Shown here: positions 1-64,000 of the stretch, piece after piece
Layout: each line of letters starts with the position of its first letter
How positions within the stretch are numbered: position 1 is the stretch's first letter
Assembly (NCBI RefSeq): GCF_037975245.1
Contig: NC_092583.1
Location: 6,691,764-6,755,763 of the forward strand
DNA length: 64,000 bases
Reading direction: 5' to 3'
Source of the DNA: Apostichopus japonicus
Taxonomy: Eukaryota; Echinodermata; Holothuroidea; Aspidochirotida; Stichopodidae
Notes under the pieces: generated by a model
Databases searched by the model: none
The model's input: only the letters and a program-made list of their open reading frames with translations
Told to the model about the DNA's origin: nothing
Position numbers and translations under genes: made by a program

Positions 1-66
1 ATCATTTCCCTTCTATAAGAAAAATATGATATAATGGAACATTACTTTTACAAAAGGTTTTTTTTT

Positions 67-87
67 GGGGGGTGGGGGGTGGGGTGT
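67..87 (+). repeat. G-run tract, possible G-quadruplex
   Basis: Two runs of six G and one of four G are separated by single T residues, directly after a T8 run. The six-G runs can each supply two triplets, so the tract meets the usual pattern for a four-run G-quadruplex. No gene is adjacent, so a function is not implied. Confidence 0.45.
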
Positions 88-769
88 GTTTGTCAATTAT
101 TTCTTTTTCGACTCACCTCGTCAGAAGTGATAATGATGAATAAGGGTGTATATAGTCCTGTGTGATAACCATCAACAGTATTTTCCCTTCCTATACTAAA
201 TTGTACTGCATATAATAGGTCTCTGATCTCAACGGTGTACAAATTCCGTCTTTTGATACCTACATATATATAACGCTGGCAGACATGACCGTTTACATGA
301 AGGAAGAAAATATTCCGTACCGAAAGTTGAAAAAAACAAAACGCATCTCAAAATCTTGTTCCTAACTTTAGACATGGTTGTGTGAATGTAAATTATACTA
401 ATAATAATTAATTTTAAAAATTGTATTTAAAATGTATTAAAAAAAAAATCAAAATGAAATGATCAAAATAGGTGGTACATGTGATGTTGTTAGGCGCAGA
501 AGACCGGGGGCTGGGGCTGCAGCCCCCCCCACCAAAACTTTTTGTGAAAATTCGGGTAATATGCTGAAAATTTTTCGGGACACGTACAGAAAGAAAAATA
601 ATTCGCAATGTGTTTTTCAATGATTAAACTAATATTTTTCTTATCATTATCATGTAACGACTTTCCCAATAATTATAACCAATATGGAAGAGTTATAACA
701 CGGAAAATGATTGTATGTTATCGACATATAATGCAATAACTGATGCATGCCTTTATGATATGTACATTA

Positions 770-862
770 ACAGGTGGAATGCGCGCGGAGCGTGCGAAAA
801 ATTTTGGTCATATTTTTCGGGCAAGTCGTTACAGCCCCCCCCCCCCCTTCCACACCCTTAAT
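770..862 (+). repeat. fragment of G/C-run dispersed repeat
   Basis: A GCGCGCGGAGCGTGCG motif followed by AAAAATTTT and then a run of about fourteen C. The same motif order recurs near 6,060-6,250 (reversed), 41,270-41,440 and 41,609-41,790. Confidence 0.5.
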
Positions 863-2459
863 CAAACTGGGCTCCTACGCCTATGTTTGTCATGGTTGGT
901 TTTCTTATTAAAAATGACTTTCCTAATATATATATTCGTTGTTGTTTCACCCTTGGAATTTGATACATTTGGAATAATTACATATAGTTGTCAGTCAGTG
1001 CGTTAACTAGAATTTCTTAACTGAAAGTTCCGTCAAAATGTTAGGATCTTTAAGTCAAGATTATTTAGTTACTGTAAAGCTATTTTCAAACAAACTGATC
1101 AATTGCTAAGTTGATATATTATGATATTAACAATTTGCATCAACAATGACAAATTCATTTGAATCTAGTAAGTGAGCAAGTTTGCTGCAAAATGAAAAGA
1201 AATGATTTTATATCAAATGTGATGAAAATGATAAATTGATCATTCAATCAAATCTCGTGAAATCAATTTTGTAGTAACACACTGACGGTTCGCAGCAAAA
1301 TGATGAATAAGCAGCACAAATTTCAGAAAGAAAAATTAGCATTTTGACAGCACCGTTACGTATCCACACTACGCAATTTCTTCGTAAGATTTGCTTTCCT
1401 CCGTATTATAAGCTGACTTGTTATTTCTAAATTCGCTGACTAATACATTATTTCATAAAAGGGGCTTTCTTTGGGTCTGTAACATTTAAATCATGCATTC
1501 AAGTATTTCAAGTTGACTTTATAATTTGAACAACGATTGGAATTTTGTCGTGTACCTCTCGAATATGACTTTTTTCCCTCAAAATATTAAGCTTCAGTGT
1601 AAACAATTTTCGGTGTAACCGGTGAAAATTAATGATAAAATGTTAAGAATTCGTATGCCCACGTTACTTGTGTGCACTACCATTACAGTATCGTTACTTG
1701 TTTCTATGGTTACTTACCTGCGTTCAGCCGTTTCTACAGACTCTTCTGAACTATCGATCGGTATGGTTGTTTTCGCGTCAACTGTGTTGGTAGCTAACTT
1801 AGCCAGAGTATCGACTGTGTCATAACTAAATGATACAAAAAAAGTATGTACATAAAAATAGGAATTAGTAAAGAGTTGCTCAATTTCATCGAGTTATGGA
1901 ACTGAGTACAGAAACTGAAGTCACATATCCATTATAAAAACTGACGTCATTGTAATTATACTTATCAGCATTAATATATATATTTTTTTAAGTTTTTTTT
2001 TTAGTTTTTAATTTCTTGAATCCTCCCCTCTTGTGTGTTTTCTATACAAATGCTATCTTCTCTATTGAATGATCGGCTTAATCGCACTAAATGAAGAAAA
2101 ATCATTATTATATCAATTCATAATAGTTTAAATGATACGCGAATTAGATGAAACGTACCGGTACATGTACAATAGCTGACAATAAAATACCATTTGAAAA
2201 ATATTTGTCTTACAAACATCAAATAACATGTCCATGCATAGAACAGAGCAAACACGATTTGTTTTTGGTTTGTTGTTTCTTCGAAATGTTTGTCTCGAAA
2301 CTATGACTCAATATCTTGATATCTTCAATTTTATCTTTACTTTTAACAAACAGAAAGGTCGAAATTAAATATTTGGAGTTTTCATTTACGACCGTACGTC
2401 ATACATAAGCTTTCTTGAAAACATATCATATCATTATACTATAAATTCAACCCCAGGAA

Positions 2460-2763
2460 CCAGGGGCGTAGCCATCTTGTGGGGTGGGGACAAAGTCAAA
2501 TTTCAGGCACATAGCGGTGGTTCGCCGTCCTGGGGAGGGGTAAAAGGGAAGGGGTCGCCCTCCACTTTTTGAAAATTTATGTTTTTCGAAAAGGGCTTAG
2601 ATGCAAAATGGTTCCATTTTTTTTAAAACTTCATTTGTGTACTAAAATTTTCCTGTTTTGGTGCAAAAAATTTACTAATTGTTGGGGGAATAAAACGAAA
2701 AAATAATGTGCGCACCTGCACGGTCGTAAACCATCCAGCTATATCATATATTGAAAGAAAAAT
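2460..2763 (+). repeat. dispersed repeat beginning CAGGGGCGTAGCCA
   Basis: The stretch opens with a GGGGCGTAGCCA motif and G-rich runs and continues as AT-rich sequence. The same style of start occurs at 40,256 (CAGTGGCGTAGCCA) and 41,609 (CAGTGGCGGAGC). hAT transposon ends often begin CAGTGG or CAGGG, but I could not define a second end here, so this is a fragment of uncertain class. Confidence 0.35.
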
Positions 2764-2860
2764 ATTATAATAAAAATAATAATTTATTCTTATATAGCGC
2801 TTTACATCAAAAGAATGATCTCAAAGCACTTCACAGAATCGCATAATCGTTTAAAAAAAT
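2764..2860 (-). repeat. SINE-like repeat 3' end (TATATAGCGCTTTACA type)
   Basis: An ATAATAAT-type tail borders TTATATAGCGCTTTACATC and then TCTCAAAGCACTTCACA. From general knowledge, elements ending AAGCGCTATATAA(n)AATAAT are widespread short repeats in marine invertebrates, which puts the tail on the minus strand here. I cannot define the 5' end, so the extent is approximate. Confidence 0.45.
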
Positions 2861-3599
2861 ATTACAGCTTAAAAATATTACAGGCTAAACATATTGCATC
2901 CTAAGAATTACAGAAATAAATAACTTAACAATAATTAATATTCAGGATATTAAAGACGAAAGCAATAAAATATGTCAGCATACAATAAAACCAAAATACT
3001 AAACTATTACAGCCGAAAATTAGCAACAATAAAGGAAAAACAGAGAGAACCATTTGGTTTAGCTTTCTTTCTTTTTTTTTCATTTTGTTTTATTAATCTT
3101 ATATTCATGGGCGTCATACCACTCTGAAGTCGCTTCAAAGTTTGAGACAGACTTGGCATCGATTTGAACACTTGGGATGTGACACAAAACCACATGTTAA
3201 CTAGAATTCAAAATGCATTGAGGTTTCTATGACTTCATTGCACTAGACGTCTGCAAGTTTCATAACGGAGCCTGGTCACAACGAAATTAAATCCAACCTG
3301 AAATACGACGGAAAACGTCCAATAGCATCGCTGTACGTACACACAGTACACCTATTTGCACGCAAAGTAAGACTTCCGAGCGGCACGTTGAAGCCTGTGC
3401 AAATGTGTTCGAGTTTTCAGTTTTGAGTTTTAGATTCTAGATTCTACGGATGCCCATAAGCATATTCCCAATTGCCAACAGCCTCCTATTCGGATGAGGC
3501 GTAACGCACATGTTATTGGATAGGCTGGTAGGTGGGAGATACTTTAGCTTATCAAAGAGGTTTTTACATTTTACATTTTGTTTGTTTAAACAAAAGTTT
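2861..3599. other. intergenic, nothing recognised
   Basis: AT-rich non-coding sequence with no recognisable coding motif, RNA gene or tandem array on either strand. Confidence 0.5.
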
Positions 3600-3960
3600 T
3601 ACATTTGGCGTCTGGTGACTCCAAACGACCTTTGACTTTAATAAAAATCAATATACATCTTGTACTGAACGTGTCACAACCACATACTAAATATGAAATT
3701 CTCTTCTTGGGATATCGTGTTTTTAAGGTTTTCACAATTTAACCCATAGTGACCCCAAATGACCTTTGACCTTCACAAAAACTATAGGCTTCCTAAACTG
3801 GTGCTTCTACTCACGATAAATGATATTGGACCAAGCTTCTCTTCTTGAGTGTTTACAAGAGAGGCGTCACACACATACACACCCACGCACACACATCCGC
3901 CAGCATGACTGCATAGGTACGATTATCATCGAAAGCAAAACTGGCCTCTGCAAAGAATCG
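3600..3960 (-). repeat. reversed copy of the 145-bp AGGTCA repeat
   Basis: Two tandem units in inverse orientation relative to the intron arrays. Each contains a reverse-complement block close to TGACCCCAAATGACCTTTGACC, a TCTTCTTGGGATATCGTGTTT block (the reverse of AACACGATATCTCAAGAAG) and a block resembling CTTGTACT. They are diverged copies of the repeat arrayed at 13.88-15.04 kb, so the family is not confined to the large gene. Confidence 0.6.
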
Positions 3961-4098
3961 TTACGGTGGTTAACACGTGTCCTTTCAAATGCGATTCTGC
4001 TAACCTTTCGTATGCAGTTGTTTGTAAGAAATATCCGAACCAATCTTACCCGAATGGTAATGTAACTATGTCGCTTTCATGTAACGTTCTTATGCAGT

Positions 4099-5160
4099 CA
4101 GTGGCATCGTGCCCATTGGGGCCCGGGCGAATATTTTTTAACCCAAACTGAACTGATACTGAAACTATTTCCTCGATTCTGATTGGTTCTCAGCGAGCAC
4201 GTGATATACTTTAGTTTTCAACATGGATCCTCCATAATCTGTCGATATCAGTATGATCAACACGATCAAATTTAAGATATTCACATTAGCAACTTTTGGA
4301 AGGTATATATGAACGAAAGTATATAGTGAATCATCTTTCCCCAACTACTGCGCCCATTATAGGCAGTCCCCGATCGTTGTTTACTCGCTTGACTCCGCTC
4401 TACACAGCACATACATGTAATGTAGCCTATTGTACTGTGTATAGTATACAACACAATAAAACACAGTGCATTTGTAATTGTATACAGGTAGCCGATGTAC
4501 ATATGTACGAGGTGTTTGTGTACATTCGGGGTTGCGATATTTTTAGTTTTATAATCATTAATTCAAAATGTACTCAGTCAATGAATCAAGATAGGCCTAG
4601 TCGAATATGCAGTGGCAGTGGCCATGAAGACGCGCGAGCGAGTGTGTCAGCCATTGAGTGTACCGTCAAACATGGCATTTGACGATATGTTTGTGTCTTT
4701 TGACTTGTTAACTAGTTGTATATAGCCTTATTACCTATACGTACGGAAACACATATGTTTACCGGCACCATTATAGAAGTTCCTGTACATGGTATGGTGA
4801 CCTAGTAGGCCTGCATTAACCTTATATACGTATTCGTATTAGTTCGAGATCTCAAGTTCACTAATATAGGCACTACCGCCCTTACAGTAGCTCTTGATAA
4901 CTGGAAGCCTCACATTGTATCTACATGTAGTCACACTTAGGCCTACATATCTTAATTTAGCCTGTATAAGGCCTACGAACTTATTTTTGACATGATGCGG
5001 CCCACGAGGATTAGGATGATCAACACTAACAGTGTCACATACATTCATTGATAAACGCAGACTACCATTCCGGTTTTGATCAGCCAATCAGAATCGAGGA
5101 AATAATTTCAGTGTCAGTTCAGTTTGGGAAAAAAATATTCGCGGCCCGGGGGCACAGCCC
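4099..5160. mobile_element. 1.06-kb element with about 75-bp inverted terminal repeats
   Basis: The left end (4,099-4,187) begins CAGTGGCATCGTGCCC, then GGGCCCGGGCGAATATT, CCCAAACTGAACTGA and CCTCGATTCTGATTGG. The right end (5,084-5,160) is its inverted copy: CCAATCAGAATCGAGGAA, TCAGTTCAGTTTGGGAA, ATATTCGCGGCCCGGG. Small differences show the copy is not brand new. The interior has no transposase-like frame, so a non-autonomous DNA transposon or foldback element is likely. I could not identify a clear target-site duplication. Confidence 0.65.
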
Positions 5161-6059
5161 CCCCCCCCCTCCAAATTTTGTCAAAGGTGTCATAAAATGT
5201 TGTCATAATTAAAAAAAAAAAGTGTTTTCGAAATCGAAAAGTAGACTAAATAGTCAATTGCTCTTTGATGGTCATGGCGGATTTTCCACACACCTCAAAG
5301 ACGCGCGGAAGCGTGCAAGCAGACTGCCATTGACTCATTTTGGAACCTAACTCAGCGACGTACGTTGAATGAGAACAGTGTCAGCAACTGATTTTCTTGT
5401 AGGGCCTACGAGAAATGGGGCTTCTGTTGACTGCTTGGTCAATGGTTGTTAATTGCTGATATTCAGTCAATCGACACAGTTTAATAATTACTGGTTACTG
5501 GTAGTCCCAGAGTAAGTGCAACCCGTTACCTTTGCCAAAGTCAGTCAATTTTCCATGAAAAAAAATGGCAATTTTTTTAATTGTTTTCTATGCCAGTAAC
5601 AAAGTTCAGAAAGTTAAGATAAATGTAGTGAACAGAGATTATGGGACTCCACGTGAACTTCTTCCTAAGTAATGCAATAAGTTCGCTAAAAGGTCCACCA
5701 GGATAAATTTTCCTCATGATCTGATAGGTAGTTTCGAAAAAAAGGAATAATAATATTCATTTTAAATACAGTCACAAATTAACCTAAAAAATAATCACTT
5801 CGTTATCGCACGTTTTACCTTTGGTACTTTCGCTTTTTCTGCCCATGTTTTCAAACGGCATAGCTTTTTCTTCACCCAGTCACCACTTCTCACGGGCATG
5901 GGCGGCAATCATGGATCAGCCAACAACAAAAATGTTTCGATTTCTTAAATTTTGGGCGCTTGTGGGAGACGAGGAATTGGTAAACTGGAGAATTAATGGC
6001 GATCACTTCCTTCGAGAATATTTCCCAAAATAAAAAATTGCTGGAAATTGTTATCAATT
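5161..6059. other. intergenic, nothing recognised
   Basis: After a C-run at the edge of the preceding element the sequence is ordinary AT-rich DNA. A 70-codon frame around 5,821-6,033 has no family resemblance and no splice context. Confidence 0.5.
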
Positions 6060-6250
6060 GCAGGGGTGTTGCTTACTGCCATAAGGCACGGGAAGTGCCG
6101 TTTCCTGCAATCTGGGGGGGGGGGGGGGGTCTGCCAGACTAAAAATGTTCTTGTACGCTGCGCGCCAACCTGTGGTGGCGCTCCGCTTAGATAGTTATCA
6201 CCATGCTCACGGGCCTCCCTAAAAGTTATTTTCGCACGCCGCCCCTGTAT
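6060..6250 (-). repeat. G-run/hairpin dispersed repeat, reversed copy
   Basis: Contains a G16-type run next to GCAATCT, and a GCGCGCCAACCTGTGGTGGCGC hairpin block read in reverse, followed by TCCGCTTAGATAG. The copies at 41.3 and 41.6 kb carry the same parts in the opposite orientation. Confidence 0.6.
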
Positions 6251-6314
6251 GCAGTTTAACTACATACATAATGCACATATTTATAATTATTGCTTATCAT
6301 AACTGTATACACAC

Positions 6315-6323
6315 ACACACATA

Positions 6324-6400
<77 letters not shown>
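6315..6400. repeat. (TA)n microsatellite
   Basis: A short (CA)n run followed by about 35 uninterrupted TA dinucleotides. It directly abuts the SINE-like sequence at 6,401-6,540 and may be its expanded tail. Confidence 0.95.
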
Positions 6401-6402
<2 letters not shown>

Positions 6403-6540
6403 GAAATCGTGATGAGTTGGGAAATCAAAAACAGTGAAAAAACTTCCAGCCTCCACCGGGAATCGAAACGGGAAACCCCTACCTATATAGACACATGATG
6501 TGGAAACTTCGTTGTGAGCTTTCCATAAACGGTGCCATGT
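6401..6540 (-). mobile_element. tRNA-derived SINE-like sequence, tentative
   Basis: The minus strand reads GTTTCGATTCCCGG, one mismatch from the Pol III B box (GGTTCGANTCC). Upstream is an AGCTCACAACG stretch that loosely resembles an A box. The (TA)n tract lies at the 3' side. A second copy was not found in the window, so the assignment is weak. Confidence 0.3.
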
Positions 6541-7899
6541 GTATAGGGCATTGTGTTAAACATGCTGCATTGGAACAGCAGTGTGTAGGCAATACACTTG
6601 TAGCCCTATAGGCTAAGTATCATCAGCAGTACCCGACTATTCAAATATTTACTTTAAGTGAGAACAATAACGATCTTTTAACACAAAACAAGAATACAAT
6701 ATCAAATTCTTGGTGACGTACATGGACTGTTTGGCTTGAAGTGTTAGATTAAACAACCAGCTCGAGCTGAATTGAAACTACCTTTAGTAGTTGGTTAGTC
6801 AAAGGTGCTAGATTATGTCAGTATTGTCTAGGAACTTTTGAAGTTAAGTATTAAAGCAATAGACTTCATATAAATTTAAGGTTTCTCCTAAACACCGGTA
6901 TACTCTGAACAGGGCTTACTATGTTAATTTTATTTAGAGGCCGGAATTGTGTTTCATTGGGAATGGAAATTAAGGCTGACCCATTTAAGAACGTAGCTCA
7001 TACAGGAAGCTCAGCATCCTTCACATCCATGTGCACTGACAAACACGATGAACCGAATGAACATATTTTCATCCACCCTAGTTACTCCTGTCTGAATCCC
7101 TCAACCACACTCCCTCCCCCACCAGTCCAATATACTCTGATATGAAACACTTCATTTCCTTATTTTGTCAGGTTTCTATATTGAATCGTAACTGAAAAAT
7201 CGTAGAGTTTTCAATATTCCTCTACTATAGAGAAGACTATAGGACCGTTTACCACACAAATCGGCCGCAACTAAATGAAAGACGCTACAACTGTACTCGC
7301 TACTTCCAGACTTATTTTAGACTGGTTAGAGAGACAAATAATAGTGGCCCACTTACTCAATGTTAGAGTTAGATTGAGGGAGAGGGAGGGGGATATCTCA
7401 GGTTACGTGATTATCTCGATGGTCTGTAGACTGTATAGGGTCTGTAGCGATTTTACGACACACTCCCCGCCCTCTCCTTTCCTTTCAGTATTGGAAATCC
7501 CATGTATTGATTAAGTAAGTCATAACATTCAAAATAACACTCAAATAGCCTCAGTAAAACAAAAATGGAAATATCACCGAACTGCTTTAAGTTCAATATT
7601 GACTTAAACATCACGCGATATGGTTTATATCTAAGAGGTCAAGGTTAGTGGGCGTATTTTTTTTTTTTTTTTTGGATTCATTTTTTTTTTATTCATTTGC
7701 TAGATACCAGTTCATATCAAGCCTGTCCTCCTCTTTCACTATAGCATTCAACTCTCTTTCGTGCTCCACATTTCAGCGATTATTATCTAATATTTAGTTG
7801 AGTATTTGTTTTATTCTCTGATCAAAGTCATAGTATTTCATTGTCTTTTGAAGTGATCTCAAAGGGCATTCTGTGTGAAATCTGTGTTATCACTTAACG
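6541..7899. other. intergenic, nothing recognised
   Basis: AT-rich sequence with a T-run near 7,659-7,690. No coding motif seen. Confidence 0.5.
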
Positions 7900-8032
7900 T
7901 TTGTTGACGTGGCAGTGACTCAACGTAAAAAACAAACCGAATTATATCAAGAACAAGTTTATATTCAAGACTATTCAAGAAGAATAAAAACTGTACCTCA
8001 CCTATGCCTGACCATCACAGACGTCTGTCATT
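7900..8032 (+). other. possible 5' non-coding exon of the DED/ZU5 gene
   Basis: A consensus donor (GTAAGT) begins at 8,033, and a pyrimidine-rich acceptor (ending CACAG at 8,521) lies about 490 bp downstream, just before the start-codon exon. This would make a leader exon ending at 8,032. The 5' edge is arbitrary because no transcription start element was identified. Confidence 0.3.
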
Positions 8033-8521
8033 GTAAGTAACATTTTTATGAATTTTTATGAACAGCATTCCATTGTAGGGAAGAATAGCTTAATTGAACA
8101 ACATGCTTGTACGGGATATTCAAGTTGAATAAAAAATATAGAAAAATGTAAAGAAAATTTCAACTTTTGACCATCGTATATACATGAATTTATCATTTTC
8201 TCGAAATTTTACCTATTTTCTCACGATTTCGTCGTCTTTTTCGCAATTCACCATGAAATAAATTAAACTTTGATGTTAAATTCCTGATTGATCGTAGAAA
8301 TTGTAATTTTAGAATCGGGGATGACCAAAACCATTATTTCATTCATCATATTAAATTCAAGGTTGCTTGTTAAACATTAGAAGAAGGCCACAGGATTCAC
8401 CCTACAGAAGTTTTCTTTCCGTTCTAATGATTTCTGTGGTTATTGCGATATTCTTCTATCAGAATATTCTTTAGAAAGTCATATTTGTTTCTTAATTTGT
8501 TTCTTCTTATTCTATGCACAG

Positions 8522-8599
8522 ATCAGGACTCCAGCTGCTTTAATATATTCTCGTAGAACTAATTAAGCACATATCAAAAATGGCCAGCAAAGTAACCTC
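8522..8599 (+). CDS. exon 1: acceptor, short leader and start codon (coding 8580-8599)
   Basis: After a pyrimidine-rich acceptor ending at 8,521 comes a 58-nt leader, then ATGGCCAGC at 8,580. A occupies -3 and G occupies +4, a strong animal initiation context. The coding part is MASKVT plus two bases, then GTAAGT. The two leftover bases join the single A at 10,855 to make a serine codon and enter the propeller exon in frame. This phase match is the main support for such a short first coding exon. Confidence 0.65.
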
Positions 8600-11500
8600 G
8601 TAAGTATTATATTTTATATATTTTTTATTATTTTTTATAAATGATCCCAATGTATTTCCAGTATATAAGAAAAGTATTTTTCTTTACTTTACATTCACCT
8701 TTGCACAAGCAATGTGTATGCCGAAAATCTTTCATAAACAGATAAAAGACGTTCTCCAAATAACTCCTGAATGTGGGAAAGAGTTCAGTATCGAAGGGGG
8801 GGGGGGGTGGCATACAATTCCAAAGGGTAGTAGGACATCACGGTGTCGATTCTTTGGGGGAGGTAAAGCACAAAGCCATCTAAAATCACCGATAAAATGG
8901 ATCCTCTCTGCATTCTGCGCCACGAATGCCACGAATGCCATTATTTTAATACGACAACGATACAGCACCTTTCGATTGATTACTTTATGTATTAGTAAAG
9001 GAGCACTTCCTGTTTACACTTTTCCTAAATGTCTCCACAAAATGACTTATTTTAATACCAAAATGAAAAAGTCCGGCTATTGTCCAAAATGGGTACATCT
9101 TCTATGAAACAGAGCATTTCTTAACGTCTTTGTTACAAAACAGGAGGAACGTTGCCCCTCGTATCCTAGGCATCGGGTCAATCGCCCCTGGATTTAACAC
9201 AAAAGGTTTATGTCAAAGCTTAGCCTGGTAGACATAGAGGATGACTTTACTTTAGGTGCATAATTAAAGTCGATATGTTGTAGACCTTTAAAACACATAT
9301 GTTATCAGCCCATGTTGGATGTCCCTTTATACAAACGAGGTTCATCCCTTTGAAAGTACTGGACCGTACTTAGACTTATACAAAGTTCAGTTTCTCGGAT
9401 ATAACACAAAACTCACCGTGTAAGACGTTTATGGCCTCAAATGCCATGTTAAGATACATTGCAAATGTTCGATATCATCCAATGGTGCTTTATGTAGATA
9501 AAAGTATATGTTATGGTGGATTTGTTAGAATTTTTAAACAATGGATTAACAATAGATTTAGGATTGCACTGAGGCGCTCACGTCATCGATCCCTTATAAC
9601 TGATCATTCCAAAGTGTTGACATATTTTGAAGGTAAATATTTTGGAAACCTGTGTAGCTATAGAAACATAATCACTAGAAGTGAAACTTGTCCTTTGTTT
9701 TTTGGGACTATAATACGTCAAAAAACTCAAGACTAAAATTCTGTCTGAAGCCCCCCCGTGAAAACTTTAGACCAAGTTGGCTCCCTTTAATAGCGCCATC
9801 AATCATCATTAGCGGTGCCGTTTGACTTTTTTAGCTTTTTGGAATAGCGCCATCATTTACATCTTGTGACCGAGTGTCACTTTCTTTCAGTTTTTGGCGT
9901 TGAATGCGCATGAATTTATGTATGTGGTTAACACACAGGAAGAGTTGAATCAGAACGTTACACCAGTACATGCGTATGATAACGATGAATATTGAAGATA
10001 AATACATCGTGTTCGTGCAAACTAAATAAAGACTATGCAATTTCATCAATTTTACTGAAACTGCCTATTAACAAGGCCTATAGTCGATGTTGTTATATAT
10101 GTAAGACAAATTTGTGAAAGGAATATTTCATAAACACACAGTAATTAATTTCAAATGTTTGTCTATTAATCTCTGATACTTTAATAGGAAAGTATTTTAT
10201 TCGGTCGATTTTCCAATTTCTAGCACTTTTTACTCTGCTCGCCATATATACATGCATGCGGTCGACACGTTTTTCTTTACGTTTATGCGGCAGAGGGTTC
10301 TTAAGGGGAATATGCTATACTTGCTAGAAGTATTCGAAAAGTACTTTTCTGCAGGTCTCTACTCTCCAAATTGTTCTCAAACAGTTTTAAGGAATACACA
10401 AGATGACTAAATGTCCCAGTGAGGACAATTTTTTCGAAGGTCGTAATAAAATCAGTTTTAAAAATTTTGACCAAAGGTGACCATATTTGTGTATCTATCA
10501 TTTTTGGGGCCAATGCAGCATAACTTGAAGTCATGGATCTGCAGGGCCAGTATCCTAATTATTAGGCCTTTGAACGTCTCATTTCTTATATCTTCGAGAT
10601 TACCATGCCGATCAATTTGATGTGTACATTTCGTGCTATTGTGGGTCACGACTTTGTAGTTCCATGTATAAATCAACAGCTTTGAAATAAATAAGTGCCG
10701 TTTGTAAGACCTAGGCTATATAGCTATTTCGCAGGTTGAGAGCTGTTCATCAATATTCCTTCGATCTAAAAATCAACTCTAAATTCTTCGTTACCACGGA
10801 TACAACCTTCCAACCCTGACCTAACTTTTCACTTTTTGCCTTCCACACACACAGAGTGCATACAACGATACCGCGATTCACTGTACAAGATGGTGGTTTC
10901 GAGGTGTCGGCGATGGACGTGCTAGATACAGGCCGTTTGGCTGTCGCTGGATACAATAAGAAGACAAACTGCAGCTTTATTGATCTGTTTATGTTACAAT
11001 TTGATCCTGATTCTCAAGAAAAACCGTTATTATTGACGTCAGAGCCTTACTATTCTGAGGAATTTTTCGAGTTTGGTTCAGAATGGCGGTCTGTTTGTTT
11101 CCTGGATGATCGTCTGTTTTTAACGTGTTGTAAAAATACGATAACATTGTACGATAGTAGCAATGGCGGTCTGGTCAAGCAAGGGAAGTTTAACGGTACA
11201 GCCTGGTGTATGACAACCAGAGATGGGTTAGTCTATGTCGGTTTAGGATCCAATGAGGTGATTGTCTTAGATGCAAGAAAATGGAGAATAAAGAAGACAA
11301 TCACCTTAAAAGGATTAAGAGGTAGAGAATGGCCCGGGGATATAACAGTTAGTAATAATAAACTGTTTATCTGTACAGACTTTAGGAGAGCTTTAGTGTG
11401 TAATAGTGAGGGAGAAATAGAACAGGAATATACAAACACACAGTACAGATATGCATGTAGTATAACAGTCAGTGAAGAGAAAGGATTAATATTTATATTA

Positions 11501-14500
11501 TGGGGTAGTGGTGTGGGTAGACAAGTTGTTGTTTACTCTCTATGTGGGGGTCATTCTTCCATCTCTGGGGGTCATTCTTCCATCTCTGGTGGTCATATCT
11601 TGGCTTCTTTTAATGTTTCTCATAATTCCAGGAGAATCAGGATCAATAATAACATAAACATATTGTTTTTGGTTACTGGAACAACTGGAGAAGTATATGA
11701 ATATCACACAGTAAGTACTAATACAGGATTTATAGGCCTATGGTAAAAATTAGGACTATCACTTTTATTAAAGCAATCCTTTGATTGAAGCTTAACAAAT
11801 TGGGTAACATTCTATGCGAAAAAGTTAGGAGAAGATACTTTTACATGTTTTGAGATCTGCTTTGCAAAATTTAAAGAAAATTGAGAACATTTTTTTCCAT
11901 GTGATTTGCTGATTCTGATAAGGTTGTCTTGGAAGTGTTTCTGTCAATGTACAAATGGGAAATTTGTTTTCCTTATTATCTCAGCCTTCATGCTTCAAAT
12001 ATTGACAAAATTGGTACTAGGGAATGCGGAATTTTATTAAGAACACAACTTTTACTTGTTTGTTAAGAGAGAGATCAAAATGGTGGAAAATAGAGTGCAA
12101 AATTTTAGGAAAAATTAGGCCAGTGGATGCTTCTTACACTTTGCAATACTAAAGCAACACAATAAATTTGGCAAATATTTGTTCTTATTTTCTGAGCTTA
12201 TAAGCTGCTAATTTTTACAAATTTGGTATCAGTGAATGCGGAATTTCATTAAGAACATAACTATTACTTGTTTGTTACGAGGGAGATCAAAATGGTGGAA
12301 AAGTGAGTGCAAATTTTTTTTTCTTCAAAGTTTTAGACCATAGGATGCTTATTGCAAAGTGCAATAATACAGCAACACACAAAATTTGGCAAATATTTGT
12401 TCTTATTTTCTGAGCTTATAAGCTGCTAATTATTACAAATTTGGTATCAGTGAATGCGGAATTTTATGAAGAACACAACTATTACTGGTTTGTACAGAGG
12501 GAGATCAAAATGGTGGAAAAATGAGTGCACAATTTTATGAAAGTTTAGGCCATTGGATGCTCGTTGCACTTTGCAATATTAGGGCTACACACTAAACTTG
12601 GAAAAAAATTCTTATTTTCTGAGCTTACAACTTACAAGCTGTCAAAATTGGTATTACTGTAGTGAATGCAATCATATATAGTCTCAATAGTGCAATAAGT
12701 GAAATTTTGTTTGGCAATGATGTCTATATAATGAAAATCTAGGCCAACAATTCTATGAAAAGGGATGCGAGATGAATGGTGCATGGCATACAGCTCTGAC
12801 AATAAAGTATTTGTTTCTTTATCAATACTTTTGGTTGTCAAATATACAAATGTGACATAAATCAATGTAAAATGTTGTTAAAAACACCAGAGGTGCAATT
12901 TTCCATGATATGAGATAAATTTCAAGAAAAAGTAAGGGCAATATTTTTATCTTAATTTAGGCCATGGTGATTAGCTTGGCACTAGTTCACATGTATAGCA
13001 AATACTGCAGTGATAATACACGTCTTGATTTGATGACAGTATTAAAGTCTTGATAAAATGATATGACACAAGCTTGCTTCTATTTTGGGATGTAGTGCAG
13101 TTTATTTTGGTGCAAATAAGTCAAAATTGCAGATAAAGAAGGGAAAATTTGATTTTAGCCCGTGGTGCTAATTTTCACATGGTCAACAGAGTTAAGACTG
13201 CAAAATTCACAAAGCCATTGATATCATTTTTCATTACTTTTGAGGAGAGAAAGTTGTAGTTAAGTACAGGCTTTACTTTAATATGGATTGTATTGAGTCA
13301 GTTGGCAGTCTTATTTCAGTTCTATTCGAATTAGTTCATTTCACTGATGGCCAATGATTTCCAGTAATGCACAGTGTAATGTAGTCCTTATAAGTAACAA
13401 TATATAAGTAACAAATTTCGGATTAATTCCTGAGAAATTCCAAGTAGGTACAATTTAGTTGTACTACACTCATAATGAAGACCATATAGGAATAAGCAGG
13501 AAAATGGTGGCAAAAATGGAAAATGGACTGTGCAGTGTATTCCTGTCAATTTTGTGACAGTAACGATTATAGACATCACTTTGTGCAAGTGACGATACAC
13601 AATATCCTGCTCGATCGTCTAAATGTGCAGTACATTACTTAATTGTAGTGACCAAGCATACAGTGTAATGTATGCAATTGTTATGAACATGGATTAAACA
13701 TGATCATTACTATCCATTGCATAGGAGAGCATTTATACCACATGTCAACCAGTGTAAGAACAATGGTCTTCATGTAAGGCCTTTTTTGGTTTCGATGAAT
13801 ATCGTAACCTATACAGTATGCATTCATAATGGCGTATGTGTGTGTACGGGTGGGTGCGTGTGTGCGTTTGTGACCCCCAGCTTGTAAACACAATATCTCA
13901 AGAAGGGAAAGCGGGACCAACTTCATGTTTGGTGTGTGGATGTACCACATTGAGCACAAGTAGCCTATTGATTTCTGTGGAGGTCAAAGGTCAGTTGAGG
14001 TCACCAGGGGTCAAAATGTGGAAACCTTGTAAACACAATATCTCAAGAAGGGAGGCTTAGGCAGACCTCATATTTGGTGTGTAAATGTACCACATTGAGC
14101 ACAAGAAGCCTATTGTTTTCTGTGGATGTCAAAGATCATTTAGGGTCACCAGGGTCAAATTGTGAAAACCTTGTAAACACAATAGCTCAAGAAAGGAAGC
14201 TTGGGCAGACTTCATATATAATGTATAGAAGTACCACATTGAGTACAGGAAGCCTATTGTTTTCTGTGGAGGTCATTTAGGGTCGCTAGGGGTCAAAATG
14301 CCAATACCTTGTAAACACGATATCTCAAGAAAGGAAGTTGGGGCAAACCTCATATTTAATGTGTAGAAGTACCACATTGAGTACACAAAGCCTTTTGTTT
14401 TCTGTGGAAGTCAAAGGTCATTTGGGGTCACCAGAGGTCAAAATTTGAAAACATTGTAAACCCGTTATCTCATGAAGGGAAGCATGGGCTGACCTCATAT

Positions 14501-17500
14501 TTAGTGTTTAGAGGTACAGTACCCCATTGAGTACAACAAGTCTGTTTGTTTTTGGTGGAGGTCAAAGGTCTTTTGGGGTCACCAGAGGTCAAAATTTGAA
14601 AACCTTGAAAACACGATATCTCAAGAAGGGAAGCTCGGACCAACTCTTATTTAGTGTGTAGACGTACCACATTGAGTACAGGAAGGTTAATGTTTTTGGT
14701 GTAGGTCAAAGGTCATTTGGGGACAACAGGTCAAATTGTGAAAATTTTGTAAAATTTTGTAAAATTGATATTGCAAGAAAGGACATATCTCATTGGTTTG
14801 TAGATGTACATACCATATTAACTTTAAGGAGCCTATTATTGCTTTTGGTGGAGTTCAAAGGTCATTTGAAGTCAGCAAATGCCAAACATTTACTTCACTC
14901 CCCTCTTACCTGTCTCTCCACACTAACACATCTTCCTTAACATAATATCCTAAGGGAAGCTTGGACAGATTGCATATTTGGAATGTAATTGTACCACATT
15001 AAGTACAAGAAGCCATGTTGTGGGCGGAGGTCAATGGTTCCCTTACTCAAAATCCATATCTGGCCCATATATGGCAATTTGTATCTGGCCCATATCTGTG
15101 CCATATATGGAATTTATATCTGGCCATATCAAGAATTGGGCAGATATAACTTGATATTAGATAAAGGCCATATCTGCCTCAGATAAAACTTTATGGTTCA
15201 CTTTTTATCTGAACCAGATATGGTCCATATATGGCAAATCCATATCTGGACCATATATGGCAAATCCATATCTGGCCCATATATGGCAAATCCATATCTG
15301 GCCCATATATAGCAGATCCATATGGCTTATATATGGCAAATCCATATCTGGCCCATATATGGCAATTTGTATCTGGCCCATATCTGTGCCATATATGGAA
15401 TTTATATCTGGCCATATCAAGAATTGGGCAGATATAACTTGATATAAGATAAAGGCCATATCTGCCTCAGATAAAACTTTATATGGGTCACTTTTTATCT
15501 GGACCAGATATTGTCCATATATGGCAAATCCATATCTGGCCCATATATGGCAAATCCATATCTGGCCCATATATGGCAAATCCATATCTGGCCCATATAT
15601 GGCAAATCTATATCTGGCCCATATATAGCAGATCCATATATGGCTTATATATGGCAAATCCATATATGGCCCATATATATGGCAAATCCATATCTGGCCC
15701 ATATATGGCAAATCCATATCTGGCTCATATATGCCACATCCATATATATTGCCCTTGGCAAATCCATTACTGCCCCATATTATGATAAATCCAGATTGAA
15801 CTAGTTAAAAAAAAAATGGCTTCATCTGTGCCAGAACTTCATCTGGCGATTGTAAAGAAATATAATTTGAAACCAAATAAGGGCAATATATGACGCATAT
15901 AAAGCAACTCTTTATTTACTGCTTAATTATCTGGCCATTAATTACATTTCCTGTTTGATCCATCAGCAGGTATTTTTCTCTTTCTTGTTTCACTTTACCC
16001 ACAGTATGTCCAAGCCTTTACAAATAATAAACTAATATTAAAAAAGGGTCTTCTGTTCAGACGATTATTGAGGCAATATGACCGTCAGAACAAAAATACA
16101 TGGTTAAGAGAATAAAATATCCTGGCATGATAAAATGCTCCACGAATTAATTGGCACTTGAAAGCTTGCTTCATGACAAAATGCCCATCACTCTGCCGTC
16201 TCTATGCTGTCTTCAGTCTCTGCAAGGTCTGCGAGTCCTTTTCATCGACACAATTTTCAAAACAATGACGAAGACATAAAGTCGGGATTACTTTATTCCC
16301 AGCACATTCCAAACCCAATTGTGTACATAACTTTTTTTTGTGACACATAGTTTTATTTATGACTCACAATGCTTCCAACTAGAAAGAGATTTCAAAATCA
16401 TTTCAAGTTGTGTCTGACAAACCAATCTCCAGACATTTAGACCAAAAAAAGCAGGGCTTAATTGGAGGTAAAGATCAACTTATCTTGGACTTAAGAATCT
16501 GCAGTTTTGGCCTCAAACATATCGCTAAAAAAGCTCCTTGCTGTTACCTAATCCGACTGCTATGGTCATAAAATGACCGCTGTTCAATAAAATACTTGAA
16601 GGTTGAGTTCTTTACTCTTCTGTGGTCCTGTAGAGGTTGATACTAAATTGCAGTGTGCTATTCCCGTATTTGATATACTTGCTTTAGTAAATAAGTTCCA
16701 GGAGGGCGATATATGTTCCATTCAGTATTGAAGATCAGTCCCAAATATGTTGTTTCCATCCATTCCAAAAATATTCTTCCTTACTTCTGACTGTTCAGTT
16801 CACTGTAGAATCCTTTGCCAATGTCCTAACTCAATAGGTTATTTTTTACAAATCTCCATCACCCTTCCAATTCTTTCTATTAAATTTCCTTCTGTTCTCT
16901 ACCCCTACCATGTGTAAACTGTTTTCCTATCTCACTCGATCCCAGAGTATCAATACACATATGTCCTTTGTTCCAAAGAATTCACAATCTTAAATGTATA
17001 TTCAGTTATATCTCGCTATATATGGTTAGATAAAACTTTATCTGCATATCTGGATAGACTCTATGTCCAGTTATATCTGGCTTTATATCTTTATTAGGCC
17101 AGATACAATTTTATATGCCTATCTGGATTGTCTCTATATCCAGTTATATCTGGCTTTATATGGCTATATCAAACCTGTTATAGATATCTGGATTACAAAT
17201 ACAGTATATCCAGATATATCTGGCTTCATATGCATGGCCATATCAAACTTTATATGCATATCTGGCTTACAATTATATCCAGTTATATCTGGCTTTATAT
17301 GGCCATATCAAACTTGATATGGATATCTAGCTAACAATTATATCAAGATATATCTGGCTTTATATGGCCAAATAAACTTAATATGCGTATCTGGATTGAC
17401 TCTATATCCAGTTATATCTGGCTTTATATGGTCATATCAAACTTGATATGGATATCTGGATTACAATTATACCAAGATATATTTGGCTTTATATGGCCAT

Positions 17501-20500
17501 ATCAAACTTTATATGCGTATCTGGATTGACTCTATATCCAGTTGTATCTGGCTTTATATGGCCATATCAAAATGTATATGGATATCTAGCTAACAATTAT
17601 ATCAAGATATATCTGGCTTTATATGGCCAAATAAACTTAATATGCGTATCTGTATCTGGATTGACTCTATATCCAGTTATATCTGGCTTTATATGGCCAT
17701 ATCAAACTTGATATGGATGTATCTGGATTACAATTATATCAAGATATATCTGGCTTTATATGGCCATATCAAACTTTATATGCGTATCTGGATTGACTCT
17801 ATATCCAGTTATATCTGGCTTGAAGTTGATATGGCCATATCAAACTTGATATGGATATCTGGATTACAATTATACCAATATATATCTGGCTTTATATGGC
17901 CATATCAAACTTGATATGGATGTATCTGGAATACAATTATACCAAGATATATCTGGCTTTATATGACCATATCAACCTTTATATGCCTACTGTATCTGAA
18001 TTGACTCTATATCCAGTTATATCTGGCTTTATATGGCCATATCAAACTTTATCTATCCAGATATAGCCAGATATAAAACCAGATATGGAATTTGAGTAAG
18101 GGTTGTTTGAGTTCACCAGGGGTCAGATTGTGAAACCATGTCTTACACAATCTTTCAACAAGGACTGATGTCATACTTACTGTAGTATGTTGATGTATCT
18201 ATCACATTTAGTACAAGAAGCTTGTTGTTGAGGTCAATGGTCATTTCAGGACAGCCTGTGTCATTGTGAATTTATTGTTTGTCACATCCCACTGCTTTTC
18301 ACTTTATTACTAATATCAAGTATGTTGCACATCCTCACTATACATTATGTCAGATTCATGCAAAAAATAGCTGAATGTGACATCATTGAAACCACTATTC
18401 ATTTTGCATTCTGGTTATAAATGTCACCAGGCCATGTACTAGTAAATTATGTCTAACAGGATTAAGTAACCCAGGAAACTTGGTTTAGCATTATAGTTGA
18501 TAACTGCGAACAGTTTTCAATAATTACATGTTTCACATGCATTGTTTGTCATGAAGCTGTGTAAAGCTCATAGTGCAGTAGCTACACATAAAGTTTAGTG
18601 TATACACCAATCTTGAAGAAGTCTTGACAGTGCATATGGACTTTGATTATTCAGGCATTTGTGCTGCAGCACATGTAGTTTAGCTGTGCAACTTACAAGC
18701 ATAAACCATATCTTCCAGCCTATAGTGCTTCCAAGTAAGTTGTGTACTCATTCAGCACATATCTAATGCAAGATTGTAGGCTTAAATAAATGAATCTGTA
18801 AGTAAAAATCTGTGTAAAATACAACACTGCCTCAATGGTTGACATAGTAATTAATATGTTAACTCATGAAAAACAACACTGTTAATAATTAAGGAGAATG
18901 TAAGAGGTAAGAAGGGGTAAGGAAAGGGTGATTTGTGTGTGTTTTAATGTTACTGACCACCTACTGTACATTGCCCAGAGTAGAAGACAATTTAAGTAGT
19001 TCCCTGTCCATGATTACATTCCCATGCAAACATGGGTCACAATGTACATGTAGCTTTATTGGTTAAATTTAAAGAATAATGTTTAGCCCAATCAAGAATA
19101 ATTATAAGTTGGTGGCATCATTAAGGAAATCTACAACAATCTGACTGATACAGCTTCAGTATAGAAGCATTTACATGTACAACTTAACAATCAATCCATC
19201 CAATTGTCAGCTTTATAATACTATTATTTTTTTCTAAAATAAATATTGTAGTTGAAGTAACTCAGGTAAATCACAGTCACATTATCCATACCTTCATCAT
19301 ACTAAAAGAAATCCCTTCTTTGAATGTGTGTTGCTGTCTCAATGCCTCAAATGTCTTCTTCTATTTTGTTTTATGGTCTGCTACCACCAGTATTTTTATT
19401 TAATTTTTTTCCATTTTTGTTTGTAGAGTGACATCTTTACCTTTGATAACCTCCTGATGCGCTCAGAGTCATTGATTGAGAAAGATGATTGTAAGAAGCT
19501 ACTTGACTACTTTGAAGTTCCAGCTAAGAAATCAAAGGACATTACTAAGAGTGATGCACCCTTTTCATCTCTTGTCCACCATCTCAGAGAGGCAGGGAAG
19601 GTTTCTGTTGATGACATCAACTATTTAATGACAGCATGCTCTGACAAAGGACTTAGTAAATTGATGGCAGTATTGACCATCTACCAACAAGCTCAAGGTA
19701 TGTTTATATTAGAGAGCTTCACAAGTTAAACATGTTACACTATGTATGAATCAAAAAACATGCAAAAGCATTGCCAACACTTAGAATAGATGCGATTTGA
19801 GGTAACATGCCATTCATATTTGCTTTCTTTAATAAACCCTTGTGTGATACGAAAATGACCCTCAATTTTAACAATTTGATACAAATATTTTGATAAATAA
19901 GTTGGCAAGAAATTCAATAACTGCAATGGCCTATAAAATACTTCAACCCAGTTAAAGAGAATCCAATTCGGATGTTCAGAAGTGTAAATTATTTCACACT
20001 ACATATTTCATGCAAGTTCAAGGTCTTGCATTATAATCAAATCTTTGTATAAGTCTGTAACTTATGGGACACACTCAAAAGTTTGGATTGGGATATGTTC
20101 AGATGAGATTGTTAAAATATAGGAATTTCCTTTCCTCTTAAAATTTTGTAATTTAATATCCTTGCTATATTGGAAGATCATTGAAGGGCCTTGAATTTGT
20201 TCAATTGCTCAGAAGCAGGGCCAAAATCAACACTAAGGAAAGTAAAAGATTTGAAGTGTCACCTCAAATAACATGCTAAAGTTGGACCAAAATATGAGCT
20301 CACTAAATTTGGTGAAAGATTGTCACAATATTTTCCTGGAAGTTGTACAGCATAAATAATTAAGATACATGACCTGTGTTTATTTAAATAACTAAATCTC
20401 TTGGGTTCAAGACAGTTTTTAACCATGTTTGCATCTTATATGTTTTCTTTTCAGATTCAAAGTTTACCAAAAAAGTACTAAGAGATCAACTAAAGGCATT

Positions 20501-23500
20501 AGAAGACAAAAGGCAGGAACTCTCTCACAAACTAATTGAATCAAAAGAAGAAAAACAGCAGCTCACTAGAAGACTATGGACAACAGAGGAAGAAAGACAA
20601 CAATTGAAAGACACATTGAAAGCAACAGAGGGGGAAAGACAACAACTGTCTCAAAGACTAAAGACAACAGAGCAGGAAAGACAACAATTGAAATATACAT
20701 TGAAGGCAACAGAGGGGGCAAGACAACAGCTGAAAGGAACACTTAAGACAATAGATGAGGAAAAACAACAATTGAAAGATACATTGAAGGCAACAGAGGA
20801 GGAAAGACAACAACTGTCTCAAAGACTCAATACAACAGAGGAGGAAAGACAACAGCTGACTGGGAGACTAGAGACAACAGATGAGGAAAAACAACAGTTG
20901 AAAGATACATTGAAGGCAACAGAGGGAGAAAGACAACAACTGTCTCAAAGGCTCAATACAACAGAGGAGGAAAGACAACAGCTGAAAGGAACACTTAAGA
21001 CAATAGATGAGGAAAAACAACAATTGAAAGATACATTGAAGGCAACAGAGGAGGAAAGACAACAACTGTCTCAAAGACTCAATACAACAGAGGAGGAAAG
21101 ACAACAGCTGACTGGGAGACTAAAGACAACAGAGGAGGAAAAACAACAATTGAAAGATACATTGATGGCAACAGAGGAGGAAAGACAACAACTGTCTCAA
21201 AGACTCAATACAACAGAGGAGGAAAGACAACAGCTGAAAGGAACACTTAAGACAATAGATGAGGAAAAACAACAATTGAAAGATACATTGAAGGCAACAG
21301 AGGAGGAAAGACAACAACTGTCTCAAAGACTCAATACAACAGAGGAGGAAAGGCAACAGCTGACTGGGAGACTAAAGACAACAGAGGAGGAAAAACAACA
21401 ATTGAAAGATACATTGAAGGCAACAGAGGAGGAAAGACAACAACTGTCTCAAAGACTCAATACAACAGAGGAGGAAAGACAACATTTGACTGGGAGACTT
21501 AAGACAATAGATGAGGAAAAACAACAATTGAAAGATACATTGATGGCAACAGAGGAGGAGAGACAACAGCTGACTGGAAGACTTAAGACAACAGAGGATG
21601 AAAGACAACAATTGAAAGATACATTGAAGGCAACAGAGGAGGAAAGAGAGCAACTGTCTCAAAGACTCAATACAACAGAGGAGGAAAGACAACAGCTGAC
21701 TGGGAGACTAGAGACAACAGATGAGGAAAAACAACAATTGAAAGATACATTGATGGCAACAGAGGGAGAAAGACAACAACTGTCTCAAAGGCTCAATGCA
21801 ACAGAGGAGGAAAGACAACATTTGACTGGGAGACTTAAGACAATAGATGAGGAAAAACAACAATTGAAAGATACATTGATGGCATCAGAGGAGGAAAGAC
21901 AACAGCTGACTGGAAGACTTAAGACAACAGAGCAGGAAAGACAACAATTGAAAGATACATTGAAGGCAACAGAGGAGGAAAGAGAGCAACTGTCTCAAAG
22001 ACTCAATTCAACAGAGGAGGAAAGACAACAGCTGACTGGGAGACTAGAGACAACAGAGGAGGAAAAACAACAATTGAAAGATACATTGAAGGCAACAGAG
22101 GGAGAAAGACAACAACTGTCTCAAAGGCTCAATACAACAGAGGAGGAAAGACAACAGCTGACTGGGAGACTAGAGACAACAGAGGAGGAAAGAAAACAAT
22201 TGAAAGATACATTGAAGGCAACAGAGGGAGAAAGACAACAATTAAACGATACATTGAAGGCAACAGAGGGAGAAAGACAACAGCTGAAAGGAACACTAAA
22301 GACAACAGAGGAGGAAAGACAACAATTCAAAGATGCATTGAAGGCAACAGACAAAGACTTCAGACATACATTGAATGCAGCTGAGAACAAACTGAAGACA
22401 TTGAAGGATGAGAAGGAAGAATTACTTCAGCAGCAGAAAGAGGTTAGACTTCGCATAACATGTGATAATAGATATCTGATGACCAAGTTACCTGACTTGG
22501 GTAATGAAAATTTATTATGAATAAGATTAACCATTCAGTTAGATCTAGTGGTGTTAAAGTGAATTTGTAGCTTACCATTTGCAGACACAACATGTATTTT
22601 CAGAAATTAGGGAATGTTTATGTGTTCAACAGCAGAGGTCCAATGATGAACATATTAACAGCTCTTTATCGCAAGATTTTTATACAAGCATGATATTTAG
22701 TTCATGTGATGTACATTAACTCTTTACATATTAATAGAGGTCAAAGGTCATTGAGGTTAAGTGAGGTCAATCAAAACATGTAAAGGTAAGACAATCAAGA
22801 AGTGGAAATTTGACAAAGATCCTTCTAGGCGTGAAACTTTTACATGAAAAGTACAATATCCCTATTGTATTTAAAACTTTGAGTACTATACCTAGCCTAC
22901 AGGTCTCTCTGTTTTCCCACTGTAGGTAAAAATATTTAATCCCTTAATTCATCTAAATGCCAGATCATTCAGAGAGTTTGCAATGCATGGTTGTATGATC
23001 TTGAATCCTTTGTTTATATGCAAGTTCTCTACTAAACTGAAATTACACCACATTATTCTAATTGTTTAGTTACAAGTTACAGTTTAAATTAATTAGCTAA
23101 ATAGAGGAATTCTGCATGTGCTATGGTACAATATGTAGTAGATTAGAGCATAATATAGGACTTATTGACCATCAAAACATAAAATTAATCAAACAAATTG
23201 ATATAATTGAACGGCTGTCTTTCAATGTGATAGGCCTACATTCCTCTTTCTAGAACAGTAATTCCCCAATTCCTGGCCGTTCCCCCTGAAAGAGATCACA
23301 GTTATCTGCACTAATCTACTTTGAACATGTGATTTCTCTGAGCCAGGTAGTAATATTGCAATACACACACCCTCAAGTAAAGATCAAAATCTTATCAGTT
23401 CAGCCTGCCTGGAAATAAATGTGAAGAAATTTGAAAACTTGGTAAATATGTTCCCTTCAGACATGACGTACTTCACTGCTAGTATAAACTTTAATATGTT

Positions 23501-26500
23501 GCAAGTAATCACTGGGAGGTGCATCCCTTTTGTCTCTTTCACTGTGACAGGAGCTGGAAGAGGCTAAATCAAGTCTGAGAGCTACAAAAGATGAACTTGT
23601 GAAGTCTCAACTGGAATATGCCAAAGAATCCATGGCCTTACAAGAGGTCTTGAAACAGACTAGGGAAGCCTTGAATCAACAAGAATTGGTAAAGCCCCTT
23701 TCATTCTTTCCCAGATCGGGTGTGAGTTTTGAATGATCCGTAGCGCAAGGCGATTTTGCGCATCCAGGACGGGTTTATATGGGTCCAGTATGGGTAACTA
23801 CGGCGTTGTTATGGGTTGATAAGGATTGTTACAGATATCTTCCCCGGTCTATCCCGTATATGAACAGAAAACTTAGGGTTCTACTACGGCTTTCTACGGG
23901 CTGTTTATCCTTGACGGGTTATTACCAACCCTTCACAACATGTTCCAACCCATAGCAAGTTGTATCAAGCCGTAGTGCATATGTACCAATACTTGGCGCG
24001 ATCCGTTTCCATATATACCAATACGTACCTATATTAGCACAAACAGATCTACGGGTCCTATACAGGGTATTTTATCTATGACTCTTATTTTTGTAAAGCA
24101 AGTTCAAATATTTGACAACGTATCGGAAGGCCGGATCTGTACGGGTTGCCACAGATTGCTACGGAACATCCCGATTCATGGTAGATCAGACCCACGGATC
24201 ATGTGCCGGATGTACCGAGCAGGCAAGACCGGGTGCGCAATCTGGGAAAGTGTGAAATGTGCTCTAAAAGTATGATTAATTAAGTAGGTGAATTATTACT
24301 TAAGATCAGTGTGTATGTGTGGCCAGTATACCACCAGTAGACAAGAAGTTTGTGTTTATGATGTTAGGATCATATTGTGATTAAACTATTAATGTCTTGA
24401 ATTTATGATAAATATTCCACTGTTGAAGGTATTACAAGGTGACAATATAATCTTGAGCTTTACAGAAAATAGTTCAATGAGTTTAAAAATGTTCTAAATT
24501 CATGCTCGATTTGATTACATTCAGTGTAAAGTGAGTAAGAGTACATTCACCTGTGCTAAAATCAGTTGGTTGAATCAGCTGAAGACATCACTGGTGTAAC
24601 TTGACAGTTGATAGATAGGAAAACTGAGGTTCTTTTGGTTACTTATCATAGGCAGACTATGCAGTCAAGTTGGGTTGTGTGGGTGCGCACGGGTGTGCTG
24701 TGTACATATGACACCCTAGATTGTAAACACAGTATCTCAAGATCGGTAACCTCTGCAGTTGTCATATTTGGCATGTGGCTTCCCCACAATTAGTAAAAAT
24801 AACCCTATTGGTTTGGGTGGAGGTCAAAAAGTCATTTGGGGTCCGCAGAGGACAAAATGTGAAAATCTCAAAAAATCTCCAGAACCCGAGATCAAAGGAG
24901 TTCATATGCACTGTAGGATATAGCCTTATGTAGTTTTTCCTTTACAAGTTGGTGTAGTCGATCAAGAGTTCATTTAAGGTCACCAGGGGTAAAAAGATCT
25001 TCAAAATAGGAAACTTTGTTGGCTGTATGTTGTGGCTTCCTTATAATGAGTACAAGAACCTTATTGCTTGTGTGGAGGTCAAAGGTCATTTGGGGTCATC
25101 AAAGATCATATTCTTTAAAGCCTTATACAAAAGCCTTGTAAACATGATATATCAAAAAAAATAACATAGCTCATATCTGGCAGGTGTCTTCTTTATAGTG
25201 AGTACAAGAACCCTTTTATGTTGGGTGGAGGTCAAGGCAAGTAACCGCTGGGAGGCGTTTCCCTCTGGTCTAAGGTTTCAGTTCATCAAATAAGATATCT
25301 TTTCTATGTATTTATTTGCAGGCTTCATATGCATCTGTTACGGCGGATGAAACCCTCCTTGAAGAATGTGAAACTCCAGACATATCACAGGAATCAAGTT
25401 TGGCAGGTAGTATCATAATGTAAAGATAATTTACTGTTGCTCAATGTGAATTTCAAGCAGCCAGTACAATGTTTCCTTATATCGGTCTGTCTGTTTTTAA
25501 ATAGTCCTACCTGCATATCATCAAAGCTGTCAGGTGAGAAGTAGGAAGAGGGACAGAGGGGGTGGGGGGTGGCTTGAGTCTATTTAATTAGTGTAGATGC
25601 ATTGTCAAACTGTCAATCATGTTGAGATATTGAAAGTCAAGTGAGCTGTACACATGTGTAAATAAATCAAGGGGTATCATGGAACCAAGTTGAATCTGTT
25701 TTAAATGGATAATCGGGGAATTAATTGATTTGTGACATTAAATGCCAATGCGGATTTGATATGGGAATGATTGTACAAGATGCGTAGTCTTCCTTGTTAA
25801 TCTTTTCCTGGTTCTTCTTTCTCACCCGAAGCAAAACACTGTCACTAATTTATCTTAGTCCTTTAATCACCAAACTGCTATGGAACTTCAAATGTTGCAC
25901 TACTCCTCTGGTAGTCATGTGATCATTACCTAATACAAACAAAATATCACATCTAGGTATCTTTTGTATAACTGAAACAAATTTATTGCAATTAAACTAA
26001 GGTCATTTGGGAGTCGATCATAGACACATTAAGGAAGGCTAGACCACTTCAAAATGTCAATTAGGAGATGTTTAAAAATAAACATAACAACCATGGAGGG
26101 TCATGTGATATTGTGCTCCATGGTTACATTTCAAACTGGTATCATATTTATTGTATAAATGTATCCCTTTTACAACTAATGTCATCAGATAACTACCAAA
26201 GTCTTGAGAAAAACTTGAGAAACCTAGAATTTTAGCTAAGTGATGCACATACCAATGTTTACTGCAATTTTTCAATTGCTAAGATGGCTAGTTTCTTTAA
26301 AATGATTGAACTGTGGATGAAACACATGCAGCATATCAGGACTGTATGTGTACAGTGCACATTGACGTAAGTAGCAGACGACAGGATTCACTGTTCCTTA
26401 GCAACACAAGCCTAATTGCCTTAAGTGCACTAACAAGCACAGATTAAAAAAACATACATGGATAGCGTCAGGAGCACATCACAATACCCTGATGGTTGGT

Positions 26501-29500
26501 ATGTTTTCTGAGTGTAAAGTGTGACATATAGATTAATATACATATATACGGGGTAAAAAAAGCATAAAACATAAGGCATATCAACACCTGCAATGTCTTT
26601 CTTGTGAAATATTGTAGAAAATAAAAGCCTCATCTAATTCCTCTTTATTTCCTAATGTTTCTACTTTTTCTGTCATCACACCCCCCTAAAAGCTGAAGAG
26701 TATATTTATGATTTGGAAATCAATTTTCATCTAAAAAGGTGACAGTTAAAGTTGCTATGGTAACACAGATGCTTGTTGTGTACATGAGGAGTTACATCAA
26801 CAGTACTTCAAAAAGGAATTTATTCATATTCAAATTGATTATATCTTCTTCTGCTATTGAACTGATTTTAAAGAAATATACTTTGTTGTTATAGATTAAT
26901 GTGATACAAAGCAATCTAATAATCAAATGAAAAATTGGAAAATGTGATCTCATTGATTATTTAATAATCAGTTTTATCAATTGTTTTGTTGTGCTTAGTA
27001 TTATCTTTAACTATTTGTTATTCTTACTTTGATTTACGTTTCAGCTGATTACGGCAGATTAATGGTCAATGTTGCTGACGATCTTACTCTAGACAGCACC
27101 CTGAAATTAGCAACTCTATTTGGTCTACCACCGGGAGAAACTGATATGCTACGCCGGGTCTCTCAGTATGAGACACCAGGAATCACTCTGATTAACTTCA
27201 TGAAAACACGAAACATCATCAACATGTACGATGTCACTAACCTACAAAAGGGTTTGATTTATATTCAGCTAAACCAAACAAATGAAAATCTTTTAGCTCC
27301 ATATCAGTCTAAAGTTGACCCATTTCAGTTTGAAGAAAACCAATCTCCTGAACTGCTTGACTGGCCAGGTAGGAACGAATGTATGGATGCAATCAGAATA
27401 CATAAAACAAAAATAGTACAGTAAAAACTGTAGAAATGTGTGTGAGTCAGGCATTAACATTTAGCTTTCAGGCAATTTGTCACTTCAAACTACTAATTAT
27501 AATGGTGTATTTATGGTATAAATGATTACAAGTGGATCTTTTGACCAATTATATGTCGCCATTTAGTTTATTTCTTTATTGTACAAAGAATAAAATACAT
27601 AACTTTTCTTTAGTTTAGGTCCAAGGATTAGCTAATATTTCAAGGATCTATGTAAGCCATCTGGTCACACTTAGACACCATGCTAGATTCTTTTGATACA
27701 CCTGTTGTCTGCTGCCAATCATCAAATTCTCTAACATCATATTGCTTGTGTTACATATCTATTATTTTTTTTTCATTTTGATTCCTTCCATAATACCTCA
27801 GCTCTTTCACAAATCAATTGCAAGGCTTTTGTATTGTTGAAGAACGTTTCATTAATGTGGCTCAGTATGGCAAATGATGATAGTCGTAACCTTTGCATTC
27901 ATGATGCCGTATGTGTGGGAGTGTGTGCGTGTAAAAACGATATCTCAAGAAGGGGAAGGTCGGACCAATTCATATTTGGTTTGTAGAAGCCACATTGAGT
28001 ACAAGATGCTTTTTTTTGTGGAGGTCAAAGTCATTTAGGGTCACCAGGGGTCAAATTGTGAAAAACTTGTAAACATGCTATCTCAAGACGGGAAGTATGG
28101 GAAGACCTCATATTTGGTATGAAGGTGTATAACATAAAGCTAAAGAATGCTTTTGATTTTGGTGGAGGTCGAAGGTCATTTGGGGACAAAAGACCAAATC
28201 GTGAAAGCCTTCTAAGCTTGATATTGCAAGAAGAAAACCTTGGACAGATCTCATATTTGGTTTTTAGATGTACCATATCAAATTTAAGGAGCCTATTATT
28301 GCTTTTGGACAAGGTCAACGGTCATTTGAAGTCAACAAATGCCAAACATTTACCTCACTCCCCTCTTACCTGTCTCTTTACACTAACAGGTATTCTTAAA
28401 CATAATATTACAAGGGAAGCCTAGATAGATCGCATTTTGGGGGTATGGTATTGTACCACATTGAGTACAAGAAGCCTAATGTTGTGGGCAGAGTTCAATG
28501 GTCGTTTGAGTTCACCGGGGGACAAATGTCATATTTAGTTTGTTGATGTTCAGTATCTATCACATTTAGTACAAGAAGCCTGTTGTTCAGATCAATGGTC
28601 ATTTCAGGACAGCCTGTGTCATTGTGAAGTTATTGTTGTTACATCACACTGCTTTTCACTGTATTACTAAAAGATCAAGTATGTTGTAGACCCTCACTAC
28701 GTATACATTATGTCAGCTTCAGGAAGAAAACTGCTCATGTAACATCATCGAAACTACAATGCATTTTTGTGTTCTGGTTTTCTATATCAAAGCATTAGTT
28801 ACTGGTGATTGTGTTTCTATTATTCTATTTTTAGTTGAAAATGTCAAACTTGTCCCTGATGATGGATCAACTCCATCACAAGCTTCTGATGAAAGAGAGG
28901 AAGATTATGACCAGAGTAAGGAGAGTTTGATGGAGAGAACAGAGAGAGAAGAACTACCAAAACAAAGAAAAGATTCAACTATACTTGAAATGAGGCACAA
29001 TCACTCATACATTGAACATAGGATAAAATGTGAAGGTGGAACTATTAGCATCATGGGGGTACATCTGACTATTCCTGAAGACACTTTATCCTGTGAAGGT
29101 GTAATTTCTGTTAAAGTGATTTATGATCCTGACATACACCTCCCTGGAAGTGCACGTAGAGGCAGAATGACACCCCTGATCAAACTAGAGCCAGAAGGAC
29201 TCGCCCTCAACAAGCCAGCCCAGCTGACTATTCCTCACTCTGCTATTATCCCTGAGCCAGATCGACATGATGTTATTATCTTCACTGGTCTGAAAAATGA
29301 AGAAAATTTACAAGAAGGTAAAGATGGTGACCAAAGAACACTTTAATTGCATTTGATGTAAGCAGAAGTAAATTGAGTTAAATTCTGAGAATCAGTAAGG
29401 TAAAATATATCTAATTTAATAAGCTCTTCATATTTACTGTATTTAAGATTACCAAGTTAATATATTTTGTATCATATTACTTATTACAGGTGAAATCACT

Positions 29501-32500
29501 TGGACCGAAGAGAAATCTGTTGATTGGAAGCTAGAACCGGAGAGGATCAGTCTTGATATTAACATCCTGAGCTACGTCTTTGTTAATTTAGTCAGCCAAG
29601 AAACAGAACAGAAGCATATATTCCGTATTGTTCCATTTATTGACGGGATACTGGATGCCAAAGATGATGTTTTAATAACTGTTTGTTTCTGTAAGGACAG
29701 TGATGAAGAGTACAAGGTGAGGATAATTTCCTGTTACCGTGGTGATATCTGTAGCAGTTTGAGGTGAATTCTGCATTGTGCTGTGATCTGTAGGTCGGAT
29801 ACTGGGAATCTTGCTTACTTTCATGATTTGTATAAGGAAATGTTATCATGTATTACTGGCAAATTATGAAGTGATTGGTGAAGGGTACATTTGTGTGACA
29901 TATTTATTGATTCATTATGAGAAGAAACACCGTTACATTTGAAATACCAGACATTTACACTTAATTTGCAACAATGATTTTGAGGATCTGATAGAAACAA
30001 GCAACATTATTGGTAATTTTATTAATTTAAGGGAACAGAAGCTGCTGTTACTTGCTACAGCAGTATTGATGAAGAATAGTGAAGCTGCACAACAAATTGC
30101 ATAATTGACTCTGCTTTTTGTTCATTACTTATCCATGTTCTTTTGGTTTAGTTGTTGTTAGAGGACCATAATTCCAAACTGAGTCTAGGAAACTATACAA
30201 CATTTCAAGTTACCCGGACATTGAATGACGGCAGAGATTATGCCTCTTACATTGATCTGATGATGTTATCGCCCGGTGATAGTTACCATCTGATGAAGGA
30301 AGAATCAAGAAAGGTTTGTAATCACCAATGCTATTAAAATTTGTCTTCTAACATTACATGTAAGACTAGTAGTCAAGGATTGGTTACCTGAAGTGGATCA
30401 AAATGTTGTAGTGGTTAGCATTTTGGCCTTACAACTACTACTTTCTGGTTATAAAAATACCCAACAGTGACCATAATCTATGCAAACGTCTGGTGGGCAG
30501 TGTTGTTTAGCAGAATCTTGTGAGGGATGGTATTTTCAGTTGATGAATTAGGAAGTGAAGTTTGGTCCTATATTCTTTCACATGGTTTAATAAAAAGTTT
30601 CACTCACCATGGCTGCACTTTTGTGATCATGAATGGGGGTGTCTTTAATTCACCTCCCTTTGTATTTTTAGTTAGTTTTCAGGTGCTGTGACAAATTTGC
30701 AGGACAATTAGGTGGCTGTCCTATAAGCAGAAATGAGTGAGCCAATTACATGTATTCCCAGTAATTCTCTGAACACTCATCAAAAAGAGTAGGATTGATG
30801 TAAGCCAATATTCATCTACAATCCCATTAACATCTATGGCTCGACTTTATTTCTGTAGGGTTTCTACCCCATGGGACAAAATAAACCTAAATATTGTTAT
30901 GGAATTCTTTGATACAATTACCAGGTTTTCAGTTAGTTCGTTTCTATATATGTATGGAATTGTTTCTTTGAGTACATACTGTATCAAGCATTCTCATCCT
31001 CATTATAACTGATTTTCAATATCTTTAATCCATTAGCGTGTAGACATTGATCACCTCTGTGCTGCCAGTAGAGTCTCTCATCAGTTCAGACTTAAAAGAA
31101 ACAACGATGGAGACACTGACATGGTTGATGTGAAGTTAAAAGTATCACAACATGAGAAGAACCAGACAGCCCTTGTCCTCCAATCAAAGGTGAGTTATGT
31201 CTGCTGTTATTGTCTTTCAGCTGTTTGTGTTCTCATATGACTCTTCATAACATAATTCTCTCTTCTGATCATTTCTTTGCTTAGTAATATCCTGTCTGCT
31301 GGAAGTCTTGCAACTTTTTTTCAGGCTGACTGAATAATGTCAGTGCTGCGACTGAATTATAGTTATTTGTTGGCATATTAAGAGTGTTAGCTCAGTGGTT
31401 AAAGCCGGTGCCTTTCAATCATAAGGTCCCGAGTTCGAGTCACTCCAAGATCAATTTATGTCATCCAGTTACAGAGTTGTTGACAATTCATAATCATGGA
31501 CATTAAAATATGAATGTAAGAGACTGACTTCGGTCAGCTTGCTGCTATTAGAAGCCACTGATGGCTTCTCCGCTAATTCCTGCTTGCAGAAGGATCTAAA
31601 ATACATACATACATGTTCTCTCATGGATCCTTTCCTTTGTAATATTCATAGTGGATGTCAATTGAATTTAATTATATTAGTCTGTTATTCTGTAATTGAT
31701 GAGTAACTCAAAATACAGTGAATTGCTGAAAAAAGGTACATATCATCTGTGGTTTATTTAACGCACCGGTCAACAATTACTGGAAACTTGTTTTGTGGGT
31801 ATCTTAGGTACAAATAAATACACCATAAATGATAGGTATGTTGTCATCAAGATTCCTTTCCTTGGGATTTCACACATTTATTATGTGTTGTTCTATGTCT
31901 GTTTCAGCCCAATTTTTCTACATTACATTTCTTCTTTAATCCTATTCAGTCACAGGGGTGTGATAGATAGTCTGCACTATTGTATGTTAACAATTCTTAC
32001 ATGTAAAGTTTCATTGGTCATATATTTTTCGGTTTGTTTCTTTAGGTGAAGCACATTCTCTTATCTCCGGAAAGCCAAGAAATTCTTTTTAGAGAACAAA
32101 ATCCAGGTGAGTTTTTAAGTGGAATTTGAACAAATGGTTTTACTTAGTTTTAAAATCCACCCTGAACTGCTTATTAGTGAAGTTGAAACAAAAAATGAAT
32201 GCTAATAGTCTTAGACATACACCAGGTAAGTGTGCATTAGTAGAGATGAAAAGGTAAGCATACATACAGAACATGGACCCAGGTGAGTGTCAAAGTAGAG
32301 GCGAAAATGTAATAGCATTTGGTTTTAGAAGTAAACATACCTAAGTGTCACTTATAACAACTAAGTTATTGAGAAACACCAACAACTACTTTGTAGCTCA
32401 AAGCAACTTTTGTAAGTGAAACTGTATACAAGACTAGAATTTATGCACAAAACGAGGGCTAATAGTTGAAAAGTTGCATGCAAGTTGTGGACAGTATAAT

Positions 32501-35500
32501 TAACCAATTTATTGTGTGCACGCACCAACGTTCTCCATGCAAAGGTTGCATGCTTCTTGTGGGCCAGTTGTGTACTTACTTGTGCATGTTAGTTGTGAAC
32601 ATTGCTCATTGTTCAAACCTGGCACACAATTAGCCTGTGATTCATGCAGTCTTAGTGATACATGCGAATCTAGTCTTCTCTCCTTTGAATGTAATGTGGA
32701 TGTTGTTGTCCTCACTTTCAGACTTAGACAAATATGAAAAGTTGAAAGGAGACATTGCAAAGCTTCTGGATAAACAACATTGTAAACAGCTAGGTATGGT
32801 CTTTGGGCTCACGCCAGCAGAAAATGAAACAATTCAGGAAGCAGCAGAATCTGGAAAGACGCTGATGAAAATATTGGATGAAAGAGAGCTCATCATGCCA
32901 GACAGAATGATCGGACTGTATGAAGGATTGAAAGCTATTCACTATAATAAGGTGGCAAGACTGGTGCTGGAGTACATTGATACGTCACAGGAGAAGAATG
33001 GAAAGGAAAACGGAGGAGAGAAAGATGATAAGAAAATGGTTTGTGCTTTGTAAAACATTGTTAAGACTTAACACTTTAAGCGTGAAGCAAAGCAAAAGTC
33101 AATTTGAATAAAATCAAGATCTTACAAGGTTAGAAGGCCTAGTACAGACTGTACTTTCTGATATGAAAAGTATTCTTTTAGCTGTTCTACAAGTCTGTCT
33201 GAAAATTCATCCTTGCACTAATGGTGACAGTTTCTGCTTATACCTAAAGTTACGTTTATATATATCAAATGTACAGGAGGTCTGTGTAGAAATTTACTTA
33301 GCCAAATCAAACACAGTAAATAGTTTTCTATCTTCATAAAGAGTTATAAAAAATGTGAAATTTATAAACAATTTGTACTATATCAACATTATTGTTTCAG
33401 GTAAAAGTTCCAGGGAAACCGGTAGTCATTTCAAAGAGGGAACCACAATTGTCAGTCAATTTCAAAATTTTGATAGAAGAGGGATACAAGAAACTGGATG
33501 TCCAAAGAGCCTTGAAATTGTCTCATGGAAAACTGGACTTGGGAAGACGGCTATTGCTGCTTGCTAAGGAAGAGCATGGTAAAGTACCCATATAGTCAGC
33601 TACATGGGTATATCTTATTTATGTCTTCCTGAATTTAGTAACTTAAATCAATCTAGGACCACATTTCGTTTCCTTAGCTGCTTCAGTGCTCATGGAAGAA
33701 AAAAATATTTTTATTTATATTTTTAGGAATATTACTCACAAATTAGCTCCAAAATAGAAATGTAATCTAGATGCTGTAAATAACCTACTTCTTGTTACTG
33801 TTAATGAAAATTTCTCTTCTACATCTATTTCCATTACTCACATCAAACATGACTTATGTTCACTCTTCCTCCTTTTATTATTGTAATATCTACAAATAGC
33901 CAAAAGATTAAAGCAGATTTGTGTTCAAGAGGCTATTTTCATGATGTGAATTGAAACAGTATATTTAATTAACAGATGTTTAATGATAGTGGCAAAATAC
34001 TTTCCTTTCACATGAAATATATTACTTTTCTCCTCCAGAGAGACTTCCTTTGTTCCCAGGGTCAAATCTTTATAAAGAACAATACTTTGATCAGCGTGGA
34101 GGAGAGATGTTTATCGCAGGTGTTAGCCTGCATGTACCAGCTGGGGCACTACACACTGGAAGGATTGTTAGTCTGTGGGTTTCTACTGAACCTGCCATTA
34201 AAGGACCTTCCTCAAACAAGAGTCTCAGGTTGACACCCTTTGTGAAATTTGGTCCAGAAAGCCTTACTTTACACAAGCCTGTCACATTGATTATTCCACA
34301 CTGTGCTTTCACTACAACTAACCAGATGGGTCTTGATGTGTACTCTGGTGTCTTACAAACAGGTCTGTTGTTTACTTTTGCCGTGTGTTTTTCTACTCCA
34401 GTGAGCGTTATATATAGTCAATAATATTTCTTTTATCACAGAAATATGTCTATGTGCTTGTGTGTACCACCTCTTGACTAGATGATATGCTTCAAAGTGC
34501 ATAATGGTGTTATTTGACACTGGGTGTGTGGTTCCATGTTAAATGAAGAAGAAAAATGCTTCTTCTGTAGAGGTCAAAGTCTGAAACATTGTAAGCAGAA
34601 TGATTCAAGAAAGGTTGTGTGAACTTCATATGTACTATTTAGAGTCACACTTGATATGTGAAACCACCTGAGTATACACACACAATATTGGGAAGAAATT
34701 CAGTAAGCCTTCTGACTCTGTGTAATGTAAAAGTCAATATCTCAAGAAGGAGGTATTTTCCATCTCCATTTCAAGAAACGTTTAGTTGTACTTTGAGAGC
34801 AAACATTTCAAATGAAATAAGCAACATTTCCAAAGGGAAATAATACCCTTGAAGCTGTGTTAAACTTCAGGGTTTTATCTAGTGACCTTGCATCCATGCA
34901 TAGAGTTAGAAAGATAATAGATTACTATTTTGATGTTCTATGTATGCAGTGATGCATTTTCTACCACCAGACTATCCCTTTAAAATCATCTGTGGTATGT
35001 GTTAGGATGGGTGTTCTACCTTCACCATGTTATAAAAACTTACAAGCAAAATGTTTCAAAATTTCCTTCAGATAATTCTGTCAAATGGAGCTTAGAAAGG
35101 AAACACCTCAGCTGCTCTATGAATAGTCAGCACCTTGCAGTTAAAGCTGAGAAACCCTGTCTCATTGGTCTTCATGTCCCTTTCATACCTAAGATGAGGA
35201 AGCGTGTTTGTATTTTACCGATTGTAAACAGAGTCTCTGATTCGGGGGATCAATTGACAATCCATCTTTGGTTTCATAATGATGACACACTCGAACATGA
35301 AGTAAGTAGCAGCTTTTGTCAGCTCAAGTGGTATTGCTAAATAACTTATGGATTCCAGTTGTCTGCCCTTCTGTATGACACATGGTTCATGGTTCATACA
35401 CAGAAGTGTACAGGGTTCATACATTGTTAACCATAGCTATTTAACGATGGAAATGGTAAAGTTCTAGCTTGATGCCCTACAAACTTAAACCTCTCCGACA

Positions 35501-38399
35501 GTCAATAGTGATGATGTAGGTAAGGGAAGGGTCAAGTGAGATAAGCTGGTTAAGGCTATCTGTGGTCATTAATGGTTGTAAATTATAACTTTGCAGTGGT
35601 CAAAAGCACACTGATCAGATGTCCTAAAACAAAATTGAATGTTAATAATTTATTGTTGGTGGTCATTGACAACTGACAACAAGTCAATTGTAAATAAATG
35701 TAATTACAGACACATTTGTAAACACACCTGACCAGGTGTCCAAGATTAGACAGCAAAGATTAATATTCCAGAACATAGGCTGTCAGACTATTAAAGATCT
35801 TTGATAATGCATCCTATCAGACACTCCATTATATTAGATATTCATAGTATCTCCTTTTATTTCTCGAAGAATGACCACACCAGAGAGGGCGATACGGGGG
35901 CGCAGTTATAGCTTCCTGGTCATACATAGGACAACTGAGCAATGTGTGCATTGTTGTTAATATTCAAATTTACATAAATAATCATATAATATTAAATTGT
36001 TTCATTTTTTATATTAATAGAGTCTTATCAATGAAGAAATCTACCAGCAAAAGGGAACCATAATTCATGATCCTGTGTTTGTTCATCTCAAATCTATGGC
36101 TTCAACTTTACATGTTAGCACTAACTCCAGTACCTCACAGTGTAACCCACATCCTAGAAAAGTGGTTAGTAATATTTGTTAAATATTTTTATTTATTTGT
36201 TGGCAACATGAAAAGAATGCAGCTAATTCCTGTTCCATGGGTAATTTGCATTTGTTGGAAGAAAAGTTATATGCATCTATTGAGTGGTATGTATATAATG
36301 TAAGCATATGTTGTTATTGAAATAAAACATTATCTTATTTTAAAATTGCCTCCTGCTGCCATTCCTATGATATTCAATTAATAAAAAGTGGTCAGATGGT
36401 CCCAGCTGCAGTTGTCTATACAGTTGATTTCATTCTGGAGAAGTCCTTCATTCCATCCTCATTGACTATCTATGTATCGATTATATAAGTACTTTGTAAT
36501 GTGTATAACTGTTATATATTTTTTATTTATTTGCTAATACGAATAATCATTCAGTTCAAAGCTTATAAGAGCTGAATAGAATATGAAGATGATAGTTTAT
36601 AGTCTAGCCTGAAGACCAAAGCCTTATCAAATGACTTTACAATCTCAATATGCATAATTGCATTAGTTGGTCATCTGTCAAAATAAAGTACGAAGCTACT
36701 TTACAAATCACTTTGCATTTTCCAATGTTTACACCTGGATGAAGACAGGCAGTTGATGTTAATTCCCCTGCCCAAGGCCAGATCATAACGATACAGTCGA
36801 CCAGTACTGGGACCTGCATTCTTTTAATTGCAAGCCTGGTGCTCTAACAACTTGACCACCATGTTAAAGGCTCTCAAAAGTTTGATAAATTAATAATCAT
36901 CACTTGATTTTTCTCACTTCAAGGATGTCACTATGGAAACCCTATGGTTGAAGAACAGACACAAGGTAGAATTCCATCTTCAAAATAAAGGGCTCAAAGA
37001 AACTGTCAATCTGGAAATAGAAGCAAGATATGGGATGTCAGTGAAGAGTCTATTCCAGTTTAATATTCAGTTGCAGGTAACTTGATTTTGGTTTACATTA
37101 ACACAAAGAAAACTTTGCATACAAGGAATTTAATGTTCACTTTGGATTTATCTTAACTACCGAGACTCCTTTTATATTTATTTATTTTGTTTTTTTACCG
37201 TTATTGCATTCTTTAATTCACTCATGTTTTTATTTCTATTGAAATCTCTACTTTGTTTGCCTAACTTGATGAACTGATTTCCGTAATGCAGGATTAAAAC
37301 ATAATGTATCCTTATTATAAGCCATCTTCATATCACAAATGTAATACATACCAAATATCATAAACAGTTAGTACTAATTAGCATATCTTAACATTATCAC
37401 TTAAAACCACAGTTTTATACACACTGTCAAATGATTAATTTCCTCTTCACAGATTGACAAATTACTACATATTGACCAAATCAAATCTCCATTCCAGCAC
37501 ATCCTACCGGAATGTGAGTATAATTAATTACATGATTAAAATTTAATAGCATGTTAATTAAATGTAGGCGATTGTATATAAAGTGGTGATGTTTGCTTTA
37601 CAGTCCTTTCATATGAGAGTGTACATGTACAGTAATCTTACTTTTCATACTGCCTACAATTCCTTACATATCAGATGTGTGTACCTAATCCTACTTTGCA
37701 TAGAGGAGTCCTGGCTGCAATTGCCATGCCAACTGGTAGACCAACTATCAGCTATTTGCAATATTTGATATTAAGGAAAATCAGTTCTGACACCAAAGCA
37801 ACAAATGTAAAGACTGGATATATAGAATGTATTGAAGTCTCAATGCAGTGTAAACTAACAAATGATGAAATTCAAACACCTGTGTTGAAAATATACATTC
37901 TGGAGTGAAATCAGATTTTATATTTAGCACCATTGAAAACTGAGCTTTTAAAGTTTATTTTGCCAGTGTGTGTAAGAAACACATCACTGTTGTCTCACAA
38001 TTCTGAATGTTTGCATGAAACAGGTTCTGATGAATTAACTGTATGTAGAGTAATGTATTTAATGTATTTCCAATTTCCTTTTCTTTCAACCTCACAGACA
38101 TCATCAAATCTTTTGATCTGCTAAAGCAGAACTTATCAGAACATCTTGATGTAGACCAATCTACCCTGCTGGCAAATATTTTCCAACTTCCCGGGGAAGG
38201 AATTACTGATATCAAGAAGCACAAAACACCAGGAACTCTTTTATTAGAGAAGCTGACCCAGAATTCACTGATATCTCCCACAAACATCACAAAATTGGAA
38301 AATGCCCTAACAGAACAAGGCAAAGAAGAAAGTGCAAAACTGGTCAGAAAATTCAGAAGTAAAAATCCTGTAGTTCAAGCAACAATGTGCCCAGAATAA
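8580..38399 (+). CDS. beta-propeller / multi-DED / double ZU5-UPA coiled-coil scaffold protein (20 coding exons)
   Basis: I joined 20 exons (8580-8599, 10855-11710, 19427-19697, 20455-22442, 23551-23688, 25322-25406, 27045-27368, 28835-29317, 29490-29716, 30152-30313, 31037-31189, 32046-32106, 32722-33038, 33401-33578, 34039-34362, 35072-35301, 36021-36164, 36924-37076, 37453-37513, 38098-38399). Every junction has GT donor and AG acceptor and compatible phase, and the coding sum is 6477 nt, giving 2158 residues plus TAA. Predicted domains: beta-propeller 1-292; DED-like about 300-380; coiled coil 383-1090; DED-like about 1125-1200; ZU5 about 1290-1385, UPA about 1389-1569, DED-like about 1590-1675; UBA-like about 1705-1750; ZU5 about 1760-1860, UPA about 1863-2038, DED-like about 2060-2145. 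No signal peptide or membrane segment is seen, so it is probably cytosolic. ZU5-UPA-death-fold blocks are known in PIDD1, UNC5 and ankyrins. A death-fold signalling scaffold is therefore likely, but the role is inferred. Confidence 0.82.
8600..10854 (+). other. intron 1
   Basis: Donor GTAAGT, acceptor CACACACACAG. It contains a G11-type run near 8,797 and otherwise ordinary AT-rich sequence. Open frames at 8,712-9,107 and 9,431-9,736 lack any recognisable motif. Confidence 0.6.
10855..11710 (+). CDS. exon 2: beta-propeller domain
   Basis: 285 full codons with repeated propeller-blade signatures: strand pairs such as AVAGYNKK, SVCFLDDRLFLTC..TITLYDSS, LVYVGLGSNEVIVLD, DITVSNNKLFICTD and SITVSEEKGLIFILW, at about 40-residue spacing. 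They resemble WD40-like or quinoprotein-like blades without strict WD dipeptides. About six blades fit in this single exon, so it probably forms a complete or nearly complete N-terminal propeller. One loop carries a short tandem repeat (GGHSSIS). The exon ends in phase 0 at a GTAAGT donor. Confidence 0.82.
11549..11595 (+). repeat. in-frame 21-bp coding minisatellite
   Basis: A GGGGGTCATTCTTCCATCTCT-like unit occurs twice plus a partial third, encoding GGHSSIS, GGHSSIS, then GGH. It stays in frame and sits between propeller strands, so it most likely lengthens a surface loop. Confidence 0.9.
11770..12660 (+). repeat. about 215-bp tandem repeat, three clear copies plus a decayed first copy
   Basis: GGTATCAGTGAATGCGGAAT recurs near 12,226 and 12,446, with variants near 12,012 and 12,650. 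Each is followed at the same distance by GAGATCAAAATGGTGGAAAA, then TTGGATGCT, GCAACACA and TTCTTATTTTCTGAGCTTA. The period is 214-220 bp. A more diverged unit appears to precede them from about 11,770. Confidence 0.85.
13876..15039 (+). repeat. 145-bp AGGTCA tandem array
   Basis: About eight units with the landmarks CTTGTAAACACAATATCTCA, a CATATTTGGTGTGTAGA-like block, TACCACATTGAGTACAAGAA, and AGGTCAAAGGTCATTTGGGG followed by TCACCAGGGGTCAAA. Several units contain a perfect AGGTCA-A-AGGTCA direct repeat. Diverged copies occur at 3.6, 18.1, 22.7, 24.7-25.25, 27.9-28.6 and 34.5-34.8 kb. Confidence 0.9.
15050..15800. repeat. 22-bp satellite array of CCATATATGG and CCATATCTGG units
   Basis: The unit is CCATATATGGCAAATCCATATCTGG-like, repeated with small changes. 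About fourteen perfect CCATATATGG palindromes occur. A larger block (15,058-15,235) is repeated about 294 bp on, at 15,352-15,530. Because the unit is palindromic and stop-poor, several overlapping frames stay open on both strands; these are not genes. Confidence 0.95.
15800..17000. other. unique core of the satellite-bearing element
   Basis: Single-copy-looking AT-rich sequence between the two satellites. No open frame of useful length and no transposase or RNA motif was seen. Confidence 0.5.
17000..18102. repeat. satellite array of TATATCTGGCTTTATATGGCCATATCAAAC units
   Basis: Units of about 60-65 bp alternate between versions with CTGGATTGACTCTATATCCAG and with CTGGATTACAATTATATCAAG, giving a higher-order period of about 125-130 bp. 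The TATATCTGG word is shared with the left array, and the final unit ends in the right inverted terminus. Confidence 0.92.
18103..18430 (+). repeat. right part of the interrupted AGGTCA-region repeat
   Basis: Continues the 145-bp repeat broken by the element and then a unique tail with TCAGGACAGCCTGTGTCATT, ACTGCTTTTCACT and a CATTATGTCAG block. The same order occurs at 28,503-28,785 in a later intron, showing that a longer segment including this tail was duplicated. Confidence 0.8.
19427..19697 (+). CDS. exon 3: first DED-like domain
   Basis: Ninety codons starting SDIFTFDNLL. The six-helix death-fold spacing is visible: LIEKDDCKKLLDYFEVP, then PFSSLVHHLREAGKVSVDDINYLM and GLSKLMAVLTIYQQ. 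The segment with charged residue, L, x, x, G, x, V, S, x, D, x, I, x, x, L resembles the helix 4-5 region of DEDs (EKGLLSEDNLxxL). The RxDL motif of helix 6 is not conserved. It could alternatively be a divergent death domain. Phase 0 in, phase 1 out. Confidence 0.72.
19698..20454 (+). other. intron 3, nothing recognised
   Basis: Donor GTATGT, acceptor TTTTCAG. AT-rich sequence without repeats or motifs that I can support. Confidence 0.6.
20455..22442 (+). CDS. exon 4: long coiled coil of 14-residue repeats
   Basis: 662 codons made almost entirely of a 14-residue unit (two heptads), typically TEEERQQLKDTLKA, alternating with versions containing SQRLN and TGRLK. Three units form a 42-residue (126-bp) block and two blocks an 84-residue (252-bp) superblock. 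E, Q, K and R dominate and Leu marks the core. The nucleotide repeats are highly alike, so copy number has changed recently by slippage or unequal exchange. The entry (DSKFTKKVLRDQLKALEDKR) and exit (AENKLKTLKDEKEELLQQQKE) are non-repetitive coiled coil. It probably drives homodimer or oligomer rod formation between two DED-like domains. Confidence 0.88.
20580..22350 (+). repeat. 42-bp coding tandem repeat, 126-bp and 252-bp higher order
   Basis: The nucleotide unit is ACAGAGGAGGAAAGACAACA followed by a variable 22 bp. Open antisense frames recur every 252 bp, a direct readout of the higher-order period. Variation is mostly in the variable half of the unit. Confidence 0.95.
22443..23550 (+). 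other. intron 4, contains a short AGGTCA-repeat fragment
   Basis: Donor GTTAGA, acceptor GTGACAG. Near 22,737-22,800 a perfect AGGTCA-A-AGGTCA and the following GAGGTTAAGTGAGGTCAA are a fragment of the 145-bp repeat family. Nothing else recognised. Confidence 0.6.
23551..23688 (+). CDS. exon 5: end of coiled coil
   Basis: Forty-six codons, ELEEAKSSLRATKDELVKSQ onward, with Leu and other hydrophobics at heptad spacing. Both edges are phase 0, so it could be skipped or duplicated without a frame change. Confidence 0.8.
23705..24252. mobile_element. possible small element with short inverted ends
   Basis: CTTTCCCAGAT at the left and ATCTGGGAAAG at the right are exact inverted copies. The interior repeats words such as ACGGGTT, CCGTAG and AACCCATA in both orientations. 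No coding frame or target duplication was found. Confidence 0.4.
24711..25255 (+). repeat. decayed 145-bp AGGTCA repeat units
   Basis: Landmarks GTAAACACAGTATCTCAAGA, GGTGGAGGTCAAAAAGTCATTTGGGGTC and GAGGTCAAAGGTCATTTGGG recur with the family spacing. Confidence 0.8.
25322..25406 (+). CDS. exon 6: short acidic linker
   Basis: Twenty-eight codons plus one base encoding ASYASVTADETLLEECETPD and onward. It is acidic and Ser/Thr-rich with no domain. The acceptor TTTGCAG, donor GTAGTA and phases fit exons 5 and 7. Confidence 0.6.
25407..27044 (+). other. intron 6, nothing recognised
   Basis: AT-rich sequence with acceptor CGTTTCAG. A G-run near 25,559-25,570 is the only notable tract. Confidence 0.55.
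27045..27368 (+). CDS. exon 7: second DED-like domain
   Basis: 108 residues. LTLDSTLKLATLFGLPPGETDMLRRVSQYETPGITLINFMKTRNIINMYDVTNLQKGLIYIQ has the helix spacing of the other DED-like exons: an L-x-x-x-F-G-L-P element, a TPG-x-T-L-x-x-F linker and an I-x-x-Y-D-V-T-x-L helix 5. Closest in pattern to the last exon of the gene (NIFQLPGEG, KTPGTLLLEKL, LISPTNITKL), suggesting shared ancestry. Phase 1 at both ends. Confidence 0.72.
27369..28834 (+). other. intron 7, second copy of the AGGTCA region
   Basis: Donor GTAGGA, acceptor TTTTTAG. The right half is the related copy of the intron 2 AGGTCA region without the 3063-bp insertion. Confidence 0.7.
27880..28785 (+). repeat. AGGTCA-region repeat, uninterrupted copy
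   Basis: Begins with the same TCGTAACCT...GCATTCAT lead as 13,800, runs through 145-bp units, a CTCACTCCCCTCTTACCTGT block (also at 14,895), TGTTGTGGGC, then GACAGCCTGTGTCATTGTGA and ends near TGTGTTCTGGTTTTC. The matching segment in intron 2 is 13,795-15,039 plus 18,103-18,430. Confidence 0.8.
28835..29317 (+). CDS. exon 8: acidic linker and first ZU5 domain
   Basis: 161 residues. The first 60 are a polar, charged linker (DEREEDYDQSKESLMERTER). From IKCEGGTISIMGVHLTIPED the ZU5 pattern is clear: G-G-x-I near the start, hydrophobic-x-IP-x-x-xL, then VKVIYDP, MTPLIKLEPEGLALNKPAQL and TIPHSAIIP. In ZU5 domains the TPxxxxxPxGxxFxKPxxLxxPH block is the hallmark, and it is present here. ZU5 domains act with a following UPA domain, as here. 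Phase 1 at both ends. Confidence 0.9.
29490..29716 (+). CDS. exon 9: start of first UPA domain
   Basis: Encodes GEITWTEEKSVDWKLEPERI onward, with WKLEPERISLDINILSYVFV and IFRIVPFIDG. Position and beta-rich pattern match the ZU5-UPA junction. In PIDD1, NLRP1 and CARD8 this area carries the HFS autoprocessing site; here the corresponding stretch reads N-I-L-S with no preceding His. Phase 1 in, 0 out. Confidence 0.75.
30152..30313 (+). CDS. exon 10: first UPA domain, middle
   Basis: Fifty-four codons, phase 0 at both ends. LGNYTTFQVTRTLNDGRDYA is beta-strand-like. Corresponds to exon 17 in the second module (144 bp, also phase 0-0). Confidence 0.75.
30314..31036 (+). other. intron 10, nothing recognised
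   Basis: Donor GTTTGT, acceptor CCATTAG. AT-rich sequence without repeats I can name. Intron 9 (29,717-30,151) is likewise featureless. Confidence 0.55.
31037..31189 (+). CDS. exon 11: first UPA domain, end
   Basis: Fifty-one codons, phase 0-0, identical in length to exon 18. Shared positions include VSHQFRLKRN against KVEFHLQNKG and VDVKLKVS against VNLEIEAR, consistent with old duplication. Confidence 0.78.
31190..32045 (+). other. intron 11, contains a SINE
   Basis: Donor GTGAGT, acceptor TTCTTTAG. The only recognisable content is the tRNA-derived SINE at 31,388-31,611. Confidence 0.7.
31388..31611 (+). mobile_element. tRNA-derived SINE with (CATA)n tail
   Basis: TTAGCTCAGTGGTTAAAGCC is a Pol III A box, and GGTCCCGAGTTCGAGTCACT contains the B box (GAGTTCGAGTC) at tRNA spacing. 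A unique body with CAGAGTTGTTGACAATTCAT follows, and it ends in TACATACATACATG. A second copy at 56,327-56,460 shares head and body, proving a dispersed family. It cannot be a functional tRNA: the acceptor stem does not close. Confidence 0.85.
32046..32106 (+). CDS. exon 12: short connector before third DED-like domain
   Basis: Sixty-one bp, phase 0 in and 1 out, encoding VKHILLSPESQEILFREQNP. Exon 19 has exactly the same length and phases. Confidence 0.75.
32107..32721 (+). other. intron 12, nothing recognised
   Basis: Donor GTGAGT, acceptor ACTTTCAG. A short imperfect duplication (CAGGTAAGTGTGCATTAGTA / CAGGTGAGTGTCAAAGTAGA) near 32,224-32,300 creates donor-like sequences that probably are not used. 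Confidence 0.5.
32722..33038 (+). CDS. exon 13: third DED-like domain
   Basis: Encodes about 85 residues of death fold: YEKLKGDIAKLLDKQHCKQL, MVFGLTPAENETIQEAAES, KTLMKILDERELIMPDRMIG and LVLEYI, then a Lys/Glu-rich tail (EKNGKENGGEKDDKK). The LDERELIMPDRMIGLYEGL segment resembles DED helices 4-5. It follows the first ZU5-UPA directly, as a DD does in UNC5 and PIDD1. Confidence 0.78.
33039..33400 (+). other. intron 13, nothing recognised
   Basis: Donor GTTTGT, acceptor TTGTTTCAG. AT-rich. Confidence 0.5.
33401..33578 (+). CDS. exon 14: UBA-like three-helix segment
   Basis: Fifty-nine codons plus one base. After a basic lead (VKVPGKPVVISKREPQ), the stretch FKILIEEGYKKLDVQRALKL then SHGKLDLGRRLLLLAKEE has the UBA pattern: hydrophobic helix 1 ending in G-Y/F, V-x-R/K-A-L in helix 2, N/H-G-x-L/V-x-x-A/G in the turn and a Leu-rich helix 3. 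UBA domains bind ubiquitin. The assignment is by pattern only; a short death-fold linker is the alternative. It is the only exon between the two duplicated modules. Confidence 0.55.
33579..34038 (+). other. intron 14, nothing recognised
   Basis: Donor GTAAAG, acceptor CTCCTCCAG. AT-rich. Confidence 0.5.
34039..34362 (+). CDS. exon 15: second ZU5 domain
   Basis: 108 residues. YFDQRGGEMFIAGVSLHVPA then GALHTGRIVSLWV, LRLTPFVKFGPESLTLHKPV and TLIIPHCAFT reproduce the ZU5 hallmark block and align position by position with exon 8 after its linker. Phase 1 at both ends, as exon 8. Confidence 0.9.
34363..35071 (+). other. intron 15 with decayed AGGTCA repeat
   Basis: Donor GTCTGT, acceptor CCTTCAG. 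Around 34,545-34,770 there are degenerate 145-bp family words (TAGAGGTCAAAGTC, GTCAATATCTCAAGAAGG). Confidence 0.55.
35072..35301 (+). CDS. exon 16: start of second UPA domain
   Basis: Encodes DNSVKWSLERKHLSCSMNSQ onward, then HVPFIPKMRKRVCILPIV and LTIHLWFHNDD. Aligns with exon 9 (V-x-W-x-LE; VPFI). The autoprocessing position of ZU5-UPA proteins is not Ser here. Phase 1 in, 0 out, 230 bp against 227 bp in exon 9. Confidence 0.75.
35302..36020 (+). other. intron 16, nothing recognised
   Basis: Donor GTAAGT, acceptor TTAATAG. A short CpG-bearing stretch near 35,880-35,905 is the only local oddity. Confidence 0.5.
36021..36164 (+). CDS. exon 17: second UPA domain, middle
   Basis: Forty-eight codons, phase 0-0 (SLINEEIYQQKGTIIHDPVF onward). 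Equivalent of exon 10. Confidence 0.68.
36165..36923 (+). other. intron 17, nothing recognised
   Basis: Donor GTTAGT, acceptor ACTTCAAG. AT-rich. Confidence 0.5.
36924..37076 (+). CDS. exon 18: second UPA domain, end
   Basis: Fifty-one codons, phase 0-0 (DVTMETLWLKNRHKVEFHLQ onward). Same size as exon 11. Confidence 0.78.
37077..37452 (+). other. intron 18, nothing recognised
   Basis: Donor GTAACT, acceptor CTTCACAG. AT-rich. Confidence 0.5.
37453..37513 (+). CDS. exon 19: short connector before last DED-like domain
   Basis: Sixty-one bp, phase 0 in and 1 out (IDKLLHIDQIKSPFQHILPE), matching exon 12 exactly in length and phase. Confidence 0.75.
37514..38097 (+). other. intron 19, nothing recognised
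   Basis: Donor GTGAGT, acceptor CCTCACAG. AT-rich. Confidence 0.5.
38098..38399 (+). CDS. exon 20: fourth DED-like domain and stop codon
   Basis: 101 codons with stop TAA at 38,397-38,399. IKSFDLLKQNLSEHLDVDQS, LLANIFQLPGEGITDIKKHK, TPGTLLLEKLTQNSLISPTN and ITKLENALTEQG show six helices, with the LISPTNITKL stretch close to the DED helix 5 consensus. A short basic tail follows. In PIDD1 and UNC5 a death domain holds this terminal place; here the pattern favours a DED. Confidence 0.8.
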
Positions 38400-40139
38400 T
38401 GACTGAGATCATAATGTGGTTAATTGTAACCAAATAATGATGAATACGAACATCATATCACCAGTGGAGCTGTACCCAGGAATTTATTCACTTGGGGGGG
38501 GGGGGGGAGTCGGTGAGACATTTTGTACAAACTATTTTTTACAGTTGGAGCTTATAAACACAGGACTATATATAAGTATAATTACACCTGTAGGAGTTAC
38601 ATGAATATTCTCTTCCCTTGTCTAACACTGTTATGTATGTATATACTCTATGTGACTTCGTCCATATTGGTAAACTTGCCTTTAATAGGCAAACAATTAC
38701 AGTAACATATACAGACATGTCAGCATGTGTGTGTGCGTGTATGTGGCCCAAACCTGATCATATGGATGTATAGCTTGTCTATTGTGAGCAAGGGGGTAGG
38801 AAGCTTCCAAAAAGTGGGGGGGGGGGGGGAACACAGCATCAAAGGGGCACTTTCTCATTCCACAACCACCACTCGTTATGCTTAAAACCGATACACACCG
38901 GCCATATCACTTAAATATATACGATGTGTTGGTATGCTATCAATACTACTATGGTGCACGTGCATAATTAAAATAAAATATTAAAATTAACAAAGGCTTA
39001 AGATATTCAAAAGACAGTTCTTCATCAAAGGGGCACATTTTATTTGCCAGTAGTGCACATTTGCTATTTTGGAAAATAGTTATGAAAATAGAAAATAGCC
39101 AAATGGCTCCAACCCCCTGATTGTGAGTACAAGGTTGTGATTGCTTTGGTGGCACTTAAAGGTCATGTAAATTCAGCAGATGGCAAAATGTGAACTCCTT
39201 CTATATAAGAACAACAGTAACCTGACAGAATTTTCATATGGAAGATGCATTGTTCTTAGAATCTCTATCAGTTTTGTTTTATGAAGGTATGCTGAGGTCA
39301 ACAGATGTTGAAACCTGACAAATTTTGTAAACATTGTGTCTTATGAAGTGCAAAAGTTTCCAATTTCTAGACCCCTTTTGCATATTTCTTTGTCATTTGA
39401 TAATGTTGGACATCCTCATAGTCTTTTTTTTTTGTGGGAAGATATGAATTTGTCAAATTTGATCATAGTAAGTTGTGATTGCATCTGTCATTAACAGAAT
39501 GAATGTCATCATGGTAATTGAGCTGAAAGTGTTTCTGTTTTTCTTCATAGTATCTTTATCATGTATGTATAGAAGTATAAAAATCTTCATGAAAAGTTGA
39601 GAGCTGATGAACTATCTGGCTTTCAAAGAAATGTAAATATTCACTTTATTTCATTGGCAATACAGATACAATCTCAGTAATCATTCATTATGCATATATA
39701 GTTGTTATTACCTGTGAGTTGAGGGTGATGGGAGAGGGACTATGCCAATGCCAAATGTATCTCTGGATAAAGTTGAGGCAACAGATTCAAAATACATTAC
39801 AACAGACCTCTCAATACTCATTTAAGTACAGAGATCATACGGTTCTCATGAAGACCTTGATTATAGCTTTTACTTTGGCAGACCTATTCGTTCATGACCC
39901 CCTTTGAGGAAAATCACAACCCTTGCGTATACCTTTGTGGGAACAGAATGAATGATTTAGGTAGGGGCACGAACCTTTATGTAAGGAAGAGATGTTAATC
40001 GAGGATTTCATAAAGCAGGTGTTTTTCCTTGGATCATTAAGAGAGGAGGGGGGATCCTAGAACCAAATTATTTAAACTTCAAATGGTTTATTCTGAGGTA
40101 TATTCAGACTGTATACTCGGTCTATATAAGTAGCTGTAA
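38400..40139. other. downstream flank of the DED/ZU5 gene
   Basis: Two G-runs (38,493-38,507 and 38,815-38,829) and an AATAAA near 38,972 that could serve as a distal poly(A) signal. Around 39,115-39,330 are decayed AGGTCA-family words (TTAAAGGTCATGTAAATTCA). No gene seen. Confidence 0.5.
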
Positions 40140-41254
40140 ACGCAATGTCATGCAAATAAATACTTTGTTTCTGCCCCCCCCCCCCCCCGTAAACTCCAAA
40201 CAAGATGGCTCATATAATTCAAACTTGGTATTACAATGTGCACACGCAGTGATTCAGTGGCGTAGCCAGATGGGGTGGGGGAGGGGTGCAGGGAAAACCC
40301 CAAGAAATTGTTGAAGACGAAAAGTGGAGGGCAATAAAAAAAAAAATTCCACAAGAAAAATAAATAGCCATGATATAATATGATGCTGGTTAAGCTACTT
40401 TTCTCTATAGCACGGTGTGATCTACATGTCATAAGGTTGTCCTCATTAGCAATTCTATGAAGAACGAGATTTCTCTGAACGAATTAACTAAGATTCAGTT
40501 ATTGACACTTTAATCAAAGTTCCTTGATTGCCGTCTTTAATAGAAACAAAACATCTCCATTTGGGTCAATATAATATTGAGATATGAGATACCTGCGTGC
40601 ACATACCCACACGTATTATTATGTTAAATATTTTCGTTAATGTACAAAGGGTCGTTGTCACTGGGGGCATGGGTGAACGTGCCTTATTCCATCCCCTATC
40701 GCATTAATCGAATTAAATTGTATACGAAAGAAAATTCTCAAAAAGGAGGGAACTTAGACCCCTCCCCCTAACATTCAAAATCTTAACAGAGGGTAGAGCC
40801 TATATGGTTACATGAAAAGTCAATCAATTAAAGCGTTAATTATCCTCAATTTTCTGACCCTTAAAATGGGGACAAAACTTTGGCCACCTCGCACCACGAA
40901 TGCTGACTAAGCGCTTGCAGTGATGATATCATGTTACTCATTTGAAACCCAAATTTGGGATGAGATGTGTAACTCCATGGATTGCCAACTTGTCATTTTA
41001 TCTTCTGGGGTGGGATGGTGGGGTTCCCGCTGGTTGGTTTTCTCCATGTCACCTTCACGGTTTCGAACATATGATGACATCTTATATCAAAACTGCTTGT
41101 GACCTTTAGCCCTATCAATCACTACCATATCAATGATCGGGGGCGGTTACATCTTTGGTATGTGTTTATGCATGTTAACACTACGAGAGACTGTGTTAAG
41201 TTGATTGCTTTTCTTTACGGTCTCCATACAAAGAGAGTTTGTCGCTGTACCTGT
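40140..41254. other. intergenic with G/C-run repeat fragments
   Basis: A C-run near 40,174-40,188 and a CAGTGGCGTAGCCA start at 40,256 followed by G-rich sequence show fragments of the same repeat families as at 2.46 kb. Nothing coding recognised. Confidence 0.5.
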
Positions 41255-41264
41255 GTCCAGGGCG

Positions 41265-41450
41265 TCACTTTCGGGGGGGGGAGGGGGGTTGTGCAGGCGC
41301 GGCGGAACGGAAAAATTATTGGGGGGGCTAATGTGTGGAGACTATCTAAGCGGAGCGCCACCATCGGTTGGCGCGGAGCGTACAAGAAAATTTTGGGTTT
41401 TTTCAAACCCCCAGATTGCCGGAAACGGCACTTCCCGAGTGTTTTATGCT
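41265..41450 (+). repeat. G-run/hairpin dispersed repeat, copy 1
   Basis: G9-type runs, then CTATCTAAGCGGAGCGCCAC, a GCGCCACCATCGGTTGGCGC hairpin, CGGAGCGTACAAGAAAATTTT and CAGATTGCCGGAAA. Same order as the next copy. Confidence 0.8.
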
Positions 41451-41608
41451 GCGAATACCTAGCCCTAAAATATGGGCCTCAAGCCTGCAATTTCTCAGAT
41501 TGCACGTAAAAGTCTGTAAAAACATTGTAATTTGTATATTCGATGGTGTTTTAAGAATAGCTATTACTCGTAGTGTACTCGCAAAGACGTTTTTGAGTGT
41601 AGTAAGGG

Positions 41609-41790
41609 CAGTGGCGGAGCTAGGGGTATTGGTCAGAGGGGGGGGGGCAAGAATTGTCTGTAGGGGCGCTTTCGACACTATCTAAGCGGAGCGCCACCAC
41701 AGGTTGGCGCGGAGCGTACAGAAAATTTTTGAGTAAAGTTACTCCCTAGATTGCAGGAAATGACCTTTTCCGGGCCTTGCTAATTTGCAG
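41609..41790 (+). repeat. G-run/hairpin dispersed repeat, copy 2
   Basis: Starts CAGTGGCGGAGCTAGGGG, has a G11-type run, then CTATCTAAGCGGAGCGCCAC, GCGCCACCACAGGTTGGCGC, CGGAGCGTACAGAAAATTTT and AGATTGCAGGAAA. Confidence 0.8.
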
Positions 41791-41959
41791 ATAAACGGAG
41801 AATAAATAGGTGTCGTCGCCATTTTGTCGGAAAATTACACCAACAGAATATGACAAATGTCAATAGGTATATGAGAGCGCAATAAAATAGTCGATAATCT
41901 CGAACAAGTTAAAAGTAGTGAAAAGCTGAAAAGGGCGCCAGCAGTCCATTTGAGTCCGT

Positions 41960-42355
41960 CAGGAGGGGGGGGGGGTCCGCCCCCTGACTGTATATATGGA
42001 CGCTGGCTGAAATGAGGCAAGCCATTGGCCTAAGACGAAGTTGTGTTACGCTTACCGGTACTCACACTCACTGCTTCCACTTTTCACGGGACGTGAAGAC
42101 GCGGTTGGGGTGACAATGTGGTCTATAGCCAGGGAACGGGCCGAGGGACCAGGGTCCCCCAGCAATTACTAAAATTAATACACCTATATAGTATAAGTGT
42201 GCATCGGACAGATCGACAAGTATGCATTGAAAAATAGGCAGATTCACGTTTCGGAGCCTTGGTAAATATTGGGGGGGCTTATCATGCATTTGCCCCCTCA
42301 ACTTTTTCATTGGGGGGGCTGAGCCCCCAAGCCCCCCCGGTTCCGCCGCCACTGG
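41960..42355 (-). repeat. G/C-run repeat fragments, reversed
   Basis: A G11-type run near 41,966, and a block at 42,260-42,354 whose minus strand begins CAGTGGCGGCGGAACC and runs into GGGGGGGCTTGGGGGCTCAG. It is the reverse-oriented end of the same family. Confidence 0.55.
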
Positions 42356-42423
42356 GTTTGTGAGTAGAAAAGCTTCTTCCTTCCCCGAAATTACTTTCCT
42401 ATAGGGGTTGTACCTCAACGGTT

Positions 42424-42540
42424 GTCTACAGGGGCGGCGATTTGTTTCAAATATTGGGGGGGGGGGACATTTGCTTGGGAGCAGGCACATTACTATCAAA
42501 GCGGGGCGCCACCATTGGTTGGCGCTAAGCAACTTCATAC
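42424..42540 (+). repeat. G-run/hairpin dispersed repeat, copy 3
   Basis: CAGGGGCGGCGAT start, a G11-type run, then AAGCGGGGCGCCACCATTGG and TTGGCGCTAAGC. Confidence 0.65.
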
Positions 42541-45001
42541 CACTAAATATAATACCAGTGACTTTCAAACCATTTTACCGATTTAGTTTTATGAAATTTA
42601 AAGGGGGGATTTTGAAAACCTCGAATAATTTCAAAATAAGATATAGATGCATTTGCAGTTATCATCATGCAAATATTGGGATTATCAACTGCATTGATTG
42701 CCTTCTTGTTGTAACCATGATTGGTCAATTGTGTCAGCAGCCAGTGTCTTTATCGTCTGTACTATATCAAACTGATTCGAAAATCATCTGCAGAGGTTTT
42801 ACCTAAACTTTAATATAATCATGCTTTCCGGGATTTTGTTTAGGCAAACGTTGACAGCATTTACAACCTGATCTTTAATCTTTAACTTCAGCTTGAATGT
42901 CTGTCCTACAGATACAATGGAAATTAGATCGACTTATTGCTCGGCGGTTTTTATTTAATTTTTTTGTTATAAGTTTAAAGACAAGAGGTGGGTGGTAACG
43001 TTACATACAGACACGCCCTACGTGTTATTTGCTCAAATCGTCGGGGATAAAATGAATGGCATCTATCATCGATGATACATGTGTGTGTTATAAGGTATAT
43101 ATAAACTCACTGCAAGTAATCAATAATAAAGACAGAGCGATTGTATTGGCCATCTGTATAGAGCAAATGTACTAAACACAGTCGTTAGAGGTCGAATTTA
43201 AAAGAGGAGAATGAACCAAAATATGACGTAAGAATTATTCAGACAACCATAAGCGTGTGGATCGTGAACCACGAAGGTTCAACGTTACATAAAAACATAA
43301 AGTCCATCACAAAAGCTCAAGCGTTCGAAGCATTTCCGTTTTATGGTAATGACTTTGCAGCACACTTTTCTGCACGAGTTTGACCAATTCTATATATAGC
43401 CTACTACAATCGCGTGCCGGTTATTCTACGGGAACGACGGAGAAGGGGGAGCTGAGGTGTGGATTTATCTGTCATTTTTAGTATTGCCATGTCTAAACAT
43501 GTATAATAATAACCCAGGCAGATGTAATCATTGAAAATTCGAGTCAATGTTAAACGTATGACTGCATAGCACATTGGTATACAAACGTAAAAGCTGTACC
43601 CGGTTTCATTTCTATACGAGGAAATTGACAGCTATAGCTAACCGTCAAATTATCATTCTTTGTTTTGTCATAGGCCTATACCAAAGTCCGTGGAAGTTTT
43701 GGCTTTTTCCTTTAACATTTCGAAATGTCGAAAAGGTCGAAAGATTGAGGGAAACACCGAAATCATTTAACAGTTTATTTGGACCTTTCGTTGTACCCTC
43801 ATACACTCTCCTTCTTTATAAAGTACCACCTAACTATGTAATTATCCCGAATTTTCAAGAAAAGTTGATATTTTGAGATTAAAATAGTCTGTTGACCATT
43901 TTGAGATAAAACGTTACTATTTCAAGGAATAAATCGAAATATTTTTCTAAGATATCAGGACTTAAATTTGTGTCATGAGTGTGTCATTTTGTCAGGTCAT
44001 GATGACAAAGTGTTGCCAGGAGGTGGAAACATGGCTCTTCCCGTAGCTATTCTTTGTTCTCTCTTCATTTTGCCTTCTTTCATTTCAAGCTGAATTAACA
44101 CACTTGACACTGAAGAATGAAAGCATAACTTATTAGGTACATGCTCAGAAATTCAACATGTTCGATCCACCATTATTTTGTGAAGCCCAACTTTATAACG
44201 GAAAATAGGTACTGCAATAAATAATAAGTCTATAAAAATCAAAGCAAATGTGAGTCGGTCTGTAATATTTTGATTTGTTTAAGCCATCACCTTTGTCTGT
44301 CAAAGAACTTTTAAGTTTAAACTATTTCCCTGCAGAGTGGAATAAACATGTTCTTACCTTTTGGGGGAATGTCGTTCATCTCTATCACATAGACACCTGA
44401 TAATGGTTGGGTGTACTTCTGCTACCTTAACTAAGACTCTTCTAAGCTAGATGGGTATGTAAAGATATTATTAGAGAATTACTTGTAAACAAGCATCAAC
44501 AGATGCCAGTAGCAGCGGGGAATTAGGTATAGGAGGCTGAAATTTTATGGAAAAAGCCAGATGCGATTGAATGATCTTGTGGAAGAGGGGGCATTCCCGC
44601 CCTCCATCATTGTGCACGCCTTTGGACTTTAGTGCTGTAGCCAGATAATGGTACCGTTTGGAACCACATCGTGACCGGGTTTGCGTTACTTTGACCAAAC
44701 AGCGTAATACAAAAACATAACTGGATCAGTCTTCTATTTTGCCCATTTGGAACCAATGAAAGGGGTTTTCTTATATAATCGTCCCTGGTCTTACCGAGGG
44801 GATACCATTACACGGTGCTTTTTCAGGGACTTTTAAGTTTTCTTGAAGAGGTCGAGTTTGATTTCCCAGATTGCGAGAAATATGCTACCAAAGTTGATTT
44901 TGCAGCAAATGATAATAACGAAAGCAAATGAGTCCACGGACGTACCTCAAGTAAAAGTAAATTAATGTCCATATGCTTAATGTCTTTTCGTCGTTATATA
45001 T
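42541..45001. other. intergenic, nothing recognised
   Basis: No coding motif, RNA gene or array. Open frames such as 43,574-43,876 have no recognisable domain. Confidence 0.5.
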
Positions 45002-45016
45002 ACATCAATTGAATGT
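45002..45016. repeat. target-site duplication, left copy
   Basis: ACATCAATTGAATGT, identical to 49,948-49,962 at the other side of the LINE. Confidence 0.9.
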
Positions 45017-45177
45017 GCTTTTTACGTGACCCGTCATACGGGATACAAAACGTCACGGCCAAACGGCACTACCAAACCATCCCATTCTTACAAACGAACC
45101 TCAGGTCAAGCGAGCCAAAAAAAGTACATACGCTCACCGACCTGCAGAGACAAAACGCCCAACCCCCCACTGAAATT

Positions 45178-48100
45178 TTAAAAAACTACAAAAGGACGAC
45201 CAGCACGCAGCGAAACAAAACACCCTTCCCCAGCACACCACCGTCCAAAAAAGGCAGCCCTAGATAGACGGCGAAAATCGCCTTCAACCTGAAGGCGAAT
45301 GTCAGACTTCACCGCCTCCAGGACTGCCTGCCAACTGGCAAATTTCCCCCTAAAAACAACATCACATCTATTCCTCCAAATAAGTTTTTTTACAACAGAA
45401 CAAACATAAATAATACGCTGCAACACAGCAACGGAACAAACTGGAGGATCTAATCCATACAAAACAAAACCCTGTCCTACCGACCAGGAACGGTCTCCCG
45501 TTAAACGGTCGGTCCAGGACTGAAACCACTCCCACAAGTTCAAAACAAAGGGGCAATGCCAAAAAACATGGGCAGTACTCTCTAAGCTGTCACAGCCGGT
45601 CCTCGGGCACAGTCCATCACCCAATCGCCAGTGATACCTTTTCAGATTGGTCACCAAGGCACCGTGTGCAATTCTCCATGCAAGGTCACGGAGCCTGCAA
45701 CCATTCAGCCTTGAATGCACCGAACGCCATACTTCGACAGGATGACGTCCCTGTACAAAAATTGCATTCAAGGCCCTATCCCGCAACGAACTGTGAACGA
45801 GGGCCGGCTGTGACAGGTCAACAGGGTGCAACTCAATCAGAGCGGAGCAAATGACACGCACCGCCCTGTTTGGAGTACTACTATGCGGTTCTCTGTTGCT
45901 AAACAGCGCCGGGACCCATCGACGCAGGTGCAAACCGCCCCAAAAACGTACAAAATATGAACAAGGCAACCCTGGGTCAGTTACCGCTACAAACAACTGC
46001 TTAAATAACAAGCAAGTTAACTTACTTCCCAGATGAACCACCCCTAACCCACCCTTCTCCAGTTTTTGGTACATTACCGCCCTTTTGACAAGCTCTGTAC
46101 CACCCGACCAAATAAATGAAAATATCGCTCTCTCCAACCGCACCAGGACGCGACGAGGAATTGGATACACCGCGCCCGGGTACCACAAGATGGGCGAAAC
46201 AAAACGATTAACTACGGTGACTTTCCCTAGGATCGAAAGCCAGCGGGTGCCAAAGGTTTCGAGCCTGCTCTCAAATACCTCAGCCCTCTCGCTCCAGGTG
46301 ACATCACCAGGTGCATCGTAGCCGAACCATATACCATTAATTTTGATATTCTGATCCGACCACGACGCACCGAATGGTAAGTCTCTGTATCTCCAGCTAC
46401 CAAGACGAAGGCCCTTTGTCTTTTCTGGATTCAACTTCGCCCCGGTAGCTCTCTCAAAAATAGATAAATCCTGCGAGAGTGCGCGAAAGGAGCCCAGACT
46501 CGAAACAACACATGTCACGTCATCTGCATATTGAGCGCATTTCACTTTGGCACCCCCTGGCACAACGAATGGAACAAGTCTGGAGTCCCTTTCCAAAAGA
46601 CGAGAGAGGGACTCGCTAAACAAAACATAAAGTAATGGAGACAGAGGGCACCCCTGGCGCACCCCCCTCTCTACGTTAAAAACCTCCGAACAAAACCCAT
46701 TTACGATAACAGAACTGAAACTTTCTTCATACAAAACAGAAATCCATTTACGAAAATTTGGGTGCAACTGAAACGTCTCCAATACGTTCATTAAAAAACC
46801 GCGATCCACCATGTCAAAGGCCTTCTGCTGGTCCAGAGACACCAATGCACATGGCAGATCACGCTCAATAACAAAGTCGGTCAAGTCGCGCATCAACCAC
46901 AAGTTCTGCTGGATGCAATGACCCTTCACTGCACAGGTCTGGAGATCACCCACAAGATGCGGCATAGCCAGTGCAAGGCGGTTGCACAAAGCCTTAGCCA
47001 GCAACTTGTAGTCCACATTTAACAAGGTGATCGGACGCTTGTTACGGGGATCCAAGGAGTCCCCAGACTTGGGCAGCAAAGTAATCATGCCCATACGTTG
47101 ACTTTGGTTTAACAGTCCGTTTTGGAAGGCGTCTTCGAAGACGGCTCTGATGTCGGGTCCTATTATTGCCCAGAAGGTTCGGTAGAACTCCCTCGGAAGC
47201 CCGTCCGAACCCGGGGACTTGCCATTCTTCATCTTCGAAAGCGCCTTCCAAAGCTCAACAGTGGTTATTCCGCCCCCAAAATATCATTGACATCGTGGGG
47301 AACGGTTTTTGAGATTCCCCTCAATAATTTAGCCTGTGCCGACAAGTCGACATTGCCACGCGTAAACAAACTCGAATAATACTCTTTATATACGCGGACA
47401 ATGCCGTGAGGGTCACTAACCACGGTCCCATCAGTAGCGCGCACAGACGGGACGCGTCTGTCACCTGCCGATGAGCTAACGGACTGGTAAAACTTCAGTG
47501 AAGGGCGCTCCTCGGCTTCCACCGCTTCGACACGGGCCCTGACGCGGGCACCGTGGTACTTTTCATCGAGATAAGTCTGCAAAGCGGTGACAGCCGAAGG
47601 GTCGCCAAACTTCACCTCCGCGCACAGCTTGGAGAATTTTTCTCTTCGACGCCGTGCGCGGGTCACGCAATACTGAATTGCGTAGCGTTTGATGCGCAAC
47701 TTGACATCATCCCACCATTGGGATGTAGAAGCAAAGGCCGGCTTCAATGTTTGCCATCCTTTGTACCTGGTCTCGAAACCCTGGCGGAACTCTGCCTCGC
47801 CAAGAATCCGACAGTTAAGCTTCCATAGGCCCGCCCGATGGGGAAAATGGAAGGCAAAACAAAACGTGCTACCACAGTGTCATGGTCAGAGAGCGGACAG
47901 CTGAGCGTCTCGCAACCCGAAAATGTAAAACTTACGGGCGCATACACTCGATCTATCCTGGAGGCATCTTCTCCGTTAGGCCTCACCCACGTATACACCG
48001 TACAACACGGGTGCATATGCCTCCAGACATCGGCTAAAAGGTGTGCCGAAGTGAATCTTTCCAATTCTGTGATCCCAGCGTCAAGACTAGCAGACACAGA

Positions 48101-48568
48101 AGCCCCGAGTCTGTCAAGACCCGAGTCTGGGACACAGTTAAAGTCTCCGACCATGACACATGGTGCACTACCAGGAACAAAGGAAGGCAGCGTGTTAAAA
48201 AATTCTCGTCTAGCAGAAGGCCGATTGGGAGCATACACATTGCAGAGGGAGATGTTACCCTGTGGATACTTGAAAAGAATGCAAACCAATCGGCCCTCGT
48301 GATCCGTCTCCACCCTAGGGGCACAACCCGCCTGACGAGGTGACAGAAGGATGACAGTGCCACAGGATGAAGACGAACCAAACGAAGCATGCAGCCCACC
48401 ACCCCACTCATAAGCCCATAGAGGGACATCTTCTTCCAAAATATGTGTTTCTTGCAGGCAAACGCAGTCGACCTCCATTGAAATACAATATTGGAAAATG
48501 CGACTGCGCTTGCGATGATCCCTCATGCCATTCACGTTCAAAGTGGCAACTGAAAATGTATGGGCCAT
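45178..48568 (-). pseudogene. LINE ORF2: endonuclease-reverse transcriptase, split into three frames
   Basis: Starts MAHTFSVATLNVNG at 48,568. Endonuclease motifs: TLNVNG, LQETH, NVYAPN, GDFNCVPD, RIDRVY and LSDHDTVV (catalytic E, D, N, D, H all present). Middle region with STSQWWDD and a basic stretch. Reverse transcriptase motifs: GKSPGSDGLP, RPITLLNVDYK, VSLDQQKAFDMVD, RGVRQGCPLSPLLYV and CAQYADDVTCV, followed by a C-terminal Cys/His cluster (CPRTGCDS, AHVFWHCPF). The frame changes near 47,840 within an oligo-C tract and near 47,272 within an oligo-G tract. No other break is seen over about 1,100 codons, so it is either a very recent pseudogene or an intact gene with sequencing or assembly errors. 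It ends at 45,178. Confidence 0.9.
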
Positions 48569-48588
48569 GAGAGGGCAATGGGGCAAAA

Positions 48589-49731
48589 CTACGCCGACGA
48601 CGATTCTGTAAGCTTCAAGCGCGCTCTAGACGACATATCGTCGTCCGAGTCGTCACTTGAGGCCGACCTTTTTAGAGAGGGTTCCCCCATCTCGTCGTAC
48701 CAGCTCGTCCCAGTGGCACGTTTTGGCTCGACGATCACCGAGCCCCCAGAGTCGCTGTCAGACAGAGCCTCCGGAGACCCGATGACCACCGAGTCCCCGG
48801 AGTCGCCGTCGGACAGAACCTCCGGAGAATCGATGACCACCGATTCTCCGTCAGACAAAGCCTCCGGATCTGGCGATACCGGCGGCGGACTGGGGACGGA
48901 ACTGGACGAGTTGATGGGGGAAGCTGGTGGAGACTTTCTCGGTGCGGGCACGGGGTTGGGGTCTGCAACGACGGGGGAGGGTGAACCAGGTGCAGGGGAG
49001 GGTAAAACCCCACCAGATTCCCCCTCCTCTCGTGAAGTACTAGGTGCGTCGGAACTTGACATAGCCCCACTCTTAGTCCTAGAGACATAAGAGGAGGGAC
49101 AAGCTCGAAAGACATGTCCCTCCTTCCCACATAGTGAACACACAACCTCGTTTGGGCAAGCGGTGCTATCATGCCCAAGACGAAGGCAGCGCCCACATTT
49201 CTTGTTTGGGCAGCCCTTGGCTTCGTGCCCGGTCTCCCCACACCTGAAGCAGGTACGGGGCTGACCGGGATACCGCACGTGGGCTTTGTGCCCTGCTATA
49301 AACAGGAAGGAGGGAATGTCCTGTTTCAGGTCGATCCGAACCTGTCGGTGCCCGTTCAACACCCCAGGGGCTTGTGCATAGGAGCACATTTTGGCAGCCT
49401 TGACAGCCCCGAACCGACCCAAAACCGTTACGACAAGTTCCTGCCGCACCTCTAGTCCTACGTGGATGATAGTTACCCATACGGATCGCTCGTATGGAGT
49501 AACTGTCATCCCCTCGACGTTACTCAGCAACGTGACCCCTTTCTGACGGGCCACGTCACTGGTAAAACGTAAATCGTACGTATTACGACCCTGGAGAGCT
49601 TGCAAAGCATCAATCTCTCCAGGCACAACAACACCCTTGCTCTTCAAAATACTAAAAACTTGCACCGGTGGAACAGCTTGTTCACCGGTGAACGACAACT
49701 TAACTATCCGAGAATCACGGCGCGATGCCAT
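48589..49731 (-). CDS. LINE ORF1: CCHC zinc-knuckle nucleic-acid-binding protein
   Basis: About 380 residues if started at MASRRDSRIVKLSF (49,731). The same frame is open up to 49,941, but the upstream part is Cys/Leu-rich and probably leader. Three knuckles follow one another: CFRCGETGHEAKGC, CGRCLRLGHDSTAC and CSLCGKEGHVFRAC. After them comes a long Pro/Ser/Asp/Glu-rich tail with imperfect repeats of SPEALSDGDSG type. This layout is usual for ORF1 of Tx1-group LINEs, which binds element RNA. It ends with TAG at 48,589, 20 bp before the ORF2 ATG and in another frame. Confidence 0.85.
   Translation of the reverse strand: MASRRDSRIVKLSFTGEQAVPPVQVFSILKSKGVVVPGEIDALQALQGRNTYDLRFTSDVARQKGVTLLSNVEGMTVTPYERSVWVTIIHVGLEVRQELVVTVLGRFGAVKAAKMCSYAQAPGVLNGHRQVRIDLKQDIPSFLFIAGHKAHVRYPGQPRTCFRCGETGHEAKGCPNKKCGRCLRLGHDSTACPNEVVCSLCGKEGHVFRACPSSYVSRTKSGAMSSSDAPSTSREEGESGGVLPSPAPGSPSPVVADPNPVPAPRKSPPASPINSSSSVPSPPPVSPDPEALSDGESVVIDSPEVLSDGDSGDSVVIGSPEALSDSDSGGSVIVEPKRATGTSWYDEMGEPSLKRSASSDDSDDDMSSRARLKLTESSSA
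48760..48870 (-). repeat. short in-frame repeats in LINE ORF1 tail
   Basis: About 30-50-bp imperfect repeats (GAGGCTCTGTCTGACAGCGA-like on the minus strand) encoding PEALSDGDSG / PEVLSDGDSG variants with VVIDSPE links. Confidence 0.75.
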
Positions 49732-49947
49732 GATACCGAAGGTGGCTAGGCCACAGGGGAGTAACACAAAACAAACAAAGGACCGGATAGTGAAACAACA
49801 AACGATATACGAACTGAGGAAAACACACGAACACAAGCTATCACACCCGCCTGGCGGGAAGTATAGCACAGCACAGTACAAAAACAGCTGTAACAGATGA
49901 AGAGCGAGAGCGAAAACACGTCCGCACTCCACGAAAGCCAACTGCCA

Positions 49948-49962
49948 ACATCAATTGAATGT
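49948..49962. repeat. target-site duplication, right copy
   Basis: ACATCAATTGAATGT, identical to 45,002-45,016. Confidence 0.9.
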
Positions 49963-51419
49963 TTGATACGTGTTACCGGAAGCCGATTAAAGCGCTAAAC
50001 GTTCACTGTGAATTCTAGACTGCTCATATAGTGTAAACATCTTGTCGTACAGGTTTGAGAAGTATGAAAGCAAATGGACCACTTGAAGGGAAATTGTTAT
50101 AAACTATTTTTTTTCAAATAAGGCAGATGTGGTTTGTCATTGAGTATCGATAAAGTCCATTTAGTGAGTTACGTGTTCGACATAACTGGGACTACTTGGT
50201 ATTCCAGAAATGGCAGTTATCTTCATCTGTTCATTGTTCATCAGAATGCAGTTCATTGACTTATAAAACAAACAGAATAAAGAACAGGGGATCGGATAAC
50301 ATTCTTCCGAGATCAAACTAGTTTTACCCTGAGACGTGTACAACGAACAGATAGACCGAAGAGTTGAAGACATCCCCGAAGCTCATGTGTAGTATCTGTT
50401 CCCTTTCGAGGGGAATGGTTATACACACCTGACGATGATGACACAGTCACAGTTTCGATGCAAGGGGACTGGGGTTGAGAGCGGATCAGTCGTTCGGTAG
50501 TTTGGTTGTCGTACCCAGTTTGTTAATCCCAATGTTAATCCGTTGTTTTTGAGGTCAACCAGAATATGTTCGTTAAACTTCATATAAGCAACAGAGCACC
50601 CTTGGATGGCATTCAACACCATTTGTCCTTAACAAATTTGTAATAAATTATAAACATGTGATATGAGACCATATAATCTTAATTTTTCCAATTGAGTTTT
50701 GAAGTGCAACCGAGGAACTAGTCCGATGGGCTGTGTACTAAACTTAATGGTCCAGTCACTTTAACTAGTGAACCTCTACTGTTTAAAGGGTCAATCAAAA
50801 AACAAAAACAAAACTAATTAATTGTGCTATATGAATACAACCCTAGCTAGATGAGAGCAGTGGTTTTTAACGGTCCACGGCATATCAAAGTTTATTTTTT
50901 TATTTTTTTATCAAAACACAATATTGGGTATTTTTTTTTGGGGGGGGGGGAATCTCAAACAAAGTTCTTAAGAATCACTGTTTTCGAAACTACCTTCTAT
51001 CCGGTATGAGAATTTGTTACAACACTGTGGCTTAGAATGGAACCATATTGACACTTTTGTTGTCTTGAAAAGTGATATAGATTGCAATTTATGTATATTA
51101 AAATTTAATGTCATGGGCTTGCTGGCTTGTATGTCTCTGGTATTGCAACGAATGTAATGCTTGTTTTGGTGTAGGTAGTCTACATCTTTGCCAACACATT
51201 TATGTCAACAATGAGTTTAATTAAGTCCCTGCAAACCCTTGTGAACCGCATGACTGTGAATGTTTTGCTTGGCTTACCACAAATAACCCATTACAATAAA
51301 ATTCATTCCACCTTCAGTGTGACAAGAAAAAAAAAAACGCCTTTTAAGGAATTCGATGGCGCTAGTTTGAAACAGGGTGTTTCTTAATATAAAATAATTA
51401 AATGGCTCTTAAAGGCATC
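49963..51419. other. intergenic, nothing recognised
   Basis: AT-rich with a T/G homopolymer tract near 50,931-50,950. No coding motif. Confidence 0.5.
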
Positions 51420-51925
51420 CGTAGACTCAATTTTAGGAGAATAGCGCCTCATCAGGCCACGTATTCAGTGGACGGTGGCTGCAAGCATACCGGTCGCAGA
51501 GATGTCACCACCTCTGGCCAAAGGCAAGGATTCACGCACGCCACCTAGCACGCTTCTGGTCGATTGACCGACCTTCTGCGCATCCTCCCGGGTTCTTTTG
51601 CGACAACAAGGGAGACATGGTACGGGATCCTAGGCCACAAAAAGTACCATGCCACAGCCAAAGGTATTATTGCCAGAGGCCTGTCTTGAACCCTAGCCAC
51701 GATTTACACGACCGACGAGGAATGAGTCTTTCGTCACCCTCTTAACAGCATCGGCCACCACATCAGCTGGTAAATTATATGGTTGAATTAATATATCAAG
51801 GCTTCAGCGTGGACTGCTGAAGAGAAAAAAGAATTTTTAAACGTGTATAATCATTGATGGAGTCGAACTCAGTTTCATCAGGTTACCAGTCCACTGCTCT
51901 ACCCTCTGAACCATTTGACGAGTTA
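51420..51925 (-). mobile_element. tRNA-headed SINE-like sequence, tentative
   Basis: On the minus strand GGTTCAGAGGGTAGAGC resembles an A box, and GAGTTCGACTCC at tRNA spacing matches the B box. The body downstream (51,420-51,780) is much more GC-rich than the neighbourhood. The acceptor stem does not pair, so it is not a functional tRNA. No second copy in the window confirms its limits. Confidence 0.4.
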
Positions 51926-54900
51926 ACTTTTAACGAGCTTGAATTGGTATTGTTGGTTGGACACAATATATTGGTAACAGTGAACGACACTGCCTTCAAC
52001 GAAATCTCTATTCATCCTGTTTTACTATCATTAGAACAACGGATCTGAATATCTTTATTAACAAGAAGCTCACGCTTGTCTTTGTTTACATTGCAGCAAG
52101 CAGTAAGAATGTCGCTTCCTTCCAAGACGTAAATGTACAATAGGCTTATGCCCGATATATCGATGACTTCGAAGCAAGCAGTAACAGACAAACGGATTCA
52201 GTAAAATCTTCTTATTCACAAAAGGTTACTTAAGATTATGCTCGCAAGAGAGGTCTTGCTGTAAGTTGTGTCCTTTTACAACTATATTCTATGCAGACGA
52301 TCATGAATTGGAGTAAGCCTGAAATTTCAACAAACAATACCTATTCACATTTCAGTACCGTTTTGAACGAGGAAGGGACAATACTAATTAAGTCAAACCG
52401 TTAACTTCATGTGACTAATCTTATTTAGGGATCTGAATGGCTGGAATTAGCACGGTTATTCGAAACCCGAAACAGGATTCATTTTGAGTTTATGCTAGTA
52501 GATTTTCGAAACACGGGGATCGGGAATTCGTCAACTATGAGACTTTGTTCAAGAAGTCCGCAGTGACTTGATATGCTTATTGATCCTCTGGAACTGCAGG
52601 ATTTGCGTGGATAGGTCCCCCCCCCCCGCCTCAAATGACTGTGTTCCACACACATATAAAAGTGTGTATTTAGCTTAATACAAAATATTAGAATCATCGT
52701 TATAAATATCAAATTTGGATCTATTAGCACCCAACTTGATCACGTCGTTTACAATTGTTGCATTTTGAAAGACTGAATGGTAATGAGGAAGGGACGGGGA
52801 CGGTGACGAGGAATGGGTTTGGATGTTTTATAGCTTTTTTATGTGCAATACAAGTCAACACTCTGACATGGTCGACTACATCAATAGCTATAATCACTCA
52901 TATAAAACATAAGTTATAGGAGGCAATAGCCGCCCTTTCATGGTCATAGTCCCTTCACCGCCGCCCTCCTTCCCATACCATTTTCCGGTACGTTACTGAA
53001 CCATGAACATTGTATATTAGATCTCTATGACAATGAAATATTCAATTGCATAAGTTTCCGATGAACAGAATAAAGATAAAGTTTCCTCCTTCTTCTGCTG
53101 ATTTGAAAAGAGGTATTTGAATCGCCTCTCATATAGAGTATGGGTTTTGAAATTGAATCCAAAACGCATCCAGAACTCTATATTACTTTCACTTCATCAC
53201 CTGACCAAATTTATTCATGCAACTTATTTAATCTTGAAAAAACATCATGTTACAAAGTATTCTTTGAGCTGTTGTAAGCCTGAAGCAAAAGGAAGGAATA
53301 AACCAATTAGAACATGTGAACTATAAAAACATTCTTTGCATTTCCTTGCAAGTCATTGGAGGATTAGAGATTACGTTTATCGAAGAATTATACTCCATGA
53401 AATGGGAGGAATGCTAAAAGGGAAATCATTCTTGTAAGAAATTCCAATTGAAAATAAACACTCTATATTCTCTCTATGGATTTAAAACTAACGACATTAG
53501 ATCGAAAGAAAGTGAATTATACAACCGTGGCCCACCTCTTTTCAATCTTTCAATCACGTGAACTACGATTGGCAGAGACTCACTAGTAGGGGATTCTCCC
53601 TAGCAGGGATTCTCCCATTGTGCGAATGAGTGAGGGGTAAACTAATGTACGTAACCTTGGTATTAGGAACTGGTATTACCATTGGGTAACAAGCAAATGT
53701 GTCACGCTCACTCCAATGCATGATAAGCAATTATTGGCTTGTTATCAACTTGAATCGTACTATTGTTCCAAATTAGTTGACAAAGAAATAGAGAATTCTT
53801 GTAGCTAAGATTACAATTGAAATTTAACAGATAGTATTATACTTTGCATATGTAAGACAAGATCCCGCCAGAAAGAATTCAAATCACCGAAATATTTATC
53901 CTAACACACCGACACACACTCAGACAACACATGCACGCACACAAATTATTTGTGTATAACGAATTTAATGTTTTTTTGGTTTACTGTTTGAATGGGTAAA
54001 TCTTTGATAATATTACCTCTCGTTTCAATCTGCCCGACGTTTCACTGAGTGACGTCACGCATTAAATTGTTATCAGGTACCTTATTTTTTTGAGTAACCT
54101 TTCAATGTGTTTCTGTCAGGATGTTTAGAATTCAACGCAAAAAAAATGCAGTTTTCACATATACCACGTGTGATTGAACAATCTGATAGAAATTTTACCA
54201 GAAAATTTCACTCTCTGTCAAAGCCGACATAATTGTAAATAAACAAACTTTTATCATCAGAAAATCAGTTTCCATATCTGGGCTTAATTTGACATAACTT
54301 CGTTATGTAACTAACCAGGCTGTACATTTCGAAGCGGTTATAGATATATCATCTATAAAGGAGGTCGAGTCATCTTCAAGATATTTGTTAAAAAAAACAT
54401 CTCAATAACATAGCAAACGTTTTTGAATAACAGTTGGGAGAGGTTAGGTTGGCAGACGTTCTCTAATATCTTCTCCCCCCCCCCATACACATCTCTTCCC
54501 CTCCCCGTCTCCTCTCTCTGTACAACTATTCATGTCAGTAGGCAAAAAGTATATCTTAAATGTGAACTAACGGAAATATGGTTGTTGTTGGTTTGTTGCT
54601 TTCTCTGAGATATAATGACAGCTTGTATCATTCTGGCCCCTTCTTCTTCTCAGAAAATTGCTCGTCTCTGAAATCAGACATGGATACAGGTACTTAGTAC
54701 CACCCTAGGGAACCGGTCATGACTTGGATACTTTCGCCGAGTTGATAGATAAAAACCAGCAAATTGTATATCAGCAGCTAATATATTCAGACCCTACGTA
54801 CTTATGTCAGCATGTTTATATATAGGACGTATCAGAACCTCGTGTTAATACACTACTGACGAAAGCGTAGGCAGTAAAAAGCAAATGGTGTGGGTGTTTG

Positions 54901-56326
54901 GTATTTTATATATAGTAGATAACACCCACGCATCATATTTCCATACGATAGTAATATACTATGGAATTGTGGAGTAAATTACAGCATGGGTTACACATGG
55001 GGCCATTTTCACAGTAGTTTATAGAATACAGATGGGCTGTGTAGAAATATATTTTTAACTGTGGGTATCAGCTCATGAATACACCATATTACTAAGTCTG
55101 TTAGTTCGTAACAAAAGAACGTGCTATTATAGCAATTAACCCGTCCGTGCTAATGGATATTATTTAGGGTTTTTTCAATTTTTTTCAAGCATGTTGTCAC
55201 AAAATGCTTGAAAAACTAAGTAAAATCCAATCTAAAACATATAGTATTGTCTGTTTTTGTTTACGTTTTTATCTTTTCTCAGTTTAAGCAAGTGTTGATT
55301 CTGGAAAATCATTTTGGGTCATGTTTAAAGGATTATTGTAACCTACAAAATTGAGAAATAGAGCACCATTTTGCATCTTAACTTCAAAAAACTTTCAATG
55401 GGGAGGGGGAAAGCCACTCCCATTAGACCCCTCCCCCTGCAGGACGGCGATCACTATGTAAGTAACATATCAATGAATAATGGGCCGGTCTAGGTGGAAA
55501 ATGCCCGGGCCGGTTTTACGCCCCTGCTGTCACCACTTTACTTCACGTTATTACGACACAAGTCTGTGTGTTCATTACATTATTTATTCCGGTCACATAA
55601 CATTTCCCTTTTCGCGATCATACACTCATGCAAAGTGACTGTTGCAGTGGAGGCCTTGACAGGTCGTATCGTGAATCTGCTTTGCCGGACATTAGGCCTT
55701 AAAGATGGCGGTAAAGACAAACCGTTTTTCTCATAGTAAAGATACAGAACTGTGTAACAGGAAGACATACAAGAATTCAGCCACAAAGTATTACATTTCG
55801 AGTTTATGCTAATTATACAGGAATATCCCAACCTGTTGGTAAGTAAGATGTCCCGTATCTGTTATACAGAAATCCTCCACTCACCCGACCCCCTCCCCCC
55901 TGCACCTCAAATGTGATAAAGGAGTGACGCTGGTGTGATATATCTAGTCAGTATCTCCTATTTCCATATATTATTATAATTTATATGATATATTAATTGA
56001 TATTGTTTATTCATTTCCCTTTCATGATTAATGGCTCGTGGAGACAGCTTTCCCTTGTACAAACGCTTCTCTCTTAATCTTCTTGCATAACCAGGCTTTC
56101 TTAGATAGTTTGAGCCGCGTAACAGCATCAGGAGTTAAGGTTTTTCGATTCATGGTCCGCTTGTATGTTAACTCTATCTATCAATATTCTTCTATAGATT
56201 TGCCAGGTGGTTGTTTTGTTTTCTCAGGCTTGAGGATTTCTTTCTGTCAGTTGTTGGTCTGCCTGTTCTTCTCGTATAATGTTTTATCTTCTTCTGAAAG
56301 TAATAGTGTTAGCTCAGTGGCTCTTG
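51926..56326. other. intergenic, nothing recognised
   Basis: Several C-runs (52,618-52,627, 54,475-54,485, near 55,425 and 55,890) mark G/C-run repeat remnants. No gene, RNA or array that I can support. Confidence 0.5.
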
Positions 56327-56460
56327 GTGTGTTAGCTCAGTGGTTAACGCCGGTGCCTTTCAATGATAAGGTCCCCGATTCGAGTCACTCCCAGATTAAT
56401 TTATGTCGTCCAGTTTCAGAGTTGTTGACAATTGACTACATACATAGTAGTATGAATTTC
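56327..56460 (+). mobile_element. tRNA-derived SINE, truncated second copy
   Basis: TGTTAGCTCAGTGGTTAACG, GGTGCCTTTCAATGATAAGG, TTCGAGTCACTC and CAGAGTTGTTGACAATTGAC match the element at 31,388. The A-box words GTTAGCTCAGTGG also occur 23 bp upstream (56,307), a partial duplication of the head. The 3' part ends after CTACATACATAG. Confidence 0.82.
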
Positions 56461-57246
56461 AAAATCTCCCTGTTTCACACCATCCCACTACTTTTACATC
56501 CTACCCTTCCATTACCTTCCCATTTGCGTTAACAATAACTTAACCTGAAGGCAGGTATATAGACGAGGAATAATACGAATCCTGTCTCTTTTAATGTTTG
56601 TTATGTTCGACAATCTACACTTCGCCAACCAAACTATTACAAGCATGCAGCCCAGTTATTCGAGACGTTAATTTCTCCATCGATTTCATCCATACATTTC
56701 CCGCATCCTTTCTCATCGATTCTTGGCTCAGTTTAAACTTCTTCCATATGATTACAAGCACGATTGGGACCTCATTAATGCTGCATGAATTTCAATTGTC
56801 ATCACTTCTCGGATAAGGACATTTATCGCTATAAATGTGGGACTGTGAAAACTGAGATGTCAACCAAACCACATTATGACTGGCATCGTGGTGAGAATAA
56901 TAGATTGGACCTAAAGTTTGATTTTGACTCACAAATAACGAAAAATCATTGTTCTTGTCTTTAAAATACATTTATAACAAAACAGAGAGAGAGAAGGGTA
57001 GAGGTGGAGAGAGAAGGGTAGAGGTGGAGAGAGAGGGGGGGTCGATATGAATACTTTATATGCAACAGCAATGAAGTTGTTAGAGAACTACGGAAAAGAC
57101 TAAGATTATGGACATTTATCATTTGCTGTTTGTATCATTAATAATCGTTACATTAAGTTTATTTCTGGGTGGCAAAATATCAGAATCGGAAGGCATTTTA
57201 CAATAACTAATTATCATTGTGTGGCTGCACCCGATGCTCATGGCTC
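56461..57246. other. intergenic with GA-rich repeat
   Basis: At 56,983-57,040 a 23-bp GAGAGAGAAGGGTAGAGGTG unit is repeated about twice. Nothing else recognised. Confidence 0.5.
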
Positions 57247-57352
57247 GTACAGTAACTACTGTCAAGTCCTCTGATACATTTTACACATGTTACGAACACA
57301 AAGTAGTTATTACTGATGCACGGTTGCGGGACATTAACAGCAGTTGCTGTAC
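57247..57352 (-). mobile_element. MITE-like element, inverted copy
   Basis: Bounded by GTACAGTAACTACTG and CAGCAGTTGCTGTAC (imperfect inverted ends). Its reverse complement shares TGTTaATGTCCCgCAACC and TTTGTGTTcGTAACAtG-type words with the copy at 57,533-57,688. Confidence 0.65.
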
Positions 57353-57532
57353 CAACTATTGAGTGCGAGTTCTAAAATGAAGTCGTATCTAGTCATTTTA
57401 TGCTATAAGTATAGGCATATGGATATACCCGAACATGGCATTTCTTCGTTCTCGGCATGACGAATTGGCGTAATTTAAAGAGAGGTATGAACTGGATTCA
57501 AGCGGTACCGTACCTTCTTTATACTTGAAACA

Positions 57533-57688
57533 CATAGCTAGTAGTAGTACAGTAACTACTGGTGCCACCTGTAACACATGTTACTACTGTTCATGTCCCA
57601 CAACCTTGCATCTGCAATCACTGCGTTGTGTTTGTAACACGGTAACATGTCTTACAGGTGAAACCAGTAGTTACTGTACTAGCTATGA
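57533..57688 (+). mobile_element. MITE-like palindromic element
   Basis: Left end CATAGCTAGTAG, GTACAGTAACTACTGGT, CACCTGTAACACATGTTAC; right end GTAACATGTCTTACAGGTG, ACCAGTAGTTACTGTAC, TAGCTATG. The ends are inverted copies over about 45 bp, with a loop of about 60 bp. Too short to code for anything. Confidence 0.8.
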
Positions 57689-58776
57689 GTATCGGCTGGT
57701 TGGTGATATAGGCATATTCAATCGTAAGATCGTGGATGATCAATTGTAGTCCAAATTAAAGTGAGTTGGGTAAACTTATCAGAAATTGACGAATTTAATG
57801 CCAAAAGCTACTTCTTGAATTGATTTGATTAATTTCCATCTGGCTACAGGTTTCTACAATCGAATAACAATTAACGTAAGCAATTAACTGGACTTGCCAA
57901 GTTTCATTTAAGAAAAAATGAAGCGAATCCTGGAAAACACTGAGGTAGGACCAAATTCATTCATTACTAATCGTTATTAATAATAACTTGGTAGAAAATA
58001 AAGAAAGGTGTCTTATCGATCGCAATTTTGGATAGTATACTAATAGCCAGGGGCGGTTTCAATTTTGGCAAGGAGATCGTTGAATGCGACGCCTATGTGT
58101 AGAGGGGGCCTCCCCAAGAAAAGAAACAGATTTCTGACGTGAACTGGCTCATTCCGCTTTAAAGTTATGCTAGTAACTATGTTTAATTTTTGTGTAGGAT
58201 TGTGAAGGGGAAGTTGTTTACACCCCAAATCCCGTGGATCCGTGCCCGATTGATAAATGTGTTAACCAGAAACTAGGTGTTAAGTGAACGTCTATGCGTC
58301 TATAAGAGTAAGAAGGTACCCTTTGCCTAACAAAACTTTTTATCTTTTTACGATAAGTCTACCACTCAAGTTCGTTCAATAAATTATTTATAATTGGTCT
58401 TGTTTCTCTTTCACAGTTTTAAGCACAATAAAACTAACAGCCAAACATAAGAAATAAAAAAAAGGTGAGAAAAATATTATTTATTTTTTTAAATGTAATA
58501 TTGATCAAATATGCAAGTTTGGACACAAGAAGACACATTATCATGTATATGCAATGAACAGTCACACACGATGTCTTCCTAAATTATTTGTAATAAAATA
58601 TTGCAGATTCACTAGAATTGTTTTACTTTTAGATAAAATATAATTCGTTTTAATTGTTCTGGTTCAAATAGGTATATATCGTATATAATATTAACTACAA
58701 TGTTCAATATAAAATTATAATATTTGTTAATCGTCTATACTCTGATATAATCTCTAATCCTTAACATGACACATAC

Positions 58777-58778
<2 letters not shown>

Positions 58779-58829
<51 letters not shown>

Positions 58830-58833
58830 TATG
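58779..58833. repeat. (TA)n microsatellite
   Basis: About 21 uninterrupted TA dinucleotides followed by interrupted ones. Confidence 0.95.
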
Positions 58834-59963
58834 GATACTAATATACATATGTAATTAAACTGTTAGAAGCAATCAGTATTCCTTAGTACAAGTAATTATG
58901 GTAAACATAAGCTGTCCGATCTTATACCGGTACCTACGTAATATGTATGATCTGTATACATATTTTCGTTCCCGCACAACTTAAAGGTGCCAGGTCGTCG
59001 GCTGATGCGTGTTTGAGAGAGCAACGTTTATTTTATGTTCTAGACTAATTAATGATCATGGCAAATCCCCTGAGATTTAAGAACTCATTGAGGTAGTAGA
59101 ATACACAGCAGTGCATCAGACATTACACGGTGTGACTTTGTTAAGACATCAAGGTCATTACCATTGCGGGTCCCAAATATACTAGAGAAGGAAAATAAGT
59201 TTCACTCATGCTCTAACTAAAACGAGCATTTTGAGGCTGCTCCTACAAAGTAATTGCTCTCTCCACCTACACATTGAGTTGAATAATTTAGCACTCCTCA
59301 ATGTGTGGAAATAATGTGGAGAATCGCTACAACCAGGAAGGTACTTTTCCAAGATGTTTAGCAATTTTGAGCTTACTTAAACTTCTAGTCTGTAGTGATA
59401 AACGTTTGAAAAGTTCGGTTGAGCTCAATGAGGTATATAGTACAACATAATATTGCAGAAGGAAGTGTACCGTCATAATTTGAAACCTTTAGTTGGAAGG
59501 TGTTGGTAGAGGTTGTGAGTATGTTTGATGTTGTGGTTTTGGTGAGGATCTTTTTGAAGTTTAATGTGAAGTTTTTGTGCGTGACTATTTGGTTCTGCTG
59601 ATAGGGTCACCTGGTCACATGAAAAAGTAATATTTGATTGGCGACACTTCAGAACGACTTAACTAGCCTTAGCGTAATATGGTATAGTTCAATACAAGTG
59701 CATTATTCGTTGAACACTTCAATGGCTGATTCTTGAGCAAGGTAAAACTAATGACAAGAAGTCAATATTCTAATGGCATATCTTGATAAATCTTAACAAC
59801 TAAGTAGAAAAACAGAATACCATAAATGGTTGGTTAAAATCTGCATAGGTTATAACTTATATTATTAACTTATATTATTATTTGTATTTAATCCTCTAAA
59901 ATATACAATAATCACAAATGTATTATTTCACCATTGATTTTACACACATATCTCCATTTCCAA

Positions 59964-59966
<3 letters not shown>

Positions 59967-60008
<42 letters not shown>
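59967..60008. repeat. (TA)n microsatellite
   Basis: About 21 TA dinucleotides. Confidence 0.95.
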
Positions 60009-60010
<2 letters not shown>

Positions 60011-60503
60011 TACTTAGCCCACCTTATTCTTAAGTAATAATGTAAGATTACTAATAAATTATATTAAATGTACCGATATTGATATCTAACATATATACTT
60101 TTGTTTACCCGTTACAAGTAGATATTCTGTGAGTGAATACAAAAAAATTATCTGATACTCTTTACCTTCTTTCGACATAGAAATATACAACAATACACAT
60201 ACAGTGTATTATTACAGTTTGCTTAAATAACAATATTGTAGTTTATGCGGCAAGTTCTGCTAGTTCTATAAGTTAACATGACTTTTTATCCCCTGCTGAT
60301 AAACAACGGGAAATATTACCCAAAGACAAAGCATTGTACAAAGTAAATTAACGAGCAACGCAAATTAATGAGCCATCTGCAAAAACTTGTATACTTGATC
60401 CCTCGCAACGAAACCATCATTGATGTCACTCAATAAACAATGCTGCCATATAACATACAAACAACACTTAACTGTTTCTGTAGGATGGTACTTCTGAGAC
60501 TCC

Positions 60504-60561
60504 TTACACAAACTCATGTCTTCTTGTTGCTTTCATTTCAATGCCAGTGTCTATGCTCTTC
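60504..60561 (-). CDS. SLC4 last coding exon
   Basis: One base plus 19 codons including TAA ([18 protein letters not shown]). Acceptor ATTTACAG. The phase-2 end of the previous exon supplies AG to complete the Arg codon. Confidence 0.8.
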
Positions 60562-63500
60562 CTGTAAATAACATTAAAAATCATAGAAAGATTATATTTA
60601 TATTTCTGACATTTATATATTTTATATATACAGTGTTTAATAAATAACTCCATAACTCTATAACTCCATTTTATATATAAACACGAATCAATATTTACCT
60701 TTCTGCTTCAACGTAAGCATTATTGCTATACGCCTCTCCGAGGCCTTTACCAATACTCTCATGGGGAGTAAAGTAAGCTTTGTCAGCCGGGAACGACAAA
60801 GAGGCACCATTTTCTAGAGGGATGGTCAAAGTTCCACTTCGTCCTCGAATTTCCTAGAATAAATAAAACAATGAGACAAACAATAAAGTCATATTATGAA
60901 CCACTCAGACAGGAAGGAGCTATAGTATCCGCAATAAACATTGTAAGACCAACGAAAATGAAGGTAAAGAGAGAAAGATAGAAAAACATTATTTGAGGTC
61001 GATTCGTAGAAATGACTCGATAAGAACTTATTTGGTCAAACCTTGCGATGTGTGTTTGTATTTTTGCCTCTTTGAAGTATAGACTTCTTTTTCAATAACG
61101 ATTTGGAAACAGAGAACTCCTTAAACATTGATTAAAAAACGATCAAACTCTCCACCAAACATTAAATTTATCTTTCACTCCTGTCAAAGATGACGGACAG
61201 CTTTACAATGCAACTTCTCTCAGTGATGTCATATGTGACCCGTCATCTAGACTTACCTCGTCTCTCTTTTCCACGCTCTTTTGCTCCATGTCATCCTTTT
61301 CACGTTTCTGAGATTCAGGGATGACGTCATCCAAAAAGCTCAATTCGTACTGGGTGAAGAAGACTTCCATGAGTTTCCGAATAAAGACGACCGCTAAAAC
61401 CTGGAAAGCGAAAGTAAAAAAACACAGACGAGGATTTAAGAATTAGCTATCTTGTTGCGTATATGGAGACGACAAGAAATATCAAATTTACTCAATTTCC
61501 TTAATATTTCTTTCTTATGAAGAGTAAATAACCTTTGATATTATACACTCTGCTATTTTAGAAACGTAATACACAGACAGTCATTTTTGGATACTTTAAT
61601 AACAAATGTTGAAAATTGTAATAGAAAATTACAAATGTTGAATGTTGAAATAGAAAATTACAAATGTTGAAATTAGGAAAGAAAGTTCAAACACTTTAAA
61701 TTTGGTCTTTACCTTAATTAATATTACACAGTTATATCGAGAGCCATGTAGAATGGCACGGCACCGATGGCGCATGCTTTTATTGTTATAAAATGTCCTT
61801 GTTTGGTTTTACTCACCATTAGAGGGAAAACAATGGCAGCTTTGGATGTCTTAATGAGCCAAAGAAGGATCAAGCAAATTAATTGTACTAATGTAAAGAT
61901 GTGGACCCTCCATAGCTTGACGTGGCGAAGATAAGTGTAGTCCGGTTGATGTTTGGTAGGGATAATATATAGCAGGATTCGATGAAAGAACTGAAAGTTG
62001 ATAGTTGATATTTATTAAAGGCTCGAATATCTATAATATTACTCAGAATAAACACACACATGACTAACACTACTGGTCTCATTGTTATACGAGAACAGAC
62101 AATAGTAATGTTCTTGCAAACGTCATCTCTGATTGTTCCCAAGTTTCTTTTCTTTTTGGTCTATTTTTTCCTTCGCCAGTAACATGTATACATTAATAAC
62201 ATTATTACATACAGTATACTTTCCTGGGTGCCCCCCCCCCTCCCTCCACGCCAACAAATGCTATATTAACAACATTAAGATGTTTGTGCTATAGATTGAA
62301 TTATCATATTTAATGCGACATCAACTATTTCGGTAAATGACTCCATATGTATATATGCATGCACAGGTAACGTGGGATAAGAAGCAGTGGTGCGAAGGTT
62401 TCCAAATGGGGGGGGGGTGGAGGGGTATCCATCATTTCAACTAACTGATTAAGGTAAGGGGGCATGATCCTTTCTAGGTGTATTCTGAGGCATATTTAGA
62501 CTACAAATATAGTGTATACCAGTAGTTCTAAACGCAAGGTTGTATTAATATTTACTTTGTGTAAGGTTGACAAAAAGAAGGGGAAGGGGTGTACACTGCC
62601 CATAATACTGGTCTAATCCTTCCCCGCTACATGCAAGAATGAAGACTGAAGCATTTTCCTACAAGCCCCGCCCCGATCCCCCTCACCACTGCTAAGGAAC
62701 CTTGCTCTACTACATCCTAGCCAACTCGATTTCTTCGAGCAAAACGTTAGAAATCGAGCAACTGTGTCCACCCTGTAAGATTCCTTTTCCTATTTCGATC
62801 AACATCTTCTTGCAATAAATGTTGACTCCATCGACATGGAGAACTATGTTTTAGTCAATTAAGTTAACACTTTTTCTATGTAATGTATATAGAACTGACC
62901 TGAACCCCACGAAGAGACGACACACCCATGTACAGGAACACTCCATACAGCACCGGCATTGGTACAAACTAGTAAAACAATAAATAAATAAATATGAAGA
63001 ATGAATGAAATACGTAGAATGATGAAATGATTTGGTAGTATAGGCTATAGGAACTGTGTGGGCCTATACGAAATACCGGTATGATGAAATATGCTTATTT
63101 TCATATTCTATGATGAAATATGTATTATGATGAAATATGTATAATGATGATATAGATATATTGATGAAATATGTATTATGATGAAATACGTATTATGATG
63201 AAATATGTATATTGATCAAATATGTAGTATCGTGGAATATGTATTATGTAAAATGTGTAGACTCATGAAATATGTAATATTCATAAGATATGAAATAAAG
63301 TTACTCAAACAACTATAACAATCTATGTATTTATTTATTTTCTTTCATTGTAATATTAGCAGATGTGTCATAATTCTAATGTCAGCAAATATGACGACCT
63401 TTGCTGTTTTCATCTTGCAAAGAACGAACAATTAATTTTTTCGAATACATTTTCTAGAGCGCATTCTGTAAGAAAAACATCTTTGGCCTCTTTGTATCTC

Positions 63501-63825
63501 TTGTCTGTTTTACAATTATTAATCAAAGGAAGAGATAAACTCTTCAAATTAATTAACTGCACATGCAGTGAATCTGCAATTAATCACTTTATAGCGCTTG
63601 CGTTTATGTTTAGGGTTTCAAAACATGTAAGTAGAAAAACAAAAGAAAAATTAAGGGCACTAGGGTAACGAGAACAAATGATGTTATGATATTGTATTAA
63701 TTCAATACGCGCAGAAAGATGGATATCAATCATAAAATTTATGTGTACATACCCTTAATATTCCAGTCAATAAAGTGGAAGCACCTACAATGAGGAACAC
63801 CACACAGCCGGTCACTCGTTGTTCT
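60504..63825 (-). CDS. SLC4-family bicarbonate transporter, C-terminal exons (5' part outside window)
   Basis: Six minus-strand exons, in order 63753-63825, 62900-62968, 61817-61990, 61257-61400, 60699-60853, 60504-60561, all with GT-AG edges and matching phases, giving about 223 residues. [40 protein letters not shown] and [20 protein letters not shown], then [20 protein letters not shown] and [19 protein letters not shown], are the characteristic last membrane segments of SLC4 transporters. The FF-R-x-L, K-HQPD and YLRHV forms favour the Na+-coupled bicarbonate group (NBC/NDCBE) over the anion exchangers. [20 protein letters not shown] begins the cytosolic tail, which is charged and ends HEFV. 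The protein is a plasma-membrane transporter for HCO3-/CO3 with Na+. The exact paralogue cannot be decided without the N-terminal part. Confidence 0.92.
60699..60853 (-). CDS. SLC4 penultimate exon: cytosolic tail
   Basis: 155 bp, [20 protein letters not shown] onward to AYVEAE. The IPLENG and FPADKAY region resembles the cytosolic C-terminus of NBC-type members. Confidence 0.85.
61257..61400 (-). CDS. SLC4 exon: end of membrane domain and tail
   Basis: Forty-eight codons, phase 0-0. [20 protein letters not shown] then [20 protein letters not shown]. In NBC proteins the equivalent reads as a L-D-D acidic motif followed by a Lys-rich stretch; the LDD motif has been linked to carbonic anhydrase binding in relatives. 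Confidence 0.9.
61401..61816 (-). other. SLC4 intron with short tandem repeat
   Basis: Near 61,605-61,675 a unit containing ACAAATGTTGAAA and AATAGAAAATT is repeated about three times. Otherwise AT-rich. Confidence 0.6.
61817..61990 (-). CDS. SLC4 exon: late transmembrane region
   Basis: Fifty-eight codons, phase 0-0, [20 protein letters not shown] to [12 protein letters not shown], covering the conserved loop and one long hydrophobic helix. Confidence 0.92.
61991..62899 (-). other. SLC4 intron, nothing coding
   Basis: C-run near 62,230-62,242 and a G-run near 62,408-62,417 with following G-rich words are remnants of the G/C-run repeats. Confidence 0.55.
62900..62968 (-). CDS. SLC4 exon: [13 protein letters not shown] motif
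   Basis: Twenty-three codons, phase 0-0: [20 protein letters not shown] then GVQ. This is the most conserved stretch of the family. Confidence 0.93.
62969..63752 (-). other. SLC4 intron with ATGAAATATGTATT tandem repeats
   Basis: Donor GTATGT (minus strand) at 63,752. Positions 63,077-63,265 hold about ten 17-19-bp units. No coding content recognised, including the 101-codon open frame on the plus strand at 63,363-63,668. Confidence 0.7.
63077..63265. repeat. 17-19-bp minisatellite
   Basis: GATGAAATATGTATTAT-like unit repeated about ten times with substitutions, inside the SLC4 intron. Confidence 0.85.
63753..63825 (-). CDS. SLC4 exon, most upstream one in the window
   Basis: Seventy-three bp; one base completes a codon from an exon outside the window, then [20 protein letters not shown] and GILR. 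A preceding acceptor (ATTTCGACAG) marks its start. In relatives this follows an extended loop after the core domain, so several hundred residues lie further upstream. Confidence 0.9.
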
Positions 63826-64000
63826 CTGTCGAAATATGAAGTAAAGACATGAATGTTCCTATCTTAGCAGATATGTTTAATATGAACATGCTCCTTGAAA
63901 CTGAAAGAAGCCGTAAGAAAACAACAGCGAAAAAACTGATTTAAATAAATAATTTAGAGAACCACAATAATGCCAAACGTTCTTGTTTAAGCACTACCCC

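Follow-up and report, generated by a model that had tools for sequence, protein, structure and literature searches.

What could a gene do that joins a predicted beta-propeller, four death-fold-type domains, a long coiled coil and two ZU5-UPA units in one protein? The question is raised by a locus of the sea cucumber Apostichopus japonicus. The analysis covered the window, that is, the whole stretch of 64,000 nucleotides (C23:6691764-6755763), and a genome search over 671,581,487 bases in 35 contigs. The reading favored in this study is that the window gene is a germline-diversified, NLR-related death-fold sensor belonging to a large receptor family. The probability of this reading is put at about 0.6; the immune role, ligand binding and signalling are inferred, without transcript, protein or ligand data.

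Gene model and conservation of splice places

A total of 20 exons were joined on the forward strand from 8580 to 38399, giving a single frame of 2158 amino acids closed by a TAA that ends at 38399. The protein order is propeller, DED1, coiled coil, DED2, ZU5-UPA-DED3, linker and ZU5-UPA-DED4. A translated search of the window against six paralogous regions supplied conserved blocks, and exon ends were read from the sequence. AG is present ahead of exons 2-20, GT is present behind exons 1-19, and the phases agree at all 19 junctions. Phase agreement alone is weak evidence because phases had guided the choice of splice sites, and the real test of the gene model is the conservation of splice places in paralogues.

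When the splice places were projected onto five paralogues (P1, P3, P4, P5 and C11a), 80 of 90 acceptors had AG, and 77 of 85 donors had GT, at precisely the codon-aligned position. The donor count includes P4 exon 12, the end of which was shifted four codons by hand, and 76 is therefore the fairer figure. Only in-phase places near the expected one were tried, so the evidence lies in the exact place and not in the phase; exons without a match (P5 exons 4-5, C11a exons 4-6) are omitted from the counts. Among the 18 non-exact places, 16 sit one to nine codons off. The P1 exon 4 acceptor was misplaced because of the repeat and has the same sequence as that of the window, and no acceptor was found for P3 exon 4 among the in-phase places near the expected one. 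Most splice places are still exact in P5 and C11a, where exon identity is 39-81%. The window and all five paralogues have an uninterrupted frame over exons 7-20, given that one splice guess in P4 is moved and a doubled end stop in P5 is disregarded. Joined models were obtained over exons 2-20 for P1 and P4, and over exons 7-20 and 2-3 for P3, P5 and C11a, the last with a stop within exons 2-3.

Exon 1 (8580..8599, + strand, as are all exons below) is modelled as 20 nt carrying the ATG, the first residues and a phase 2 donor. It is also present in P1 and P3, with a candidate in P4, and a pattern search in P5 found none. At the end of the propeller exon, GT occurs at the identical donor place in all 37 close propeller exons fetched (GTAAGT in 35), and the propeller exon is therefore not the last exon in these copies. 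The propeller and DED1 are separated by about 1.1 kb in P5, and intron 2 of the window gene measures 7.7 kb. The earlier note had claimed one 20-exon gene with all phases agreeing, and this claim held, with one frame of 2158 amino acids and splice places largely kept in five paralogues.

Two features of the surrounding DNA were also recorded. Intron 2 holds four tandem arrays (11998-12538, 13881-14753, 15214-15745 and 17120-18052). Outside the gene, a non-LTR retrotransposon-like block with reverse transcriptase, endonuclease and zinc-knuckle frames lies at 45178-49950 on the reverse strand, with a GC content of 0.44-0.54 versus about 0.36 in the gene.

Domains of the protein and the duplicated cassette

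Single-sequence Pfam scans were weak or empty for DED2, DED4, UPA and the propeller, and for this reason family profiles and models were used. Sequence matches of the propeller exon (exon 2, 10855..11710) are weak, its profile reaching only E 0.025 against PDB sequences. The model from one sequence has a pLDDT of 62, with residues 81-220 better and blade 1 of low confidence. When compared with the PDB it matched 875 chains at E<=0.001, the listed rows being mainly G-beta and other WD40 proteins, with Z up to 19.1 over 244 residues and NHL domains of 276-282 residues among the rows. The exon 2 product is accordingly a model-based prediction of a beta-propeller, clear in its fold matches and weak in its sequence matches, probably with six blades as judged by eye.

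The coiled coil (exon 4, 20455..22442) comprises 663 amino acids of 14-residue repeats, with 41 motifs, 14 residues in 38 of the 40 gaps and no proline. Exon 4 varies in length between copies (1988 nt in the window, 1148 in P1 and 824 in P4). The end of the coiled coil (exon 5, 23551..23688) is 93-100% identical in P1, P3 and P4, and a linker follows (exon 6, 25322..25406). No membrane span was suggested in the window protein, the highest mean (1.42, over 19 residues) falling within the propeller.

The four DEDs are encoded by exon 3 (DED1, 19427..19697), exon 7 (DED2, 27045..27368), exon 13 (DED3, 32722..33038) and exon 20 (DED4 and the stop codon, 38098..38399). Matches to Pfam DED are weak for DED1 (E 0.025, 15.2 bits) and DED3 (E 0.0058, 17.3 bits), against a cut-off of 35.9 bits. 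DED2 and DED4 alone gave no Pfam DED match, and no window DED exon reaches the gathering score (best 17.3 vs 35.9 bits). A profile of the four DEDs and 20 genome relatives ranked cFLIP at the top (1.3e-4), ahead of viral FLIPs and the Pelle death domain (0.011). Among its 24 members, Pfam DED was found in 14 and Pfam Death in eight (E up to 0.1); the best E among the A1 members was slightly better for Pfam Death (1.1e-4) than for DED (2e-4). AlphaFold2 predicted six helices for DED2 with a pLDDT of 81.7, from an alignment of the window's four DEDs only. The closest structures to this model are the DEDs of vFLIP, cFLIP and PEA-15 (Z 12.7), and the ankyrin-G death domain scores Z 11.7. Foldseek E-values for DED2 were all >0.1, with many probabilities near 1, and the Z of 12.7 is just below 13, the warning level for helical bundles. 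The DED assignment is thus a prediction resting on profile and fold together, and the distinction between DED and DD is narrow. DED1, DED3 and DED4 are assigned as death folds by homology only, DED3 and DED4 each coming after a ZU5-UPA unit. Elsewhere in the genome, 20 DED exons at C16:10.2-11.1 Mb exceed the Pfam cut-off; by inference, they could supply partners or be another expansion.

Two ZU5 domains were identified above the Pfam cut-off of 21 bits (33.5 and 50.5 bits), ZU5a in exon 8 after an acidic linker (28835..29317) and ZU5b in exon 15 (34039..34362). The UPA regions that follow span exons 9-12 (29490-29716, 30152-30313, 31037-31189 and 32046-32106) and exons 16-19 (35072-35301, 36021-36164, 36924-37076 and 37453-37513). 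No Pfam match to UPA was found in the window exons scanned. The assignment is supported by position, by a profile alignment to UNC5B extending beyond ZU5 (columns 16-157) and by repetition of the region in both halves, and UPA is the least certain part of the architecture. A profile of nine cassettes matched ZO-1 (6e-9), UNC5B (7.5e-9) and ankyrin-2 (0.0015) in ZU5 and cFLIP (0.035) in the DED part. The window's two ZU5-UPA-DED cassettes align with each other (94 identities in 407 columns, E 4e-19) and have exon phases as well as 153-nt and 61-nt exons in common, from which it follows that the cassette arose by internal duplication. Ig, LRR, ankyrin-repeat and TRADD-N domains had no match in the window exons scanned. 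NACHT was found neither in the ten window frames scanned nor for the window gene in the genome NACHT list, which was limited to 106 of 488 candidates.

The autocleavage motif HFS/SFS at the ZU5 end is absent in 11 of 12 modules. An HFS string occurs in unit b of P4 (C16:4.05 Mb), and HLS is present there in the window gene, P1, P3 and P5. The P4 string was set aside as a cleavage site, being off the Leu677 place by manual count in the UNC5B alignment. Since the usual motif is missing, the NLRP1/PIDD route is unlikely; since unit a has Leu-Ser near the Leu677 place in all six copies, atypical cleavage is not excluded.

The claimed combination of a propeller, four death-fold-type domains, a coiled coil and two ZU5-UPA units also held, with UPA least certain, and the six-helix death fold on which it depended was predicted for DED2 and is assigned by homology only for DED1, DED3 and DED4. 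A UBA domain proposed for exon 14 (33401..33578) is unsupported, as this linker has no Pfam match. Our analysis adds to that earlier reading a family of copies, the duplication of the ZU5-UPA-DED cassette and the occurrence of a separate DED after each ZU5-UPA unit.

A family of copies and the variable face of its propellers

Counts of marker exons show that the window gene is one of about 40 similar copies in the sea cucumber genome. Single-exon searches found at least 126 propeller, 109 ZU5, 97 DED2, 54 DED1 and 70 DED4 matches, counting also the more distant ones. A total of 325 typed matches (57 propeller, 53 DED1, 57 DED2, 54 ZU5a, 48 ZU5b and 56 DED4) were chained by place and strand, omitting C12 rows, distant relatives and second fragments; several source lists were limited to 150 scored candidates. 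Propeller, DED1, DED2, ZU5a, ZU5b and DED4 occur in order on one strand in 42 of 73 chained units, defined by these marker exons and spanning 18.5-45.5 kb. By contig, these ordered units number 14 on C15, 14 on C23, eight on C19, four on C16 and two on C11. Six further units lack only the ZU5b match, and the partial chains include six with a propeller alone, two with propeller and DED1 and two with DED2, ZU5a, ZU5b and DED4. Stops fall inside a marker match in six of the 42 ordered units, in the propeller (C11:2880717, C16:6197806, C16:6236376 and C19:3874999) or in DED4 (C15:26520918, C15:25698979 and again the unit at C16:6236376); these six are possibly dead.

Pairwise Nei-Gojobori counts were made for 21 loci (20 of the 40 fetched propellers and that of the window). 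Mean dN/dS was 0.91 for the propeller (dN 0.121, dS 0.132), 0.23 for DED2 (0.047, 0.202) and 0.33 for ZU5b (0.061, 0.185). Among the 210 pairs, dN exceeded dS in 68 for the propeller, two for DED2 and none for ZU5b, and the propeller ratio was above that of ZU5b in all 210 pairs and above that of DED2 in 208. Compared with P1, P3 and P4, the window propeller gave 0.79, 0.69 and 0.87, most other exons being lower; values near or above 1 were obtained in single comparisons for DED3 (1.04), exon 11 (1.54 and 1.28) and exon 6 (1.40). Recombination among copies can mimic positive selection, a caveat on the propeller ratios, and in the propeller tree three of 36 inner branches are well supported and 19 are open.

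Analysis of 39 propellers, excluding L028 (which has a stop) and four distant ones, revealed 35 hypervariable sites among 285, several with ten or more residues. The D-A and B-C loops of a propeller lie on one face. Of the 30 hypervariable sites in blades 1-5, 23 fall on this face, taken as these loops with the adjoining strand ends (58 of 242 sites, P 6e-11), and one falls on the opposite face (74 sites); the loops alone, with 38 of the 242 sites, hold 16 of the 30 (P 2e-7). The D-A/B-C face has pN 0.26 and pS 0.17, the opposite face has pN 0.05 and pS 0.11, and pN is above pS in strand D too. The hypervariability cut-off of 0.3 and the added strand ends were our choice, and faces were taken from model strands for blades 1-5 only. 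The P values are only a guide: sites are not independent, recombination among copies is unmodelled and the tree is poorly resolved.

Relatives bearing NACHT were found on contig C12. One of them, P7, has a propeller, two DEDs, NACHT (Pfam E 3.5e-16) and one ZU5, with no UPA or death fold after the ZU5 in the stretch fetched; within C12, DEDs were examined in P7 only. Chaining used 56 propeller, 46 NACHT (45 from the list plus that of P7, entered manually) and 69 ZU5 rows. Propeller, NACHT and ZU5 occur in order in 31 of 88 chains, P7 included, and a propeller and ZU5 without NACHT in 14, the NACHT list being limited to 106 of 488 candidates. Of the 30 sites that vary most among 23 C12 propellers, 26 lie on the same face as in the window subfamily and none on the other, with 20 variable positions common to both subfamilies. 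Their variable face has pN 0.23 and pS 0.09, the other 0.045 and 0.037. A further relative, P6 (L014-L015, C11:7513001-7531000), carries a propeller, a ZU5 and a downstream Death domain (E 3.6e-15), with no DED match.

Three side observations concern the wider genome. The C12 array of propeller, NACHT and ZU5 exons is large, at about 23-34 Mb. C7 and C16 carry numerous NACHT exons whose open frames are nearly equal in length (on C7 about 512 aa), as other NLR-type expansions. COX1 pieces with TGA codons lie at C29:14745-31219, besides the full gene on C35. The C35 gene reads TGA as Trp and has Lys and Arg at positions where animal COX1 carries Asn and Ser, consistent with the echinoderm mitochondrial code.

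Interpretation and comparison with known systems

The gene model, domains, duplication, family, one-face variability and NACHT-bearing relatives are shown by computation; ligand binding, oligomerisation, gating, partners and immune role are inferred. A propeller face that changes in two subfamilies, with little change on the back, is the pattern expected if varied ligands are recognized, and the DEDs, ZU5 and NACHT-bearing relatives point, by inference, to death-fold signalling. In the proposed mechanism, the propeller loop face would recognize varied, fast-changing ligands and the coiled coil would join copies to one another, as NACHT would do in the C12 subfamily. A coiled coil is reported to enhance death-fold filaments in CARMA1 (PMC7794386). 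The ZU5-UPA-death-fold of UNC5B is closed at rest. The two ZU5-UPA-DED cassettes would likewise be gated signalling heads, shut at rest and opened upon binding. Clustered DEDs may then seed a filament with DED partners (inferred to be FADD/caspase-8-like), leading to cell death or inflammatory signalling. The idea that the propeller recognizes and the coiled coil assembles, already put forward in the earlier note, gains indirect support from one-face variability and the NACHT-bearing relatives and is still an inference.

A bolder reading, which could as easily fail as hold, is that the genome carries a germline repertoire of about a hundred propeller receptors of about six blades with a single hypervariable face, which would make them the animal equivalent of fungal HNWD receptors. 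C12 members would signal through NACHT; the window subfamily would instead rely on its coiled coil and two ZU5-UPA-DED cassettes, as an NLR-related receptor without the motor. If so, an animal without lymphocyte receptors diversifies recognition by varying one propeller face across many tandem genes, and this diversification sits on two different signalling chassis. The ligand of the face, the replacement of NACHT by the coiled coil and the reason for the doubled ZU5-UPA-death-fold unit would then be testable. A. japonicus is farmed, and the family may bear on disease resistance.

Among rival explanations, two are unlikely. The first is self/non-self recognition (allorecognition): instead of sensing pathogens, the protein would use its variable face to read variable proteins of other individuals or of its own body, like fungal het-d/het-e. 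In its favor, fungal NACHT-WD40 proteins have the same design principle, recognizing HET-C variants through a hypervariable propeller surface (PMC12222747, PMC4986451); against it, there are many loci here and not a few known polymorphic ones. The second is an inhibitory decoy, in which a NACHT-less subfamily would cap or titrate NACHT-bearing relatives or caspase-8-like DEDs, like cFLIP. The window gene has no NACHT found, its variable face is common to the C12 subfamily, and its DEDs are nearest to cFLIP/vFLIP in profile and fold. However, four DEDs and a long coiled coil favor clustering, and the FLIP resemblance is only at fold level and silent on sign.

It is very unlikely that two or more adjacent genes, e.g. 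propeller, DED1-coiled coil and DED2 to DED4, duplicate together. The partial chains and the long intron 2 would agree with this, but the donor after the propeller is conserved in every close copy fetched, exact splice places are mostly kept in P5 and C11a, and the propeller lies close to DED1 in P5. Equally improbable is a structural or developmental UNC5/ankyrin-like scaffold with a propeller merely under relaxed constraint: ZU5 is common to UNC5B, ZO-1 and ankyrins and overall propeller dN/dS is near 1, yet relaxation alone would neither focus change on one face (pN 0.26 vs 0.05) nor repeat the pattern in the C12 subfamily.

Returning to the sensor reading, comparison with known proteins revealed partial likenesses. 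The order of a ZU5, a tentatively assigned UPA and a death fold resembles that of UNC5B, PIDD1 and ankyrins (profile E 7.5e-9 to UNC5B). The window gene differs from these in having two cassettes of DED type, with neither an Ig, LRR or ankyrin-repeat match in the exons scanned nor a membrane span seen. NLRP1 and CARD8 (FIIND-CARD) also have ZU5-UPA followed by a death fold, and NACHT is present in the C12 relatives. Unlike them, the window gene lacks SFS/HFS at the cleavage place, has DED and not CARD, two cassettes and a propeller, and has no LRR match in the exons scanned.

Among marine invertebrates, lineage-specific DED/TRADD-N expansions joining death folds to propellers have been described (Kaur et al. 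2021, PMC8195603), together with Branchiostoma propellers highly variable in sequence, attributed to recombination, and a mention of UPA-ZU5 fusions. TRADD-N, however, was not matched in the window exons scanned, and neither the double ZU5-UPA-DED architecture nor the one-face pattern was found in the relevant sections of that paper. NACHT-Zu5 and NACHT-WD40 proteins are reported from early-diverging animals in a Dysidea paper (PMC12909245); these resemble the C12 relatives, whereas the window gene differs by its duplicated cassettes and by the lack of any NACHT match. In Chiridota, 24 NLRs with death/DED domains are reported (PMC8913654).

For hypervariable propeller receptors, only fungal work was found in the open-access literature searched. 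Fungal NACHT-WD40 proteins (HNWD; HET-D and HET-E of Podospora), the receptors of HET-C variants, have hypervariable sites under diversifying selection on the interaction surface of the propeller and form a multigene family (PMC12222747, PMC4986451). The likeness lies in a propeller sensor that is hypervariable on one surface and encoded by many genes. The window gene differs in having no NACHT found, in its DEDs and ZU5 and in an N-terminal propeller; HNWD repeats are 80-100% alike and the window's blades, by eye, are not. By analogy, and with no homology claimed, HNWD receptors are the nearest functional analogue of the window family. No propeller-DED-coiled-coil-(ZU5-UPA-DED)x2 protein was recognized in the open-access literature searched.
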